The notes under the pieces are model-generated. The model searched no databases. It was not told the DNA's origin and saw nothing but the letters and a program-made list of their open reading frames with translations. DNA of 64,000 nt, taken from positions 620,001 through 684,000 of the forward strand of contig NZ_CP080575.1 of assembly GCF_019575955.1 (NCBI RefSeq). The letters are read 5' to 3'. Within the stretch, counting starts at the first letter, position 1. Each line of letters begins with the position of its first letter. Made by a program: the position numbers and the translations under genes. Positions 1-64,000 of the stretch are shown one piece after another. The DNA comes from Nesterenkonia pannonica. GTDB lineage: Bacteria > Actinomycetota > Actinomycetes > Actinomycetales > Micrococcaceae.

Positions 1-119
1 CGGAGCGCCGACGGGCGGCCGAGCTGGACGTCGACGTGCTTCCTGTGGGCCTGCAGGATCTGGTGGTGCATCTCACCACCCGGGAGCAGACCTCGAGCGG
101 AAAGGAGAACGGAGCATGA
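1..119 (+). CDS. ABC transporter ATP-binding protein, C-terminal end (partial)
   Basis: Only the last 38 or so codons are inside the window, read in the frame that ends with the TGA at 117-119. The residues LPVGLQDLVVHLTTRE just before a short polar tail look like the C-terminus of an ABC ATPase that partners an ABC-2 type permease. Its stop overlaps the start of the next gene (ATGA), so the two are translationally coupled. No Walker or signature motif is visible because the 5' part lies outside. Assignment rests on the tail and the coupled membrane gene. Confidence 0.55.
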   Translation, partial: ERRRAAELDVDVLPVGLQDLVVHLTTREQTSSGKENGA

Positions 120-826
120 AGCGCATCATCGCTGCAGCGCGGCTGCACCTGCTGCCGAAGAGCAACGTCATCACGATGACCTTGATGGTGCTGCCCATCG
201 CGTACATCATTCAGCTGGGGATCGTCTCCCGGCTGCAGCTGCAGAATGAGCAGATGCCCGGTGGGGGCAATGTGGGCGGCGTCTACGGCGCCGTGATCGG
301 AGCGCTCGTCGTCACAGCAGCCATGGCTGGGGCCTACGGGGTGCCGCACGCGCTGAGCCTCAGCTACAGCCGGAGGGTCACACTGGCAGGGCTTGTCCTC
401 GTGTTCGCCGCGTCCTCACTGACTGCCGGTGCGCTCGTCGCCGCAGTGATCGGCCTGGAGCAGCTGACGGACACGTTCGGCACCGGGCAATCCATGCTGG
501 CGATCCCTGACCTCATGGAGCCCGCCGGAGCGTGGGGACTGGGGCTGGTGATCGCTGCAACGACCATGTTCCTCATGATGAACGGCTTGTTGGCGCCGAT
601 GCTCTATCGTCGGCTGGGCACGGCGAGGATGCTCATCGTCTACGGGCTGGCCGCCGTGGTTCTGCTGGTCGGCGGTGCCGGGATCACCGCGGCGGGCGGC
701 TGGGGTGCCGTGTTCAGCTGGGTCGTTGAGCAGAACGCTCTGACGTGGACAGGCTGGCTGACGCTTGGAGCCCTGGTGATGACGGGAGCGAACTGGCTGG
801 TGATCCGCCGCATTCCGGCCGCCTAG
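116..826 (+). CDS. Multi-spanning membrane protein, probable ABC-2 type permease
   Basis: A 236-residue protein in one open frame, starting at the ATG that overlaps the upstream stop. At least six hydrophobic stretches are visible (about residues 20-35, 55-75, 90-110, 140-160, 170-195 and 210-230) with a short cytoplasmic N-terminus rich in Arg and Lys. With the upstream ATPase it probably forms an ABC exporter of unknown substrate. No specific permease family signature is recognised. It is one of few genes in the window with no apparent frameshift. Confidence 0.6.
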   Translation: MKRIIAAARLHLLPKSNVITMTLMVLPIAYIIQLGIVSRLQLQNEQMPGGGNVGGVYGAVIGALVVTAAMAGAYGVPHALSLSYSRRVTLAGLVLVFAASSLTAGALVAAVIGLEQLTDTFGTGQSMLAIPDLMEPAGAWGLGLVIAATTMFLMMNGLLAPMLYRRLGTARMLIVYGLAAVVLLVGGAGITAAGGWGAVFSWVVEQNALTWTGWLTLGALVMTGANWLVIRRIPAA

Positions 827-857
827 TGGCGGGCGCCGCCTGCCGCGCAGCAGCAGC

Positions 858-1012
858 GCATGAGAAAACCCCGAGTCGGCTGCGTGAGGGGGACGCTTGA
901 TAGCCTACTGGGGTTTGAATCACTCGCACCTTGATGAGGTGCTTACTAATGTAGGGGCCCACCTTGAAGGGATGCCCCAAAACCCTGAACATTCGCTGTG
1001 AGTTTGTCGGCG
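858..1012 (+). promoter_or_regulatory. c-di-AMP riboswitch-like leader, copy A (orphan)
   Basis: This stretch matches, in the same 5' to 3' order, the leader found on the minus strand at 3735-3575. Shared blocks are GGCTGCGTGAGGGG, the following GACGCTT, GAATCACTCGCACCTTGA and CATTCGCTGTGAG. The order GGGG(A), GGGG..GAATC and a 3' GAGTnTGTC block recalls the ydaO/yuaA c-di-AMP riboswitch, which in actinobacteria commonly precedes rpf and cell-wall hydrolase genes. This copy reads rightward into the 3' end of the convergent rpf-like gene, so it has no co-directional gene. Its terminal block (GTTTGTCGG) is more degenerate than in copy B. Confidence 0.5.
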
Positions 1013-1015
1013 CCT

Positions 1016-3329
<2,314 letters not shown>

Positions 3330-3574
3330 AGTCTTTTCCTCACTCTTGGGCACCCGATGCACGGGCCTTCCGCCGCTGGCAGGTGCCGCGGCGGAAGCCC
3401 GTTCGACTGCTGAGGGATCAGGTGCGCGATGGGAAGCACAGCCCCCGGCAATCGCCGCCAGCGTAATGAGAGCCCGCGCGTTCATGCGATTCACAGCTCA
3501 AGCACAGGTTTAAGGTCAGAAAGGCGGCATTCATGTGGTTGCCTGTGCGTCTGCCTAGAAACGGGGCTCGGCGG

Positions 3575-3735
3575 GCTGACAGACTCACAGCGAATGCCCA
3601 GTGAAAACAGGGGGTCCCGTCAAGGTCTGCCGCCGAATATAGAGAGTGCCTCTTCAAGGTGCGAGTGATTCAGCCCCGGGCTTAAGATTCTTAAGCGTCC
3701 CCTCACGCAGCCGGACCGGGGCTTCTCTCTGCCCG
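3575..3735 (-). promoter_or_regulatory. c-di-AMP riboswitch-like leader, copy B, upstream of rpf-like gene
   Basis: Read leftward, this begins GGTCCGGCTGCGTGAGGGG, passes a short palindrome (GCTTAAGAATCTTAAGC), then GGGGCTGAATCACTCGCACC, and ends CATTCGCTGTGAGTCTGTCA followed by GCCCGCCGAG. The blocks resemble the ydaO-type c-di-AMP riboswitch (GGGGAnCC, GGGGTGAATC, CCGTCAGC). It lies about 245 bases upstream of the GTG of the Rpf-like gene, a recurrent position for this riboswitch in actinobacteria. Secondary structure could not be computed here, so the class is a motif-based call. Confidence 0.6.
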
Positions 3736-3761
3736 GCGCCCTCTCAGTACACTGGATCACT

Positions 3762-4159
3762 ATGACTGAGGGACCTGTCTCGCCTGTTCGTCTGGACGCG
3801 TGGCTGTGGTCAGTTCGGGTCTTCAAGACCCGGTCCGCAGCCACCGAGGCGTGCCGTGCCGGGAAGGTCAAGATCGGCGGTGAGGCGGCCAAGCCCGCGC
3901 TGAAGATCACCCCGGCACCTATGTCCACATTTCCAGGCCCGGCTACACAGTGATCCTCGAGGCTGTGCACACCCACGCCAAACGAGTGGGAGCGCCTGTC
4001 GCGCATCAGGCGTACCGCGACCACTCGCCGGAGCAGATCAGGCCGCGGGATGTGGGTCTGCCCCGGCGTGAGAGAGGCACCGGCCTACTCTCCAAGAAGG
4101 AACGCCGCCAACTGGAGCTGCTTCGCGGATACACCAAGAGGTACGGCCCGGATCAGTAG
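3762..4159 (+). CDS. S4-domain RNA-binding protein (Hsp15/HslR family)
   Basis: About 132 residues after repair of one frameshift. The N-terminal half shows the S4 fold signature [20 protein letters not shown] with VKIGGE, and continues in the next frame as [14 protein letters not shown] with a basic C-terminus ending [21 protein letters not shown]. Hsp15-type proteins bind stalled 50S ribosomal subunits carrying nascent chains and help recycle them. The break near 3905-3920 fits loss of one C from a CCCCC run (expected [10 protein letters not shown]). It is followed 10 bases later by the Rieske gene, possibly co-transcribed. Confidence 0.8.
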
Positions 4160-4169
4160 ACTGTCGCGC

Positions 4170-4523
4170 ATGTCTGACAAAGTTGCTCTAGGACCTGCCG
4201 ACCAGCTGCCCGCTTACGAGGTGATGCTCGCTTCGGGCAAGGACACCGGCTACGGCGAAGACATTGCGGTGGTGCACGCGGCCGAGGGAGGCTACTACGG
4301 CCTCGACGACGAATGCTCCCACGAGGCTGTCTCGCTCTCGGACGGCTTCGTCGAGGAGGGTGTGCTGGAGTGCCCCATGCACGCCTCCGGCTTCTGCCTG
4401 AAGACGGGCGTGCCGGAGACTCCTCCGGCGCTCGAGCCGGTCAGGACTCACCTGGTCACGGTGGAGGACGGCGTCCTCTACCTTCACCCCGGCACCCCGC
4501 ACCCGGAGTCGGCCCAGGCTTAG
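4170..4523 (+). CDS. Rieske-type [2Fe-2S] ferredoxin
   Basis: A small soluble protein of 117 residues with both Rieske ligand boxes: CSHE (about residues 50-53) and CPMHASGF (about 70-77), giving the usual C-X-H and C-X2-H arrangement. It resembles the non-haem iron oxygenase ferredoxin subunits (BphF-like) and NirD-like proteins that pass electrons to a partner oxygenase or reductase; no such partner is adjacent. The ATG at 4170 is 10 bases after the S4 gene stop. The TAG at the end overlaps the TAA of convergent hisD. Confidence 0.85.
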   Translation: MSDKVALGPADQLPAYEVMLASGKDTGYGEDIAVVHAAEGGYYGLDDECSHEAVSLSDGFVEEGVLECPMHASGFCLKTGVPETPPALEPVRTHLVTVEDGVLYLHPGTPHPESAQA

Positions 4524-5840
4524 CCGAAGCGGGCGTCCACTGCGTCGCCGTGCGCCGCAGCCCTCCTCGTCGGCGAGGCGCCGCACGTGGGCGCTGACCA
4601 TGCCCAGACCCTCTCTGCCGTAGTGGACCACCTGCTGGGACCGCATGAACGCCGTGACGTTGAGCCCTGAGGAATAGCGCGCCGCGCCGCCGGTGGGCAG
4701 AATGTGGTTCGACCCGGCGCAGTAGTCGCCCAGGGAGACGGGCGTGTAGGGGCCCACGAAGATCGCGCTTACCTCAGTGATCCGCTCCGCTACCCGGGCG
4801 TCGTCGCCCGTCATGATCTCAAGGTGCTCGGCGCCGTAGGCGTTGGCCACCGCGATCGCGGCGTCCAGGTCATCCACCACCAGCACCGCAGACTGCGAGC
4901 CTGTCAGCGAGGAGCGGACACGCTCGGCATGCTTCGTGACCGCGGCGCGCGTCTCCACGTGCTCGATCACGCGCTGGGCCAGGCTCTCCGAGGGGGTGAC
5001 CAGCACGGCGGCGGCGAGCTCATCGTGCTCGGCCTGAGAGATGAGGTCGGCTGCGATCAGGTGGGCCGGGGCCGTCTCGTCGGCCAGCACCATGATCTCG
5101 GTCGGGCTTACTCGGAATCGATGCCCACCGCGCCCTGGACGGCCCGTTTGGCCGTCGCGACGAAGATGTTGCCCGGCCCGGTGATGAAGCTGACCGGGGG
5201 CAGTCGAGCTCGCCCGCCTCGCTGCGCGCCCCGTAGGCCAGCATCGCGATCGCCTGGGCGCCTCCGGCCGCGTACACCTCATCGACGCCCAGCAGGTGCG
5301 CCGCCGCGAGGATCGTGGGGTGCGGCCACCCCCGGAATCCTTCTGGGGCGGAGAGGCGATCACCAGGGATTCGACGCCCGCCACTTGGGCCGGAACCACG
5401 TTCATCACCACTGACGACGGGTACACCGCCTGGCCGCCCGGCACATAGAGTCCCACGCGCGCCATCGGCACCCACCGGTTGGTGACCCTGGCGTCGGGCC
5501 CCGGGGTGATCACGGAGGCGGCGGGCAGCTGAGCGGAGTGCACCTCCCGGGTTCGGGCGATGGCAGTCTCCAGGGCCTCCCGGATCTGGGGGTCAAGGGC
5601 TGCTGCAGCCTCTGCGAGCACCTCCGCGGGGACCCTCAGGGCACTGGGCCTGACCCCGTCGAAGCGTTCCGCGAAGTCCATCATGGCTGCGGTCCCGCGC
5701 GTGCGCACCTCCTGCAGAATGGGCGCCACAGCGTCCGTGGTGCCGGTGATGTCCGTGCTTACGCGCGGGAGCAGCTCGGAGTCGGGGCTGAGCGTCAGCG
5801 ATGAGACGGCGGTGCCGCGCAGGTCTTTGAGGGTCAGCAA
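4520..5840 (-). CDS. hisD: Histidinol dehydrogenase
   Basis: Catalyses the last two NAD-dependent oxidations of histidine synthesis, histidinol to histidine. The reconstructed protein is about 435 residues, normal for HisD. Recognisable stretches are [63 protein letters not shown] (zinc and substrate region) and the C-terminal [12 protein letters not shown]. The TTG at 5840 is chosen because AGGAG sits four bases upstream and the usual LTLKDLRG follows. Several breaks occur. Two fall on GCCGGC-type anomalies (4767-4772 and 5106-5111), where the family predicts Ala-Gly but the text gives Val-Ser or a stop. A third probable one is at 5757. Other his genes are not in the window. Confidence 0.9.
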
Positions 5841-5939
5841 CGAATCTCCTGGGACGTGGCAGGGCGGGGTGATCAGAATCATTGTTCCAGCATTCGTGTG
5901 TTCTTTCCGCCAGCGACAGCGCCGTGGCAGGATGCAGCC

Positions 5940-7298
5940 ATGCTGAATGCCGATCCGAACCTGACCTCTGCGGGGCTGCGCCCGGCGAAGGCGGCGAGCC
6001 CGATGTGCTCGACGAGGCCGTCACCCAGATGGAGGAGCACGTCCCCGAGCAGTTCGAACAGATCGTCTCCGAGGCGGGACCTCTCATGGGGTGCTGCTCG
6101 GCGCATCGATCGTCGCGCTCTTCGCCGCTGTTGTCACGCTGACGATCCACGCGGTCTTCAAGCAGATCTTCCGCAGAAAGCCCGCCGTCCGACGGGCGGT
6201 CAGCCGAACGCGGCTGCCTCTGTTCTGCGTGCTGCTCTTCTCCGGCTCTGCCCTGAGCGTCTACTTCGCCCTTGACGCATGGTGGCAGGGCCCCGTCTAC
6301 GTGGCCCTGCTCATCGCGTTCATCGTCAGCGTGGCGTGGTGGGCGCTCAGGGCCGTCCAGGTGGTCAAGGCGATCATCCTCTCCAAATATGTGGGGAGGA
6401 CGAGCCCGACCCGGAGGACCGTCGAGGCCGGCGCGTGCAGACCCAGGTGGACCTCATCGGCAGGATCCTTGCTGCGATCATCATCACCGTCGCCGTGGCC
6501 GCCGTGCTGCTGCTCAACGAGAATCTGCGGGTCTGGGCGCCGGTGTGCTGGCCTCAGCAGGTGTGGTCTCTGTGGTGGCAGGCCTGGCCATGCAGTCCAC
6601 CCTGTCGAACGTGATCGCCGGGATCCAGCTGGCCTTCACAGACTCAATCAGAGTGGGCGACGTGATCGTCATCGAGGGAAACTTCGGCAACGTCGAGGAG
6701 ATCACGCTCTCGGCCGTCGTGGTGAAGTCATGGGACGGGCGCAGATTCATCTACCCCAGCGCGCACTTCGTCGCGACCCCTTCGAGAACTGGACCCGCGT
6801 GGGCACTGAGCTGATGGGCACCGTCGAGCCTCGATGTGGACTGGAGGGTGCCGATGGACGCCCTGCGGCAGCGTCTGAAGGAGACCGTGGGCGCCAGTGA
6901 GCTGTGGGACGGCGATACGTACAACCTGCAGCTGACCGAGGCCACGGAGGGCCACGTGCAGGCCCGTGTGGTCGTATCTGCCCGCAACTCCGCGGATCTG
7001 TGGGACCTGCGGTGCCTGATCCGTGAGGATCTCGTCAGCTTCATCCGCACTGAGCACCCGTACGCGCTGCTCACCCAAAGGATGCTCTACAGCAGCGAGG
7101 AGGCGCTCACCGCAGTGCCGGACAGCAGCCGGAGCGAGACGGCGCCGGAGATCCAGTCGGCTCCCCACCCCCAGCGAGGGCGTGGGGCTGTTCACCGGGT
7201 CGATCAGCGCCGTTCAGCGCAGCAGGGACCTGGTCGGACCTGGAGAGGACGCCTACCGCGAGCGCAAAGAGCGCCAGGAGGACCAGCATAAGGAGTAG
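5940..7298 (+). CDS. MscS-family mechanosensitive channel
   Basis: About 450 residues assembled from four frames. After an acidic N-terminus (EEHVPEQFEQIV) there are TM segments near 6090-6160, 6210-6265, 6295-6370 and 6455-6520. The pore-lining third helix and beta domain follow: VVAGLAMQSTLSNVIAGIQL, then DSIRVGDVIVIEGNFGNVEEITL and FIYPSAHFVATPFENWTR, the classic MscS core. The C-terminal 110 residues are soluble and polar. MscS channels release solutes on hypo-osmotic shock, consistent with the many compatible-solute genes nearby. The ATG at 5940 has CAGGA upstream. It is divergent from hisD, sharing about 100 bases of upstream DNA. Confidence 0.88.
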
Positions 7299-7346
7299 CG
7301 GCCCATCTGCTCATCGGGCGGGGCCTGTCCCGGCCTCCCCAGGAGC

Positions 7347-8186
7347 TCAGGATCGGTCGGCGCGCGGGGATGAGTCCTTCTCCGACTCGTCCGTGCTCTC
7401 CTCAGAGCTGTCCTGCCCAGGGATTCCGACTCCGCGCTCCGTGACCCAGTGGACCACCCGGTCCGGCACGAACCGCAGGCCGGTGGTCAGTGCGCGGTAG
7501 TGGGCCGAGGGCACCGACTGGGCTGCGCCCTGGGCGTTGTCGGTCAGCGCCTGGCGCACCACGTCGTCGGGCTCGAGCCACATCCATTTCTTCGCGCCTG
7601 CGATGTGGATTCCGCCGCGCTCGTGGAACTCGGTGCGGACCAGCCCCGGACAGACGGCGGTGATGAGCACGCCGTCGTGCTTGTGCTGCTGGTGAAGGGC
7701 CTTGGAGAAGTTCAGCATCCACGCCTTGGCCGCGGAGTAGGTGCCGGTGGGGGTGAAGGCGGCGACCGAGGCGACGTTGATGATGCGGCCCCCGCGCCGT
7801 GCCACCATGTGGCGCAGGGCCGTGTGGGTCAGCTCCATGGTGGTCTGGACGTGCAGCCGCACCAGCCCGCGCTCGGCATCCAGGCTGCTTTCGATGAACG
7901 GCTCTCCCAACCCGTGCCCGGCGTTGTTCACCAGCACGTGAACAGGGTTCGATTCGTCGCTGAGGCGTTCCTGCACGGCAGCGACACCGTCTTCGGTCAT
8001 CAGATCCGCGACGATGGTCTCGGCGTCGGTGTCATAGCGGCGGCGCAGGTGCTCGGCCTGCTCGGTGAGCTTGTCCTCCCGACGAGCGACAAGCACCACT
8101 CCGTACCCCTGCGAGGCCAGCTGGCGGGCGAATTCTGCCCCCAGACCGGCGGTTGAACCTGTGACGAGTGCGGTATGGGATGCCAT
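7347..8186 (-). CDS. Short-chain dehydrogenase/reductase
   Basis: A 279-residue SDR in one frame. The N-terminal Rossmann motif is TGSTAGLGAEFA (TGxxxGxG), followed by NNAGHG, the catalytic Ser in INVASVAAF and the YSAAK Tyr-Lys pair. VCPGLVRTEF completes the cofactor loop. ARR after the second strand suggests NADP(H) preference. The C-terminal 30 residues are acidic and Ser-rich. The family (YqjQ/DltE-like) acts on varied ketones or alcohols; the substrate cannot be read from sequence. It is divergent from the next gene, with about 80 bases between. Confidence 0.82.
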   Translation of the reverse strand: MASHTALVTGSTAGLGAEFARQLASQGYGVVLVARREDKLTEQAEHLRRRYDTDAETIVADLMTEDGVAAVQERLSDESNPVHVLVNNAGHGLGEPFIESSLDAERGLVRLHVQTTMELTHTALRHMVARRGGRIINVASVAAFTPTGTYSAAKAWMLNFSKALHQQHKHDGVLITAVCPGLVRTEFHERGGIHIAGAKKWMWLEPDDVVRQALTDNAQGAAQSVPSAHYRALTTGLRFVPDRVVHWVTERGVGIPGQDSSEESTDESEKDSSPRADRS

Positions 8187-8265
8187 AGGTCCATCGTAGT
8201 GGCCTCGGCTAGGTGGTGGGCGAACAGGCCGCCGTCAGGCGGCGCCCGAGGCGAGGAGAGCAGCT

Positions 8266-9393
8266 GTGGCTGAGGACAAGCAGGAGACGTTCGGAACCGA
8301 GCATTCCACCAAAGGCGCATACGTCACCGGCGGTGAGTTCACCCGGGACACCAACTACATCGAGGACCGTGTGGTCCGTGATCCTGACGCCGTGAGCTCG
8401 GCCCCGGAGGAGGAGTCCTCGAAGATCGGGGATCCGAGGATCGGAGGCCTGACCGCTGATGCGCAGGCGTGGCCGGTCGAGCCCGGAAGGTACCGCCTGG
8501 TCGCCGCGCGGGCCTGCCCCTGGGCGCACCGCACCATCATCATTCGACGGCTTCTCGGCCTGGAGGACGTGCTGTCCCTGGGGACGCCTGGACCCGTGCA
8601 CGATGTGCGTTCGTGGACATTCGACCTCGACGAGGACGGCCGGGACCCCGTCCTGGGCACCCAGCGTCTGCAGGAGAACTACTTCGCCCGCTTCCCGGAG
8701 TATCCGCGCGGCATCACCGTGCTACTCTGGTGGACATTCCCAGCGGCGGAGTCGTGACGAACAACTACCCGCAGCTGACCTTCGACCTCTCCACGCAGTG
8801 GTCGGAGCATCATCGCGAGGGTGCGCCGAACCTGATCCCCGATGAGCTCATCGACGAGATGCTCCCGGTGATCAGGCGGATCTTCACCGAGGTGAACAAC
8901 GGCGTGTACTGGGCAGGGTTCGCTTACTCCCAGAAGGCCTACGACGAGGCCCATGACCGGCTGTTCGAGACTCTGGACTGGTTGGAGGAGCGTCTGGCCG
9001 CGCGCCGCTACCTCATGGGGACCACATCACAGAGGCCGACGTGCGTCTGTTCACCACGCTTGTCCGCTTCGACCCCGTCTACCACGGGCATTTCAAGTGC
9101 AACCGGAACAAGCTCGCCGAGATGCCCAACCTCTGGGGCTATGCCCGGGACCTCTTTCAGACCCCGGCTTCGGCGACACCGTCGACTTCGACCAGATCAA
9201 GGCCCATTACTACGAGGTCCACGAGGACATCAACCCCACTCAGATCGTGCCGAAGGGCCCGGAGATGAGCTCGTGGCTCTCGGATCACGGACGCGAGAAC
9301 CTGGGCGGCGCACCGTTCGCCGAAGGCGCCTCGGCCCCGGGTCCAGTCGCCCCGGAGGAGCAGCCTCCGGGCGCGAACCCGCTCCACTCCTGA
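8266..9393 (+). CDS. Glutathionyl-hydroquinone reductase-like protein (Xi-class GST, YqjG/ECM4 family)
   Basis: About 375 residues after joining three frames. The GTG at 8266 follows GGCGAGGAGAG. The thioredoxin-like N-domain carries the ACPWAHR active-site Cys typical of this class, with [13 protein letters not shown] and GVVTNNYP upstream of the helical domain; the C-domain shows [25 protein letters not shown] and [11 protein letters not shown]. These enzymes reductively remove a thiol from hydroquinone adducts. Actinobacteria use mycothiol, so a mycothiol role is possible but inferred. A break near 8731 is CCT shortened to CT. A strong terminator follows. Confidence 0.85.
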
Positions 9394-9403
9394 GTCGGCA
9401 GTG

Positions 9404-9447
9404 CTGAGAAGGGGCCGCAGGCGAGGATGCCTGCGGCCCCTTCTCAG
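9404..9447 (+). terminator. Rho-independent-type hairpin
   Basis: Perfect 19-bp stem CTGAGAAGGGGCCGCAGGC with its complement at 9429-9447 and a six-base loop, 11 bases after the stop of the hydroquinone-reductase-like gene. No T-run follows, as is common in high-GC actinobacteria. Confidence 0.85.
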
Positions 9448-9475
9448 TGCGCGACGCACAGGGCGCCTGCAGCAG

Positions 9476-9494
9476 CTGACCGATTATTGGTCAG
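9476..9494. promoter_or_regulatory. Inverted repeat upstream of GH3 operon
   Basis: CTGACCGATTATTGGTCAG: 6-bp perfect arms CTGACC/GGTCAG around an AT-rich centre, extended by one or two imperfect pairs. It lies about 120 bases before the GTG of the permuted GH3 gene in locally AT-rich DNA, so it is a candidate operator for that operon. The cognate regulator is not identifiable. Confidence 0.4.
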
Positions 9495-9611
9495 GATCGA
9501 CGAATTATGCATTGGGCGCCCGGTCCGACTGTGCCCTGAGGTGCAATGGATGTTGCTTGCATCACAGGGGCCCTGCTCCTGGTTCACAGTCCGATCTACA
9601 AAGGAGTAGTC

Positions 9612-12580
9612 GTGGAAGAACAGACTCCTGACGCGGCACCGCCGCATGGATGCGCCTCAGAAGAAGAGCCGCCGTCCGATGACGAACAGAAAGTTCCTCT
9701 GGATCTGGGCGCCGGTCCTCGCCGTGGCGCTGATCATCATTCTGGGTGCAAACATCGCCATCGCCACGTTCCACAACTGGGTCGCATCCCAGCTGGGCAC
9801 GGGGACGTGGGAGGTGGAGAACACCGAGGACGCCGAGGAGTGGGACCTCGAGTACAGCAAGGCCTCCTACGACTCCGTGGAGGAGACCCGCGACGCGGCC
9901 TCCGAGCTTGTCCAGGAGATCGCCGCGGAGGGCATCACGCTGCTGAAGAACAGCGACGACGCGCTGCCCATCGAGGCCGGAGCCGTGACGCTGATGGGCC
10001 GGACCGCGGCGGAGCCGGTCTACGGCGGCTCAGGCTCGGGCTCAGTGGATGTCTCTACGGCGGTCAACGTGCGCGGCGGACTGGAGTACGCCGGATTCGA
10101 CATCAACGAGACCGTCTACGAGGAGCTCCAGGGCTTCGCCGAGGACGCCCCGCGCACAGACATCGTCATGGATGAGCCGGATGAGTCGGAGTACGCCGTG
10201 GGCGAGATGCCCGCTGGGGACTACTCGGACGATGCCCTCGACTCCTTCGAAGAATACGAGGACGCCGCTGTGGTCGTCTTCGGCCGCGGTGGGGAGAGGG
10301 CGGCGACCTCGCCACCGACATGGAGGGCTGGGACGACAACTACTTCGACGGGCAGCACGAGCTGATGCTCAACGTCGACGAGCAGGAGACTCTCGAACTC
10401 GCTCAGGAGAACTTCGACACGGTCGTGGTGGTCATCAACTCCTCCAACATCATGGAGCTCGGCGAGCTCGAGGACGATGAGGACGTGGACGCTGTGCTGT
10501 GGACCGGCGCCCCGGGTGAGACCGGGTTCAACGCGCTGGGCGAGATCCTCACCGGCGAGGTGAGCCCTTCCGGGCGCACCGTGGACCTCTGGGCGCGCGA
10601 CTTCACGCAGGACCCCACATTCGCGAACTTCGGCCAGTGGCAGTACACCAACATCGACGAGGACAATGCCTCGACCCTGCGCCAGCCGTCCCACGCGGCG
10701 ATGCAGAACAATGCGTACTTCGTGGAGCTCGAGGAGGGCATCTACCACGGCTACCGCTACTACGAGACGGCGGCGGAGGAAGGGTTCATCGACTACGACG
10801 ACGCAGTGGTCTACCCGTTCGGCCACGGCCTGAGCTACACCGACTTCGAGTGGGAGCTTACCTCAAGCGCGGAGCCGGAGACGGACGGCACCTTCGAAGC
10901 TGAGGTGGAGGTCACCAACACCGGCGACGCCGCAGGCCGCGACGTCGTCCAGCTGTACTACACGGCCCCTACACACCCGGTGAGATCGAGAAGGCCCACG
11001 TGGTGCTCGGCGACTTCGCCAAGACCGGCCTGCTGGAGCCCGGGGAGTCGGAGACGGTCACCGTCGAGCTTCCCGTGGAGGACATGGCCTCCTACGACCA
11101 CGAAGACGCAGAGGCGTGGGTGCTCGACGAGGGCACCTACGAGCTGAAGCTGCAGACGGATTCGCACAGCATGGCCGAAGGCATCGAGCCCATCGAGTAC
11201 GAGGTCGGCGAGACTGTCGTCTTCGACCAGGAGAACCCCTGATCCGGCGATGAGCAGGCGGCGACGAACCGCTTCGACGACGTCTCCCAGCACTTCGACG
11301 GAAGCGCCGACGGCGAGGGTGCGCACGTGATGAGCCGCGAGGACTTTGAGGGCACATTCCCCACAGCTCCCGACGAGAGCGACCAGGTGGCGGACGACTA
11401 CATTATCGAGGGGTACCAGCACTACGACGCGGAAGCCGCCGCAGAGGCATCCGACGAGGACATGCTTACCACGGGTGAGGACAACGGTCTGAGCCTGATC
11501 GACATGCGCGGGCTCGACTACGACGACCCCAGTGGGAGGAGCTGCTGGACCAGCTCAGCATCGACGAGATGACGGAGATGCTCCTCAATGGCGCGTACAA
11601 CACGGAGGCGATCCTCCATCGCGAAGCCTCGCACCAACGACATCGACGGACCCCACGGGTTCACCTCATTCATCAATGATGACTTCGCTTACGCTGCCTA
11701 CCCTCAGCGGTGCTCATCGCTGCTGCGTGGAACAAGGACATCGTCTACCGCATGGGCGAGATGCTCGGCGAGGAGGCCCTGCACATGGACGTCTCGGGCT
11801 GGTACGCGCCGGGTGTGAACCTGCACCGCTCCCCGTTCGCGGGCCGAAACTTCGAGTACTACTCGGAGGACCCGGTCATCTCAGGCATCCTCGGCGCTGA
11901 GGCGGTCTCCGGGGCAGCCAGCCGCGGCCTCTATGCCTACACCAAGCACTATGCGATGAACGATCAGGAGGCTTACCGGGTAGACAACGGCATCGCCACG
12001 TGGGCGCCTGAGCAGGCTATCCGTGAGATCTACCTGCGCCCGTTCGAAACGGTGGTCAAGGACTCCGGCGCGCCGATGGACTTCATCCCGGACGAGGACG
12101 GCGCCCACGAGCAGACGGAGGTCTCGGCCTCCGCGATGATGAGCTCGTTCAACCGGATCGGTGCCACATGGGCAGGCGGCTCCCGGAGCTGATGCACGAT
12201 GTGCTCCGCGACGAGTGGGCTTCCGAGGGTCGTCATCACGGACTTCAACCTCTACGGCTACATGTCGCCTGACCAGTCCATCGAGGCTTAAGACGGACCA
12301 CCAGCTGGTCTTCGCCCCGATGAAGCAGTTCGAGGACACGGAGAGCGCGCACGGGGTGAGCAATATCCGCAGCGCATCCCACAACGTCCTCTTCACCGTG
12401 GCCAACTCCAACGCCATGAACGGGTTCGGCCCGGGCGCGGAGATGAGCTACACGCCAGCAGCATGGGAGATTATCCGATGGGTGGCCACTGCCCTCCTGG
12501 GCCTCCTGTGGGTCGTCGGACTGATCTGGGTCATCCGTCGGGTGCGCCGCCACGGCAGCGGGTCGGAGGCGGCTGCCTGA
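9612..12580 (+). CDS. Domain-permuted GH3 glycosidase with membrane anchors at both ends
   Basis: About 985 residues assembled over many frames. GTG at 9612 is preferred because AAGGAG lies five bases upstream; an internal ATG at 9646 is the alternative. Order: cytoplasmic tail, TM helix (FLWIWAPVLAVALIIILGA), GH3 C-domain (EGITLLKN, FGRGGEGGD, LWTGAPGETG, SGRTVDLW), YPFGHGLSY and a fibronectin-III-like domain, then the GH3 N-terminal barrel (DGPHG, FAGRNFEYYSEDP, KHYAMNDQE), the nucleophile-bearing VVITDF near 12240, and a last TM helix (WVATALLGLLWVVGLIWVI). Swapped domain order is known in some beta-glucosidases. Flanking anchors suggest an outward-facing surface enzyme. Breaks include a GCTTAAG anomaly at 12286. 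Stop TGA overlaps the next ATG. Confidence 0.85.
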
Positions 12581-15053
12581 TGCCGACTCCCAGCACGACG
12601 ACCGAGCTTCTGTCGGCACTCGAGAAGGCCGCTCTGCTCAGCGGCGAGAATGTGTGGCAGACCCGGGAAATCCCAAGGCGGGGCTGCGCTCCCTGGTCCT
12701 CTCCGACGGCCCGCACGGCATCCGTCGGCAGGTCGGGGAGGGGGACCATCTCGGGCAGCACGCCTCCGAGCTTACCACCTGCTTCCCCACTGCGGCGACG
12801 GTCGCGAACAGTTGGGACCCCAGCTGGGCGAGAGGATCGGGGCGGCCCTGGGGGCTGAGGCAGTCGCACTGGGAGTCGACGTCGTGCTGGGACCGGGACT
12901 GAACATCAAACGGTCTCCGCTGTGCGGCAGGAATTTCGAGTACTTCTCCGAGGATCCGCTCCTGTCCGGCCGGTTCGCCGCCGCGTACGTCCGCGGCATC
13001 GAATCGGCCGGACCGGCAGCATGCCCCAAGCACTTCGCCGCGAACAGCCAGGAGACCCTGCGGATGATCGGGGACTCCGTGGTCGACGAGAGGACTCTGC
13101 ACGAGATCTATCTCGCAGGCTTCGAGATCGCCGTGCGCGAGGGGCGGCCGCGGACTATCATGTCCAGCTACAACCGGGTCAACGGGACCTATGCGCACGA
13201 GAGCGCGTATCTCCTGAACGACGTGCTTCGGCAGCAGTGGGGCTTCTCCGGCGCCGTGGTCTCTGACTGGGGCGGCAGCAATGAGGCGGTCGCCGCAGCG
13301 CGGTCCGGCGGGACCCTGGAGATGCCTTCGCCGGGGTGGGACTCAGTGAAGCAGCTGCTGGAGGCTCTGTCCCAAGGCACGCTTGCCCAGGAGGATCTCG
13401 ACGCCCGGGCCGACGAGATGGTGCGTCTGACTGAGTCTCTTCAGCGAAGCATCACGCCGCAGCCTGCTGTCGACGCAGAGGCCCACCATCGCCTCGCCCG
13501 GACAGCGGCAGCAGAGTCGGCGGTGCTGCTGAAGAACGAGCTAAGCAGATGCCGGCAGCGCCGAGACGGCGCCCATCCTTCCCTGAGGGAGGGCGCGCGG
13601 GTCGCCCTCGTCGGAGACTTCGCCCTGGCTCCCCGCTACCAGGGCGCAGGCTCCTCCCTGGTGAACCCCACGCGCCTGACCACAGGCGCTGAGGCAGCTG
13701 CGACCTCCGGTCTGGAGGTCGGGAACGGCTCAGGGGTTCCGCCGGGACGGCGAGCACAGTGCGGCCCTCGTCGTAGAGGCGGCAGCACTGGCCTCCGAGG
13801 CGGAGACCGTGCTGCTGTGGCTCGGGCTCGACGAGATGAGCGAGTCCGAAGGGCTCGACAGGGAGCATATGCGCCTGCCCGCGAATCAGCTGCAGCTGCT
13901 GGACGAACTCACCGCAGCGGGCACCCCCATCGTCGTCGTCCTCTCCGGCGGCTCCGCCGTAGAGGTCGGGTGGATGCCCCAGACCTCTGCGGTGGTCCAC
14001 AGCTATTTGTCGGGCCAGGCCGGGGCAGAAGGGGTGCTCGATGTGCTGACGGGCCGCACGAACCCCTCCGGCCGTCTGGCGGAGACCTACCCCACGTCGA
14101 TCGAGGACACTGCGACGGCTTACCGATTCCCGTCGAGGATCCCACGGTCGAGTACTTGAGGGTCCGCTGGTCGGGTACCGGTGGCACACCAGCTCAGGCA
14201 TACAGCCTGCGCTTCCCTTCGGCTTTGGCCTGAGCTACACGAGCTTCGACCTCGTGGGTCTGAGCGCCGATGAGCATGCGGCGGAGTGCACGGTGACCAA
14301 CACCGGCGATCGTGCTGGCGCCGAGGTGGTCCAGGTGTACGTCTCACGGCGCGGCGACTCCGGCGTTCTGCGTCCGGAGCGGCAGCTGGCAGGGTTCGAC
14401 AAGGTGCACCTTGAGCCAGGGGAGACACGCACTGTCCGCGTCCCCTGGGCAGCATGGCCTTTCGCCACTGGGACGCGTCCGTCCGACGGTGGGAGACGGA
14501 GTCGGGCCAGTGGGCGGTCATCGTGGGCCGCCATGCCGACGACACCGCGGCGGAGCAGACGGTGGAGGTGGTCGGCACCGTTGAGCGCGGAACCGGGGCC
14601 GCAGAGGAGCTTCAGGATCTGGTCGCTCAGGTTCGGGTCGCCCAGGGTCAGGCGCCGCCGGTGAGCCGGACGCCGCGAAGGATCCCCTGACGCTCAACCA
14701 CCCTCTCGGCGAGCTGCGCCGTGCGCAGCCCGATCGGACGACCTCGCGGGGGCGGTGCTGCAGAGGATGCTTGCACGTTCAGAGTCCAAGGGACAGCCGG
14801 ACCTGAACCTGCTCTTCCTCACCGGTATGCCGGTGAGGGGCTGGCGAAGATGAGCGGCGGTCTGATGAGCATCAGGATGGCCGAGCAGCTCGTCACCGTG
14901 CTCAACGGTCGGCACGTGACAGGCCTCGCCTACCTGGCGAAGCAGACCGTTCTGCACAAGGCATCAAGCCGCCGCACCTCCCGGGCGTTCCGCCGCGCAG
15001 CAGAGTCCGCAGCGAGCGGCCCAGCCACTGAGACGAAGGAGCGCTCATCGTGA
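12580..15053 (+). CDS. GH3 family beta-glucosidase-like glycoside hydrolase
   Basis: A canonical-order GH3 of about 820 residues over several frames. The N-terminal barrel has SDGPHGIR, GPGLNIKRSPLCGRNFEY, KHFAANSQE, SSYNRVNG and the nucleophile motif GAVVSDWGG. The second domain has LLKNE, VALVGDFA, GAGSS, LWLGLDEMSESEGLDRE and PFGFGLSYTSF, followed by fibronectin-III. The last 110 residues (GMPVRGLAKMSGGLMSIRMAEQ) form the C-terminal extension seen in actinobacterial GH3s. No signal peptide, so likely cytoplasmic. The start at 12580 overlaps the upstream stop (TGATG). GCCGGC anomalies occur at 12770 (expected PATCFP) and 13540. The substrate could be beta-glucosides or another beta-linked sugar. 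Confidence 0.88.
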
Positions 15054-15843
15054 CGCAGCAGCCTGCCCAAGGATCTCAGCAGGAGGACCATCAGGCCCCA
15101 GTGCCTTCGCTGTGGCGCCGCACCGTCGCCCGGTGGGCGGTCTTCTACGAGCGGCACACCACGCTTGCGCAGTTCATCATGTTCTTTGTGATCAGCAACG
15201 GTGTGACAGCCCTGCAGCTGGCCCTGATGCCCATTTTCCGGTGGGCCTTCAGCTTCACGCCGCTGGTCGACCGCGACTTCCAAGTGCTGCAGGTCGGAGA
15301 GAACCCGGACGGCTCGCCGTTCTACATCTTCGACTACCCCGGCGGCGGGTTTTCCGACGGCGGGGCCGGGGGCTGGGATACTTCCTGGCCGTTCAGATCA
15401 CGATTCTGATCGCACAGGTCATCAACTTCTTCATGCAGCGAAGCGTGACCTTCCGGTCCAACTCAAGCATCTGGTGGGCTGGCATGTGGTACGCCATTGC
15501 CTACGTGATCATCACGTTCGCGGCCGCCGCTGCTCAGGGCCTTTATCGGGCCCCGCTGTATGACTTCTTCATCGTGAACCTCGAATGGGGCGCCGCAGGT
15601 GAGACCACTGCCGATGTGGTCACGATGATCATCAACGCGGCCATCCAGTTCTGGGTCTTCTTCCCTATCTTCAAGTTGATCTTCCGCCACGTGCCGGAGG
15701 CCCCTGGCAGCGATGCAGAGGATATGATCGAGACCAGCCCGGCCGCCCAGGCCTCCGCGGTGGCGGCCGCTTCGACGGAGGGTGGGGCCCCGGAGCAGGA
15801 GCAGGGCCGCAGCCCTGAGGAGGGGACCGCGCAGAAGCAGTGA
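15050..15843 (+). CDS. GtrA-like polytopic membrane protein
   Basis: About 264 residues in two frames joined near 15375. Four hydrophobic segments are visible: TLAQFIMFFVISNGVTALQL, GYFLAVQITILIAQVINFFMQR, WYAIAYVIITFAAAAAQGL and the segment ending FWVFFPIFKLIF. The QRSVTFRS tract after the second helix is typical of GtrA-like proteins, which are thought to help move lipid-linked sugars across the membrane. The C-terminal 50 residues are acidic and disordered-looking. GTG at 15050 overlaps the previous stop by four bases, and its own stop overlaps the glycosyltransferase start. Confidence 0.72.
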
Positions 15844-16868
15844 AGACACTGAGCCTCGTTGTTCCCAGCTACAACGCACAGGACTATCTGCTCCGGTGCC
15901 TGAAGAGCCTCGTTCCCGACGGGGAGGCCGCCGATGTCGAAGTCATCGTCATCGACGACGGCTCGACCGATTCCACGGCCGCGGCGGCGGAGCAGTTCGC
16001 GGCGCATCACCCAGAGACCGTGCGCGTCATTCGTCAGGCGAACGCCGGGCACGGCGGTGCCATCAATACCGGGGTCGCTCATGCCCGAGGCGAATATCTG
16101 AAGGTGGTGGACTCTGACGACTGGCTGGACCGGGGTGCCTACGCGGCGCTGCTGGATGAGCTGCGTGCCAGCATCCGCCAGCGGCGTGAGGTGGATCTGT
16201 TCGTCACCAACTACGTGTACGAGAAGGTCGGCAGAAAGCGGCGGGCCGCGGTCCGGTACGGCAGCGTGATGCCCCTGGGCCGCGACTTCGGCTGGGAGGA
16301 GGTCCAACGGTTCAGACCCTGGCAGTACCTCCTGATGCACGCGCTGACCTATAGGACCGAGGTGCTGCGCCGAGCAGGCCTGACCCTTCCGCGGCACACC
16401 TTCTATGTGGACAACCTCTTCGCCTTCGTCCCCTCACGCACGTGCGGCGCATGCGCTACGTCGATGCTGACCTCTACAGGTACCTGATCGGACGGTCGGA
16501 CCAGTCCGTCAACGAGGCGGTGATGATCTCCCGGCTCGACCAGCAGCTCCGTGTGAACCGGCTGATGCTCCACCACCTCACCCAGGTGCGCGGGGTGCAG
16601 GACATACCGCCGCGCCTCGAACGGTATCTGTCCCACTACTTGGGCATCATCACCGCTGTCACCTCCACCATGGCGCTCCGGGCGGGGACCTCCGACCGGC
16701 TCACCCAGCGGGCCGGGCTCTGGAGCGAGATGCGGCGTGCGGACCCTGCCCTGCACCGACGGCTGCGGCGTTCCACGGTCGGTGTGCTGGCCACACTCCC
16801 GGGTGCGTGGGGAGAAGGACGTCCCTGGCCGCCTACCGCACCGCCCATTGGGCCTATGGTTTCAACTG

Positions 16869-16869
<1 letters not shown>
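15840..16869 (+). CDS. Glycosyltransferase family 2
   Basis: About 343 residues. The N-terminal GT-A nucleotide-binding region is clear: LVVPSYNAQDYLLRCLKSL, VIVIDDGSTD, NAGHGGAINTGVAHARGEYL and the DxD-type VDSDDWLD. The C-terminal half (YLIGRSDQSVN, HYLGIITAVTS) is helical and family-specific. It would transfer a sugar from a nucleotide donor to a lipid or glycan at the inner membrane face. Position between a GtrA-like protein and UDP-galactopyranose mutase suggests a galactofuranose or similar surface polymer; this is inference. One frame break near 16430 and one near 16800. Confidence 0.85.
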
Positions 16870-19311
<2,442 letters not shown>

Positions 19312-19315
<4 letters not shown>

Positions 19316-20029
19316 AGCCGGTTCCTCACGTGGTCGGAGAAGGCCTCCAGGAAGGCCCGGCGCCGAGCGCGAGATCGGCAGCTCCGCCCCGCTGCGCACG
19401 GTGCACCGTGGGCCCTCCACCGCGACCACGTGGTCGAGATTGACGAGGTAGCTGCTGCTCGATCGGTGGAATCCCTGTCCGGCGAGTTCGGCCTCGAACG
19501 CTTTGAGAGTGCCGCTGAGGACGTACTTCCTGTCAAGAGCGTGCACGGTGATGCGGTGCCTGTCGCTCTCCAGGTAGAGGACGGAGGCCGTGTCCACGCG
19601 TGCGGTACCCTCGGCGGTGTTCAGCATCACGAATGCTCCGTGCCGGCTGCTGACGCCGTTCGAGGGCCCTGCGGACCTCGTGGGCCACGGCGAAGTGCTT
19701 CACCGGTTTGACCAGATAGTTGACGGCGCCCACTTCGTATCCTGGATGGCCTGCTGCGCCATATGGGTGACGAAGACGATGGTCACGTCCTCATCGAGGC
19801 TGCGGATCCGATGCGCCGTCTCGAAGCCGTCGAGCCCGGGCATCTGCACATCCATGAAGATGAGATCGCAGCCCGGCCTGTAGGGCCGGGTCAGCTCGTC
19901 GCCCGAGCGGAAGACCGTGACGTCCAGAGCCGCGCCGGTGAGCTTCTCCGCGTGCTTGAGATGCTGCCGGAGGTTCGTCGCTGAGGCTTCCTCATCGTCG
20001 ACCACGGCGACGCGTACGGGTCCCTCCAC
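19312..20029 (-). CDS. LytTR-family response regulator (AgrA/LytR type)
   Basis: About 238 residues in three frames. The receiver domain starts RVAVVDDEEAS, with the phosphorylated Asp in LIFMDVQMPGLDGFE and the Lys in YLVKPVKHF. The output domain is LytTR: VLYLESDRHRITVHALDRKY, LSGTLKAFEAEL, FHRSSSSYLVNLDHVVAV and ending RRAFLEAFSDHVRNRL. LytTR proteins bind pairs of short direct repeats in promoters. Translationally coupled to the kinase at 19315. The ATG at 20029 is used; upstream DNA to 20195 shows no other gene. Confidence 0.85.
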
Positions 20030-20195
20030 CTCCGGTCCTCCTGTGTGGGCTCACGCACATACGGCTATGGAACCCGGTCAGACTACTACACAGCGTGCCC
20101 CGAAGTTCGGGGTGAGGAGCGCGCCCTCCGAGGCCATGCCGCAGCCGAGCGCGGGGAGGATACAGTGGCGGCATTGTCGATACAGGGGAGGACCA

Positions 20196-20985
20196 ATGTC
20201 AGCGAAGGATGAGCTGAGCGGACCGTTCAGCTTGGCGGTTCGTCGCCGTCGGAGACTCGTTCACCGAAGGAGTGGGGGACATCGATCCCTCGAGCCCCAA
20301 TGGGGTGCGCGGATGGGCGGACCGGGTCGCAGCGCAGCTGATCAGCAACGACCCTCCTGGGGTACGCCAATCTGGCTGTGCGCGGTCGGAAGCTGGAGCA
20401 GGTCATTGACGGGCAGCTCGACGCCGCTGTCTCGCTCAACCCCAGCCTGGTGACGATGTATGCCGGCGGCAATGACATCCTGCGGCCCGCGGTGAACCTG
20501 GACGCTCTGATGCAGCGCTACCGCTGGGCTGCGGAGCGGCTTGCCGACACCGGTGCCCGGGTCCTGCTGTTCACCGGCTTCGACTCCGGGAAAGCTCCCA
20601 TGTTCAGGGCCACCCGCGGACGGACCGCCATCTACAACGAAGCGGTGCGCAAGATCGCATCCGATCTCGGCCTGGACCTCGTCGACTTCTGGCACATGAA
20701 GCACCTCCAGGACTGGCGGTACTGGGACGCGGATCGGCTGCACCTGTCCATCGAGGGGCACATCGTGATGGCCAAGGAGGTCCTTCGCGTCCTGGGCGAG
20801 CCCGACGAGATCGACGAGCCGGAGATGGAGGAGAAGCGCCTGCGGCGCTCCACCGGCAGGTCTACGACGAGCTGACCTGGACCAGGGACTACCTGGCTCC
20901 GTGGGTGCGCCGCCGGATCACACGCAGATCCAGCGGGGACCACCTCGACGCGAAGTACCCCACGCTCACCTCAAGGGTCTGGTGA
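20196..20985 (+). CDS. SGNH/GDSL-family hydrolase
   Basis: About 262 residues in three frames. Block I is VAVGDSFTEGVGD (nucleophile Ser), block III is the YAGGNDI Asn, and the C-terminal DRLHLSIEGHIVMA provides the catalytic Asp/His pair, so all four SGNH blocks are present. The C-terminal basic stretch (WVRRRITRRSSGDHLDAKYP) is common in actinobacterial members. Such enzymes are esterases or lipases of broad specificity; the natural substrate is unknown. ATG at 20196 is preceded by GGGGAGGA. It converges on gabT. Confidence 0.85.
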
Positions 20986-21001
20986 CCCGGAGGCCCGCAG
21001 C

Positions 21002-22259
21002 TCACAGGACAGCGCTGAGGGTCTCCTCCCACAGGCTCAGGGCGTGATTCACTTCGTCCTCGCTCACGACCAGGGCTGGGATGAAGCGGACGTTCTGACC
21101 GTGCATGCCGTTGGTCAGCAGCAGCAGCCCGTTCTTGGCCGCATGCTGGTGAGCTCTGGAGGCGGCGGCGCCGTCCGGCTCCCCGTCCTTGTCGGTGAAT
21201 TCCACGGCGAGCATCAGGCCGAGTCCGTGCACCGCAGTGACGGCGTCGAACTTCTCTGCAATCTCCTCCAGTCCTGCTTTGAGCTGGGCGCCCCGGGCCG
21301 CGGCGTTGGCCACCAGGCCCTCCTCCTGGATGACCTCCAGGGTGGCGACCGCCGCTGCGCAGGCGACGGCGTTGGCCCTGTACGTGCCGCCCTGCGAGCC
21401 CGGCCATGCCTTGGACATGACAGCCTCGGAGGCTGCGATCCCTGAGATCGGGAAGCCTGATGCGATTCCTTTGGCGAACATCTGGATGTCGGGGGTGAGG
21501 CCGAAGTGCTCCTGGCCCCAGAAGGCGCCGGTCCGGCCGAAGCCGGTCTGGACCTCGTCGACCACCAGCAGGATTCCGTGCCGGTCGGCCCTCTCGCGCA
21601 GCCCGGCGAAGAACCGCTCATTGCCGGGGACGTAGCCTCCTCACCCAGCACCGGCTCGACGAGGAACGCGGCCGTGTCGGCCGGGTGGGACTGAGTCTGC
21701 AGGACGAGGTCCAGCTCGCGCAGCGCGAAGTCCGTGGCCTGCTCCGCGTCCCAGCCGTAGTGCCGGTAGTGGGCAGGGTTCGGGAAGGAGAGACGACCAC
21801 ACCGGGCATCAGCGGAGAGAACCCGGCCTTGAACTTGGTGCCCGAGGTGGTCATGGAGGCCGCACCCACGGTCCGGCCGTGGAAGCCTCCCTGGAAGACC
21901 ACGATGTTGGGCCGTCCCGTGGCCTGGCGGGCCAGGCGCAGGGCGGCCTCTGCGGCCTCCGAGCCCGAGTTTGAGAAGAAGATGGAGTCCAGCCCGGCAG
22001 GCAGCACCTCACCGAGCGCCGCGGTGAGACGCTGGAGCGGCTTATGCATGATGGTCGTGTACTGGCCATGGATCAGGCTCCCGACCTGCTCCTGCGCTGC
22101 GGCCACGACTTTGGGGTGGCAGTGTCCTGTGGAGGTCACGCCGATCCCCGCAGTGAAGTCCAGGTGCTTGTTCCCTGCTTCGTCGTAGATCCATACGCCC
22201 TCGCCGCGGTCGGCGACGACGGGGGTGGCCTGCTTGAGCTGGGGCGAGAGCTGCGCCAT
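21002..22259 (-). CDS. gabT: 4-aminobutyrate aminotransferase (class III)
   Basis: PLP enzyme transferring the amino group of GABA (or a related omega-amino acid) to 2-oxoglutarate. About 420 residues in three frames. Visible motifs are FTAGIGVTSTGHCHPKVV, FFSNSGSEAAEAALRLAR, FQGGFHGRT, VEPVLGE, VVDEVQTGFGRTG and the PLP lysine in MFAKGIASGFP. HGLGLMLAVEF and RFIPALVVSEDEV close the domain. The start at 22259 faces away from the oxidase gene across a 115-base control region with two palindromes. GABA breakdown would need the semialdehyde dehydrogenase at 25952. Exact substrate is inferred. Confidence 0.85.
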
Positions 22260-22297
22260 GTTCGGCTCCTCAATAAACGCGGGGAAAGGGGTCGTGC

Positions 22298-22314
22298 GGT
22301 GCTACGGTAGCACC
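22298..22314. promoter_or_regulatory. 17-bp palindromic operator candidate
   Basis: GGTGCTAC-G-GTAGCACC, a perfect palindrome between divergent gabT and the FAD/Fe-S oxidase gene. Its position would let one regulator, plausibly the GntR protein at 25273, control both directions. Confidence 0.55.
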
Positions 22315-22320
22315 ACCCGT

Positions 22321-22336
22321 AAACTGTTAACAGTTT
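22321..22336. promoter_or_regulatory. 16-bp AT-rich palindromic operator candidate
   Basis: AAACTGTTAACAGTTT is a perfect palindrome, markedly AT-rich for this genome, seven bases from the preceding palindrome and about 40 bases before the oxidase GTG. FCD-type GntR regulators typically bind short palindromes of this kind, so it is a candidate autoregulatory site. Confidence 0.55.
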
Positions 22337-22374
22337 CGTGCACAGGCTTTCCCCACCGATCAGGAGGCTCACTG

Positions 22375-25276
22375 GTGAGTGCACCTGCCGTCGCGTCCGC
22401 AGGCGCGCACGCTTCGTCCGAGCTCCTCCACCACCTGCACCGGGCAGGGATTCCCAGCGCGGACGATTCGCCCCTGACCCGCGGCATGTACGCAGCGGAC
22501 GCGAGCCTCTACCGCGTGCTGCCCCAGGCGGTCGCTCGTCCTCAGCACATCGACGAGGTGCACGCAGCCCATCAGGTCGCGACGGAGCTGGGCGTTCCGC
22601 TGACGATGCGCGGTGCTGGCACCTCCATCGCTTGGCAACGCGGTGGGGAGGGCATCGTTCTTGACCTGCGCGATCTGAAGCAGATCGTCAGCATCGACCC
22701 CGAGCTGGGAACGGCCACCGTGCAGCCCGGTGTGGTGCACGCGGATCTGCAGCGGGCCGCGGCGCCTCACGGACTGAGGTTCGGCCCCGATCCGTCCACC
22801 CATTCCCGCTGCACCATCGGCGGCATGATCGGCAACAACGCCTGCGGCTCCGGGCCCTGGGCTATGGGCGCACCGCGGACAACATCGAGGCCGCGACCGT
22901 GCTGTTCGGCAACGGGGAGATCGGCAGCTTCGATGCGCGGGTGGGCGGCGCCCAGGGCCGGACGGCCGTGCGGCTGCTGGAGCTCGCCGAGGAGAACCTT
23001 GGGCATATCCGCACGCGCTTCGGCCAGTTCGCCAGGCAGGTCTCCGGCTACAGCCTTGAGCACCTGCTTCCGGAGAACCGGGGCCGAGTGGAGCGGTTCA
23101 TGGCAGGCTCGGAGGGCACTCTGGGGACGATTCTGGAGGCCACGGTGAACCTGGTCCAGGACGACCCGGGCAGGCGCCTGATGGTTCTGGGATTCCCCTC
23201 GGTGGCGGAAGCAGCCGACGCTGTGCCGCACATCCCGCCGCTGGCGACGGCCGCCTGATCGCCTGCGAGGGCATGGACTCCCGACTGGTGGCGCTGGTGC
23301 GCGGGGTAGGCAAGCGCGTCCCCGCCCTTCCCCGAGGGGAGTCCTGGCTGTTCGTGGAGGCTGCCGGCGACGGTGCGGGCAGCGTCCTCGACGCGGTCCG
23401 CACGGCCTCCGAAGCCGTCGGCCATCGCGCGATCGACGATCCGCGAGAGGCTGCCGCCCTCTGGAAGATCCGCGAGGACGGGGCGGGCCTGGCGGGGATC
23501 AGCCTCGAGACTCCGGCGCATTCGGGGTGGGAGGACGCGGCGGTTCCTCCTGAGCATCTGGGCAGCTGGATGCGTGAGTTCGAGGGTCTGATGGTGGAGT
23601 TCGGGCTGCAGGGCTACCCCTACGGCCACTTCGGCGACGGATGCATCCATTGCCGCATCGACTTCCCCTTCCAGCACGGCGACCCCGGCAGCACCGGAGT
23701 CTTCCGGGAGTTCCTCGCCGCCTGCGCCGAGCGCCTGGCCGTCTACGGGGCTCACTGTCGGGCGAGCACGGCGACGGACGGGTCCGTTCGGAGCTGCTGC
23801 CGACCATGTACGAGGCTGAGTCGCTGGACCTCTTTGCCCAGGCGAAGGAGATCTGCGACCCGCAGAACCTGCTGAACCCCGGAATCATCGCCTCCCCGGA
23901 ACCGCGAGGCAGTGAGCGGGTCGGCATCGCCTCACCGTTCGAGAGCCTGAAGCCGACACAGCCGAAAGTCAGCCTGCCCTTCCCCGGTATGCGGATGACG
24001 CACGACGCCGGCGACCTCGGCGCAGCGGTGCACCGCTGCTCAGGCGTGGGCCGCTGTGTGGCGCCCAAGGCCGCCGGGGTCATGTGCCCCAGCTATATGG
24101 CCACCCGGGAGGAGAAGGACTCCACGCGCGGCCGCGGCCGCATTCTCCAGGAGGCTATGGACGGCTCCCTGGTGCATGGCCTGGCCGACCCGGCCGTGCA
24201 CGAAGCCCTGGATCTGTGCCTGTCCTGCAAAGGATGCGCCTCGGACTGCCCCGCCGGGGTCGACATGGCCGCCTACAAGGCCGAAGCGCTCCACCAGACC
24301 TACGACCGCGACGCAGAAGGACGTCCCAAGCGGCGTCTGCGGCCGCGCAGCCACTATGCGATGGGCCGCCTGCCCCAGTGGGCGGCGCTCACAGCCCCGC
24401 GGCGCCGCTGGCCAACCTCAGCATGCGCATTCCGCCGGTCGCAGCGCTGGTCAAGTGGGCGGCGGGCATCGATCAGCGGCGCGGGGTGGCAGCCTTCGCC
24501 CGCAGGACGCTGAAGGCCGCGGAGAGGAAGAAGTCGGGCGCGCTCGCCGCCCCGGCGGACGTCTACGTGTGGGCGGACTCGTTCACCGACCACTTCTTCC
24601 CCAGTCCGGCCACGCCGCCCTCGAGTTCCTTCGGTCCCAGGGCCTCAATGCCCACGTCATCCAGAAGAAGGGATGCTGCGGCCTGCCGTGGATCACCACC
24701 GGCCAGCTGGACCAGGCGAGGGCGCGCATCGAAGAGGCCGTGGAGATGCTCGAGCCCTACGTGAGCTCAGGTGTTCCGGTGATCGGCATGGAGCCCAGCT
24801 GCCTGGCCACCCTCCGCTCCGATGCCCGTGAGCTGACGGATGCTCCCGCCGCGGGCGTGGTCGCCGACGGCGTTCTCACGTTCTCCGAGCTGCTCGCCCG
24901 GCTGCTCGAGGAGGGCCGCATCGAGCTGCCTGACCTGTCAGGGGTCGACGTGGTGGCCCAGCCGCACTGCCATCAGGAGTCGATCATCGGCTGGGACGCT
25001 GACCAGATGCTCCTGGAGAAGTAGGCGCCGTCGTGACCAAGGTGTCGGGGTGCTGCGGACTCGCGGGGAACTTCGGCATGGAGAAGGGGCACTACGAGAC
25101 CTCGGTGGCGGTGGCCGAAACGTACCTTCTGCCGGCCCTGCGCGCGCAGCAGGGGCGTGAGGACGCCCCCGCTGCGTGGTGCTCGCCGACGGAATGTCCT
25201 GTCGGGTGCAGCTCGACGACTTGGCGGATGCTCCTCCCTGCACCTGGCTGAGCTGATGGCAGGTGCAGGCCGGTGA
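22375..25276 (+). CDS. FAD-linked oxidase fused to 4Fe-4S/CCG domains (D-2-hydroxyacid dehydrogenase type)
   Basis: About 965 residues over many frames. GTG at 22375 follows AGGAGG. The N-terminal half is a PCMH-type FAD domain (RGAGTSIAWQ, THSRCTIGGMIGNNACGS, GSEGTLGTILEATV) with the C-lobe HFGDGCIHCRIDFPF and SGEHGDGRVR, and DPQNLLNPG near the junction. The C-terminal half has a ferredoxin module (CSGVGRC and CLSCKGCASDCPAGVD) and two Cys-Cys-Gly domains (KGCCGLPW, SGCCGLAGNFGMEKGHYE). Fused proteins of this type oxidise D-lactate, D-2-hydroxyglutarate or related acids. It overlaps the GntR start, so the operon is oxidase-GntR-dehydrogenase. Substrate is unknown. Confidence 0.85.
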
Positions 25277-25955
25277 CCCTCGAACCCGCAGCGCTGCTGG
25301 CATCGCCGCCGCTGGGCGCTCGGCTTGCCCGGCAGCTCAGGCTCCAAGTCCTCGCCGGGGACCTTCCTCCGCACGCACACCTGGTCGAGTCCCGTCTGGC
25401 CCAGCAGTACGGGGTCAGCCGGGGCCCGGTGCGCGACGCGCTGAAGGAGCTGGAGCACGAAGGCATCATCTACTCCGCCCGTCAGGGCCACCGTGTCGCC
25501 CAGATCGCCCGGCAGGACGTCGACGAGATCTTCGCCATTCGGCACATGGCCGAAAGGACTGCGATCGAGTCTGGGCTCGCCGCAGAGGCCGACTGGGCTC
25601 CCTTGGAGCAGAGGGCCGCGGAGATGAAGGCTGCGGCCCTGCGCGGGGACCAGCCCGCCTTCGCCGAAGCGGACCTGAACTTTCACCGCTCAGTCCTGCA
25701 GATCGGCGGCGGCAAGCGGCTCCAGGCCGTGTGGCACCTGTTCGAGCCGACCCTGGCTGCGCTCTTCACACTGAACCCCCACCCCGGAGAGAATCTGGCA
25801 GTGAGCGCAGAGGACCACGCGGCGCTCCCAGGATGCTCCAGACCGGCGACGACCGATGGCGCCTCTGGCTGGAGCAGCATCTGGAGAGCGCTCGCCTGCG
25901 CTTCCTCGACACCGTGCCAGCACCCGACATCACCCCTCAGGAGACCCCCGCATGA
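25273..25955 (+). CDS. GntR-family regulator, FCD subfamily
   Basis: About 227 residues. The winged-helix N-domain (QLRLQVLAGDLPPHAHLVESRLAQ, then YGVSRGPVRDALKELEHEGI) is followed by an all-helical FCD ligand domain with the metal-site pattern DLNFHRSVLQIGG and the later ML..H region. GTG at 25273 overlaps the oxidase stop, and its own stop overlaps the dehydrogenase ATG. It probably senses the pathway substrate and binds palindromes at 22298-22336. One frameshift near 25830 (missing bases before LQTGDDRWRLWLEQHL). Confidence 0.87.
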
Positions 25956-27419
25956 GCGTACCGATCACAGCCGACCGTGAGAACGAAGTCGTCCAGGCCG
26001 CCCCCACCCAGCTCTTCATCGACGGTGAGTGGCGGGATGCGCGGGGAGGGCGCACTCTCGAGGTGTTCGACCCTCCACGGGCAGAGTGCTGACCCGTGCG
26101 GCGAATGCTTCCCCGAGGACGGCTGGGACGCGCTGAAGGCGGCCGAGGCGGCGCAGAAGGGCTTCGAGCGCACGCCTCCCCGTGAGCGCGCCGAGATGCT
26201 GATGAACGCGTTCCGGCTCATGCATGAGCGCAAGGACGACCTGGCCCTTCTGATGACCCTGGAGATGGGCAAACCGCTGGCTGAGTCGTACGGCGAGGTG
26301 AACTACGCCGCCGAGTTCTTCCGGCACTTCGCCGAAGAGGCCACGCGCATCAGCGGCGGATACCAGACGGCCCCCGCGGAGGGTCGCGGTTCCTCATCCA
26401 CAAGCAGGCGGTCGGGCCTCGATCCTCATCACCCCTGGAACTTCCCCTCGCGATGGGCACCCGCAAGCTCGGCCCCGCCATCGCCGCCTAAGCTGCACCA
26501 GTGTGCTGAAGTAAGCCGAGCTGACGCCGCTGTCCATGCTGGCGCTCGCCGACATTCTTCGCGAGGCTGGGGTCCCGGCCGGAGTGGTCAACATTCTGGT
26601 CACCTCCTCCGCAGGCGAGGTGGTCGAGCCGCTCATCCGTTCGGGCATCGCCCGCAAGCTCAGCTTCACCGGATCCACCCCGTCGGCCGCAGACTTCTGG
26701 AGCAGTGCTCCGAGAAGGTCCTTCGCACCTCGATGGAGCTCGGCGGCAACGCGGCGTTCGTGGTCTTCGAGGACGCTGACCTGGACAAGGCGGTCGAGGG
26801 CGCTGTGCTGGCGAAGATGCGCAACTCAGGGGAGGCGTGCACGGCGGCCAATCGCATCTTCGTCCACTCCCAGGTGATGGACGAGTTCTCCCAGAAGCTC
26901 GCGGAGCGTCTCGGGCGGATGAAGACGGGCCGCGGAGTCGATGAGGAGACCGCTGTCGGCCCCATGGTCGACGCGCGTCAGCGCGACAAGGTGGCTGAGC
27001 TCGTGGAGGACGCCGTGAAGTCCGGGGCGAAGGTCGTCCTCGGTGGGGAGCCACCGCGGGTGAGGGTACTTCTACCCGCCGACGGTGCTGACCGGCGTTC
27101 CCGAGAGCGCGCGCATGTGGTCCGAGGAGATCTTCGGACCGGTGGCCCCGCTGACGCCGTTCGACGATGAGAAGGAGGTCATCGACCGGGTCAACGACAC
27201 CGAGTACGGCTTGGTCAACTACGTCTTCACCGAAAGTCTGAACCGGGCCCTGCGGGTGGCCGAGCAGGTGGAGTCGGGCATGGTCGGGATCAATCAGGGG
27301 CTGTCTCCAACCCGGCGGCGCCCTTCGGCGGGATCAAGGAGTCGGGACTGGGCCGCGAGGGCGGCGACACCGGCATCGAGGAGTTCCTGGAGACCAAGTA
27401 CATCGGGATCGCGATGTAG
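25952..27419 (+). CDS. Aldehyde dehydrogenase, succinate-semialdehyde dehydrogenase type
   Basis: NAD(P)-dependent oxidation of an aldehyde to an acid, most like GabD. About 490 residues over several frames. Motifs: [58 protein letters not shown], the general base in [16 protein letters not shown], the catalytic Cys in [18 protein letters not shown] and the closing [15 protein letters not shown]. Two GCCGGC anomalies lie 25 bases apart at 26486-26493 and 26511-26516, where AAGCTSVLKPAELTP is expected. With GabT it would complete GABA to succinate. Substrate assignment is by resemblance. Confidence 0.85.
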
Positions 27420-27428
27420 CCGCGCTGC

Positions 27429-28337
27429 CTAAGGCTGCTGGCTGACTCTGGCCTGCAGCAGCTCAAGGAGGCGTCGGACGGCGGGAGCGCTGTCCGACGC
27501 CTCCTTGTGCGCACGGCCAGCACGCGGTGCAGGCCGGGCTCGTCCAGCGGGAGCGCCTGCACCCCGCTCACCATGCCGGCGACGGTCTGCCAGGACAGCT
27601 GCGGCATCACCGTGATGCCGACTCCGGCCTCCACGCATGCGACGGCGGCGGCATAGTCCTGCGTCTCGATCCTGAAGTCGGGTGCCAGGCCCACCCCGGC
27701 GCAGGCCTGCATAAGGATCTTGCGGTTGGGCCCGCGCGTGTAGTCGTTGTCGACCCACACTTCGCCGCGCAGGTCCTCCAGCCCGATGCGCTCTCGCCCA
27801 GCGAGGCGATGCCCGGCGGGGAGCACGGCTGCATAGGAGTCCTGCATCAGCTCCGTCGTGCGGTAGCCGGCACGGTCCGCCACGTCCGGGTGCCGGACGA
27901 ATATCTCCGCGTCCGGCTCCCAAGCGGCCGCCTCCTCCAGATCCCAGAGGCGCATCGTAATGCGCAGCTCCGGAAACTCCGAGGAGATCGCGGCCACCAG
28001 AGCCGGGATCCATGCGACTCCCACCGACACGAAGTGCGAGATGAGCAGGGATCCGGTGCGTCCCTGCCGCAGGTCCGCTGCCAGGCCCTGCAGCTGCCCG
28101 GCTTCTCGCAGCAGCCGCTCTGCCCGGACCGAGAGCTGTGGTAAATGCCGTCACGGCGATGCCTCTCCCGCGCCGCTCCAGCAGGGTCAGCCCCGTCTCC
28201 CTCTGCAGCGCCTGCATCTGCTGGCTCGCGGCCGCTCGGCTGATGCGCAGATTGTCTGCGGCCGCACTGATCGACTCTTCGGCGACGACGGCGAGAAAAG
28301 TGCGCAGGCGGCCTACGTCGGGGTCGAAGCTGGGCAT
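27429..28337 (-). CDS. LysR-family regulator of the carnitine cluster
   Basis: About 303 residues in three frames. N-terminal HTH: LRTFLAVVAEESISAAADNL, then SRAAASQQMQALQRETG. The effector domain shows HFVSVGVAWIPALVAAI, VWVDNDYTRGPN and VEAGVGITVMPQLSWQ. It is divergent from the dehydrocarnitine cleavage gene, and the 25-bp imperfect palindrome between them is a likely binding site, the standard LysR arrangement. ATG at 28337 is chosen to start at MPSFDPDVGRLRTF; an upstream ATG at 28391 would run through the operator. The last codons contain a 15-bp inverted repeat. Confidence 0.85.
   Translation of the reverse strand: MPSFDPDVGRLRTFLAVVAEESISAAADNLRISRAAASQQMQALQRETGLTLLERRGRGIAVTAFTTALGPGRAAAARSRAAAGPGSGPAAGTHRIPAHLALRVGGSRMDPGSGGRDLLGVSGAAHYDAPLGSGGGGRLGAGRGDIRPAPGRGGPCRLPHDGADAGLLCSRAPRRASPRWARAHRAGGPARRSVGRQRLHARAQPQDPYAGLRRGGPGTRLQDRDAGLCRRRRMRGGRSRHHGDAAAVLADRRRHGERGAGAPAGRARPAPRAGRAHKEASDSAPAVRRLLELLQARVSQQP
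27465..27506. terminator. 15-bp perfect inverted repeat between converging genes
   Basis: AAGGAGGCGTCGGAC and its exact complement at 27492-27506, loop 12 bases. It lies inside the last codons of the LysR gene (coding KEASDS and VRRLL) and 45 bases after the dehydrogenase stop, so it can act as terminator for the rightward operon while still being coding on the other strand. Confidence 0.6.
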
Positions 28338-28342
28338 CCCAC

Positions 28343-28367
28343 TACTGTAAAGCAATGTTTGACAGTA
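28343..28367. promoter_or_regulatory. LysR-type operator candidate
   Basis: Imperfect 25-bp palindrome with outer arms TACTGT and ACAGTA and the AT-rich core AAAGCAATGTTTG, in the intergenic region between the divergent LysR and BKACE genes. It contains the T-N11-A arrangement of LysR boxes. Confidence 0.6.
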
Positions 28368-28451
28368 CGTGCGAAAAGTTTGCTTGTGCATGTTTCAGTC
28401 TGTCGGAACGATGGGCCGGGACCCCATTCCCATCCTGAAGGAGGAGCCGCC

Positions 28452-29345
28452 ATGCCCAAGCCCACCATCCTCACGTGTGCGCTCACCGGCGCAAGCGACA
28501 CTGCTTAAGCAGATCCGAGCACGTTCCCGTGACGCCTCAGCAGATCGCCGAATCAGGCATCGAAGCTGCCCGAGCAGGTGCCTCGGTGATCCACATTCAC
28601 GTCCGCGACCCCGAGACGACGCAGGGTTCTCGCGAGACAGCGTTCTACGAAGAGGTGGTGGCTCGCCTCCGTGCATCCGACGTGGATCCGGTCATCAACC
28701 TCACGGCAGGCATGGGCGGAGACCTCGCCATCGACCCCTCCAGTCCTGCGGAGAGCCTGGGCCGTGTCGAGGGGACCGACCTCGTCTCCGGGTTGGAGCG
28801 GCTCAAGCATGTGGAGGTCATCCGACCGGAGATCTGCACCCTGGACTGCGGAACCCTCAACTTCGGCGACGGCAGCCAGATCTACGTGGGCACCCCGAGA
28901 TGATCAGGCAGGGCGCCGCTCGGATCAGGGAGCTCGGCGTGAAGCCGGAGCTGGAGCTCTTCGACACCGGCAATCTGTGGTTCGCCAACACCCTCTTTCA
29001 TGAAGGCCTCCTGGCCGACCCGCCCATGTACCAGCTGTGCATGGGCATCCCCTACGGCGCCCCGCCGATCCGGGACTGCTCGGCGCCATGGTGAACATGG
29101 TGCCAGAAGGTGTGGAGTGGACCAGCTTCGCCATAGGCCGCAATCAGCTTCCGTGGGTGGCCCAGTCGGTGCTTCTCGGCGGACACGTGCGCGTGGGGCT
29201 CGAGGACAACCTCTACCTGCGCAAGGGCGTCAAGGCAACCAACGCACAGCTCACCGCAGAGGTTAGCAGAATCGTCGACTCACTCGGCCGGAAGGTCGCG
29301 TCGCCGAATGAGGCGCGCGAGATGCTCGGGCTGGAGGTGCACTGA
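28452..29345 (+). CDS. Beta-keto acid cleavage enzyme (BKACE, DUF849), probable 3-dehydrocarnitine cleavage
   Basis: About 297 residues. ATG at 28452 follows GAAGGAGGAG. Family marks: TCALTGA near the N-terminus, [10 protein letters not shown], the zinc-site pattern [28 protein letters not shown], and the closing [18 protein letters not shown] enzymes use acetyl-CoA and a beta-keto acid to give acetoacetate and a new CoA ester. Members beside carnitine dehydrogenase act on 3-dehydrocarnitine and release betainyl-CoA. Its fused neighbour supports that. A GCTTAAGC anomaly at 28503 breaks the frame where TAGRS is expected; a homopolymer loss near 28900 breaks it again. Stop overlaps the next start. 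Confidence 0.87.
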
Positions 29346-30742
29346 TGACTCGCACCCCAGAAGGCTCTCCCGCCCCTGATGAGGTCACCGCCGTGTGCTG
29401 CGCCGGCGCCGGAACCATCGGTGTAAGCTGGGCTGCATACTTTCTGGCGCGGGGCTTCCGGGTCAAAGCCTGGGACCCGTCCCCGGAGGCCGAGGCCAAG
29501 CTTCGTTAGCTGATCGACGCCGCCTGGCCCGCGCTGACCGAGCTGGGGCTGCACGAGGACGCTTCTCGGGAGGGCCTCAGCTTCCACACAGACCTCAGCG
29601 AGGCCCTCGAAGGCGTCCAGTTCGTTCAGGAGTCGGCGCCGGAGGTGCTGCAGCTCAAGCAGCAGCTGCTGGCAAGGCTCGACGCTGCGTCGGATCCGGG
29701 CATCGTCATCGGCTCCTCCACCTCCGGATACTCGATGACGGAGATGGCGCTGAACGCTGAGCGTCCGGAGCGGTTCGTCGTGGGCCATCCTTTCAACCCG
29801 CCCTACCTGATTCCCCTGGTGGAGGTGGTCGGAGGTGAGCGCACCTCCGCTGAGGCGGTCCAGTGGGCGGCTGACTTCTACGAGCGCATCGGCAAATCTG
29901 TGATCACCATGGACCGTGAGGTGCCCGGCTTCATCGCCAACCGGCTCCAGGAGGCCCTGTGGCGGGAAGCCCTGCACATGGTGGACAACGGTGAGGCCAC
30001 GGTGGAGCAGATCGACCGATCCATCACCGAGGGTCCCGGGCTTCGCTGGCCATTCCAGGGGCCCATGCTCACCTTCCATCTTGCAAGCGGTGAGGGCGGC
30101 ATGGCGCACATGCTGGACCATTTCGGGCCGTCCCTGAAGTCGCCGTGGACGCGACTGGACGCTCCTGAGCTCACGGAGCGGCTGCGGGACGACGTGGTGG
30201 ATGGCTGCGCGGTCGAAGATGCTCGTCCTGTCACCGAGCTGATGCAGGAGCGGGACCGCGGGATCATCGCCCTGCGTCGCATGATTGAGGGATGCGCCGT
30301 GGACCTTCCTGAGTACCGCACGGCGGTCCGTGAGGAGTGGATCGACTACAACGGGCATCTATCAGAGGCCTACTACGTGCTGGTCTTCGGCTTTGCCACC
30401 GACCAGGCGATGGAGGTCCTCGGGATGGATGCCGCCTACCGGCAGCGCGAGGGTGCTTCCCTGTACACCGTCGAGGCCCACGTGCGGTACCTCCAGGAGG
30501 TGCCGCAGGGTGCCGGGGTCGCTGTCCGCACAGCGATCGTCGGCACAGGGGACCGCAAGCTCCACCTCGCCCATGAGATGCACGACGACTCCGGCCGCCT
30601 CGTGGCGACCGAGGAGATGCTCGGCGTGCACGTGGGCGGGGAGCCTGCAGGCGCTCAGCCTTTCCCCAGCGAGGTGCGGAAGCGTATGGCGATGTGCGGG
30701 AGCGGTAAGCCGGATTGGGTCGGCAGAGCAGTGCGCATGTGA
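29345..30742 (+). CDS. L-carnitine dehydrogenase fused to betainyl-CoA thioesterase
   Basis: About 466 residues. The N-terminal 3-hydroxyacyl-CoA-dehydrogenase-like fold has the NAD motif AGAGTIGxxWAAYFLARG, VQESAPEVLQLKQQL, SSTSGYSMTEMA, GHPFNPPYLIPLVEVVGG and PGFIANRLQEALWREALHMV. From about residue 315 a hot-dog thioesterase follows (VREEWIDYNGHLSEAYYVLVF, YTVEAHVRYLQEVPQG). This fusion is known for carnitine dehydrogenases: dehydrogenase makes 3-dehydrocarnitine, the adjacent BKACE makes betainyl-CoA, and the thioesterase releases glycine betaine. Two GCCGGC anomalies: GTAAGC at 29423 (Gly-Ala-Gly expected) and GTTAGC at 29505, which creates an in-frame TAG where LRRLIDAAWP is expected. 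Confidence 0.87.
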
Positions 30743-30815
30743 GGTGGTCCTGGCCGGACCTGTGCGTGGGAAATAAACCCGCGAGGCACGGCGTTCCGTT
30801 CGTGTCAGAGCAAAG

Positions 30816-30887
30816 TTGAGTCGGGTCGGCTCAAGTCGAGTTGACACTCCCATTCCCGGGATGAAAACTTGAGCTCGTACCGCTCAA
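30816..30887 (+). promoter_or_regulatory. dnaK promoter with two HAIR (HspR) operators
   Basis: Two HAIR-like inverted repeats flank a promoter: TTGAGT-N7-GCTCAA at 30816-30834 and CTTGAGC-N6-CGCTCAA at 30868-30887. Between them TTGACA (30841-30846) and AAAACT (30864-30869), spaced 17 bases, fit a housekeeping promoter. A further half-site GTTGAG sits at 30894. HspR, encoded as the fourth gene of this operon, is the known binder, so this is autorepression of the heat-shock operon. Confidence 0.85.
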
Positions 30888-30921
30888 TACATGGTTGAGT
30901 CTCTTCGAAAGGAGCCCGCAC

Positions 30922-32788
<1,867 letters not shown>

Positions 32789-32799
32789 GGAGAGCCTGC

Positions 32800-33595
32800 A
32801 TGGCTAAGGACCAGTTCAACCCCGAAAAGGGCGAAGACGGCATTCCGGAGAACCCCGCACCCTCCGACGGTCAGCAGGCCGAGGGCCAGGGAGGCTTCGA
32901 CGACGAGCAGGCCGCGGCCGCCGACCCGGCGGCAGACCCCTGGCTGAAGCCGAACGGATTCTCCGGGACGCGCCGCAGGGCGCCGAAGAGATCCAGCAGG
33001 CTCACCAGGAGGCGGCAGGCCAGGAGGGCACTCAGCCCGACCCCTCGCCGAGAACCCGGAGCTCGCTGAGGACCCGGAGCTGCGCGAAGTGGGCCTCGAC
33101 GAGGTCGCCGGCGGAGTCGAGACCGAGCCCGCAGAGCGCATCGAGGCTGCGGAGGAGATGCTCGAAGAGTCCGGCTACAGCCGCGAGGCTGAGCTGGAGG
33201 AGGACCTCCGCCGCGTCACCGCCGAGTACCAGAACTACCGGCGGCGCGTGGACCGTGACCGGTCATCGGAGAAGGAGCGGGTCAAGGGCCAGTTCATCTC
33301 CGAGCTCATGCCGGTCCTGGACGACATCTCCGGAGCGCGTCAGGCCGGAGAGCTCCAGGAGGGTCCGTTCGCACACATTGCGGAGCGCCTGGAGACCGTC
33401 CTGGCTCAGCAGGGCCTCGAGCGGGTCGGCGAAGTGGGCATTCCCTTCGACCCCAACGAGCATGAGGCGATCATGCAGCAGGCCAGCGATGAGATTGAGG
33501 CTGAGCACGTCGCAGTCGTCGTCCGCTCCGGCTACCGCATCGGCGATCGGCTGCTGCGCGCAGCTCAGGTGATCGTCAGCTCCGGCTCGGAATGA
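32800..33595 (+). CDS. grpE: Nucleotide exchange factor GrpE
   Basis: About 265 residues, longer than typical because of an acidic, Gln/Ala-rich N-terminus of about 110 residues in which two frameshifts occur (near 32940 and 33040). The GrpE core is clear: coiled-coil RVTAEYQNYRRRVDRDR, then MPVLDDISGARQAGEL, LERVGEVGIPFDPNEHEAIM and the terminal VVVRSGYRIGDRLLRAAQVIVS. It releases ADP from DnaK. ATG at 32800 follows AAGGAG, 11 bases after the dnaK stop. Confidence 0.95.
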
Positions 33596-33694
33596 GCCGA
33601 TCGCAGCTGAGCAGCCCGCCCCCACAGCGGCTCATCCGCTGATCGGGTATGGGAGCTCAGCTGAAGACCCCGTACAGCAGAGAGGAGGCGCCTG

Positions 33695-34652
33695 ATGGCT
33701 TCGCAGGAGTGGCTCGAAAAGGATTTCTACAAAGTATTGGGCGTCTCCAAGGACGCCACGGCCGAAGAGATCAAGAAGGCATATCGTCGGCTCGCCCGCG
33801 AGAACCATCCGGACAAGAATCCGGACGACCCCAGCGCTGAGCAGCGGTTCAAGGACATCTCTGAAGCGCACACGGTTCTGTCTGATCCGGAGAAGCGGCG
33901 CGAGTACGACCAGATCCGCGCCATGGGCTCCGGCGCCCGCTTTTCCGGCGGTGCCGGACCGGGCTCAGCAGGCGGCTTCGAAGACATGTTCGGCGGGCTC
34001 TTCGGAGACAGATTCGGCCGCAGCGGCGGTGCCGGGACATTCTCCGGCGGCGGCGGCTTCGAGGACCTCTTCGGCGGACGCTTCGGCAGTGCCGGAGCCG
34101 CCCCGAAGGGGGCGGACCGCACCGCGAAGACCACCATCTCGTTCAAAGGTGCCGTGCGCGGCACCACTGTCGGGCTCCGCGAGCCCAACGGCAGCGTGAT
34201 CGATGTCCGGATTCCTCCGGGCGTCAAAGAGGGCAGAAGGTCCGGGTCAAAGGCAAAGGCTCTCAGGGCCCCGGCGGCAGCGGAGATCTTCTTGTCGAGG
34301 TCTCCATCACCGCGCATCCCTTCTATGAGCGCGACGGCGACAACATCCGCATCCACCTGCCCGTGAGCTTCGACGAAGCTGTCCTCGGCGCCACCGCAGA
34401 AGTCCCGACGGTCCACGGAGAGAAGGTCCGGATCCGCATCCCGGTAAGCACCTCCTCAGGTCGAACCCTGAGGCTCAAAGGCCAAGGGATCAGAACCAAG
34501 AAGCATCAGGGCGACATGCTGGTCGTCGTCGATGTGGCGGTGCCCAAGGACCTGCCCGACGAGGCGATGGAAGCGGTCAGGGCATATCAGGACGCCACAT
34601 CCGGCATCGACCCCGGTCCGGTCTGGAGGGAGGGCGGCGCTGTGAGGCCTGA
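33695..34652 (+). CDS. dnaJ: DnaJ-family co-chaperone lacking the zinc-finger
   Basis: Stimulates DnaK ATP hydrolysis. J domain at residues 9-75 ([23 protein letters not shown] in NHPDKNPDD), a Gly/Phe-rich stretch ([10 protein letters not shown]), then directly the C-terminal beta domains ([40 protein letters not shown]). No CxxCxGxG repeats are present, so it is of the zinc-finger-less (class II, CbpA-like) kind. GTAAGC at 34444 changes the expected [11 protein letters not shown]. The stop at 34650-34652 assumes one C lost near 34612; as written, the frame runs on into hspR without a stop. Start ATG follows AGAGAGGAGG. Confidence 0.88.
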
Positions 34653-34659
34653 GCCTTCG

Positions 34660-35088
34660 ATGCCCCCGCATGCGAGGTCCAACCGTCACGCGCCCTTCTT
34701 CGTCATATCCGTCGCGGCCGAACTGGCCGACATGCACCCTCAGACCCTGCGGCAGTACGACCGCATGGGCCTGGTCACGCCCAAGCGTCAAGGAGGCCGC
34801 CACCGCAGATACTCTGCCTACGACATCGACCAGCTCCGCCAGATTCAGCAGCTCTCCCAAGAAGGAGTCTCGCTGGAGGGGATCCGGCGGATCATCGCGC
34901 TCCAGAACCACGTCGAAGAGCTCGAGGACGAAGTCGCTGAGCTGCAGAACCAGCTCAGAGAGATCCAGCGCAGCGGAGGGTCCAGGGTCTTCGCCGTCGG
35001 GCCCCACGGCGACGTCGTCACCATGGCCCGAGGGCAGCGGCCCCGCCCCGCCAGCCGCGAGATAGTCCTCTTCCGCCGCTCGGCGTAG
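34660..35088 (+). CDS. hspR: MerR-family heat-shock repressor HspR
   Basis: About 142 residues. The MerR-type HTH is VISVAAELADMHPQTLRQYD, RMGLVTPKRQGGRHRRYSAY and IDQLRQIQQLSQEGVSLEGI, followed by a coiled coil (NHVEELEDEVAELQNQLREI) and a basic C-terminus. HspR binds HAIR repeats with DnaK as co-repressor; two HAIR sites lie before dnaK at 30816-30887. ATG at 34660 is the best start by family alignment, although the open frame extends upstream into dnaJ. Confidence 0.93.
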   Translation: MPPHARSNRHAPFFVISVAAELADMHPQTLRQYDRMGLVTPKRQGGRHRRYSAYDIDQLRQIQQLSQEGVSLEGIRRIIALQNHVEELEDEVAELQNQLREIQRSGGSRVFAVGPHGDVVTMARGQRPRPASREIVLFRRSA

Positions 35089-35146
35089 CCCCCGACGCCC
35101 CGCAACGGTGCGCCGGCATGTTCGTCCGTTGGCCCATACTGGTCAG

Positions 35147-37061
35147 GTGAAACTTTCGTGGGGACGACTTCCACTGCTCGCCGCGGCCGCAGCTGCGCTG
35201 CTGTCGGCCTGCTCGGAGGAGCCTGATCCGGCTGAGAGCCTCGGCCCGGCGGCCGAGCGGCTCGCCGACGCTCTTCAGCAGGGAGACCTCGAAGGCGTGC
35301 CGCTCGCCTCGGGCGATCTCCAGTCCCTGAACACCGCCGCCGATCGGCTGCATGACTCCCTCGACGAGCTGTCCGTGCAGGTCGAGGTCCAGGAGACGGA
35401 GCTCGATGTTCCGCCCGAGGAGTCCCCGCGGGCTCCGAGTGCGGTCGTCACCTACCTCCATGCCTGGGACCTCGAGGCCCTCGGCGTCGAGGACGAGGAG
35501 TGGGACTACGTCACCGAAGCCGCTCTGACATACCACGAGGAGTCTGAGACCTGGTATCTGGACGGAGAGTACGACCTCTTCCTTCCGGAGTATCAGGGGC
35601 ACGAGGAGATCGGCGTCAGCACCGCCGCAGCCGACCGGGGACGGATCATGGACGGTGAGGGCCGCGCGATGGTCTACAACCGCGACGTGGTGATCCTGGG
35701 CGTGGACAAGACCCAGTTCGGAGCGGATGAGGACGACGAGCTGGAGGCGTCGGCCCGTCAGCTGGCCGACGCTGTCGGCATCGATGCCGCATCCTACGCC
35801 GAGCAGGTCGAGGCCTACGGCGATGAGGCCTTCGTCGAGGCCATCACCGTGCGCCGCGAGGGGGCATGTGACGGTCGACGATGTGGAGGACATCCCGGGG
35901 TGCATTGGCAGGAGTCGCAGATGTCCTTGGCCGACAGTCCGGACTTCGCCCCGCTGCTGCTGGGCCGGGTCGGCCCCGTGACGGCCGAGCACCTGGAGGA
36001 GGATCCCACGCTGCAGGTCGGACAGACGGTGGGCACGTCGGGCCTGCAGGCCGTCCACGAGCAGACCCTGCGGGGCACCCCGGAGTGAGGATCTACCGCG
36101 GGGAGGAGACTCTCTTCTCCACTGAGCCGGAGGCCGGAGGAGACGTGAGCACCAGCCTCCTCCCGCGTCTGCAGAATCTCGCGCAGGACATTGCCGCAGA
36201 CCAGGACACCACCGCAGGAATCGTGGCCGTCCGACCCTCCGACGGGGGATCCTCGCGTCGGCCAGCCACAGCCCCGATGAGTCGGCTGTGGAGGCGGCCA
36301 CCCAATCGGCCTATGCGCCGGGGTCCACCTTCAAGATGGTGTCCTCACTGGCCATGCTCAGAGACGGTCTCAGCGCGGACTCGACCATCAGCTGTCCCAC
36401 CAGCGTGACCGTGCACGGCCAGGAGTTCCGCAACGTCGCAGGATACGACGAGACCGGAAGCATCACCTTCGCAGAGGCCGTCGCCCACTCCTGCAACACC
36501 GTGTTCGCGGCGTCCCATGACGAGGTCAGCTCAGCGGACCTGCGGCAGGCCGCAATGGACCTCGGCATCAACAACGATGTGGGCATCGGCCTGCTTAACC
36601 ATCAAAGGCACCGTTCCTGAGGACGCCGAGCTCAACGAGCACGCCGCAAACCTCTTCGGCCAAGGAACAGTCCAGACCTCCGCCCTCGGCATGGCGGCCG
36701 TGGCCGCGTCCATCGCCGATGCTCGGACCGTCCACCCATGGCTGGTGGAAGGCTCAGGGAGCCGGACGACGATGCGGGACCGGGCCTGACCGAGGATGAG
36801 GGCGCCCAGATGCAGGCGCTGATGGCGGGCACCGTCTCGTACGGCACGCTGGACTTCCTCGACCCCATCCCCGGCGCGCGTGTGTACGCCAAGACAGGCA
36901 CCGCCGAGTCCGGGGAGGACCTGCCGCACACCTGGGTCATCGGATTCCAAGGAGACCTGGCTGTAGCGATCTTCCTCGAGGAGGGAGAGTGGGGCTCAAC
37001 GGACAACGGGCCACTGCTGCGGGAGTTCCTCGTCGGCGCGCAGGATATCCTCGACGACTGA
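35147..37061 (+). CDS. Penicillin-binding lipoprotein with MecA-like N-terminal domain
   Basis: Peptidoglycan transpeptidase of about 637 residues. The GTG at 35147 begins a lipoprotein signal (LLAAAAAALLSAC, lipobox LSAC). The next 110 residues resemble the NTF2-like MecA-N domain, followed by a PBP dimerisation region. The transpeptidase domain has the active-site SxxK in YAPGSTFKMVSSL (about 36330), SxN in AHSCNTVFA and the KTG triad in YAKTGTAESGE. GCTTAAC at 36593 breaks the frame where LPAIKGTVPE is expected; other breaks near 35870, 36090, 36255 and 36770. The stop overlaps the trmB start. Beta-lactam affinity cannot be judged from sequence. Confidence 0.9.
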
Positions 37062-37827
37062 TGCCACAGACTTCCGCACCCGATCCCGCGTCCGAGCCGT
37101 CGCCGCAGCACTACCGCCGCCCGCTCTCCTTCGTCCGCCGCTCCAACCAGCTCAAGCCCAGCTACCAGCGCGCCTGGGACGCAGCGCTGGGGCGAGAGCT
37201 GCTCGATGTTCCGGCCGGAAGCCGGGACACCTCCGTGGCCGAAGGGTTCACCATCGACTGGCAGGAGGAGTTCGGCCGCAGCCACAGTGTCGACTCAGGC
37301 GGGAGCCTGACCGTGGAGATCGGATCCGGCTCCGGCGAGGCCGTAGCCGCCGCAGCCGTGGCCAACCCCACCGGGACTTCATCGCCGCAGAGGTCTACAG
37401 GCCCGGAGCCGCCCAGCTGGCCGCGCGGGTGCGCCGCGAAGGGCTCACCAACGTCCGCGTCGCCTGCCTCGACGCGGTGGAGCTGCTCGACAATCTGATC
37501 CCCACGGCCTACCTGGACGAACTGTGGATCTTCTTCCCCGACCCCTGGCACAAGAAGAAGCACAACAAACGGCGGCTCATCCAGCCGTCCTTCACCGCCA
37601 AAGCCGCCCGCGCGCTGCGGCCCGAAGGCCGTATCCGCCTGGCCACCGACTGGCCGCACTATGCGGTCCAGATGCGGCGAGTCCTCACCGAATCGCCCGA
37701 TTTCGCCAACGAGCACGCCGGATGGGCGCCGCGCTTCGCCGGGCGTGTGCTGACCGATTTCGAAGCCAAGGCAGGCGCGGCAGGGAGAAAGTCATTTGAT
37801 CTGACGTTCACACGTGTCTGTGTATAG
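37061..37827 (+). CDS. trmB: tRNA (guanine-N7-)-methyltransferase
   Basis: Methylates G46 in the tRNA variable loop using SAM. About 255 residues with one frameshift near 37375 (expected NPHRDFIAAEVY). Motifs: SFVRRSNQLKPSYQRAW, VEIGSGSGE (SAM site), LDELWIFFPDPWHKKKHNKR with the family-defining PDPW and K-rich segment, and RLATDWPHYA near the end. ATG at 37061 overlaps the upstream stop. A short GGGGCT-GA-AGCCCC hairpin at 37834-37847 follows the stop. Confidence 0.95.
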
Positions 37828-37887
37828 TCAGGGGCTGAAGCCCCGGATGAAATTTCAGAATCACACGCACTTGAGGTCAGAAGCACA

Positions 37888-39906
37888 ATGTCGGACAAAA
37901 ACCGCATAATACCGACCCCAGCAGGCGGGGACGCCTAGGAGCTGAAGCACGCCGTGCAGGCGGGATGCTGAGAACGCTCGACTACAGGCGCCCGAACTAC
38001 CCTCACGACACCCACCCGGCGCTGGTGCCAGGCATCGGCATCGACGAGCAGCGACGCTGGTACAGCGTGGACAAGCTTGTCCTCATCATCGCCGGAGCGC
38101 TCACCGTAGCGTTCGTCATCTGGGGCTCACCGCCCCGGCCCAGGTCGCCTCCGTTGCCGACGCAGCATTCACCTGGGTCACCTACAACGTCTCCTGGCTG
38201 TTCAACATCACTGCGGCCATCATCCTCGTGGTGATGCTGATACTGGCCTTCTCGTCCTACGGGCGCATCCCCTGGGCAAGGACGACGAGGAGCCGGAATT
38301 CTCCACCTTCGCGTGGATATCCATGCTCTTCGCCGCCGGACTGGGGATCGGAGTGCTCTTCTTCGGCCCATCAGAGCCCCTCGACTACTACACCGACCCG
38401 CCGCCGATGACCAACGAGGCCGAAACCACAGAGGCCCTGCACTACTCGCTGGGGCAGACCTTCTACCACTGGGGCTTCCACGCCTGGGCGATCTACGCCC
38501 TGGTGGGCGGCGCCGTCGCGTACGCCGCCTACCGCCGCGGGCGGGTGCTTCTGATGTCCTCGATCTTCGAGACGCTCTTCGGCAAGCGGCGCACCGAAGG
38601 CTTCGCGGGACAGATCGTCGACATCTTCGCGATCGTCGCCACGCTCTTCGGCACGGCTGCCACCGTCGGCATCGCCACGATGCAGGTCCAGCAGGGCGTG
38701 ACCATTGTGACCGGGTGGGGTGAGACCGGAAATACGGCACTCATCGTCATCATCGCCGTGCTCGCCGTCGGATTCATCCTCTCTGCCGTATCGGGCGTCG
38801 CACGCGGCATCCGCTACCTCTCGAACATCAATATCGTGCTGACCCTGGGGGTCGTGGCCCTGGTCTTCATCGCAGGGCCGACCCTCTTCCTGGCCAACCT
38901 GCTCCCGTCCGGGCTGATGTCCTACCTCGGAAACCTGCCTGACATGATGAGCCGCTCGGCGTCCTGGGGCGAAGAGACGCAGGAGTTCCAGTCGTGGTGG
39001 ACCGTCTACTACTGGGCCTGGTGGATCTCCTGGTCGCCGTTCGTCGGAATCTTCATCGCCCGCATCTCCCGCGGCCGCACCATCCGCCAGTTCGTCCTGG
39101 GTGTGATCACCATTCCCACCCTGCTGCTGGTCATCTCCTACGGGGTGCTGGGCGGCACCGCGATGTGGATGCGCAGCGAGGGCTATCCCGGGTTCGAGGA
39201 CGACGCGGACGGGAACCTTGCTCTGGCCCCGCCGGAAGTCTTCTACACCGTGGTAGAGAACCTGCCCGCGCTCGCGGCCTGGGTTCCGCTCCTCAGCATT
39301 GCGGTGCTGCTCGTCTTTGCGATCACCGCACTGGACTCTGCCTCGACCGTCATGGGCATGCTGTCCTCCAAGGGAAGCCAGAACCCCGCTCGATCATCGT
39401 CGTCTTCTGGGGCTGGTGATGACCGGCATCGCGCTGGTCATGCTCCTGCTCGGAGACGAGTCTGCCCTGGAAGGCCTGCAGCAGCTGGTCATCATCACCG
39501 CTGCTCCCTTCGCAGTGATCATCCTTCTCATCATCGTCGCCTGGTTCAGCGAGCTTCGGACCGACCCCGAGCGATCCGGCTGCGCTACGCCGACCGGGCG
39601 ATGCGCAACGCCGTGATCGACGGCGTGGACCGCTACGGGGACAACTTTGCTCTTGAAGTGGTGCCCAGCGAGCCCGGCCAGGGCGCCGGGGCTGTCATCG
39701 ACTCCGCCGACTCCGCCTACACCGACTGGTACCAGCGCACCAATGCGGACGGTGAGCCGGTCGACTACAACTACAGGACGGGCGAATGGGGCGACGGCTG
39801 GGATCCTGCCACCGGCGAGTTCAAGGCGATCATCGCCGAGCAGGACTCTGACCCCAAGGAGCCGGAGGGCGAGGGCGCTCCGGATGCAGAGACGCCGCGG
39901 AGCTGA
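37888..39906 (+). CDS. BCCT-family betaine/choline/carnitine transporter
   Basis: Sodium- or proton-coupled uptake of quaternary ammonium osmolytes. About 670 residues with 12 TM segments; the core motif is WWTVYYWAWWISWSPFVGIF with ARISRGRTIRQF, preceded by FFGPSEPLDYY and a GMLSS tract near 39360. The acidic C-terminal 150 residues are cytosolic and could be the osmosensing tail seen in BetP. ATG at 37888 (MSDKNRII) is preferred; the frame then breaks at GCCTAGGAG (37926), where GCCGGAG would restore it. An internal ATG at 37965 is the alternative. A terminator follows. The carnitine and choline-sulfate genes in the window make betaine or its precursors likely substrates. Confidence 0.9.
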
Positions 39907-39937
39907 ATCGTATGACCGCGACACTGATACTGCTGAC

Positions 39938-39957
39938 GCAGAGGCGTAAGCCTCTGC
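39938..39957 (+). terminator. Hairpin after BCCT gene
   Basis: Perfect 8-bp stem GCAGAGGC/GCCTCTGC with a GTAA loop, 31 bases after the BCCT stop. The loop may itself be one of the altered GCCGGC sites (GTAAGC), in which case the true stem-loop would be slightly different. Confidence 0.6.
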
Positions 39958-40124
39958 CTCCGGCGAACCGTCCACGCAAGTGTGCTCCGAACCGCGCCGC
40001 CGGGTGGGAGAACGACTCCTGGGAGCCTGACGCCATCGGATGGTGGGGCCGCGAGCCGTAGCGACGTCCTCGCTGACATTCGCACGCCCATGCTCGAAGA
40101 CCACCTGATGAAGGAATTTCAACA

Positions 40125-41081
40125 ATGCGCACAAATACTGCACGCCTTACTGCCCTGACATCCTTGGCCCTGGCCTCCGGGCTGGCGCTCAGCGCCTGCG
40201 GCGACGCCGGAGAATCCGGCGAGGATGCCGAGGCCGCCGACGGCATCACCCTTGAGCTCGGAGAGTTCAACTGGCTCGCCTCCGAATTCCAGGGTGCAGT
40301 CATCACCCAGATCATCGAGGACTACCCGGAGCTCGGCATCTCTGATGTCAGCACCACGCAGTTCGACCCCGCCGTGGGCTGGACAGGGCTCGGCTCCGGC
40401 GACGTCGACCTGCTCGTCGACGTGATCATGCCCAACCACGAAGGCTTCGCGGAGGAGAACGAGGACACCGTCGAGATCGTCTCCGAGGTCTACGGCGGTG
40501 CTGCCCAGGGTGGTTCATCCCCGAGTATGCCGCCGAAGGCGAGCTCTCCGGGCTGGAATCCGTGGACCAGCTCTCCGATTCGGAGTATGCCGATGCCGTC
40601 GGCAACACGCTCTACGACGCCGAGGCTTACTGGGTCACCACCGAGCACAATGCGGAGCGCCTCGAGGGCTTCGACCTCGATCTGGAGCACCTGACGTCCT
40701 CCGAGGCGGCGCTGATCGCCGAGGTGGAGAGCCACTACAGCGACGAGGAGCCCATCCTCTTCTTCTTCTACCAGCCGCACTGGCTGTTCAGCCAGCTCGA
40801 CCTCGTGCAGCTCGACGAGCCCAACGAGTACAACGAGGACTGCTTCGACGGGGGCAGCAGGACTGCGCCAGCCCTGAGCTCTCCGGCTGGACGGCAGCCC
40901 ACACTGACCTGCGGGACGAGGCCCCCGAGTTCGTGGCCATGCTGGAGGAGTTCGAGATCCCCTGGAGGACATCGAGGAGGCGATGCTTCAGGACGAGGAT
41001 GAGGACGTCGACGTCGAGGACCTCGCTGCCGATTGGGTTGAGGAGAACGCCGACACGGTCGAATCCTGGGTCAACGGCTGA
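40125..41081 (+). CDS. Glycine betaine-type substrate-binding lipoprotein (OpuAC family)
   Basis: About 318 residues in four frames. Lipoprotein signal LALASGLALSAC, then the OpuAC fold: GEFNWLASEFQGAVITQIIE, GWTGLGSGDVDLLVDVIMPN, the ligand-side WFIPEYAAEG, YWVTTEHN and ILFFFYQPHWLFSQLDLVQL with aromatic residues typical of the betaine cage. Very acidic, as expected for an exported halophile protein. ATG at 40125 follows AAGGA. No OpuA ATPase or permease is adjacent; the neighbour is a BCCT carrier behind a terminator. GCTTAC at 40627 may be another altered site. Confidence 0.87.
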
Positions 41082-41094
41082 TCGAGCCGTTCTG

Positions 41095-41132
41095 AGGTGC
41101 GGGGCCGGGGCAGCAGCCTCGGCCCCGCACCT
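41095..41132 (+). terminator. Strong hairpin after betaine-binding protein gene
   Basis: 13-bp perfect stem AGGTGCGGGGCCG with complement at 41120-41132 and a 12-base loop, 13 bases after the stop. It lies between two converging genes and may serve both. Confidence 0.85.
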
Positions 41133-41134
41133 GT

Positions 41135-41506
41135 TCAGAGGGCCAGTCGGTAGCCCCGTTTGACCACGGTCTGGACCACTGCGGCCTCCGGAAGTGCGTG
41201 CCGCAGGCGAGAGATCCACATCTCCAAGCCGTGCGCAGAGCCGCACTGGGGCAGCATGCGCATGAGATGCTCGCGCGAAATGACTGCGCCCTGCGCCCGA
41301 GCCAGCACCCGCATGACGGCCATGGGTCCCGGGGCGAGCCGGATCGGCGGGCACCCCGGAAGGGTGACCGTGTTCGTCGTCATCTCCACGACGCCGCTGG
41401 CGGTCTTCACGCGCAGGAACTGATCGTCTGCGATGACTTCGGCCGGGGTTCCACGATCACCGCCTTGGGGTCTCTTGTCTGCGGAGAGAAGCAGCGTTCG
41501 CCTCAT
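41135..41506 (-). CDS. Stand-alone OmpR/PhoB-type winged-helix DNA-binding protein
   Basis: A 123-residue protein in a single frame. The C-terminal 75 residues are a Trans_reg_C winged helix: LAPGPMAVMRVLARAQGAVI, SREHLMRMLP, HGLEMWISRLRHALPEAAVV and the wing VVKRGYRLAL. No receiver domain precedes it. Such isolated domains also occur at the end of actinobacterial uroporphyrinogen-III synthase fusions, but no HemD domain is readable upstream. It is divergent from the AztD-like gene across about 170 bases holding two Zur-like boxes. The regulated genes are unknown. Confidence 0.65.
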   Translation of the reverse strand: MRRTLLLSADKRPQGGDRGTPAEVIADDQFLRVKTASGVVEMTTNTVTLPGCPPIRLAPGPMAVMRVLARAQGAVISREHLMRMLPQCGSAHGLEMWISRLRHALPEAAVVQTVVKRGYRLAL

Positions 41507-41628
41507 GCAGGGGTTCGGGGCAGCGGCTGCGGCTCCGCAGTCAGGCTATGGGGCGCCGTTTCTCGCCCTTGTCGGCGGTGTAAAGCAGGTGTTGCCGAGT
41601 TTTCACGATTCGGAGCACGACTCGTTAT

Positions 41629-41676
41629 TGAGAACGATTTGCGATGAGTGGGACCTTGTGATGATAATGATTCGCA
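41629..41676 (+). promoter_or_regulatory. Two Zur-like boxes before the AztD gene
   Basis: TGAGAACGATTTGCG (41629-41643) and TGATAATGATTCGCA (41662-41676) share the pattern TGAnAAnGATTnGC, close to the actinobacterial zinc-uptake regulator box TGAAAATGATTTTCA. They are 33 bases apart (about three helical turns), and the second touches the ATG of the metallochaperone gene. This would switch the gene on under zinc limitation. Confidence 0.6.
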
Positions 41677-43167
41677 TGAACACCGCATCGAAGACCTTGA
41701 CATCTCTTGCCCTTGTCTCCGCCCTGGCGCTGAGCGCCTGCGCCGGGGAGAACGGCGAGGAGGCTGAAGAGCAGAACGACGCAGACCAGAACGCCGCTGC
41801 GGAGGACACCGGCGCCGATGAGGCGGGGGAGCTGCGGACGCTGACGACGACGCTGATGCTGACGCCGAGGGGGAGGACGACATTGACCCCTCCGAGCGTG
41901 AGCAGCAGGAGGTTTAGCGGCGCTGAGCCGCGCGTGGCCGTCACCTATGACGGAGGCGCGGCAGTCCTCGACGGCGTCTCCCTGGACGTCATCGACGAGT
42001 TCGACGCCGACGGGTTCCTCCGGATCAACGAGGCCGGGGACGGCCGGCATGCCTTCCTGACTGAGGGCAGCAGCTTCCGCCTCCTGGACGCTTAAGCACC
42101 TGGGGAGAGCCGCACGGCGAGCACAACCACTACTACACCACCGAGCCCTATCTCTCGGATGTCACGGTGGACGGGGACACGCCCGCCCACGTCGTCTCCC
42201 ACGACGGCATCGGCACCCTGTTCTTCGACGGAACGGGGAGTACCGCTCCTTCGACCTGGCGGAGCTGGACGTCGAGGCAGAGAGCCTGGAGACCGAGAGC
42301 TACGAGAGCGAAGGCGAGCACCATGGTGTGGCCGTGGTGCTCGAGGACGGCTCACGCTTCGAAACTCTCGAGGACCGCTCGGGTGCGCGTTTCCTCGACG
42401 CTGACGGCGAGGAGATGGATCGGAACGAGAACTGCCCCGGCGTCCACGGCGAGGCGGCCGGGCCGGAGGGGTCATTGCGGTCGGCTGTGAGGACGGCGTC
42501 CTGGTCTGGGACGGCGAGCAGTTCGAGAAGCATGACACCGGCGAGGACTACTCCCGCATCGGAAACCTGTTCCCTCGGAGGGCTCTCCCATCTTCCTGGG
42601 CGACTACCGCACGGATCAGGACGGCGAGGAGCCGATGACCGAGGTGGCCCTGGTCAACACGGAGTCCGGCGACATCTCGACCGTCAACGTGGATTCCCCT
42701 ATAACTTCCGGAACCTGCAGCGCGGCCCCGACGGCGAGGCGCTGGTGCTGACCGAGGACGGCCAGCTCCACATCATCGACCCGGAGACTGGCGAGCACCT
42801 GGAGCACATCGACGTCATCGACGAGTGGACCGAGCCGGAGGATTGGCAGGAGCCGCGTCCGGCCATCCGTGCCCACGATGACCTCGTCTACGTCACGGAC
42901 CCGGACAGCCAGGAGATCCACCTCCTGGACCTGACCGAGGGCGAAGTGATCACCACCGCTGAGTTCGACTTCGAGCCCAACGAGATCATCGTCATCGACG
43001 GCCGCCCCGTCGAGGGTGTGTCCTCCGACTACGACGAGGACCACGAGGAGGACGATCACGGACACGGCGATGACGACCATGATCACGACGAAGACCACGA
43101 TGACGACGATCACGGCCACGACGATGATGGCCATGATCACGACCACGAGGATGACCACGATCACTGA
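41676..43167 (+). CDS. AztD-like zinc metallochaperone lipoprotein with Asp/His-rich tail
   Basis: About 497 residues over four or five frames. ATG at 41676 starts a signal LALVSALALSAC (lipobox LSAC). An acidic Asp/Glu/Ala stretch leads to a beta-propeller-like domain with repeated units (VAVTYDGGAAVLDG, HVVSHDGIGTLFFDGTGEY, VIAVGCEDGVLVWDGEQF). The EPHGEHNHYYTTEP segment is the AztD zinc-ligand region. The last 45 residues are almost entirely Asp, His, Glu and Gly. AztD passes zinc to AztC of the AztABC importer; no AztABC genes are adjacent. GCTTAAGC at 42090 breaks the frame where DAGTWGEPHG is expected. Confidence 0.82.
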
Positions 43168-43303
43168 GTGATCCTCGTCCGAGACCTCCTCTGTCAGGTG
43201 CGATAAGGGAACGGTGAGCGGCCTTCGGCCCCGATCTCGGGAGCCGGGGCCGCTCTTCCGTCGCAGAGGGAACACCGCGCGACGGCCTGACGTTTGAGAG
43301 CGT

Positions 43304-43524
43304 ATGACCAGCCCACAGGTGTACACAGTGACGGAATGTCGTGCGCGCACTGCGAGACCGCAGTGCGTGAGGAGCTGGAGGACGTCGACGGCATCGCCGA
43401 GGTCCGCGTCAGCGCATCCTCCGGACGCCTCGAGGTGACCCCGCAGCCCGACGCGCCCGTCGCAGACGCAGCGGTTGAGGCGGCCGTCGAGGAGGTAGGC
43501 TACACGGCGGTGCGGGCAGCATGA
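43304..43524 (+). CDS. copZ: Copper chaperone, heavy-metal-associated domain
   Basis: About 74 residues after repair of one missing G near 43336. The metal site is TGMSCAHCETAV, with the beta-alpha-beta-beta-alpha-beta HMA fold continuing as REELEDVDGIAEVRVSASSG and ending [11 protein letters not shown]. It delivers Cu(I) to the CopA pump encoded next, whose ATG overlaps its stop. ATG at 43304 is used (MTSPQVYTVTGM). Confidence 0.9.
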
Positions 43525-45832
43525 CCGGCCGCCTGAAGGAGCAGACGACGGATGCGCCCGCCGAGGGCGAACGGATCGAGCTGGCCATCGGCGGGATGAC
43601 CTGCGCGGCCTGCGCCCAGCGGGTGGAGAAGAAGCTGAACAAGATCGACGGCGTGACCGCGCACGTCAACTATGCGACGGAGAAGGCATGGATCTCTGGT
43701 GGAGCTGACGATGTCCGAGAAGACTTCGTCAGCCAGCTGATCACCACGGTGGAGAAGGCGGGCTACACCGCTGAGCGCCCCCGCAGAGCGGGGTCGGGCA
43801 GGAGAGCGACGGGTCGCGCAGGGACATGAGGTCTCTGCGGCTGCGGCTCATCATCGCATCGGTGCTCTCCGTGCCGGTGGTGCTGTGGGCCATGGTTCCC
43901 GCCTCCCAGTTCGACTACTGGGCCTGGGCCTCCCTGGCGCTCACTGCGCCGGTGGTGCTGTGGGCCGGGTGGCCCTTCCACCGGGCTGCGGCGCTCAGCG
44001 CACGCAGCGCGACTGCCACCATGGACACCCTCATCTCGATAGGAACCCTCGCCGCGCTGGGGTGGTCCCTGTACGCCATGCTCTTCGGCGCCGCCGGGAT
44101 CCCCAGCTGCGCCACGAGTTCGTCCTCTTCGACACTCCCATCTGGGCTAAGCGGCGGCACCCACGGTGCCTACCACGTCTACTTCGAAGTGGCCGCGGCC
44201 GTCACCGCGTTCCTGCTCCTGGGCCGGTACCTCGAGAAGCGCGCGAAGTCCCAGGCCGGACAGGCCCTGCGCTCACTGCTGAATCTGGGCGCCAAGGAGG
44301 TCACCCTCATGCGCGGGGGCGGAGGTCCAGGCCCCGGCCAGCAGCCTGGCCGTGGGGGACGAGTTCGTCGTCCGCCCGGGAGAGAAGATCGCCACCGACG
44401 GCACGGTGCTCAGCGGTGCCTCCGCGGTCGACATGTCGATGCTCACAGGAGAGTCGGTGCCGGTGCAGGTCGCAGAGGGCGACGCCGTCGTCGGCGCCAC
44501 GGTCAACGCCTCCGGTAAACTGCTGATCCGGGCGGACCGGGTCGGCGGCGACACCCAGCTCGCCCAGATGGCCAAACTGGTGGAGGAGGCGCAGTCCGGC
44601 AAAGCTGCGGTGCAGAGGCTGGCCGATCGCGTCTCCGGCGTCTTCGTCCCCGCAGTGCTGCTGCTCGCGCTGATCACCCTGATCAGCTGGCTGGTCCTCG
44701 GCGCCTCGGGGAGGCGGCGTTCACCGCGGCCGTGGCTGTTCTGATCATTGCCTGCCCATGCGCCCTGGGGCTGGCCACGCCGACCGCCCTGCTTGTGGGC
44801 ACCGGGCGCGGCGCGCAGCGAGGCATCCTCATCAAGGGGCCGGAGGTGCTCGAGTCCTCCCGCCGGCTGGATGCGGTGCTGCTCGACAAGACCGGAACGG
44901 TCACCACGGGTGCGATGCACATGAACGCGCTCCACGTCGCCGAAGGCTTCTCGGAGCCCGAGGTGCTGCGTCTGGCCGGGGCGCTGGAGTCCTACTCGGA
45001 GCACCCCGTGGCCCGAGCGGTGACGAACGCGGCCCGCGAGGCCCACGGCTCGCGCGCCGGAACCCTCCCTGCGGTGGAAGCATTCACCAACCACGAGGGC
45101 CATGGAGTGAGCGGCGAAGTCCTCGGCGCCGACGGCGCTGCCCGGCGCGTGATGGTGGGGCGACGCGCCCTCATCGAATCGCAGGGGATGGGCATCCCCG
45201 GCGGCATCGGACAGCTCGCTGCGGCGGCCGAGGCAGGCGGCAGCACCCCGTGCTCGTCACGGTCGACGGTGTGCTCGCCGGTGTGGCGATCGTTGCTGAC
45301 GCGGTGAAGCCCACCAGTGCCGAGGCGGTGTCGCAGCTGAAGGCGCAGGGGGTGCGGTGCTGCTGCTCACCGGAGACAACGAAGGGGCTGCCCGACGAGT
45401 CGCCGACGAGGTGGGCATCGACGAGGTGCTCGCTGAGGCGATGCCCCAGGACAAGGTGGCTGCGATCAGGCGGCTGCAGTCGGAGGGCAGCCGCGTGGCC
45501 ATGGTGGGCGATGGTGTGAACGACGCCGCGGCCCTGGCCCAAGCGGATCTCGGCGTGGCCATGGGGACCGGCACCGACGTGGCCATCGATGCGGCGGACA
45601 TCACCATCATCCGAGGTGACCTGCGCAGCGTCGGAGAGTCCCTGAAGCTGGCCCGCCGCACCCTGCGGACCATTCGCGAGAATCTCTTCTGGGCGTTCCT
45701 CTACAACACGGCGGCGCTGCCTCTGGCCGCCCTGGGGCTGCTCAGCCCGATGCTCGCCGGTGCCGCGATGGTGCTCAGCTCCTGAGCGTCGTGGCGAACT
45801 CCCTGCGCCTGCGCCGATTCTCAGCTGTGTGA
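43521..45832 (+). CDS. copA: Copper-translocating P-type ATPase
   Basis: P1B-type Cu(I) efflux pump, about 765 residues over many frames. One N-terminal HMA domain ([12 protein letters not shown]), then TM helices from 43830, the actuator MLTGESVPV, the transport site [13 protein letters not shown], the phosphorylation site [36 protein letters not shown] and a final helix pair ending [21 protein letters not shown] at 44146 shifts the frame in the TM3-4 loop (IWAGGGTHG expected). The end at 45832 assumes one C lost near 45778 (SSLSVVANS). Translationally coupled to copZ. Confidence 0.95.
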
Positions 45833-45889
45833 AGAGGGTCTCACTCGTCGCGGGCTGATCGGCAGGCGCAGGAGCAATAGACTTCCGGG

Positions 45890-46827
45890 GTGATTTCCCC
45901 GGGGCGCGGTGTGCTGCTGATGCTGGTCGGTACGTTCGCGCTGGCGGCGTCCGCCGCGATGATCGCCGCCATCGATTCGGAGCCGATGAGCGTGGCCGCC
46001 TGGCGCTGCCTGCTGGCCTGCCCCATGCTGCTGCCCTTCGCCCTGTGGGAGCTGCGACGCGTGGACCGTGCGGCCGCCCTGCCGCGGCGCACGCTGCTGG
46101 GCGCTGTCATCGGAGGCATCGCCATCGGCGCCGACTACGCGTTCTACAACACCTCCATCGTCGTCATCGGCGCGGCATCGCCACCGTGCTCATCAACATC
46201 CAGCTGGTGGTTCTGCCGCTGCTGGCATGGGCAGTCGAAGGCGTACGGCCCATGCGCTCGCTGCTGTGGATCGTTCCGATGATGCTGCTGGGGTGGCGTT
46301 TGCCGCGGGCGCCTTCGGGGACGAGGCGCTCAACTGGGGCGGGGTCGCAGCCGGTCTGGCAGCTAAGCGTCTGCTACGCGGCGTACCTGGCCATCATCCG
46401 GCGCACCGCCCCGCGCACTGTCCGTCCGGCCCCGTTCACCGTGCTGGCGGTGGTCTGCCTCTCGGCGGGCCTGGTGAGCCTGGCCGCTGCGGCGGGCACC
46501 GGCCGTCTGGTCATGCCCGCAGGATGGGAGGGCTGGGCGTGGTTCGCCGCTCTCGCACTCGTCGGGCAGGTCATCACGTACCTGAGCTTCAACATTGCCA
46601 TGACCGGCATCACGGAGGTGACCTCCTCAACCCTGATGCTGCTCAGCGCCGTATTCGCCGTGGTGCTCGATGTGATCATCTTCGGGCGGATCCCCACCGT
46701 CTGGCAGCTGCTCGGCTGCGGCCTCATCATCGCTTACGCCTGGTGCGCCTCCGTCCTCTCCGCCAATCGCCGGGTCAGGCAAGAAGCGGCTGTGCGGACT
46801 CCCAGATCTCCACGAATGCGGGGATGA
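45890..46827 (+). CDS. EamA/DMT-family transporter
   Basis: About 312 residues, ten TM segments in two EamA repeats: GVLLMLVGTFALAASAAMIA, AWRCLLACPMLLPFALWE, GAVIGGIAIGADYAFYN, ATVLINIQLVVLPLLAW, then after 46320 the second repeat with QVITYLSFNIAMTGITEVTS and LMLLSAVFAVVLDVIIFG. Substrate (amino acids, metabolites or drugs) is unknown. GTG at 45890. Frameshifts at 46163 (GGG to GG), near 46295, and a GCTAAGC anomaly at 46362 (AAGVCYAAYL expected). It converges on the LysE gene with a 53-base overlap. Confidence 0.85.
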
Positions 46828-47396
46828 GGGACGCCACCAGCAGCAGCGCCATGACCACGTTGAACACGCGCATGTGGGCTTACCTGCTGATGATGCGGCT
46901 TACGCCCACCCCCATCACGGCCCACGCTGTGGTGCAGGGGGCGCCGAAGACCATCGCGAACAGCGCGATGACCACCACCTCGGCGAAGAACGAGCCCCAG
47001 AACCCCGTGTAGGTCGACAGGGCCGCGATCACCAAGGTCCAGGCCTTCGGGTTGACCAGCTGAAAGAGCGCCATCTTCACAAAGCCCGGAGGCCTGCCCT
47101 GCGTGCCGGGTTGGACGTGCGTCGGAGCCGCGGCGATGTTCCATGCCAGCCACAGCAGGTAGACCACGCCGATGGGACGCAGTATGTCCAGCACGAACGG
47201 CCACTGGGCGAGGACCCCGCCGAGCCCCATCCCCACCAGGATGATCATCAGCGGGAACCCCACGTTCACCCCGGCGATGCACGGCACCGTTCGACGCAGC
47301 CCATAGTTGGCCCCGGACGCCAGCGCGATGGCGTTGTTCGGCCCTGGGGTGCCCGCGCTAAGCGAGGATGAAGGCGATCAGCGACAGAAACGACAT
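46775..47396 (-). CDS. LysE/RhtB-family amino acid exporter
   Basis: About 207 residues. From the ATG at 47396: SFLSLIAFILAGAGTPGPNN (the conserved TPGPN of this family), GVNVGFPLMIILVGMGLGG, VVYLLWLAWNIA and FQLVNPKAWTLVIAAL, all typical of LysE. Three altered GCCGGC sites occur: 47357 (GCTAAGC, makes a stop in FILAGAGTPG), 46898 (VGAGRII expected) and 46878, where GTAAGC on the coding strand creates a TAA after IISR. Repairing the last restores the C-terminal helix FNVVMALLLVASLIPAFVEI and a stop at 46775. Confidence 0.85.
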
Positions 47397-47534
47397 TCGA
47401 TGAATGTACTTCCTCGAAGCGGTGCGACCACGCATGCTCGCCCGGGCCGATGAGCCTCGGCGTCGGTCCGTCGCCGCGGACGTGGCTTAGGGTTCACCCC
47501 AGGAGCATCGGCAGACCGTTGAAGGAGCAGAACG

Positions 47535-48811
47535 ATGGGCTATCCCATGCCGGGAATGTGGGTTGAGGAGCACACGCTGAGAGTGCCGCTGGACTGGTCG
47601 AGCCCCGACGGGGAGGACATCGACCTGTTCGTCCGGGAGCTGGTGGGACCGGAGAAGCGGCGCGAGGACCTGCCGCTGCTGCTGTTCCTTCAGGGCGGGC
47701 CCGGGGCGCGAATCCTCGTCCGACCCGTCCCGGCTCCTGGATCGAGGAAGCGCTGGCGCATTACCGCATCGTGCTGGTGGACCAGCGCGGCACAGGACGC
47801 TCCACCCCGCTGGAGGCTGAAGACGTCTCGGCCCGCGGCGACGCCGAGGCGGGAGCCGAGCACCTGTCCCTGTTCCGCGCAGACTCCATCGTCCGAGACC
47901 TCGAGCACGTCCGCAGCACCCTCTTCGGCGGCCGCCGGTGGGCAACCCTGGGGCAGTCCTACGGAGGCTTCCTGACTCTCACGTACCTGTCGATGCACCC
48001 CGAAGCGCTGACGGCCTGCTACATCACCGGGGAGTGCCCGGCACGCCTCCCCAGGCATCTGAGGTGTACGCGCGGACCTTCCCGCGGGTGGAGGCCAAGA
48101 CCCATGAGTACTACAGCCGCTACCCCAGGACGTCGAGACCCTCGCAGCGGTGGCCGACGTGCTCGCCCAACAGGATGTGCGCCTGCCCGACGGGGACGCT
48201 CTGACGGTCCGCCGCCTTCAGTCCCTGGGCCAGGACTTCGGCATGAAGCCGGGCTTCGAGCGCATGCACTGGCTGCTTGAGACGGCCTTCGCCCGGCCCG
48301 GGCGGCTCGCGGAGGGCTTCCTCGAGGAGGTCCAGATCCAGACCTCGCAGGCCGGACGCGTCCTGTACTGGACGCTGCAGGAGGCCATCTACGCGGACGC
48401 TGACTCCGGCCCCACCGCGTGGGCCGCCCAGGCGGAGAGGAGCCGCAGGCCTCAGTTCCGGGAGGACGCACGGCCGCTGCTGCTCACCGGGGAGATGTCG
48501 TTCCCTGGATGTTCGAGGATATCCGCGCGCTGAAGCCGCTTCGTCCTGCCGTGGAGGCGCTGCACCAGAAGCAGGACTGGACGCCCCTCTACGACCTGGA
48601 TCGGCTGGCCGCCAACGAAGTTCCGGTGGCCGCCGCCGTCTACTACGACGACATGTTCGTCGATGCAGGCCTCTCACTGGACACGCTGAGCCGGATCGGC
48701 AGCTCCCAAGGGTGGGTGACCAACGAATTCGAGCACGACGGCATCGCCTCCGGCCGGACCTTCACGCACCTGCGCGAGATGGTCGCTGACCGCGGCGGCG
48801 AGCTCCGCTGA
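47535..48811 (+). CDS. Proline iminopeptidase-like alpha/beta hydrolase
   Basis: About 427 residues in four frames. The S33-family HGGPG-type oxyanion motif appears as LQGGPGG, followed by IVLVDQRGTGRS, the nucleophile elbow TLGQSYGGFLTLTYL and the sequence near the C-terminus with the acid and base (VYYDDMFVD, NEFEHDGIASGRTF). Family members release N-terminal proline from peptides. Proline would then feed PutA, two genes away. ATG at 47535, with GAAGGAG upstream. Confidence 0.87.
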
Positions 48812-48833
48812 GCAGAGGCGAGCGGGCCCGGCT

Positions 48834-49732
48834 CTAGGTCTGCGGAGAGGCCTTCAGAAACGCCTCACGGATGGCTGCCCGGCACGCCTGAGCGGCCGGA
48901 GTCTCTGCCGATGCGCGGCGTGCCGTGGTGTAGATGGTGCGCGCGGGCGCGTCGGGAAGCGGCAGCAGGGCTGTGCCGGCGGTGTCCTGATCGGTGAGCA
49001 GAAGCTGCGGCAGGAGCCCCACCGCCAGCCCGGCGCGTATGAGCCGCAGGTGCGAGGTGAGGTCATCGGTGGTGAAGCGGACGTCAGGCTCGAAGCCCAG
49101 GGAGCGGCACTGTTGGAGGCACCATTCGCGGGAGGCGGTTCCCGCAGGCTCCATGACCCAGGGTAGGCGTCCAGGTCCTCCGGCTCGATGCCTGCAAGCT
49201 GCTCCGGGACCACGAGCCACAGCCGGTCGCTTCCCAGCTCCTCGATGTCGAACTCGGGCTGACGCGGTCTGCTGACTCCCGGGTACTGCTCAGCGACCAC
49301 CAGATCATGCCGGCGCCCGGCCAGGTCGAACAGCGCCCGCTCGGGCGGAGCCTGGACCATCTCGACGCGCAGCCCGGGGTGGTCGGCCTTCATGCTGCTC
49401 AGCGCTTGGGGCGCCAGCGCCAGGGCGACGGACTGGAACACTGAGAGGCGAAGGACGCCTGAGAGCTCGGGCTCGCCTGCGGAGAGGGAGCGCATCGCCT
49501 CGTCCTGGAGGTCGAGCATCGCCTGTGCGTGCTCAGCCAGCCTCAGCCCTGCGTGGGTGAGCCGCAGGGACCTGCCGCCGCGGTGGAAGAGCTCGGCTCC
49601 GGTCTCAAGCTCCAGCTGGCTGAGCTGCTGCGACACGGTGGAGGGGCTCAGCCCCATCGCAGCCGCAGCGGCGGAGACGGTTCCGCGCAGCCTGAACGCG
49701 TGCAGCAGGCGGAGCCTGTGGAGGTTGAGCAT
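48834..49732 (-). CDS. LysR-family regulator beside putA
   Basis: About 299 residues in two frames joined near 49160. HTH: LHRLRLLHAFRLRGTVSAAA, GLSPSTVSQQLSQLELETGA. The effector domain shows LRLSVFQSVALALAPQALSS, HDLVVAEQYPG and RLIRAGLAVGLLPQLLL. It is divergent from putA with about 90 bases between, which suggests it controls proline catabolism, but no clear box was found there. Confidence 0.85.
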
Positions 49733-49821
49733 GACGTCGATGTTACTGATTGTCCGACACCACCGGGAAGGACCTTTCGGTTCTGTCGAAAAGCGGCGCA
49801 GGGGTGCCTACTCTTGATGCT

Positions 49822-52800
49822 ATGAGTGAGATCACGTTCGAAGAGACCCGCACCGAGCTGGACGCCCTGGCAGGCGAGGCCGTTGAGCAGGTCCGCCGCT
49901 GGCTCCAGCGCACCCAGGCTGTCGGCGCCGAGCCCCACAAGGCCGCCAAGACTCTCTCCGCAGTCCTCTCGCATCCCACCGGCCTGACTTCACCGTCGGG
50001 TTCGTGGACCGCGTGATCCGCACCGAAGACACCAAGGCGGCGGCGTCCGCTCTGAAGGACCTCGGCGGGCTCGCGCCCGACACTCTCGACGCCCTGGAGC
50101 TGGCGCAGATCCGCGCCGGGTCGGCACTGGGCACGGCCCTGCCGCAGGTCGTCGTGCCTGCTGCGCGCCGAAGGATGCGATCGATGGTCGGGCACATGGT
50201 CGTCGACGCTCGCGACAAGCAGTTCGGCAAGGCCGTCGCCAAGATCAGGAAGGACGGCAACCGGCTCAACATCAACCTGCTCGGAGAGGCGGTGCTCGGC
50301 GAGCAGGAGGCCGACAAGCACCTCGAGGACACCGTCCGGCTGCTGCGGCGCGACGATGTCGACTACGTCTCGATCAAGGCCAGCTCCATCGCCAGCCAGA
50401 TCAGCATGTGGGGCTTCGAGGAGACCGTGGACTACGTGACCTCCCGGCTCGTGCCGCTCTACAGCGAGGCCGCTGCGGCCCCGGCGGGATCCAAGTTCAT
50501 CAACCTGGACATGGAGGAGTACGGGGACCTGCGCCTGACCATCGAGGTCTTCAAGCGGCTGCTCACGACCGGAGATGAAGCACTACGAGGGCGGCATCGT
50601 CATTCAGGCCTACCTGCCGGATGCTCTCGGCGCCGTCCAGGAGCTCACCGCGTTCGCCAATGAGCGAGTCGACGCCAGCGGCGCCGGCATCAAGATCCGC
50701 CTGGTCAAGGGTGCCAACCTGGCCATGGAGCGGGTGCACGGCGACATCCACGATTGGCCTGTGGCCACCTGCGAGTCCAAGGAGGCCAGCGACGCCAACT
50801 ACAAGCGGGTGCTGCACTGGCTGCTGACCGCAGAGCGCATGCGGGGCGTCCGCCTCGGCGTGGCTTACCAGAACCTCTTCGACATTGCCTTCGCCCACCT
50901 GCTGGGCGCACGGCGCGGCGTCACAGCCAGGCTCGAGTTCGAGATGCTGCAGGGCATGGCCGCCGAGCAGCAGCAGACCCTGCGCGAGGACGTGGGCCAG
51001 CTGCTGCTCTACGTCCCGGCCGTGCGGCCGGAGGAGTTCGACGTGGCCGTCTCCTACTTGGTGCGCTTACTCGAGGAGAACGCCGCGAGCGAGAACTTCA
51101 TGTCCGGGATCTTTGAGCTCAGTGTGGACGGCACAGGACGCGGCAGCGACGTGTTCATCCGCGAGGAGAGCCGCTTCCGTGCGTCCGTGAGCGCCCTGGG
51201 AGAGCTCCTGGAGCGCGACGGCGAGGACGCACCGGCTCCGAACCACACGCAGAGCCGGCTGGCTGAGGAGCAGGCAGGAGTTCCTTCTGCGAGCGAGGCA
51301 GGCGCGGCTGAGCTGCCGCCCTTCGCCAACGAGCCGGACACCAACCCCGCCCTGGAGCCCAACCAGCGCTGGACCGAGCAGGTCATGGCCAGGGCCACCC
51401 CGCAGTGGCTCGCGGAGCAGGCCGTGCCGCATGGTCATCGATGCTGCGGACGTCGACGCCGTCGTGGCAGGCGCACGGGCCGCCGGCGCCGAATGGGCCG
51501 CTCGGCCCGCGGCGGAGCGTGCCGGGATTCTGTACCGGGCTGCTGACATCATGGCGGCCCGTCGTGGTCACCTCGCCTCGATCGCGGCCGCTGAGGTCGG
51601 CAAATCCCTGGCGCAGTCCGACCCGGAGATCTCCGAGGCGATCGACTTCATGCGCTACTACGCTCACCGGGCCCTTGAACTGGACCAGGTGGAGGGGGCG
51701 TCCTTCGCCCCGGACCGTCTGGTGCTCATCACTCCGCCCTGGAACTTCCCGCTGGCCATCCCGACCGGCGGCACGGCGGCCGCCCTGGCTGCTGGGGCAG
51801 CTGTGATCCACAAGCCGCCCCAGCCGACGCCCCACTGCTCCATGGCGATCCTCGAATGCCTGTGGGACGCAGGAGTGCCGAGGGAGGTCCTGCTCGGCAT
51901 GCACCCGGACGAGGGCGACGCAGGCCGGGCTCTCGTCTCGCACGAGGGGTTGACCGCATCATTCTCACCGGCGCCTCCGAGACAGCGGCCCTGTTCCGCT
52001 CCTGGAAGCCGGAGCTGACCATCAACGCCGAAACCTCAGGCAAGGATGCCCTGGTCGTCACCCCCGCGGCGGACCGGGACCTCGCCGTGGCGGACCTGGT
52101 CACCTCAGCCTTCGGGCATGCTGGGCAGAAGTGCTCGGCGGCCTCACTGGGCATCCTGGTCGGCAGCGTCTACAGCTCCGAGCGGTTCCGGCGCCAGCTC
52201 GTCGACGCCGCCTCCTCCTTGGTGGTGGACTGGCCGCAGAACCTCTCCGCGACGGTGGGTCCGCTCACCGAGGACCCCAGCGACAAGCTGCGGCGCGCCC
52301 TGACCACGTTGGAACCCGGCGAGGAATGGCTTCTGCAGCCCCGCCAGCTGGACGAGACCGGACGGCTCTGGTCCCCGGGCATCAAGTCCGGGGTCAAGCC
52401 GGAAGCTTCTTCCACCTCACCGAGGTGTTCGGCCCCGTGCTGGGCCTGATGGAGGCTAAGGACCTCGACGAGGCCATCGCCCTGCAGAACCAGGTCGAGT
52501 TCGGCCTCACCGGCGGCATCCACTCCCTGGAGATTTCCGAGGTGGAGCGGTGGCTCGATGAGGTTCAGATCGGCAACGCCTACGTGAACCGAGGGATCAC
52601 CGGCGCGATCGTGCAGCGGCAGCCGTTCGGCGGATGGAAGAAGTCCTCCGTGGGGCTCGGCTCCAAGGTAAGCGGACCCAACTACGTGATGCTCTTCGGC
52701 CGGTGGAGCGACAGCACCGACATCGCCTCAGCGGCCCAGCTGCCGATGCCCGCGGGTGCGGCCGGAGACCTTCTGCGCAGCGCCTCGGAGAAGAATGCGC

Positions 52801-53387
52801 TCACCGAGGCCGGTCTCGCCTGGCTGAAGGCCGCGGCCGCATCGGATGCGCAGGCATGGGAAGCAGAGTTCGGGACCCCCACCGACCCCACAGGCTTGGG
52901 CTCCGAGGCGAACATCTTCCGGTACCTCCCCACCAGCGTCGTGCTGCGTGTGGGCGCGGACGCCGAGCCCCACCATGCTCTGCGCACGCTGCTGGCCGGG
53001 CACCGGGCCGGAGCATCGGCCGTGGTCTCGGTGGACAAGGACGCGTCGAAGGAGGTCCGACGCGCGGTGAAGCTCGCCGCCAAGGCATTCGGCATCGACG
53101 TGGAGAAGAACGAGACGGAGGACGAGTTCGCCGCGGCGCTCGCCGAGGGGCGATACGACCAGGGCCTCGGGGCTCGCGTCCGCGCCGTGGGGTCGCTCAG
53201 CCGCAGCGTCTGGGAGGCTGTCTCGCACAGGCCCGAGATTGCCCTGCTGGATGACCCGATCACTGCGTCAGGACGCGTGGAGATTCGCCACTGGGTGAAG
53301 GAGCAGTCCGTCTCGATGACGCTTCACCGCTTCGGCAACTCCAGCTCCCAGTTCAAGGCTCTGGCCGAGCGGCTGAAGGGGCAGTAG
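49822..53387 (+). CDS. putA: Bifunctional proline dehydrogenase / pyrroline-5-carboxylate dehydrogenase
   Basis: Oxidises proline to glutamate. About 1185 residues in several frames. The N-terminal third is a flavin proline dehydrogenase barrel (DDVDYVSIKASSIASQ, IRLVKGANLAMERV, LEFEMLQGMA, the substrate helix VRRLEENA). The middle is an aldehyde dehydrogenase (TPPWNFPLAIPTGG, INAETSGKDALVV, catalytic Cys in HAGQKCSAASLG, EVFGPVLGL, QPFGGWKKSSVG). A C-terminal ALDH-like extension follows; no N-terminal DNA-binding domain. In-frame GCCGGC anomalies occur at 50863 (GVAGQNLFD expected), 51065 (VRRLEEN expected) and 52668 (KAGGPNYV expected). ATG at 49822. Confidence 0.95.
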
Positions 53388-53404
53388 GCAGCTCGAGGCG
53401 GGCC

Positions 53405-53496
53405 CTCGAGTTTTCCTAGTAGAGCTCCTCGAAAATTACTAGTAGAACTCCTCGAGTTTTCCTAGTAGGGGTCCTCGCGTTTTGCTAGTATCCCTG
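53405..53496 (+). repeat. Four tandem 23-bp repeats forming the promoter of the ATPase gene
   Basis: Units start at exactly 53405, 53428, 53451 and 53474. Units 1 and 3 share CTCGAGTTTTCCTAGTAG; unit 2 is CTCGAAAATTACTAGTAG; unit 4 is CTCGCGTTTTGCTAGTAT. The last four to five bases of each unit vary. Unit 4 contains TGCTAGTAT (53483-53491), an extended -10 element, placed six bases before the ATG, so transcription would start at or next to the start codon (leaderless). The block is AT-rich for this genome. Confidence 0.88.
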
Positions 53497-53497
53497 T

Positions 53498-54768
53498 ATG
53501 GCAGAGAGTAAGAGGGGTCTGGTTCCCCGTCGAATCAGGGGACTGTTGGAGGATCGTTCTGAGGAGGAGCCGGTCATTGCTCTGCACGGACCGCGTTCAG
53601 TCGGGAAGTCCACAGTTCTGCATGATTTTGCAGCTGAGCACCAGGCTGATGTCATCGATCTCGACAATCTCGAGGTGCGAGACGCGGTGGCGCGTAACCC
53701 TTCAGCTGCTGTTGAAGTCCCGATCCCGCCGGTGTGCATCGACGAGTACCAGCACCTGCCTGAGGTGCTGGATGCGATCAAGGCTCGGCTGAACCGCACG
53801 GGCAGTGAACCGGGCACCGCTGTGCTCACGGGATCTACGAGACATGACGCCCTGCCTCGCACGGCCCAGGCGCTCACGGGGCGTCTCCACTCGATGGTTA
53901 TTTGGCCGCTGGCCCAGTGTGAGATCGAGGGGCGAGAGAGGTCGCTCCTCGAAGGCCTGTTGGAGGACCCGAGCGGGACGGTGTCTGCCCAGCCTCACTC
54001 CACCACCAGTCGTGAAGAGTATGTGGAGCGACTGTGCGCAGGAGGGCTGCCCACTCCCCGAAAGCGTCGGGAGGCTTCGCGTGCTCGCTGGTTCGACGAC
54101 TATGTCCGCACCTCTGTGGAAAGAGATGCGGTGGAGCTCTTCCGGGTGCGTCAGCGGCAGGCCCTCGCGGAGATTCTGAACCGACTCGCCGGGCAGACGG
54201 CTCAGGTGCTCAACCTGTCCAAAGTCGGTGAGGGTGTGGGCATCAGCAGGGAGACTCTCGAGAACTATGTTCGTCTCCTGGAGGACCTTTACCTGGTCCA
54301 CCGGCTTCCCGCTTGGGGAAGACGCTCAGTGCCAGAAGCACAGGTAAGCCCAAAGTGCATGTGGTGGATTCAGGGCTGGCAGCTCATCTTCATCGCATTG
54401 GAGCCAAAAAGCTTGCCTCGCTGGATCCCACGGTGCAGACCGAGTTTGGTCACTTGATGGAGACGTTCGTGGTCGGGGAGCTCCGCACGCAGGCTTCATG
54501 GTTGGAGCAGCCCTATGTGCTCGGTCATTGGCGCACCAGTGATGACGAGGAAGTGGATTTCGTCTTGGAGCTGAGTGACGGCCGCGTGTTGGCCTTCGAG
54601 GTCAAGGCCTCTGAGCGGATCCCGGGCAAGGACTTCGCCGGGCTCCGAAAGATGCGGGAGGCAGTGGGTGACCGTTTCGCCGCGGGAATAGCACTGAGCA
54701 TGGGCACACGCTCCTACACCTACGAGGACAGGCTTCACGTGATGCCCATCGACAGGCTCTGGTCCTGA
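53498..54768 (+). CDS. AAA-family ATPase with DUF4143 C-terminal domain
   Basis: About 424 residues. The N-terminal ATPase has Walker A GPRSVGKST (about residues 29-37), Walker B VCIDEYQ and the sensor LTGSTRHD. After a helical middle with a winged-helix-like LSKVGEGVGISRETLENYVR, the DUF4143 part shows VHVVDSGLAAHL and a PD-(D/E)XK-like core EVDFVLELSDGRVLAFEVKAS. One frameshift near 54315 (AAA to AA). Family function is poorly understood; some members behave as toxin-antitoxin-like or stress ATPases. Lower GC than its neighbours and flanking repeats suggest it was acquired. ATG at 53498 is apparently leaderless. Confidence 0.85.
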
Positions 54769-54839
54769 GCGTCCTAAGGGCGGCAGGATCACATGTGAAC
54801 GAATCCGAGGGTGCTGGTGAACGTTTTCGAGGGCAATCG

Positions 54840-54880
54840 CTCACAAATTACTAGTAGGAGCCCTCGAGTTTTCCTAGTAG
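54840..54880 (+). repeat. Two more 23-bp-period repeat units downstream of the ATPase gene
   Basis: Units at 54840 (CTCACAAATTACTAGTAG) and 54863 (CTCGAGTTTTCCTAGTAG). The second is identical over 18 bases to upstream units 1 and 3, and the pair keeps the 23-bp spacing. They begin about 70 bases after the ATPase stop. A degenerate third unit may precede them at about 54817. The remaining DNA to 55028 shows no gene. Confidence 0.85.
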
Positions 54881-55028
54881 CGTCCGGGTGAACAGGAATG
54901 AGAAGGGAGTGATCACCTCGGTGAATCTGGGAGCGATGACCTCGGACGACCCTAGAGACCTTCTCCGGAAAGTCTCCCTCTGACTGGCCCCGCGGCCCCG
55001 CACGAACAACTGACCCTGAGAGGACACT

Positions 55029-56491
55029 GTGCCTGCTTCGCTGATGCTCACCGACGCCCGGCTGCTCGACCGGGACGGAACCTTCGATGTGATGATCGAG
55101 GACGGCGTCGTCGTCGACATCTTTAGGGCCGGGTCCGAGTAGGCTGCCGGTGCTGAGACGCACAGCCTGGGAGGACGGTTCCTCGTCCCGGGACTCTGGG
55201 ACCACCATGTGCATTTCACCCAGTGGGTGGCTCAGCAGCAGCGCCTGGACCTGTCTGCCCATGCCTCGGCGGCCGAGGTGCTGGAGCTGGTGCGTGCCGC
55301 AGAGAAGCCCGTGGATGGGAAGCCCCTGGTCGGGTACGGGTTCCGGGACGGGCTGTGGGGGACGAGCCTTCCCAGGAGGACCTCGACGAGGCCGCAGGGG
55401 CGCTCCGGCGGTCATGGTCTCCGGGGACCTGCACTGCGCGTGGATCAGCAGCGCGGCGGAGAGGCTGCTCGACGTCCGGGCAGATCCCGACGGCCTGGTC
55501 CGGGAGGAGGCCTGGTTCGGCGCCCTGGAGAAGATTCAGAGCCCCGGCGAGCTCACCTCGGACCAGTACCGGGCCGCTGCCCAGCCGCCGCCGCCCGCGG
55601 AGTGGTCGGCATCGTCGAGTTTGAGAACACGGAGAACATCACGCTCTGGCCCCAGCGGGTGGACGACGGTGTGGACCGGCTGCGCGTGGAGATCTCCGTG
55701 TGGCCGGACAAGCTGGACGGCGCGATCGCGCGCGGGGTGAAGACGGGGACCCCTGGACAGGCTCGGTCTGGTGACCATGGGGCCGCTCAAAGTGGTGGTC
55801 GACGGTTCCCTGAACACCCGCACCGCCTGGTGCTGGGACCCCTACCCAGGGCTGGACCCAGCGCACCCGCACGCCTGCGGCATGGAGTCGGTCCCGATCG
55901 AGGACCTGAGAGGCCTGATGCAGCGGGCGCGGGACGCCGGCATCGGCGCAGCCATCCACGCCATCGGCGACCGGGCCAACACGGGGTGCTCGACGCCTTC
56001 GAGACCCTGGGGATGACGGGTTCGGTGGAGCACGCCCAGCTGCTGCGGCACGAGGATGTGGCTCGTTTCGCCGAGCTCGGCCTCGCCGCCAGTGTGCAGC
56101 CCGAGCATGCGATGGATGACCGAGATGTGGCCGACACGCACTGGAGCGGCCGCACTGATCGGGCCTTTGCCCTGAAGTCCCTGCACGACGCGGGGTCGAG
56201 CTGCGTATGGGGTCGGACGCCCCTGTCTCCCCGCTGGACCCGTGGTTCGCCATGGCCTCTGCGGTGCACCGCAGCCGCGATGACCGGCAGCCCTGGCACC
56301 CGGAGCAGAGCATCGACATCCGCACCGCGCTGAGGTCCTCAGCCCGGGGCCGCTCGGATGTTCAGGTGGGAGACGTCGCTGACCTTGCCGTTGTCGGCCG
56401 GAGCCCCTTCGACTGTGACCGGAACGAGCTGCGCACCATGCCGGTGGCCGCGACCCTGGTGGGAGGCCGCTTCACCCACTACGCGCTGTAA
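55029..56491 (+). CDS. Amidohydrolase family 3 (YtcJ-like)
   Basis: Metal-dependent hydrolase of about 487 residues. Beta-sandwich start LTDARLLDRDGTFDVMIEDG, then the metal-binding LVPGLWDHHVHFTQW, KVVVDGSLNTRTAW, IGAAIHAIGDRANTGVLDAF, SVEHAQLLRHEDVARFAELG and the metal Asp in MGSDAPVSPLDPWFAM. GTAGGC at 55139 creates a stop where GSEPAAGAE is expected and is a variant of the GCCGGC anomaly. Other breaks near 55370, 55410, 55580, 55750, 55985 and 56200. GTG at 55029 follows GAGAGGAC; ATG at 55044 is an alternative. The substrate (amide, carbamate or imide) is unknown. Confidence 0.82.
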
Positions 56492-56494
56492 GGG

Positions 56495-57409
56495 TCAGCC
56501 GAGGTCTACGGCGAGACGGAAGCCGGTGTGGCCGAGGCTGGTGTCGGACGTGGAGGCCGTGCGGGCTGAGGTCCGATAGCGGCGGCAGTAGGAGGCGTGG
56601 CACATGTAGCTTCCGCCCTCACCACCGGCCTAGGATCGGTCTCCGACCAGGGGCTGGATGTCCACTCCCACACGTTGCCGGTGACGTTGTGCAGCCCGTA
56701 TCCGTTGGCGGGGAACGCGGCGGCGGGCACGGTGCCCACCGCCGCTCCCGGCCGGTCCGGGAACTCTCCGGGAAGGTGTTCATGCGGGGCTCTCCGTGGG
56801 GCTCCCGGACAGAGCCCCAGGGAACGGCTGCTGATCGAGTCCGCCGCGGGCTGCGAACTCCCATTCCGCTTCGGCGGGCAGGCGTGCACCGACCCATGCG
56901 GCGTACGCCTCCGCATCGCGCTGAGAGACATGGGTGACGGGGTGATCCTCACGTCCCAGGGCTGCCGATCCCGGGCCTTCGGGCCGAAGCCAGGAGGCCC
57001 CGGCGACTTGGCGCCACCAGGTCGCGCCTACCACGGCGGGGAGGACGCCTTCAGCTCATCGGTCAGCAGTCCCGAGAAGACGAGTGAGTCGCCGTGCTTC
57101 TCCGCGTCGGTGGTGTGACCCGTGGCGGCGACGAACGCGGCGAACTGTGCCACGGTGACGGTGGTGGCAGCCACGGCGAACGGCGCGATCTCCACGGTGC
57201 GCACCGGGCCCTCCCCGTCGTCGGGGTAGGCCAGCGCATCCTCCGAACCCATGCGGAAGCTTCCCTGACAGGCCGACGAACCGCAGATCCTCGGACGCGG
57301 AGGACGCAAGGTGCTTCACCATGTCCGAGTCCTCCGCGGCACGGGACGCCGTCACGGGGCCGTGGTCGTCCCTGACCTCGTTGCGGGCAGGACCGCAGCA
57401 GGCGCTCAT
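56495..57409 (-). CDS. Formylglycine-generating enzyme (sulfatase-modifying factor, SUMF1 type)
   Basis: About 305 residues in several frames. It oxidises the active-site Cys of sulfatases to C-alpha-formylglycine. Motifs: [81 protein letters not shown] and the copper-binding active site [18 protein letters not shown], with both Cys present, then [12 protein letters not shown] at 57409 follows GGAGG. N-terminal MSACCGPA is usual for actinobacterial FGEs. It is divergent from the sulfatase, which almost certainly is its substrate. Confidence 0.92.
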
Positions 57410-57529
57410 CCGTAACCTCCACCTCGACACTTCTTCGCACAGCTACTGTAGGGGCTGGAGACCCGTCCCGACATGGGCGTGCCGTCTCCGCGCTATGACG
57501 AACCCAATCTCCCGAAGGAGGGACTCAGT

Positions 57530-59154
57530 ATGTCTGATGCCGCATACCCGCAGGGCGACGGTCCTCAGATCAGCCACAACAACGGAACTGTGTCCCCTCC
57601 TGAAGAGGGTGCCCGGCACGGCCGAACATCGTTGTCATCCAGGCGGATCAGATGGCCGCCCAATCTCTGGGCGCCTATGGAGACCAGGCAGCCCGAACGC
57701 CCACCATCGACGCCCTGGCCCAAGAGGGGGCGGTCTTTGACCGCGCCTACTGCAGCACTCCGCTGTGTGCGCCGTCCCGGGCCTCCATGATGACCGGGCG
57801 GCTCCCCAGCGAGATCGGCTGCTACGACAACGGCGATGACTTCACCACCTCCGAGCCCACCTTCGCCCACCGTCTGCGCCGGGCCGGCTACCACACCGCC
57901 CTCATCGGACGGATGCACTTCATCGGACCGGACCAGCACCACGGCTTCGAAGAGCGTCTCACCACGGACGTGTATCCGGCCGATCTGGACATGGTTCCTG
58001 ACTGGAACCTGCCCATGGAGGAGAAGCTGCAGTGGTACCACGACGCTGATGCGGTCTTCTCTGCAGGAGCTTCCAAAGCAACGGTGCAGCAGGACTTCGA
58101 CGACGAGGTGACCTGGCGGACCCTGCGCCACCTCAACGATCGGGCGCGGGCCAACCAGAGGCACCGGCGCGAGGGCCGCCAGGAGCAGCCGTTCCTGATG
58201 GTCACCAGCTACATCCACCCCCACGACCCCTACGAGCCCCGGCGGAGCACTGGGACAGATTCGACGATGTCGACATTCCTGACCCTGCCCACCCTGAGAT
58301 TCCGGATGCCGAGGCCGACCCGCACACCCACCGGCTGCGTGCCATGAGCGGGTTCGACAAGCGGGACCCCTCAGCCGACGAGGTGCGCAGGGCCCGTCGC
58401 GCCTACTACGCCGCGGTCAGCTACATCGATGATCAGATCGCTGCTGTGACCCAGCGGCTGGAGTACCTCGGCCTGGCCGAGAACACTGTGATCATGGTGA
58501 CCTCCGACCACGGCGACATGCTCGGGGAGAAGGGCCTCTGGTACAAGATGAGCCCGTATGAGAGGTCCTCCAGGGTGCCGATGATCATCACGGGGCCCGA
58601 GGCGCTGGTGCCGCGCGGCCGGTTCAGTACGAATGTTTCGCTGCTCGACGTCGCGCCGACGCTCAGCGCACTTGCCCTCGATGATCAGGGCGAGGCCGAG
58701 CTTCCGGGGCGCCCCTGCACGTCCTCGCCGAGCAGGAGACTGCCGAGGGGCCCACAGACCGGGATGTGCTTATCGAGTACTTGGCAGAGGGAACCCACCG
58801 GCCGCACCTCACGCTGGTGCGGGGCACCTGGAAGCTCTCCATCTGCCCAGGCGACCCGGACCACCTGTACAACCTGGCTGAGGATCCTGAGGAGCTGACC
58901 AACCTCGCTTAAGCAGCCCAGCGCACGCAGAGCAGCTGGAGCTGATGCGCAAGGAGCTCCACAGCCGCTACGGCCTGGAATCGCTGGAGCATGATGTTCT
59001 GTCCAGTCAGCGCCGTCGTCAGCTGGTCGCCGGCGCGCTGGCCACAGGGCAGCATCGAGCATTCGACTTCGCGCCGGGACCCGAGCAGCGCTACGTCCGC
59101 GGGGACTTCTGGTCAGCCTTGGAGCACGGCAAGATCGCAGATCCGGCACGATGA
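57530..59154 (+). CDS. betC: Choline sulfatase, type I (Cys-type)
   Basis: Hydrolyses choline-O-sulfate to choline and sulfate. About 541 residues. N-terminal metal site [19 protein letters not shown], the formylglycine motif [19 protein letters not shown] (CxPxR), then [34 protein letters not shown] and a C-terminal domain [20 protein letters not shown] with [16 protein letters not shown], which is the choline-sulfatase C-terminal signature. GCTTAAGC at 58907 puts a TAA where TNLAGSPAHAEQ is expected. ATG at 57530 follows GAAGGAGGG. No choline dehydrogenase is in the window, so betaine formation would need genes elsewhere. Confidence 0.88.
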
Positions 59155-59516
59155 GCACACTTCCGGGGTGGCAGCAGCGGATTCTGGGGAGGGGCAGGAC
59201 CCAGACCCCCGCTTCACGCTGGCCAACGAGCGCACCTTCCTGGCATGGATACGGACGGCCATGGCTCTGGTCGCCGCAGGCGTGGCGGTGGAGGCGCTGA
59301 CCCAGGCCGTATTCCGGGAACTCTGCGGACAGCGCTCGCCGCCAGTCTTCTCGTGCTCGGGATGCTGCTGGCGGCTTACTCGTTCGCCCGGTGGCTGAAC
59401 GTGGAGCGCAGCCTCAGGCGGCGCCGGTCGCTTCCGGTGCCGCTCATCGCACCGCTGCTGGCCGGGGAGTGGCTGTGGTCACCGCTCTGCTGGTGATCTG
59501 GATCATCGCGGTCTGA
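59151..59516 (+). CDS. DUF202 (YidH-type) small membrane protein
   Basis: About 122 residues. [20 protein letters not shown] is the family hallmark, followed by two further TM segments ([14 protein letters not shown] and [14 protein letters not shown]) separated by [15 protein letters not shown]. The ATG at 59151 overlaps the sulfatase stop and requires one G restored in the GGGG at 59165. Two more frameshifts near 59320 and 59470. Role unknown; members form small inner-membrane proteins often found in pairs. Confidence 0.8.
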
Positions 59517-59523
59517 GCCGCCG

Positions 59524-59865
59524 ATGAGCTCCGCCGATCTCCCGCTGCATGAGGATCCCGGCGTCCAGCCGGAGCGGACGCTGCTGGCCTGGAACCGCAC
59601 CCTGCTGCTCCTGCTTGTCCTGGCCGGGTTCCTGCTGCGCTGGATTCCCTACCAGGGAGCGGCCGTCCTCACACTGGTGGGAGGCTGCTCCCTGGTGGCC
59701 CTGGGCATCTTCGTCGGTGAGCGCGCACGCTACCGGCGAGCGGTGCACGGCATCCTCGACGAGAGCTACCCGGCGGCGGTGCGTTCGGTTCTGGGGCTGA
59801 CGGCCGCAGTGATGGGCATCGGCCTGGCAGCTCTGATCCTGCTGCTCAGCGGGGAGGCGCCGTGA
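59524..59865 (+). CDS. Second DUF202-like small membrane protein
   Basis: A 113-residue protein in one frame with DPGVQPERTLLAWNRTLLLL at the N-terminus, matching the DUF202 ERTxLAWxRT motif, and three TM helices (LLLLVLAGFLLRW, GAAVLTLVGGCSLVALGIFV, GLTAAVMGIGLAALILLL). It starts seven bases after its DUF202 neighbour ends, so both are one operon with the choline sulfatase. Confidence 0.82.
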   Translation: MSSADLPLHEDPGVQPERTLLAWNRTLLLLLVLAGFLLRWIPYQGAAVLTLVGGCSLVALGIFVGERARYRRAVHGILDESYPAAVRSVLGLTAAVMGIGLAALILLLSGEAP

Positions 59866-59866
59866 G

Positions 59867-60657
59867 GTGCCGTCGGTGAGGGTCGAGGTGCGCGGCGTGG
59901 AGCCGCAGGCGTCGGATCAGATCGGCTTCAGCATCGGCGGCATGGGTGAGGAGCTGCTGCGGCCAGTGGAGTGGAAGGCGCACGCGCACCCGTTCCACGA
60001 GCTGCTGTGGAACCCGCGCGGCGCCTCCACCATCGCCGTGGGGTCTCGCCTCTGGTCCGTAGCCGGTGCCGACGGGCTGTGGATCCCAGCGGGCACTGAG
60101 CATTCCGGATGGGCCGGGGCCGGGACGCTGTATCGTGCCGTGCTTCTGAGCCCGGAAGCCGTGGAGACGATGCCTGGGGACGTCGCAGCAGTGACGATGA
60201 CTGCGCTGCTGACCAGTCTGCTCGACCACATCGACTCGCAGGACCTCACCGACGAGCAGCGCGCTCGGGCGCAGGCGGTGGTCCCGGACCTGATCCGACC
60301 TTCCGAGGTGCAGGTCAGCCTTCGCCTTCCGGCGAGGGACCCTGCCCGCACAGCAGCCCGGGCGGTGCTGGAGGATGTCCGCTCTGCGCCCTCAGCTCAC
60401 GAGTGGGCAGAGCGGCTGGGCATCAGTACGCGCACGCTGACGCGCAGCTTCCAGGCGGAGACGGGCGTGGGCTACGCCCGCTGGAGGGCGGAAGCGCGCG
60501 TGCATCGAGCCAGGAGCTGCTGACCGGCGGCTTCAGCGTGACGGACACTGCGGAAGAGGTGGGCTTCTCCTCCGCGAGCGCCTTCATCTCTGCGTTCAAG
60601 CGCGTCACCGGCGCGACCCCGGGCCTGTCAGTGAGGCCTCAGGACCGACACAGGTGA
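59867..60657 (+). CDS. AraC-family regulator
   Basis: About 263 residues. The N-terminal 120 residues form a cupin-like sensor (HAHPFHELLWNPRG, WIPAGTEHSGWAG). The C-terminal double HTH is WAERLGISTRTLTRSFQAET, then YARWRAEARVHRAQELLTG, GFSVTDTAEEVGFSSASAFI and SAFKRVTGATPG. One frameshift near 60510. Genes of this type often lie beside siderophore importers and activate them; the FecCD genes start 225 bases downstream. It begins one base after the DUF202 stop. Confidence 0.85.
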
Positions 60658-60747
60658 CGAATGCCGCCCGCATCGGCCCGTGCGCCGAATTCGCCGCATG
60701 AGATAAGCCTCCCTGACCTTGCTGCCCGTCAATGAGACGGATTCTGA

Positions 60748-60781
60748 TGCGACAATCCCCGAGTGTGTCGCAAATGCGACA
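60748..60781 (+). promoter_or_regulatory. Triple TGCGACA half-site array before siderophore importer
   Basis: TGCGACA at 60748, its inverted copy TGTCGCA at 60766 and TGCGACA again at 60775. The first two form a perfect 7-bp inverted repeat with an 11-base spacer; the last two are nine bases apart. A looser DtxR-like stretch (GAGATAAGCCTCCCTGACC) lies upstream at about 60700. The array is a candidate binding site for the AraC regulator just upstream. Confidence 0.5.
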
Positions 60782-60882
60782 GGCTGAGTCGCTGCGCATA
60801 GATTGCGTCATGCCCGTGGACCTCGTAGCTTATTCATAGGCCGCATTCGGCCATATGAAGCTTCTCTAATCACTGAGGAAAC

Positions 60883-61998
60883 ATGTCCGTCCAGACCGCA
60901 CCTCTGCGGAGCCGCGCACCGGCCCTTCCGGCAGCCGCTGCGCCTCGGGCTGCAGCCCAGCAGCAGACGCAGGCCGCGTCCCCCGCAGTGCGGGGCGCGT
61001 TCTCGTGATTCCTGCGGGCCTGACCCTGCTGGCAGGTCTTGCCGTCCTCAGCCTCTTCGTCGGATCCGGCGATCTGCCCGCCGCCCAGACCGCGGAGACG
61101 CTGCGCGCGTGGATCGCAGGTGAGCTTCCCCGGAGTCGCGGGGCACCGCGGAGCTTCTCGTGCTCGAGCGCCGCCTGCCGCGCACGGCCTTGGCGCTCGC
61201 CGCGGGCGCCGCCCTTGGTGCGGCAGGAGTCGTGATGCAGGCGCTGGCTCGCAACCCTCTGGCGGACCCCGGCCTGCTCGGCGTCAACGCAGGCGCCTAC
61301 ACGGCCGTGGTCTTCGGCTCCGCCGTGATGGGGCCCAGCGTCGGAACCGGCCATGTGTGGCTCGCCGTCCTCGGGGCCCTCGTCACGGCAGCCGCCGTCT
61401 ACGTCATCGGCACCTCGGGGCCTATGGGGGCCAACCCGGCCAAGCTCGTGCTCACAGGCGTCGCCATCGGGGCCGTCCTCTCCGGGATCAGCTTCGCCGT
61501 CACCCTGGCCATGCCCGAGGTCTTCGACCGGGTGCGCTTCTGGTCCGCCGGGTCGCTCCAAGGCCGCGGCGGCGAAGACGTCACAGCCATCCTGCCCTTC
61601 GTCGCCGTGGGGCTGCTGATCGCACTGGCCCTTCCTCGGGCCCTCAACGCCCTGGCGCTCGGCGACGACGCCGCCTCCGCCCTGGGAGCGCGCCCGGGTC
61701 TGACCCGGCTCGCCGGTCTGGCTGCCGTGACGCTTCTCTGCGGTGCGGCCACCGCCGCAGCGGGGCCGCTGAGCTTCATCGGCCTGCTGGTCCTCACGCC
61801 CTGCGGATGCTCGTGGGCCCCGATCACCGGTGGCTGCTGCCCCTGAGCCTGGTGGCCGCTCCGGCTCTGCTGCTGGCGGCCGACATTCTGGCGCGCGTCG
61901 CCGCACCCTCCGAGCTGCCTGCCGGTGTGGTCACCGCATTTCTCGGAGCGCCCATGCTGATCTGGCTGACTCGACGCAGGGCAGTGAGAGAGCTGTGA
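60883..61998 (+). CDS. FecCD-family siderophore/haem ABC permease 1
   Basis: About 372 residues in four frames. After an Ala/Arg-rich N-terminus of about 40 residues come nine to ten TM helices with family marks LERRLPRTALALAAGAALGA, QALARNPLADPGLLGVNAGA, LTGVAIGAVLSGISFAVTL, SLQGRGGEDV, DDAASALGAR and GPLSFIGLLVPH, the last being the coupling-helix region that meets the ATPase. ATG at 60883 follows GAGGAAAC. Coupled to permease 2 by a GTGA overlap. Confidence 0.9.
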
Positions 61999-63116
61999 GC
62001 GCCGCCGCCCCGAGAGCCCCGCGCGCCACCAGCATGCGGGGTCCGATCCCACCCAGCAGATGACGGTCCCCGGGCTGCTCACGCTGCGCAGCGGCGGGCG
62101 AAGCGCACGGCTGCACCTGCGCACCCTCGTCGTCCTCCTCATCGTCACGGCAGTCGCCGCCGGCGTCGGCTGGTGGAACCTCATCAGCGGATCCGCATCA
62201 CTGGGCGCCGCCGAAGCGCTCGCCGCCTTCACCGGGCAGGCGGACGACGGCACCGCACGCGTCATCCTCGACTGGCGCGCCCCGCGAGTGGTCTTCACCC
62301 TGGTCGGCGGGGCCGCGCTCGCCGTGGCCGGGGCAGTCTTCCAATCCCAGACCCGGAATCCCCTGGGCAGCCCGGACATCATCGGCTTCTCCACCGGCGC
62401 CTACACCGGGGTGCTCGTGGCGGCCTCCATCGGCCTCGCTTAAGCATCTGGACCGCCCCCATCGCCGCCGTCGTCGGCGGACTCGGCACCGGCGTCGCCG
62501 TCTATCTGCTGGCGGTCCGACGCAGCGCCGGCGGCATGGGTGCGACGGGCATGCGCCTGATCCTCGTGGGCATCGGCATCAGCATCTTCCTGGGTGCGCT
62601 CAACACCTACCTCGTCACGGTGCTCGATCTTGAGACGGCTATGTCGGTCGCCAGCTGGGGAGCCGGGTCGGTCAACACAGTGGGCTGGGCGCACGCAGCG
62701 CCTCTGCTGGCGCTCTGTGCGGTGACCTTCCCTGTGATGCTGGCGCATGCGCGCGACATGACCCTGATCGAGATGGGCGATGACACCGCCTCCGCTCTGG
62801 GGATCCGCGCCGAGCGTGTGCGTCTGGTCCAATTCGTCTGCGGTGTGCTGCTGGTGGCGGCGGTGACGGCCGGGGCGGGACCGATCGCGTTCATCGCGCT
62901 GGTGGCTCCCCAGGTGGCGCTTCGCCTGACCGGCGCAGGAGCGTCCAGCTCATCCCGGCCGCAGCGATGGGTGCGCTGCTGCTGACGGCCGCAGACGCCG
63001 TCGCGCGCACGGAGCCGATGCTTACCAACCTTCCCGTCGGCGTCGTGACGCTGATCCTCGGCGGGGCATACCTGGTCTGGCTTCTCATCAGCATGAGCAG
63101 AAGGAGGACGGCATGA
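61995..63116 (+). CDS. FecCD-family siderophore/haem ABC permease 2
   Basis: About 373 residues over four frames. Family marks: [86 protein letters not shown] and [20 protein letters not shown], ending [25 protein letters not shown] at 62438 creates a TAA where IGLAGIWTAPI is expected, and GCTTAC at 63020 replaces the expected MPANLPVG. GTG at 61995 overlaps the upstream stop; its own stop overlaps the ATPase ATG. Confidence 0.9.
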
Positions 63117-63932
63117 CAGCAGCCCACCACCGCCTGGAGACGGAGCAGCTCAGTGCCGGATACGACCAGCGGGCCGTGCTCGAGGATCTCAGCGTGCAGA
63201 TCCCGGAAGGCTCCTTCACCGTCATCATGGGGCCCAACGCCTGCGGCAAGTCGACTCTGCTGCGGAGCCTGGCTCGGCTCATCCGTCCCACCGCCGGGCA
63301 TGTGCTCCTGGACGGGCAGGCCATCCTCGCCCGGCCCGCCAAGGAGCTGGCGCGGACCATCGGCCTGCTGCCCCAGTCCTCCACGGCTCCCGACGGCATC
63401 GTCGTCGCCGACCTGGTCTCCCGGGGCGGCATCCGCACCAGAGCCTGCTGCGCCGGTGGAGCGCTGAGGACGAGCGGGCCGTGGCTGAGGCACTGGAGCT
63501 GACCGGCACCGCGGACCTGGCCTCACGCCCCGTCGACGAGCTCTCCGGGGCCAGCGCCAACGGGTATGGATCGCTATGGCGCTGGCTCAGCAGACCCCGC
63601 TTCTGCTGCTCGATGAGCCCACCACGTTCTTGGACATTGCGCACCAGATCGAAGTCCTGGAGCTGTGCACCCGCCTGCAGCAGCAGGGACGCACCATGGT
63701 CGCCGTGCTGCACGACCTGAACCAGGCGCTGCGGTACGCCACACACGTGGTGGCGATGCATGAGGGCCGCATCGTCGCCCAGGGACACCCTCACGAGGTG
63801 GCCACCTCGGAGCTGGTCAGCAGCGTCTTCGGGGTCGAGGCCCGCATCATCGAAGACCCTGAGACCGGCCGCCCGCTCGTCATCCCGCGTGCTCCCGCTG
63901 CGGTTCGCCCGGCCCCGCTGATCCTGTCCTGA
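63113..63932 (+). CDS. FecE-type siderophore/haem ABC ATPase
   Basis: About 274 residues in three frames. Walker [20 protein letters not shown]-loop LLPQSS, signature [18 protein letters not shown] once one G is restored near 63548 (as written it reads GASANGYGS), Walker [21 protein letters not shown] and the switch His in [14 protein letters not shown]. It energises the two FecCD permeases. ATG at 63113 overlaps the permease stop and follows GAAGGAGGA. Confidence 0.93.
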
Positions 63933-63994
63933 AGCTTCGCACCCAGCATCACCCGGTCCGCGCACCACGGGCTGCCACCTTGAAGGAGAACCCC

Positions 63995-64000
63995 ATGAAG
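63995..64000 (+). CDS. Start of next gene, probably the siderophore-binding lipoprotein (partial)
   Basis: ATGAAG at the window edge, preceded by GAAGGAG with ideal spacing and lying 63 bases after the ATPase. A substrate-binding protein would complete the importer. Only two codons are visible, so the product is inferred from context. Confidence 0.35.

Follow-up and report, generated by a model that had tools for sequence, protein, structure and literature searches.

A genome-wide GCCGGC-to-TAAG substitution in the Nesterenkonia pannonica assembly: probable nanopore miscalling of a methylated NaeI-type site

Why does a finished bacterial assembly spell TAAG words where its protein families predict GCCGGC? 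The question arose from a 64-kb stretch of the N. pannonica genome (the window). There, a model's sequence-only reading noted GTAAGC, GCTTAC and merged forms at codons expected to read GCCGGC, and proposed that a modified base had been miscalled at sites of NaeI/NgoMIV type. The sample analyzed here comprises 464 kb of the genome in 21 pieces, namely the window and 20 further stretches. The substitution is confirmed as real and genome-wide, and miscalling of methylated GCCGGC by a nanopore basecaller is very probably its best explanation.

All 24 words named in that reading were found in the window at the coordinates below, and 21 of these places could be aligned to one congener, G013. The sites have no strand assigned, the gene names are that reading's labels, taken over as given, and added bases are shown in brackets. 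Five sites lie opposite an exact GCCGGC in G013:
28503..28510, GCTTAAGC (+2), BKACE
31515..31520, ATAAGC, dnaK
31985..31990, GTAAGC, dnaK
51065..51070, GCTTAC, putA
58907..58914, GCTTAAGC (+2), betC

Eight lie opposite a word one base from GCCGGC:
26486..26493, GCCTAAGC (+2), ALDH; GCGGGC, two bases shorter
26511..26516, GTAAGC, ALDH, stop in frame LK*AEL; GCCTGC
29423..29428, GTAAGC, carnitine dehydrogenase; GGCGGC
34444..34449, GTAAGC, dnaJ; GCGGGC
44146..44152, GCTAAGC (+1); GCAGGC
46362..46368, GCTAAGC (+1), EamA; GCGGGC
52668..52673, GTAAGC, putA; GCGGGC
63020..63025, GCTTAC, FecCD; GCCCGC

Eight aligned sites did not gain individual support:
4767..4772, GCTTAC, hisD; TCCAGC, GCCGGC unsupported at this single site
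29505..29510, GTTAGC; GGCGCC, weak
36593..36599, GCTTAAC (+1); GCACGC, one base shorter, weak
46878..46883, GCTTAC, LysE; GTGGGC, weak
46898..46903, GCTTAC, LysE; poor alignment, weak
47357..47363, GCTAAGC (+1), LysE; CCCAGC, one base shorter, weak
50863..50868, GCTTAC, putA; GCGGGT, weak
62438..62445, GCTTAAGC, FecCD; G013 differs, weak

Three more, unaligned to G013, are likewise individually unsupported:
12770..12775, GCTTAC, GH3
42090..42097, GCTTAAGC (+2)
55139..55144, GTAGGC; weak marker, word enriched about 1.4-fold

The window also holds words that the reading had not listed:
18705..18712, GCTTAAGC
13540..13546, GCTAAGC, an enriched word, near the intact GCCGGC at 13551
4518..4524, GCTTAGC, an enriched word
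13 GCTTAC, the first at 941..946, starting at 941, 4212, 5106, 5757, 8922, 10856, 11464, 11687, 11971, 14118, 40625, 46732 and 59374
4 GTAAGC, the first at 1704..1709, starting at 1704, 30705, 39946 and 54344

Congeners predict two to five GTAAGC/GCTTAC per 64 kb, so a few of these additional words may be genuine.

The loss of GCCGGC is matched by a gain of TAAG words. In the window, GCCGGC occurs at 25 sites against about 70 under a Markov expectation, the strongest depletion of any 6-mer (z = -5.4 on single counts, -7.7 with palindromes counted twice; the next lowest 6-mer has z = -3.0). In the 464 kb, with expectations taken from two congeners, GCCGGC was observed 114 times (832-893 expected), GTAAGC and GCTTAC together 226 times (64 and 162, respectively; 16-32 expected) and GCTTAAGC 32 times (0-1 in the congeners). 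The largest gains over the two congeners were those of GCTTAC/GTAAGC, TAAGCA, GCTTAA, CTTAAGC and GCTTAAGC, and GCTAAGC and GCTTAGC were enriched as well. GCCTAC/GTAGGC rose only about 1.4-fold (340 vs. 245) and is thus a weak marker. The effect is not limited to the window, as all 21 pieces contain substitution words and GTAAGC occurs 506 times on the forward and 732 times on the reverse strand of the whole genome. It is also partial, as had been claimed: 686 GCCGGC sites are intact in the genome out of 3,060-3,820 expected, and the GCCGGC/CGGCCG ratio is 0.25. The intact share was put at 18-22% from genus ratios, and at conserved sites at 16% with a wide list of TAAG-like words or 23% with the strict TAAG/CTTA class. 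One of the four intact sites cited as examples was placed correctly (6427); the others start at 13551, 20462 and 23363 rather than at 13550, 20465 and 23358. The TAAG excess over the congeners (about 276 in 464 kb) is smaller than the GCCGGC deficit, so some true scarcity of GCCGGC may exist in the species.

Is GCCGGC itself the word that has changed? Among 475 GCCGGC places of G013 aligned to the sample, only 15 (3%) were identical, compared with 12-29% for 11 other motifs. Of 35 all-GC 6-mers, none was less conserved than GCCGGC (mean of the 35, 17.5%; the other 34, 7-24%), which also ranked second lowest of 581 6-mers, after the homopolymer word GGGGGA. A TAAG/CTTA word stood in N. pannonica at 51 of the 475 places, compared with 0/364 for CGGCCG, 1/331 for GGCGCC and 0/556 for GACGGC. 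Fifteen control words combined gave 85/6,323, and 77 of these 85 cases came from three words that overlap GCCGGC or lie one base off it: CGCCGG (45/908), GCCGGG (24/670) and GCCGGA (8/480). In the reverse direction, none of 120 GCTTAC/GTAAGC in N. pannonica was the same in G013 and 36 lay opposite GCCGGC, which makes this the least conserved N. pannonica word among those with at least 60 aligned places. Within G013 open reading frames, 14 of 66 TAAG-like conserved sites shift the frame. The statement that even-length variants keep the frame holds for the 6-base outcomes only, since GCTTAAGC and GCCTAAGC add two bases.

The outcome words were said to be reverse complements or merges of one another, and both GCTTAC and GTAAGC do occur, each tracking its flank by strand. 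When intact GCCGGC, GCTTAC, GTAAGC and GCTTAAGC alone were counted, the outcome was found to follow the strand with a pyrimidine as 3' neighbor, with ties going to the contig strand. Of 119 sites with no 3' pyrimidine on either strand, 70 were intact, compared with 44 of 253 other sites (p = 3e-15). Where only the top strand had a 3' pyrimidine, GCTTAC:GTAAGC was 75:8; where only the bottom strand had one, it was 9:32 (p = 3e-14). The contig strand was preferred 732:506 over the genome and 78:24 in symmetric contexts. Such a rule, together with the tie preference, is what would be expected of single-strand reading.

What could modify GCCGGC in this species? NaeI cuts GCCGGC, and the genome was found to carry a putative locus of this type:
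G000:C1:174.7-177.1 kb, no strand assigned, NaeI-family endonuclease, C5 methyltransferase and Vsr genes (profile matches)

Four pieces of the endonuclease exceed the cut-off for PF09126 (best E 2e-30), and the protein matches the NaeI crystal-structure chain 1ev7 in the PDB by sequence (E 2e-11). About 0.2 kb away lies a C5 cytosine methyltransferase (TIGR00675, PF00145; E 2e-53), and a Vsr gene (E 1e-35) is found at the same locus. The NaeI and methyltransferase frames are both broken in the assembly, through assembly errors or true decay. Among PADLOC models, the methyltransferase, which adjoins the NaeI-family and Vsr genes, fits the DruM cytosine methylase best (E 9e-126); among solved structures, M.HhaI is its closest relative. 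Relatives of the methyltransferase (58-74% identity) adjoin a near-complete NaeI in 9 of 10 loci in the same family, several of these loci being clipped by the end of the stretch examined; at locus L171, with a near-complete NaeI, no such methyltransferase lies within that stretch. Locus G001 holds NaeI fragments only. Vsr lies near NaeI also in G001 and G202, and in none of the other loci, which are short. The NgoMIV family (PF09015) had no match in the genome, nor in the control genomes. A search for a GCCGGC-specific methyltransferase, suggested by the sequence-only reading, thus turned up a candidate whose specificity is derived from its NaeI neighbor, its own sequence not naming a motif. 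These matches support a NaeI-type restriction-modification system with putative activity on GCCGGC.

The sample also resembles uncorrected nanopore consensus. Runs of at least six C or G are absent from it, whereas 400 kb of G013 contain 78 and 400 kb of G002 contain 21, a loss that homopolymer truncation would produce. We infer the nanopore platform, methylation as the modification and the step at the signal level. The true DNA would read GCCGGC at most substituted places, and the C5 methyltransferase, as its pairing with NaeI suggests, would methylate a cytosine of this motif on both strands. A basecaller untrained on the modification, given native DNA, would then call a wrong word per strand: GCTTAC in reads of one strand, and GCTTAC again in reads of the other, where it becomes GTAAGC in contig orientation. 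In the consensus, either word would survive or both would be fused into GCTTAAGC, GCTAAGC or GCTTAGC. The miscalling first proposed is thus supported by the NaeI locus, the missing G/C runs and the strand-and-flank rule.

Among other explanations, a NaeI-associated modification bulkier than plain 5-methylcytosine, or multiple, is improbable. If the miscalled base were N4-methylcytosine or bore a larger group, this would account for the misreading of three letters out of six, beyond the usual C-to-T error, and for consensus failure at about four-fifths of the sites. However, the gene adjoining NaeI encodes a C5-class methyltransferase, PF01555 (the only N4/N6 methyltransferase family searched) has no match in the genome, and excerpts of PMC6591954 describe dense consensus errors from 5mC alone. 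That the basecaller simply failed at GC-rich words without any modification, as the homopolymer truncation might suggest, is less probable again. Identity at GCCGGT, CGGCCG, GGCGCC and GCCGCC is 13-27%, compared with 3% for GCCGGC, and the failing non-homopolymer word is the very site of the NaeI that the genome carries. Biological avoidance, in which selection by NaeI removed GCCGGC through ordinary mutation, would fit the presence of the system, the strong under-representation and the only partial cover of missing sites by TAAG words, but is scarcely credible. Thirteen relatives with NaeI-family matches (10 near-complete, 3 partial) are undepleted (GCCGGC/CGGCCG 0.85-1.70 vs. 0.25), and avoidance would yield mostly single-base synonymous changes rather than three-base, partly frame-shifting changes to one word. 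A real mutational process, in which TAAG scars were left by misrepair of NaeI cuts or Vsr nicks, for instance, is just as hard to believe: the clustered endonuclease, methyltransferase and Vsr genes and the one- or two-base insertions, as end joining can leave, would suit it, yet there are few outcome words for so many sites, conserved sites are frame-shifted, the outcome depends on one strand's 3' neighbor and prefers the contig strand, long G/C runs are missing from the sample, and the GTAAGC ratio is unmatched in the other NaeI-bearing genomes searched.

If methylated GCCGGC was miscalled, modification of this one motif would account for an estimated 2,370-3,130 wrong sites (expected less intact) in a public genome. 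The 2.7-Mb single contig scores 62% complete, probably because of these miscalls and homopolymer truncation, and its residues, stop codons and frameshifts are not to be trusted. Finished public assemblies may also hold readable footprints of their own methylomes, and the specificities of methyltransferases could be predicted, without raw signal, from word pairs that are over- or under-represented in comparison with relatives. In N. pannonica, the footprint predicted a GCCGGC system first and the NaeI-type locus was found afterwards; a reading artefact thus points to a real DNA-protection system in the same genome.

How does this case compare with known systems? The error class, nanopore consensus errors at methylated motifs, is already known (PMC6591954; PMC12506013; PMC10687267; all cited from excerpts), and the GCCGGC motif with TAAG spelling was not found as a nanopore error in the literature searched. 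Published errors at methylated cytosines are mostly one-base (C-to-T/G-to-A), a point to set against the three bases that change here. According to these excerpts, Dcm sites of Enterobacteriaceae (CCWGG, 5mC) accounted for about 70% of errors with then-current basecallers (PMC6591954). They share with N. pannonica C5 methylation at one motif and dense consensus errors; here, the motif is GCCGGC, three bases change or bases are inserted, and a flank rule applies. Nanopore R10 assemblies of Neisseria meningitidis likewise erred at 5mC, and indels fell on methylated bases or their immediate neighbors; nearly all SNPs were G-to-A/C-to-T, with 311 typing-locus mismatches in 23 isolates and none counted as methylated in PCR libraries (PMC12506013); those SNPs are one-base, whereas N. 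pannonica has three-base changes. In the pilin loci of N. gonorrhoeae, 32 of 33 GCCGGC sites carried 5mC according to nanopore data, and the excerpt available mentions no miscall (PMC12871193), so the effect must depend on which pore or version of the basecaller was used, or on the modification itself. Five Listeria strains in the Modpolish study had 1,533-5,670 mismatches, and whole-genome amplification improved them greatly (PMC10687267); the modification type is given there as unknown, whereas N. pannonica has a NaeI-type system as candidate cause. With the NaeI restriction-modification system itself, N. pannonica shares the NaeI-family endonuclease (profile and 1ev7 match) and the adjacent C5 methyltransferase, and differs by its broken frames and the neighboring Vsr gene.

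The replacement of GCCGGC by TAAG words in the assembly of N. pannonica is real. The window spans positions 620,001-684,000 of the genome's one 2.70-Mb contig, for which completeness is estimated at 62.5%, and the closest named relatives of a protein encoded in it are mostly from Nesterenkonia. The most depleted 6-mer within the window is GCCGGC (25 sites against about 70 expected). A 464-kb sample of N. pannonica (the window and 20 further stretches) was compared with 400 kb each of the congeners G013 and G002. GCCGGC was found 114 times in this sample, against 893 expected from G013 and 832 from G002. GTAAGC and GCTTAC together were found 226 times (16 and 32 expected) and the 8-base word GCTTAAGC 32 times (1 and 0 expected). 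Substitute words were present in all 21 sampled pieces. GCCTAC/GTAGGC was mildly enriched in the sample (340 vs 245), perhaps reflecting a milder miscall of GCCGGC. The sequence-only reading had proposed a count across the whole assembly, which gave 686 GCCGGC and 1,238 GTAAGC/GCTTAC, compared with 4,550 and 174 in G013. The genus range of the GCCGGC/CGGCCG ratio predicts 3,060-3,820 GCCGGC sites in N. pannonica; thus, 18-22% are intact. From conserved aligned sites, the intact share was 15/93 (16%) with a wide list of substitute words and 15/66 (23%) with a strict one.

The identity of the replaced word was drawn from alignment to G013, which covers 241 kb of the sample at 79% identity. G002 aligned over 67 kb only and was used for word and run counts and as a training set for codon-usage frame calling. 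Only 15 of 475 G013 GCCGGC sites were identical in N. pannonica, whereas 11 other words were identical at 12-29% of their sites (twelve control words were printed, two of which are reverse complements of each other). GCCGGC was the least conserved of 35 all-GC words. Of the 581 words with 150 or more places, it ranked second from the bottom, just above the homopolymer word GGGGGA. In the opposite direction, none of 120 GCTTAC/GTAAGC places was identical in G013, where the word facing them most often was GCCGGC (36). The wide class of TAAG-like words at conserved sites, defined by a word list of our own making, holds 78 sites (66 in G013 open reading frames and 12 outside), and the narrower strict class holds 51. 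Among 15 control words, TAAG words were also seen at CGCCGG (45/908), GCCGGG (24/670) and GCCGGA (8/480), presumably because each of these either overlaps GCCGGC or is a single substitution away from it. A second footprint was sought at words such as GACGCA, CTGCGA and AGCCTC, and their substitution spectra were ordinary-looking. All 24 example words listed by the sequence-only reading were found in the window. Its expectation of GCCGGC at these places was borne out in part: 21 align to G013, with exact GCCGGC at five and a one-base neighbour at eight, and the other eight are without support singly (alignment read by eye). The listed sites in dnaK, putA and hisD are 6-base words, and insertions lie elsewhere, for example at 26486, 28503, 46362 and 58907.

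The reading frame was shifted by 14 of the 66 TAAG-like words at conserved sites in G013 open reading frames and kept by the other 52. Codon-usage frame calling was set aside: it left the majority of sites uncalled, and its test calls were correct in just 156 of 238 cases. A protein-alignment test lends weak support, giving no call at 23/32 GCTTAAGC and 91/162 GCTTAC sites. Where a call was made, the alignment resumed in another frame at 6/9 GCTTAAGC, 6/71 GCTTAC and 4/35 GTAAGC sites; the same type of change was seen at 4/65 intact GCCGGC, 10/249 CGGCCG and 21/273 GGCGCC sites. Stop codons are no main argument because in-frame stops are rare, with 2/31 at GTAAGC and 5/65 at GCTTAC inside protein alignments and a single one at the conserved sites where the TAAG-like word has six bases.

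Which word replaces GCCGGC depends on the flanks and on the strand. Sites were sorted by flank with intact GCCGGC, GCTTAC, GTAAGC and GCTTAAGC counted, the rarer words and a few genuine GTAAGC not being separated. GCCGGC is intact at 70 of the 119 sites followed by a purine on both strands, vs 44 of the 253 followed by a pyrimidine on at least one strand. A pyrimidine on the top strand only goes with GCTTAC (75 vs 8 GTAAGC), and one on the bottom strand only with GTAAGC (32 vs 9 GCTTAC). In symmetric flank contexts, the contig-strand word is favoured 78:24. This preference speaks against a biological origin, since nothing marks out the contig strand for a biological process that works on both strands of the DNA. 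It may arise in a consensus built from two disagreeing read strands, and GCTTAAGC is the product that a fusion of both strands' reads would give. Over the whole contig, GCTTAC:GTAAGC is 732:506 and uneven among sampled stretches (14:0 in L104, 11:0 in L115, 9:0 in L116 and 6:6 in L117); strand coverage or polishing tie-breaking that varies along the contig may lie behind this.

Two places in the N. pannonica genome (G000) encode C5 methyltransferases:

G000:C1:174.7-177.1 kb (stretch L096, 4673-7084): adjacent genes for a NaeI-family endonuclease, a C5 methyltransferase and a Vsr mismatch endonuclease; first two frames broken
G000:C1:1761148-1761705 (stretch L097, 4675-5592), minus strand: second C5 methyltransferase, only distantly related to those beside NaeI

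The NaeI-family endonuclease (PF09126) has a broken frame and was therefore detected as four pieces. Some 0.2 kb separates its start from the end of the methyltransferase match, which is also split, and the Vsr gene (TIGR00632) lies just beyond the pair. One of the NaeI pieces gave a match to 1ev7, the sequence of the NaeI crystal structure. Among 395 genomes taken from the family, 15 match PF09126, N. pannonica included, and nine of ten near-complete NaeI loci carry, within stretches of about 3.8 kb, a methyltransferase 58-74% identical to that of N. pannonica. NaeI recognizes GCCGGC. Judged by its genes, an endonuclease of this family with an adjacent C5 methyltransferase, the system is of a kind expected to methylate cytosine in GCCGGC and so protect that site. 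One review gives GCCGGC as the NgoMIV site; the site it shows for NaeI differs and is evidently a misprint (PMC4081073). A candidate for the methyltransferase anticipated by the sequence-only reading thus lies beside the NaeI-family gene, but its own sequence gives no indication of the motif: neither its best PADLOC model (DruM) nor its nearest solved relative (M.HhaI) reveals it. The second methyltransferase was set aside as a cause, being 26-30% identical to the methyltransferases of four of five matched NaeI loci and 24% to that of the fifth. Its neighbours are a single-stranded-DNA-binding-like gene (by eye) and other short genes, perhaps phage-derived. In the congener G001, NaeI, methyltransferase and Vsr pieces lie at one place (L172, L176) and GCCGGC is not depleted; since that genome is rated 99% complete, the pieces may reflect ongoing decay of the system in its lineage.

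Possession of NaeI by itself does not remove GCCGGC, as 13 relatives with NaeI-family matches keep it (GCCGGC/CGGCCG of 0.85-1.70, vs 0.25 in N. pannonica). These comprise the ten near-complete and three partial loci; a fourteenth, G202, fell below the cut-off and was left out. GTAAGC/CGAATG is 1.19 in N. pannonica; the highest values among NaeI-bearing relatives, all from outside Nesterenkonia, are 0.69, 0.63 and 0.61. The 464 kb of N. pannonica contain no run of six or more C or G, compared with 78 and 21 in the 400-kb samples of G013 and G002, and GGGGGA is retained at 2 of 159 aligned places in the N. pannonica sample. Missing long G/C runs are a usual mark of an uncorrected nanopore consensus, and with such truncation further frameshifts are to be expected in this assembly. 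The TAAG words are very likely absent from the living genome. We hold with high confidence that they are nanopore miscalls of methylated GCCGGC, where we infer both the platform and the methylation. The miscall of a modified GCCGGC proposed from sequence alone was right in substance, given the motif-specific substitution, the NaeI-type locus, the strand rule and the missing G/C runs.

Errors of this class have already been documented in nanopore data, at Dcm sites (PMC6591954), at 5mC in Neisseria meningitidis (PMC12506013) and in connection with modification in Listeria (PMC10687267). 5mC at GCCGGC is also known from other bacteria (PMC8565308; PMC12871193). The spelling of GCCGGC as TAAG words is without precedent among the matches listed in the literature on nanopore errors or GCCGGC (titles and abstract openings), and no paper joining GCCGGC, nanopore and basecalling was found. 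In N. gonorrhoeae nanopore data, 5mC was called at GCCGGC, and the accessible part of that report mentions no miscall (PMC12871193). Therefore, the pore, the basecaller version or the modification must matter, and our confidence was held very slightly lower on this account. As an instance of a known artefact the N. pannonica case is striking, and its footprint led to a restriction-modification system.
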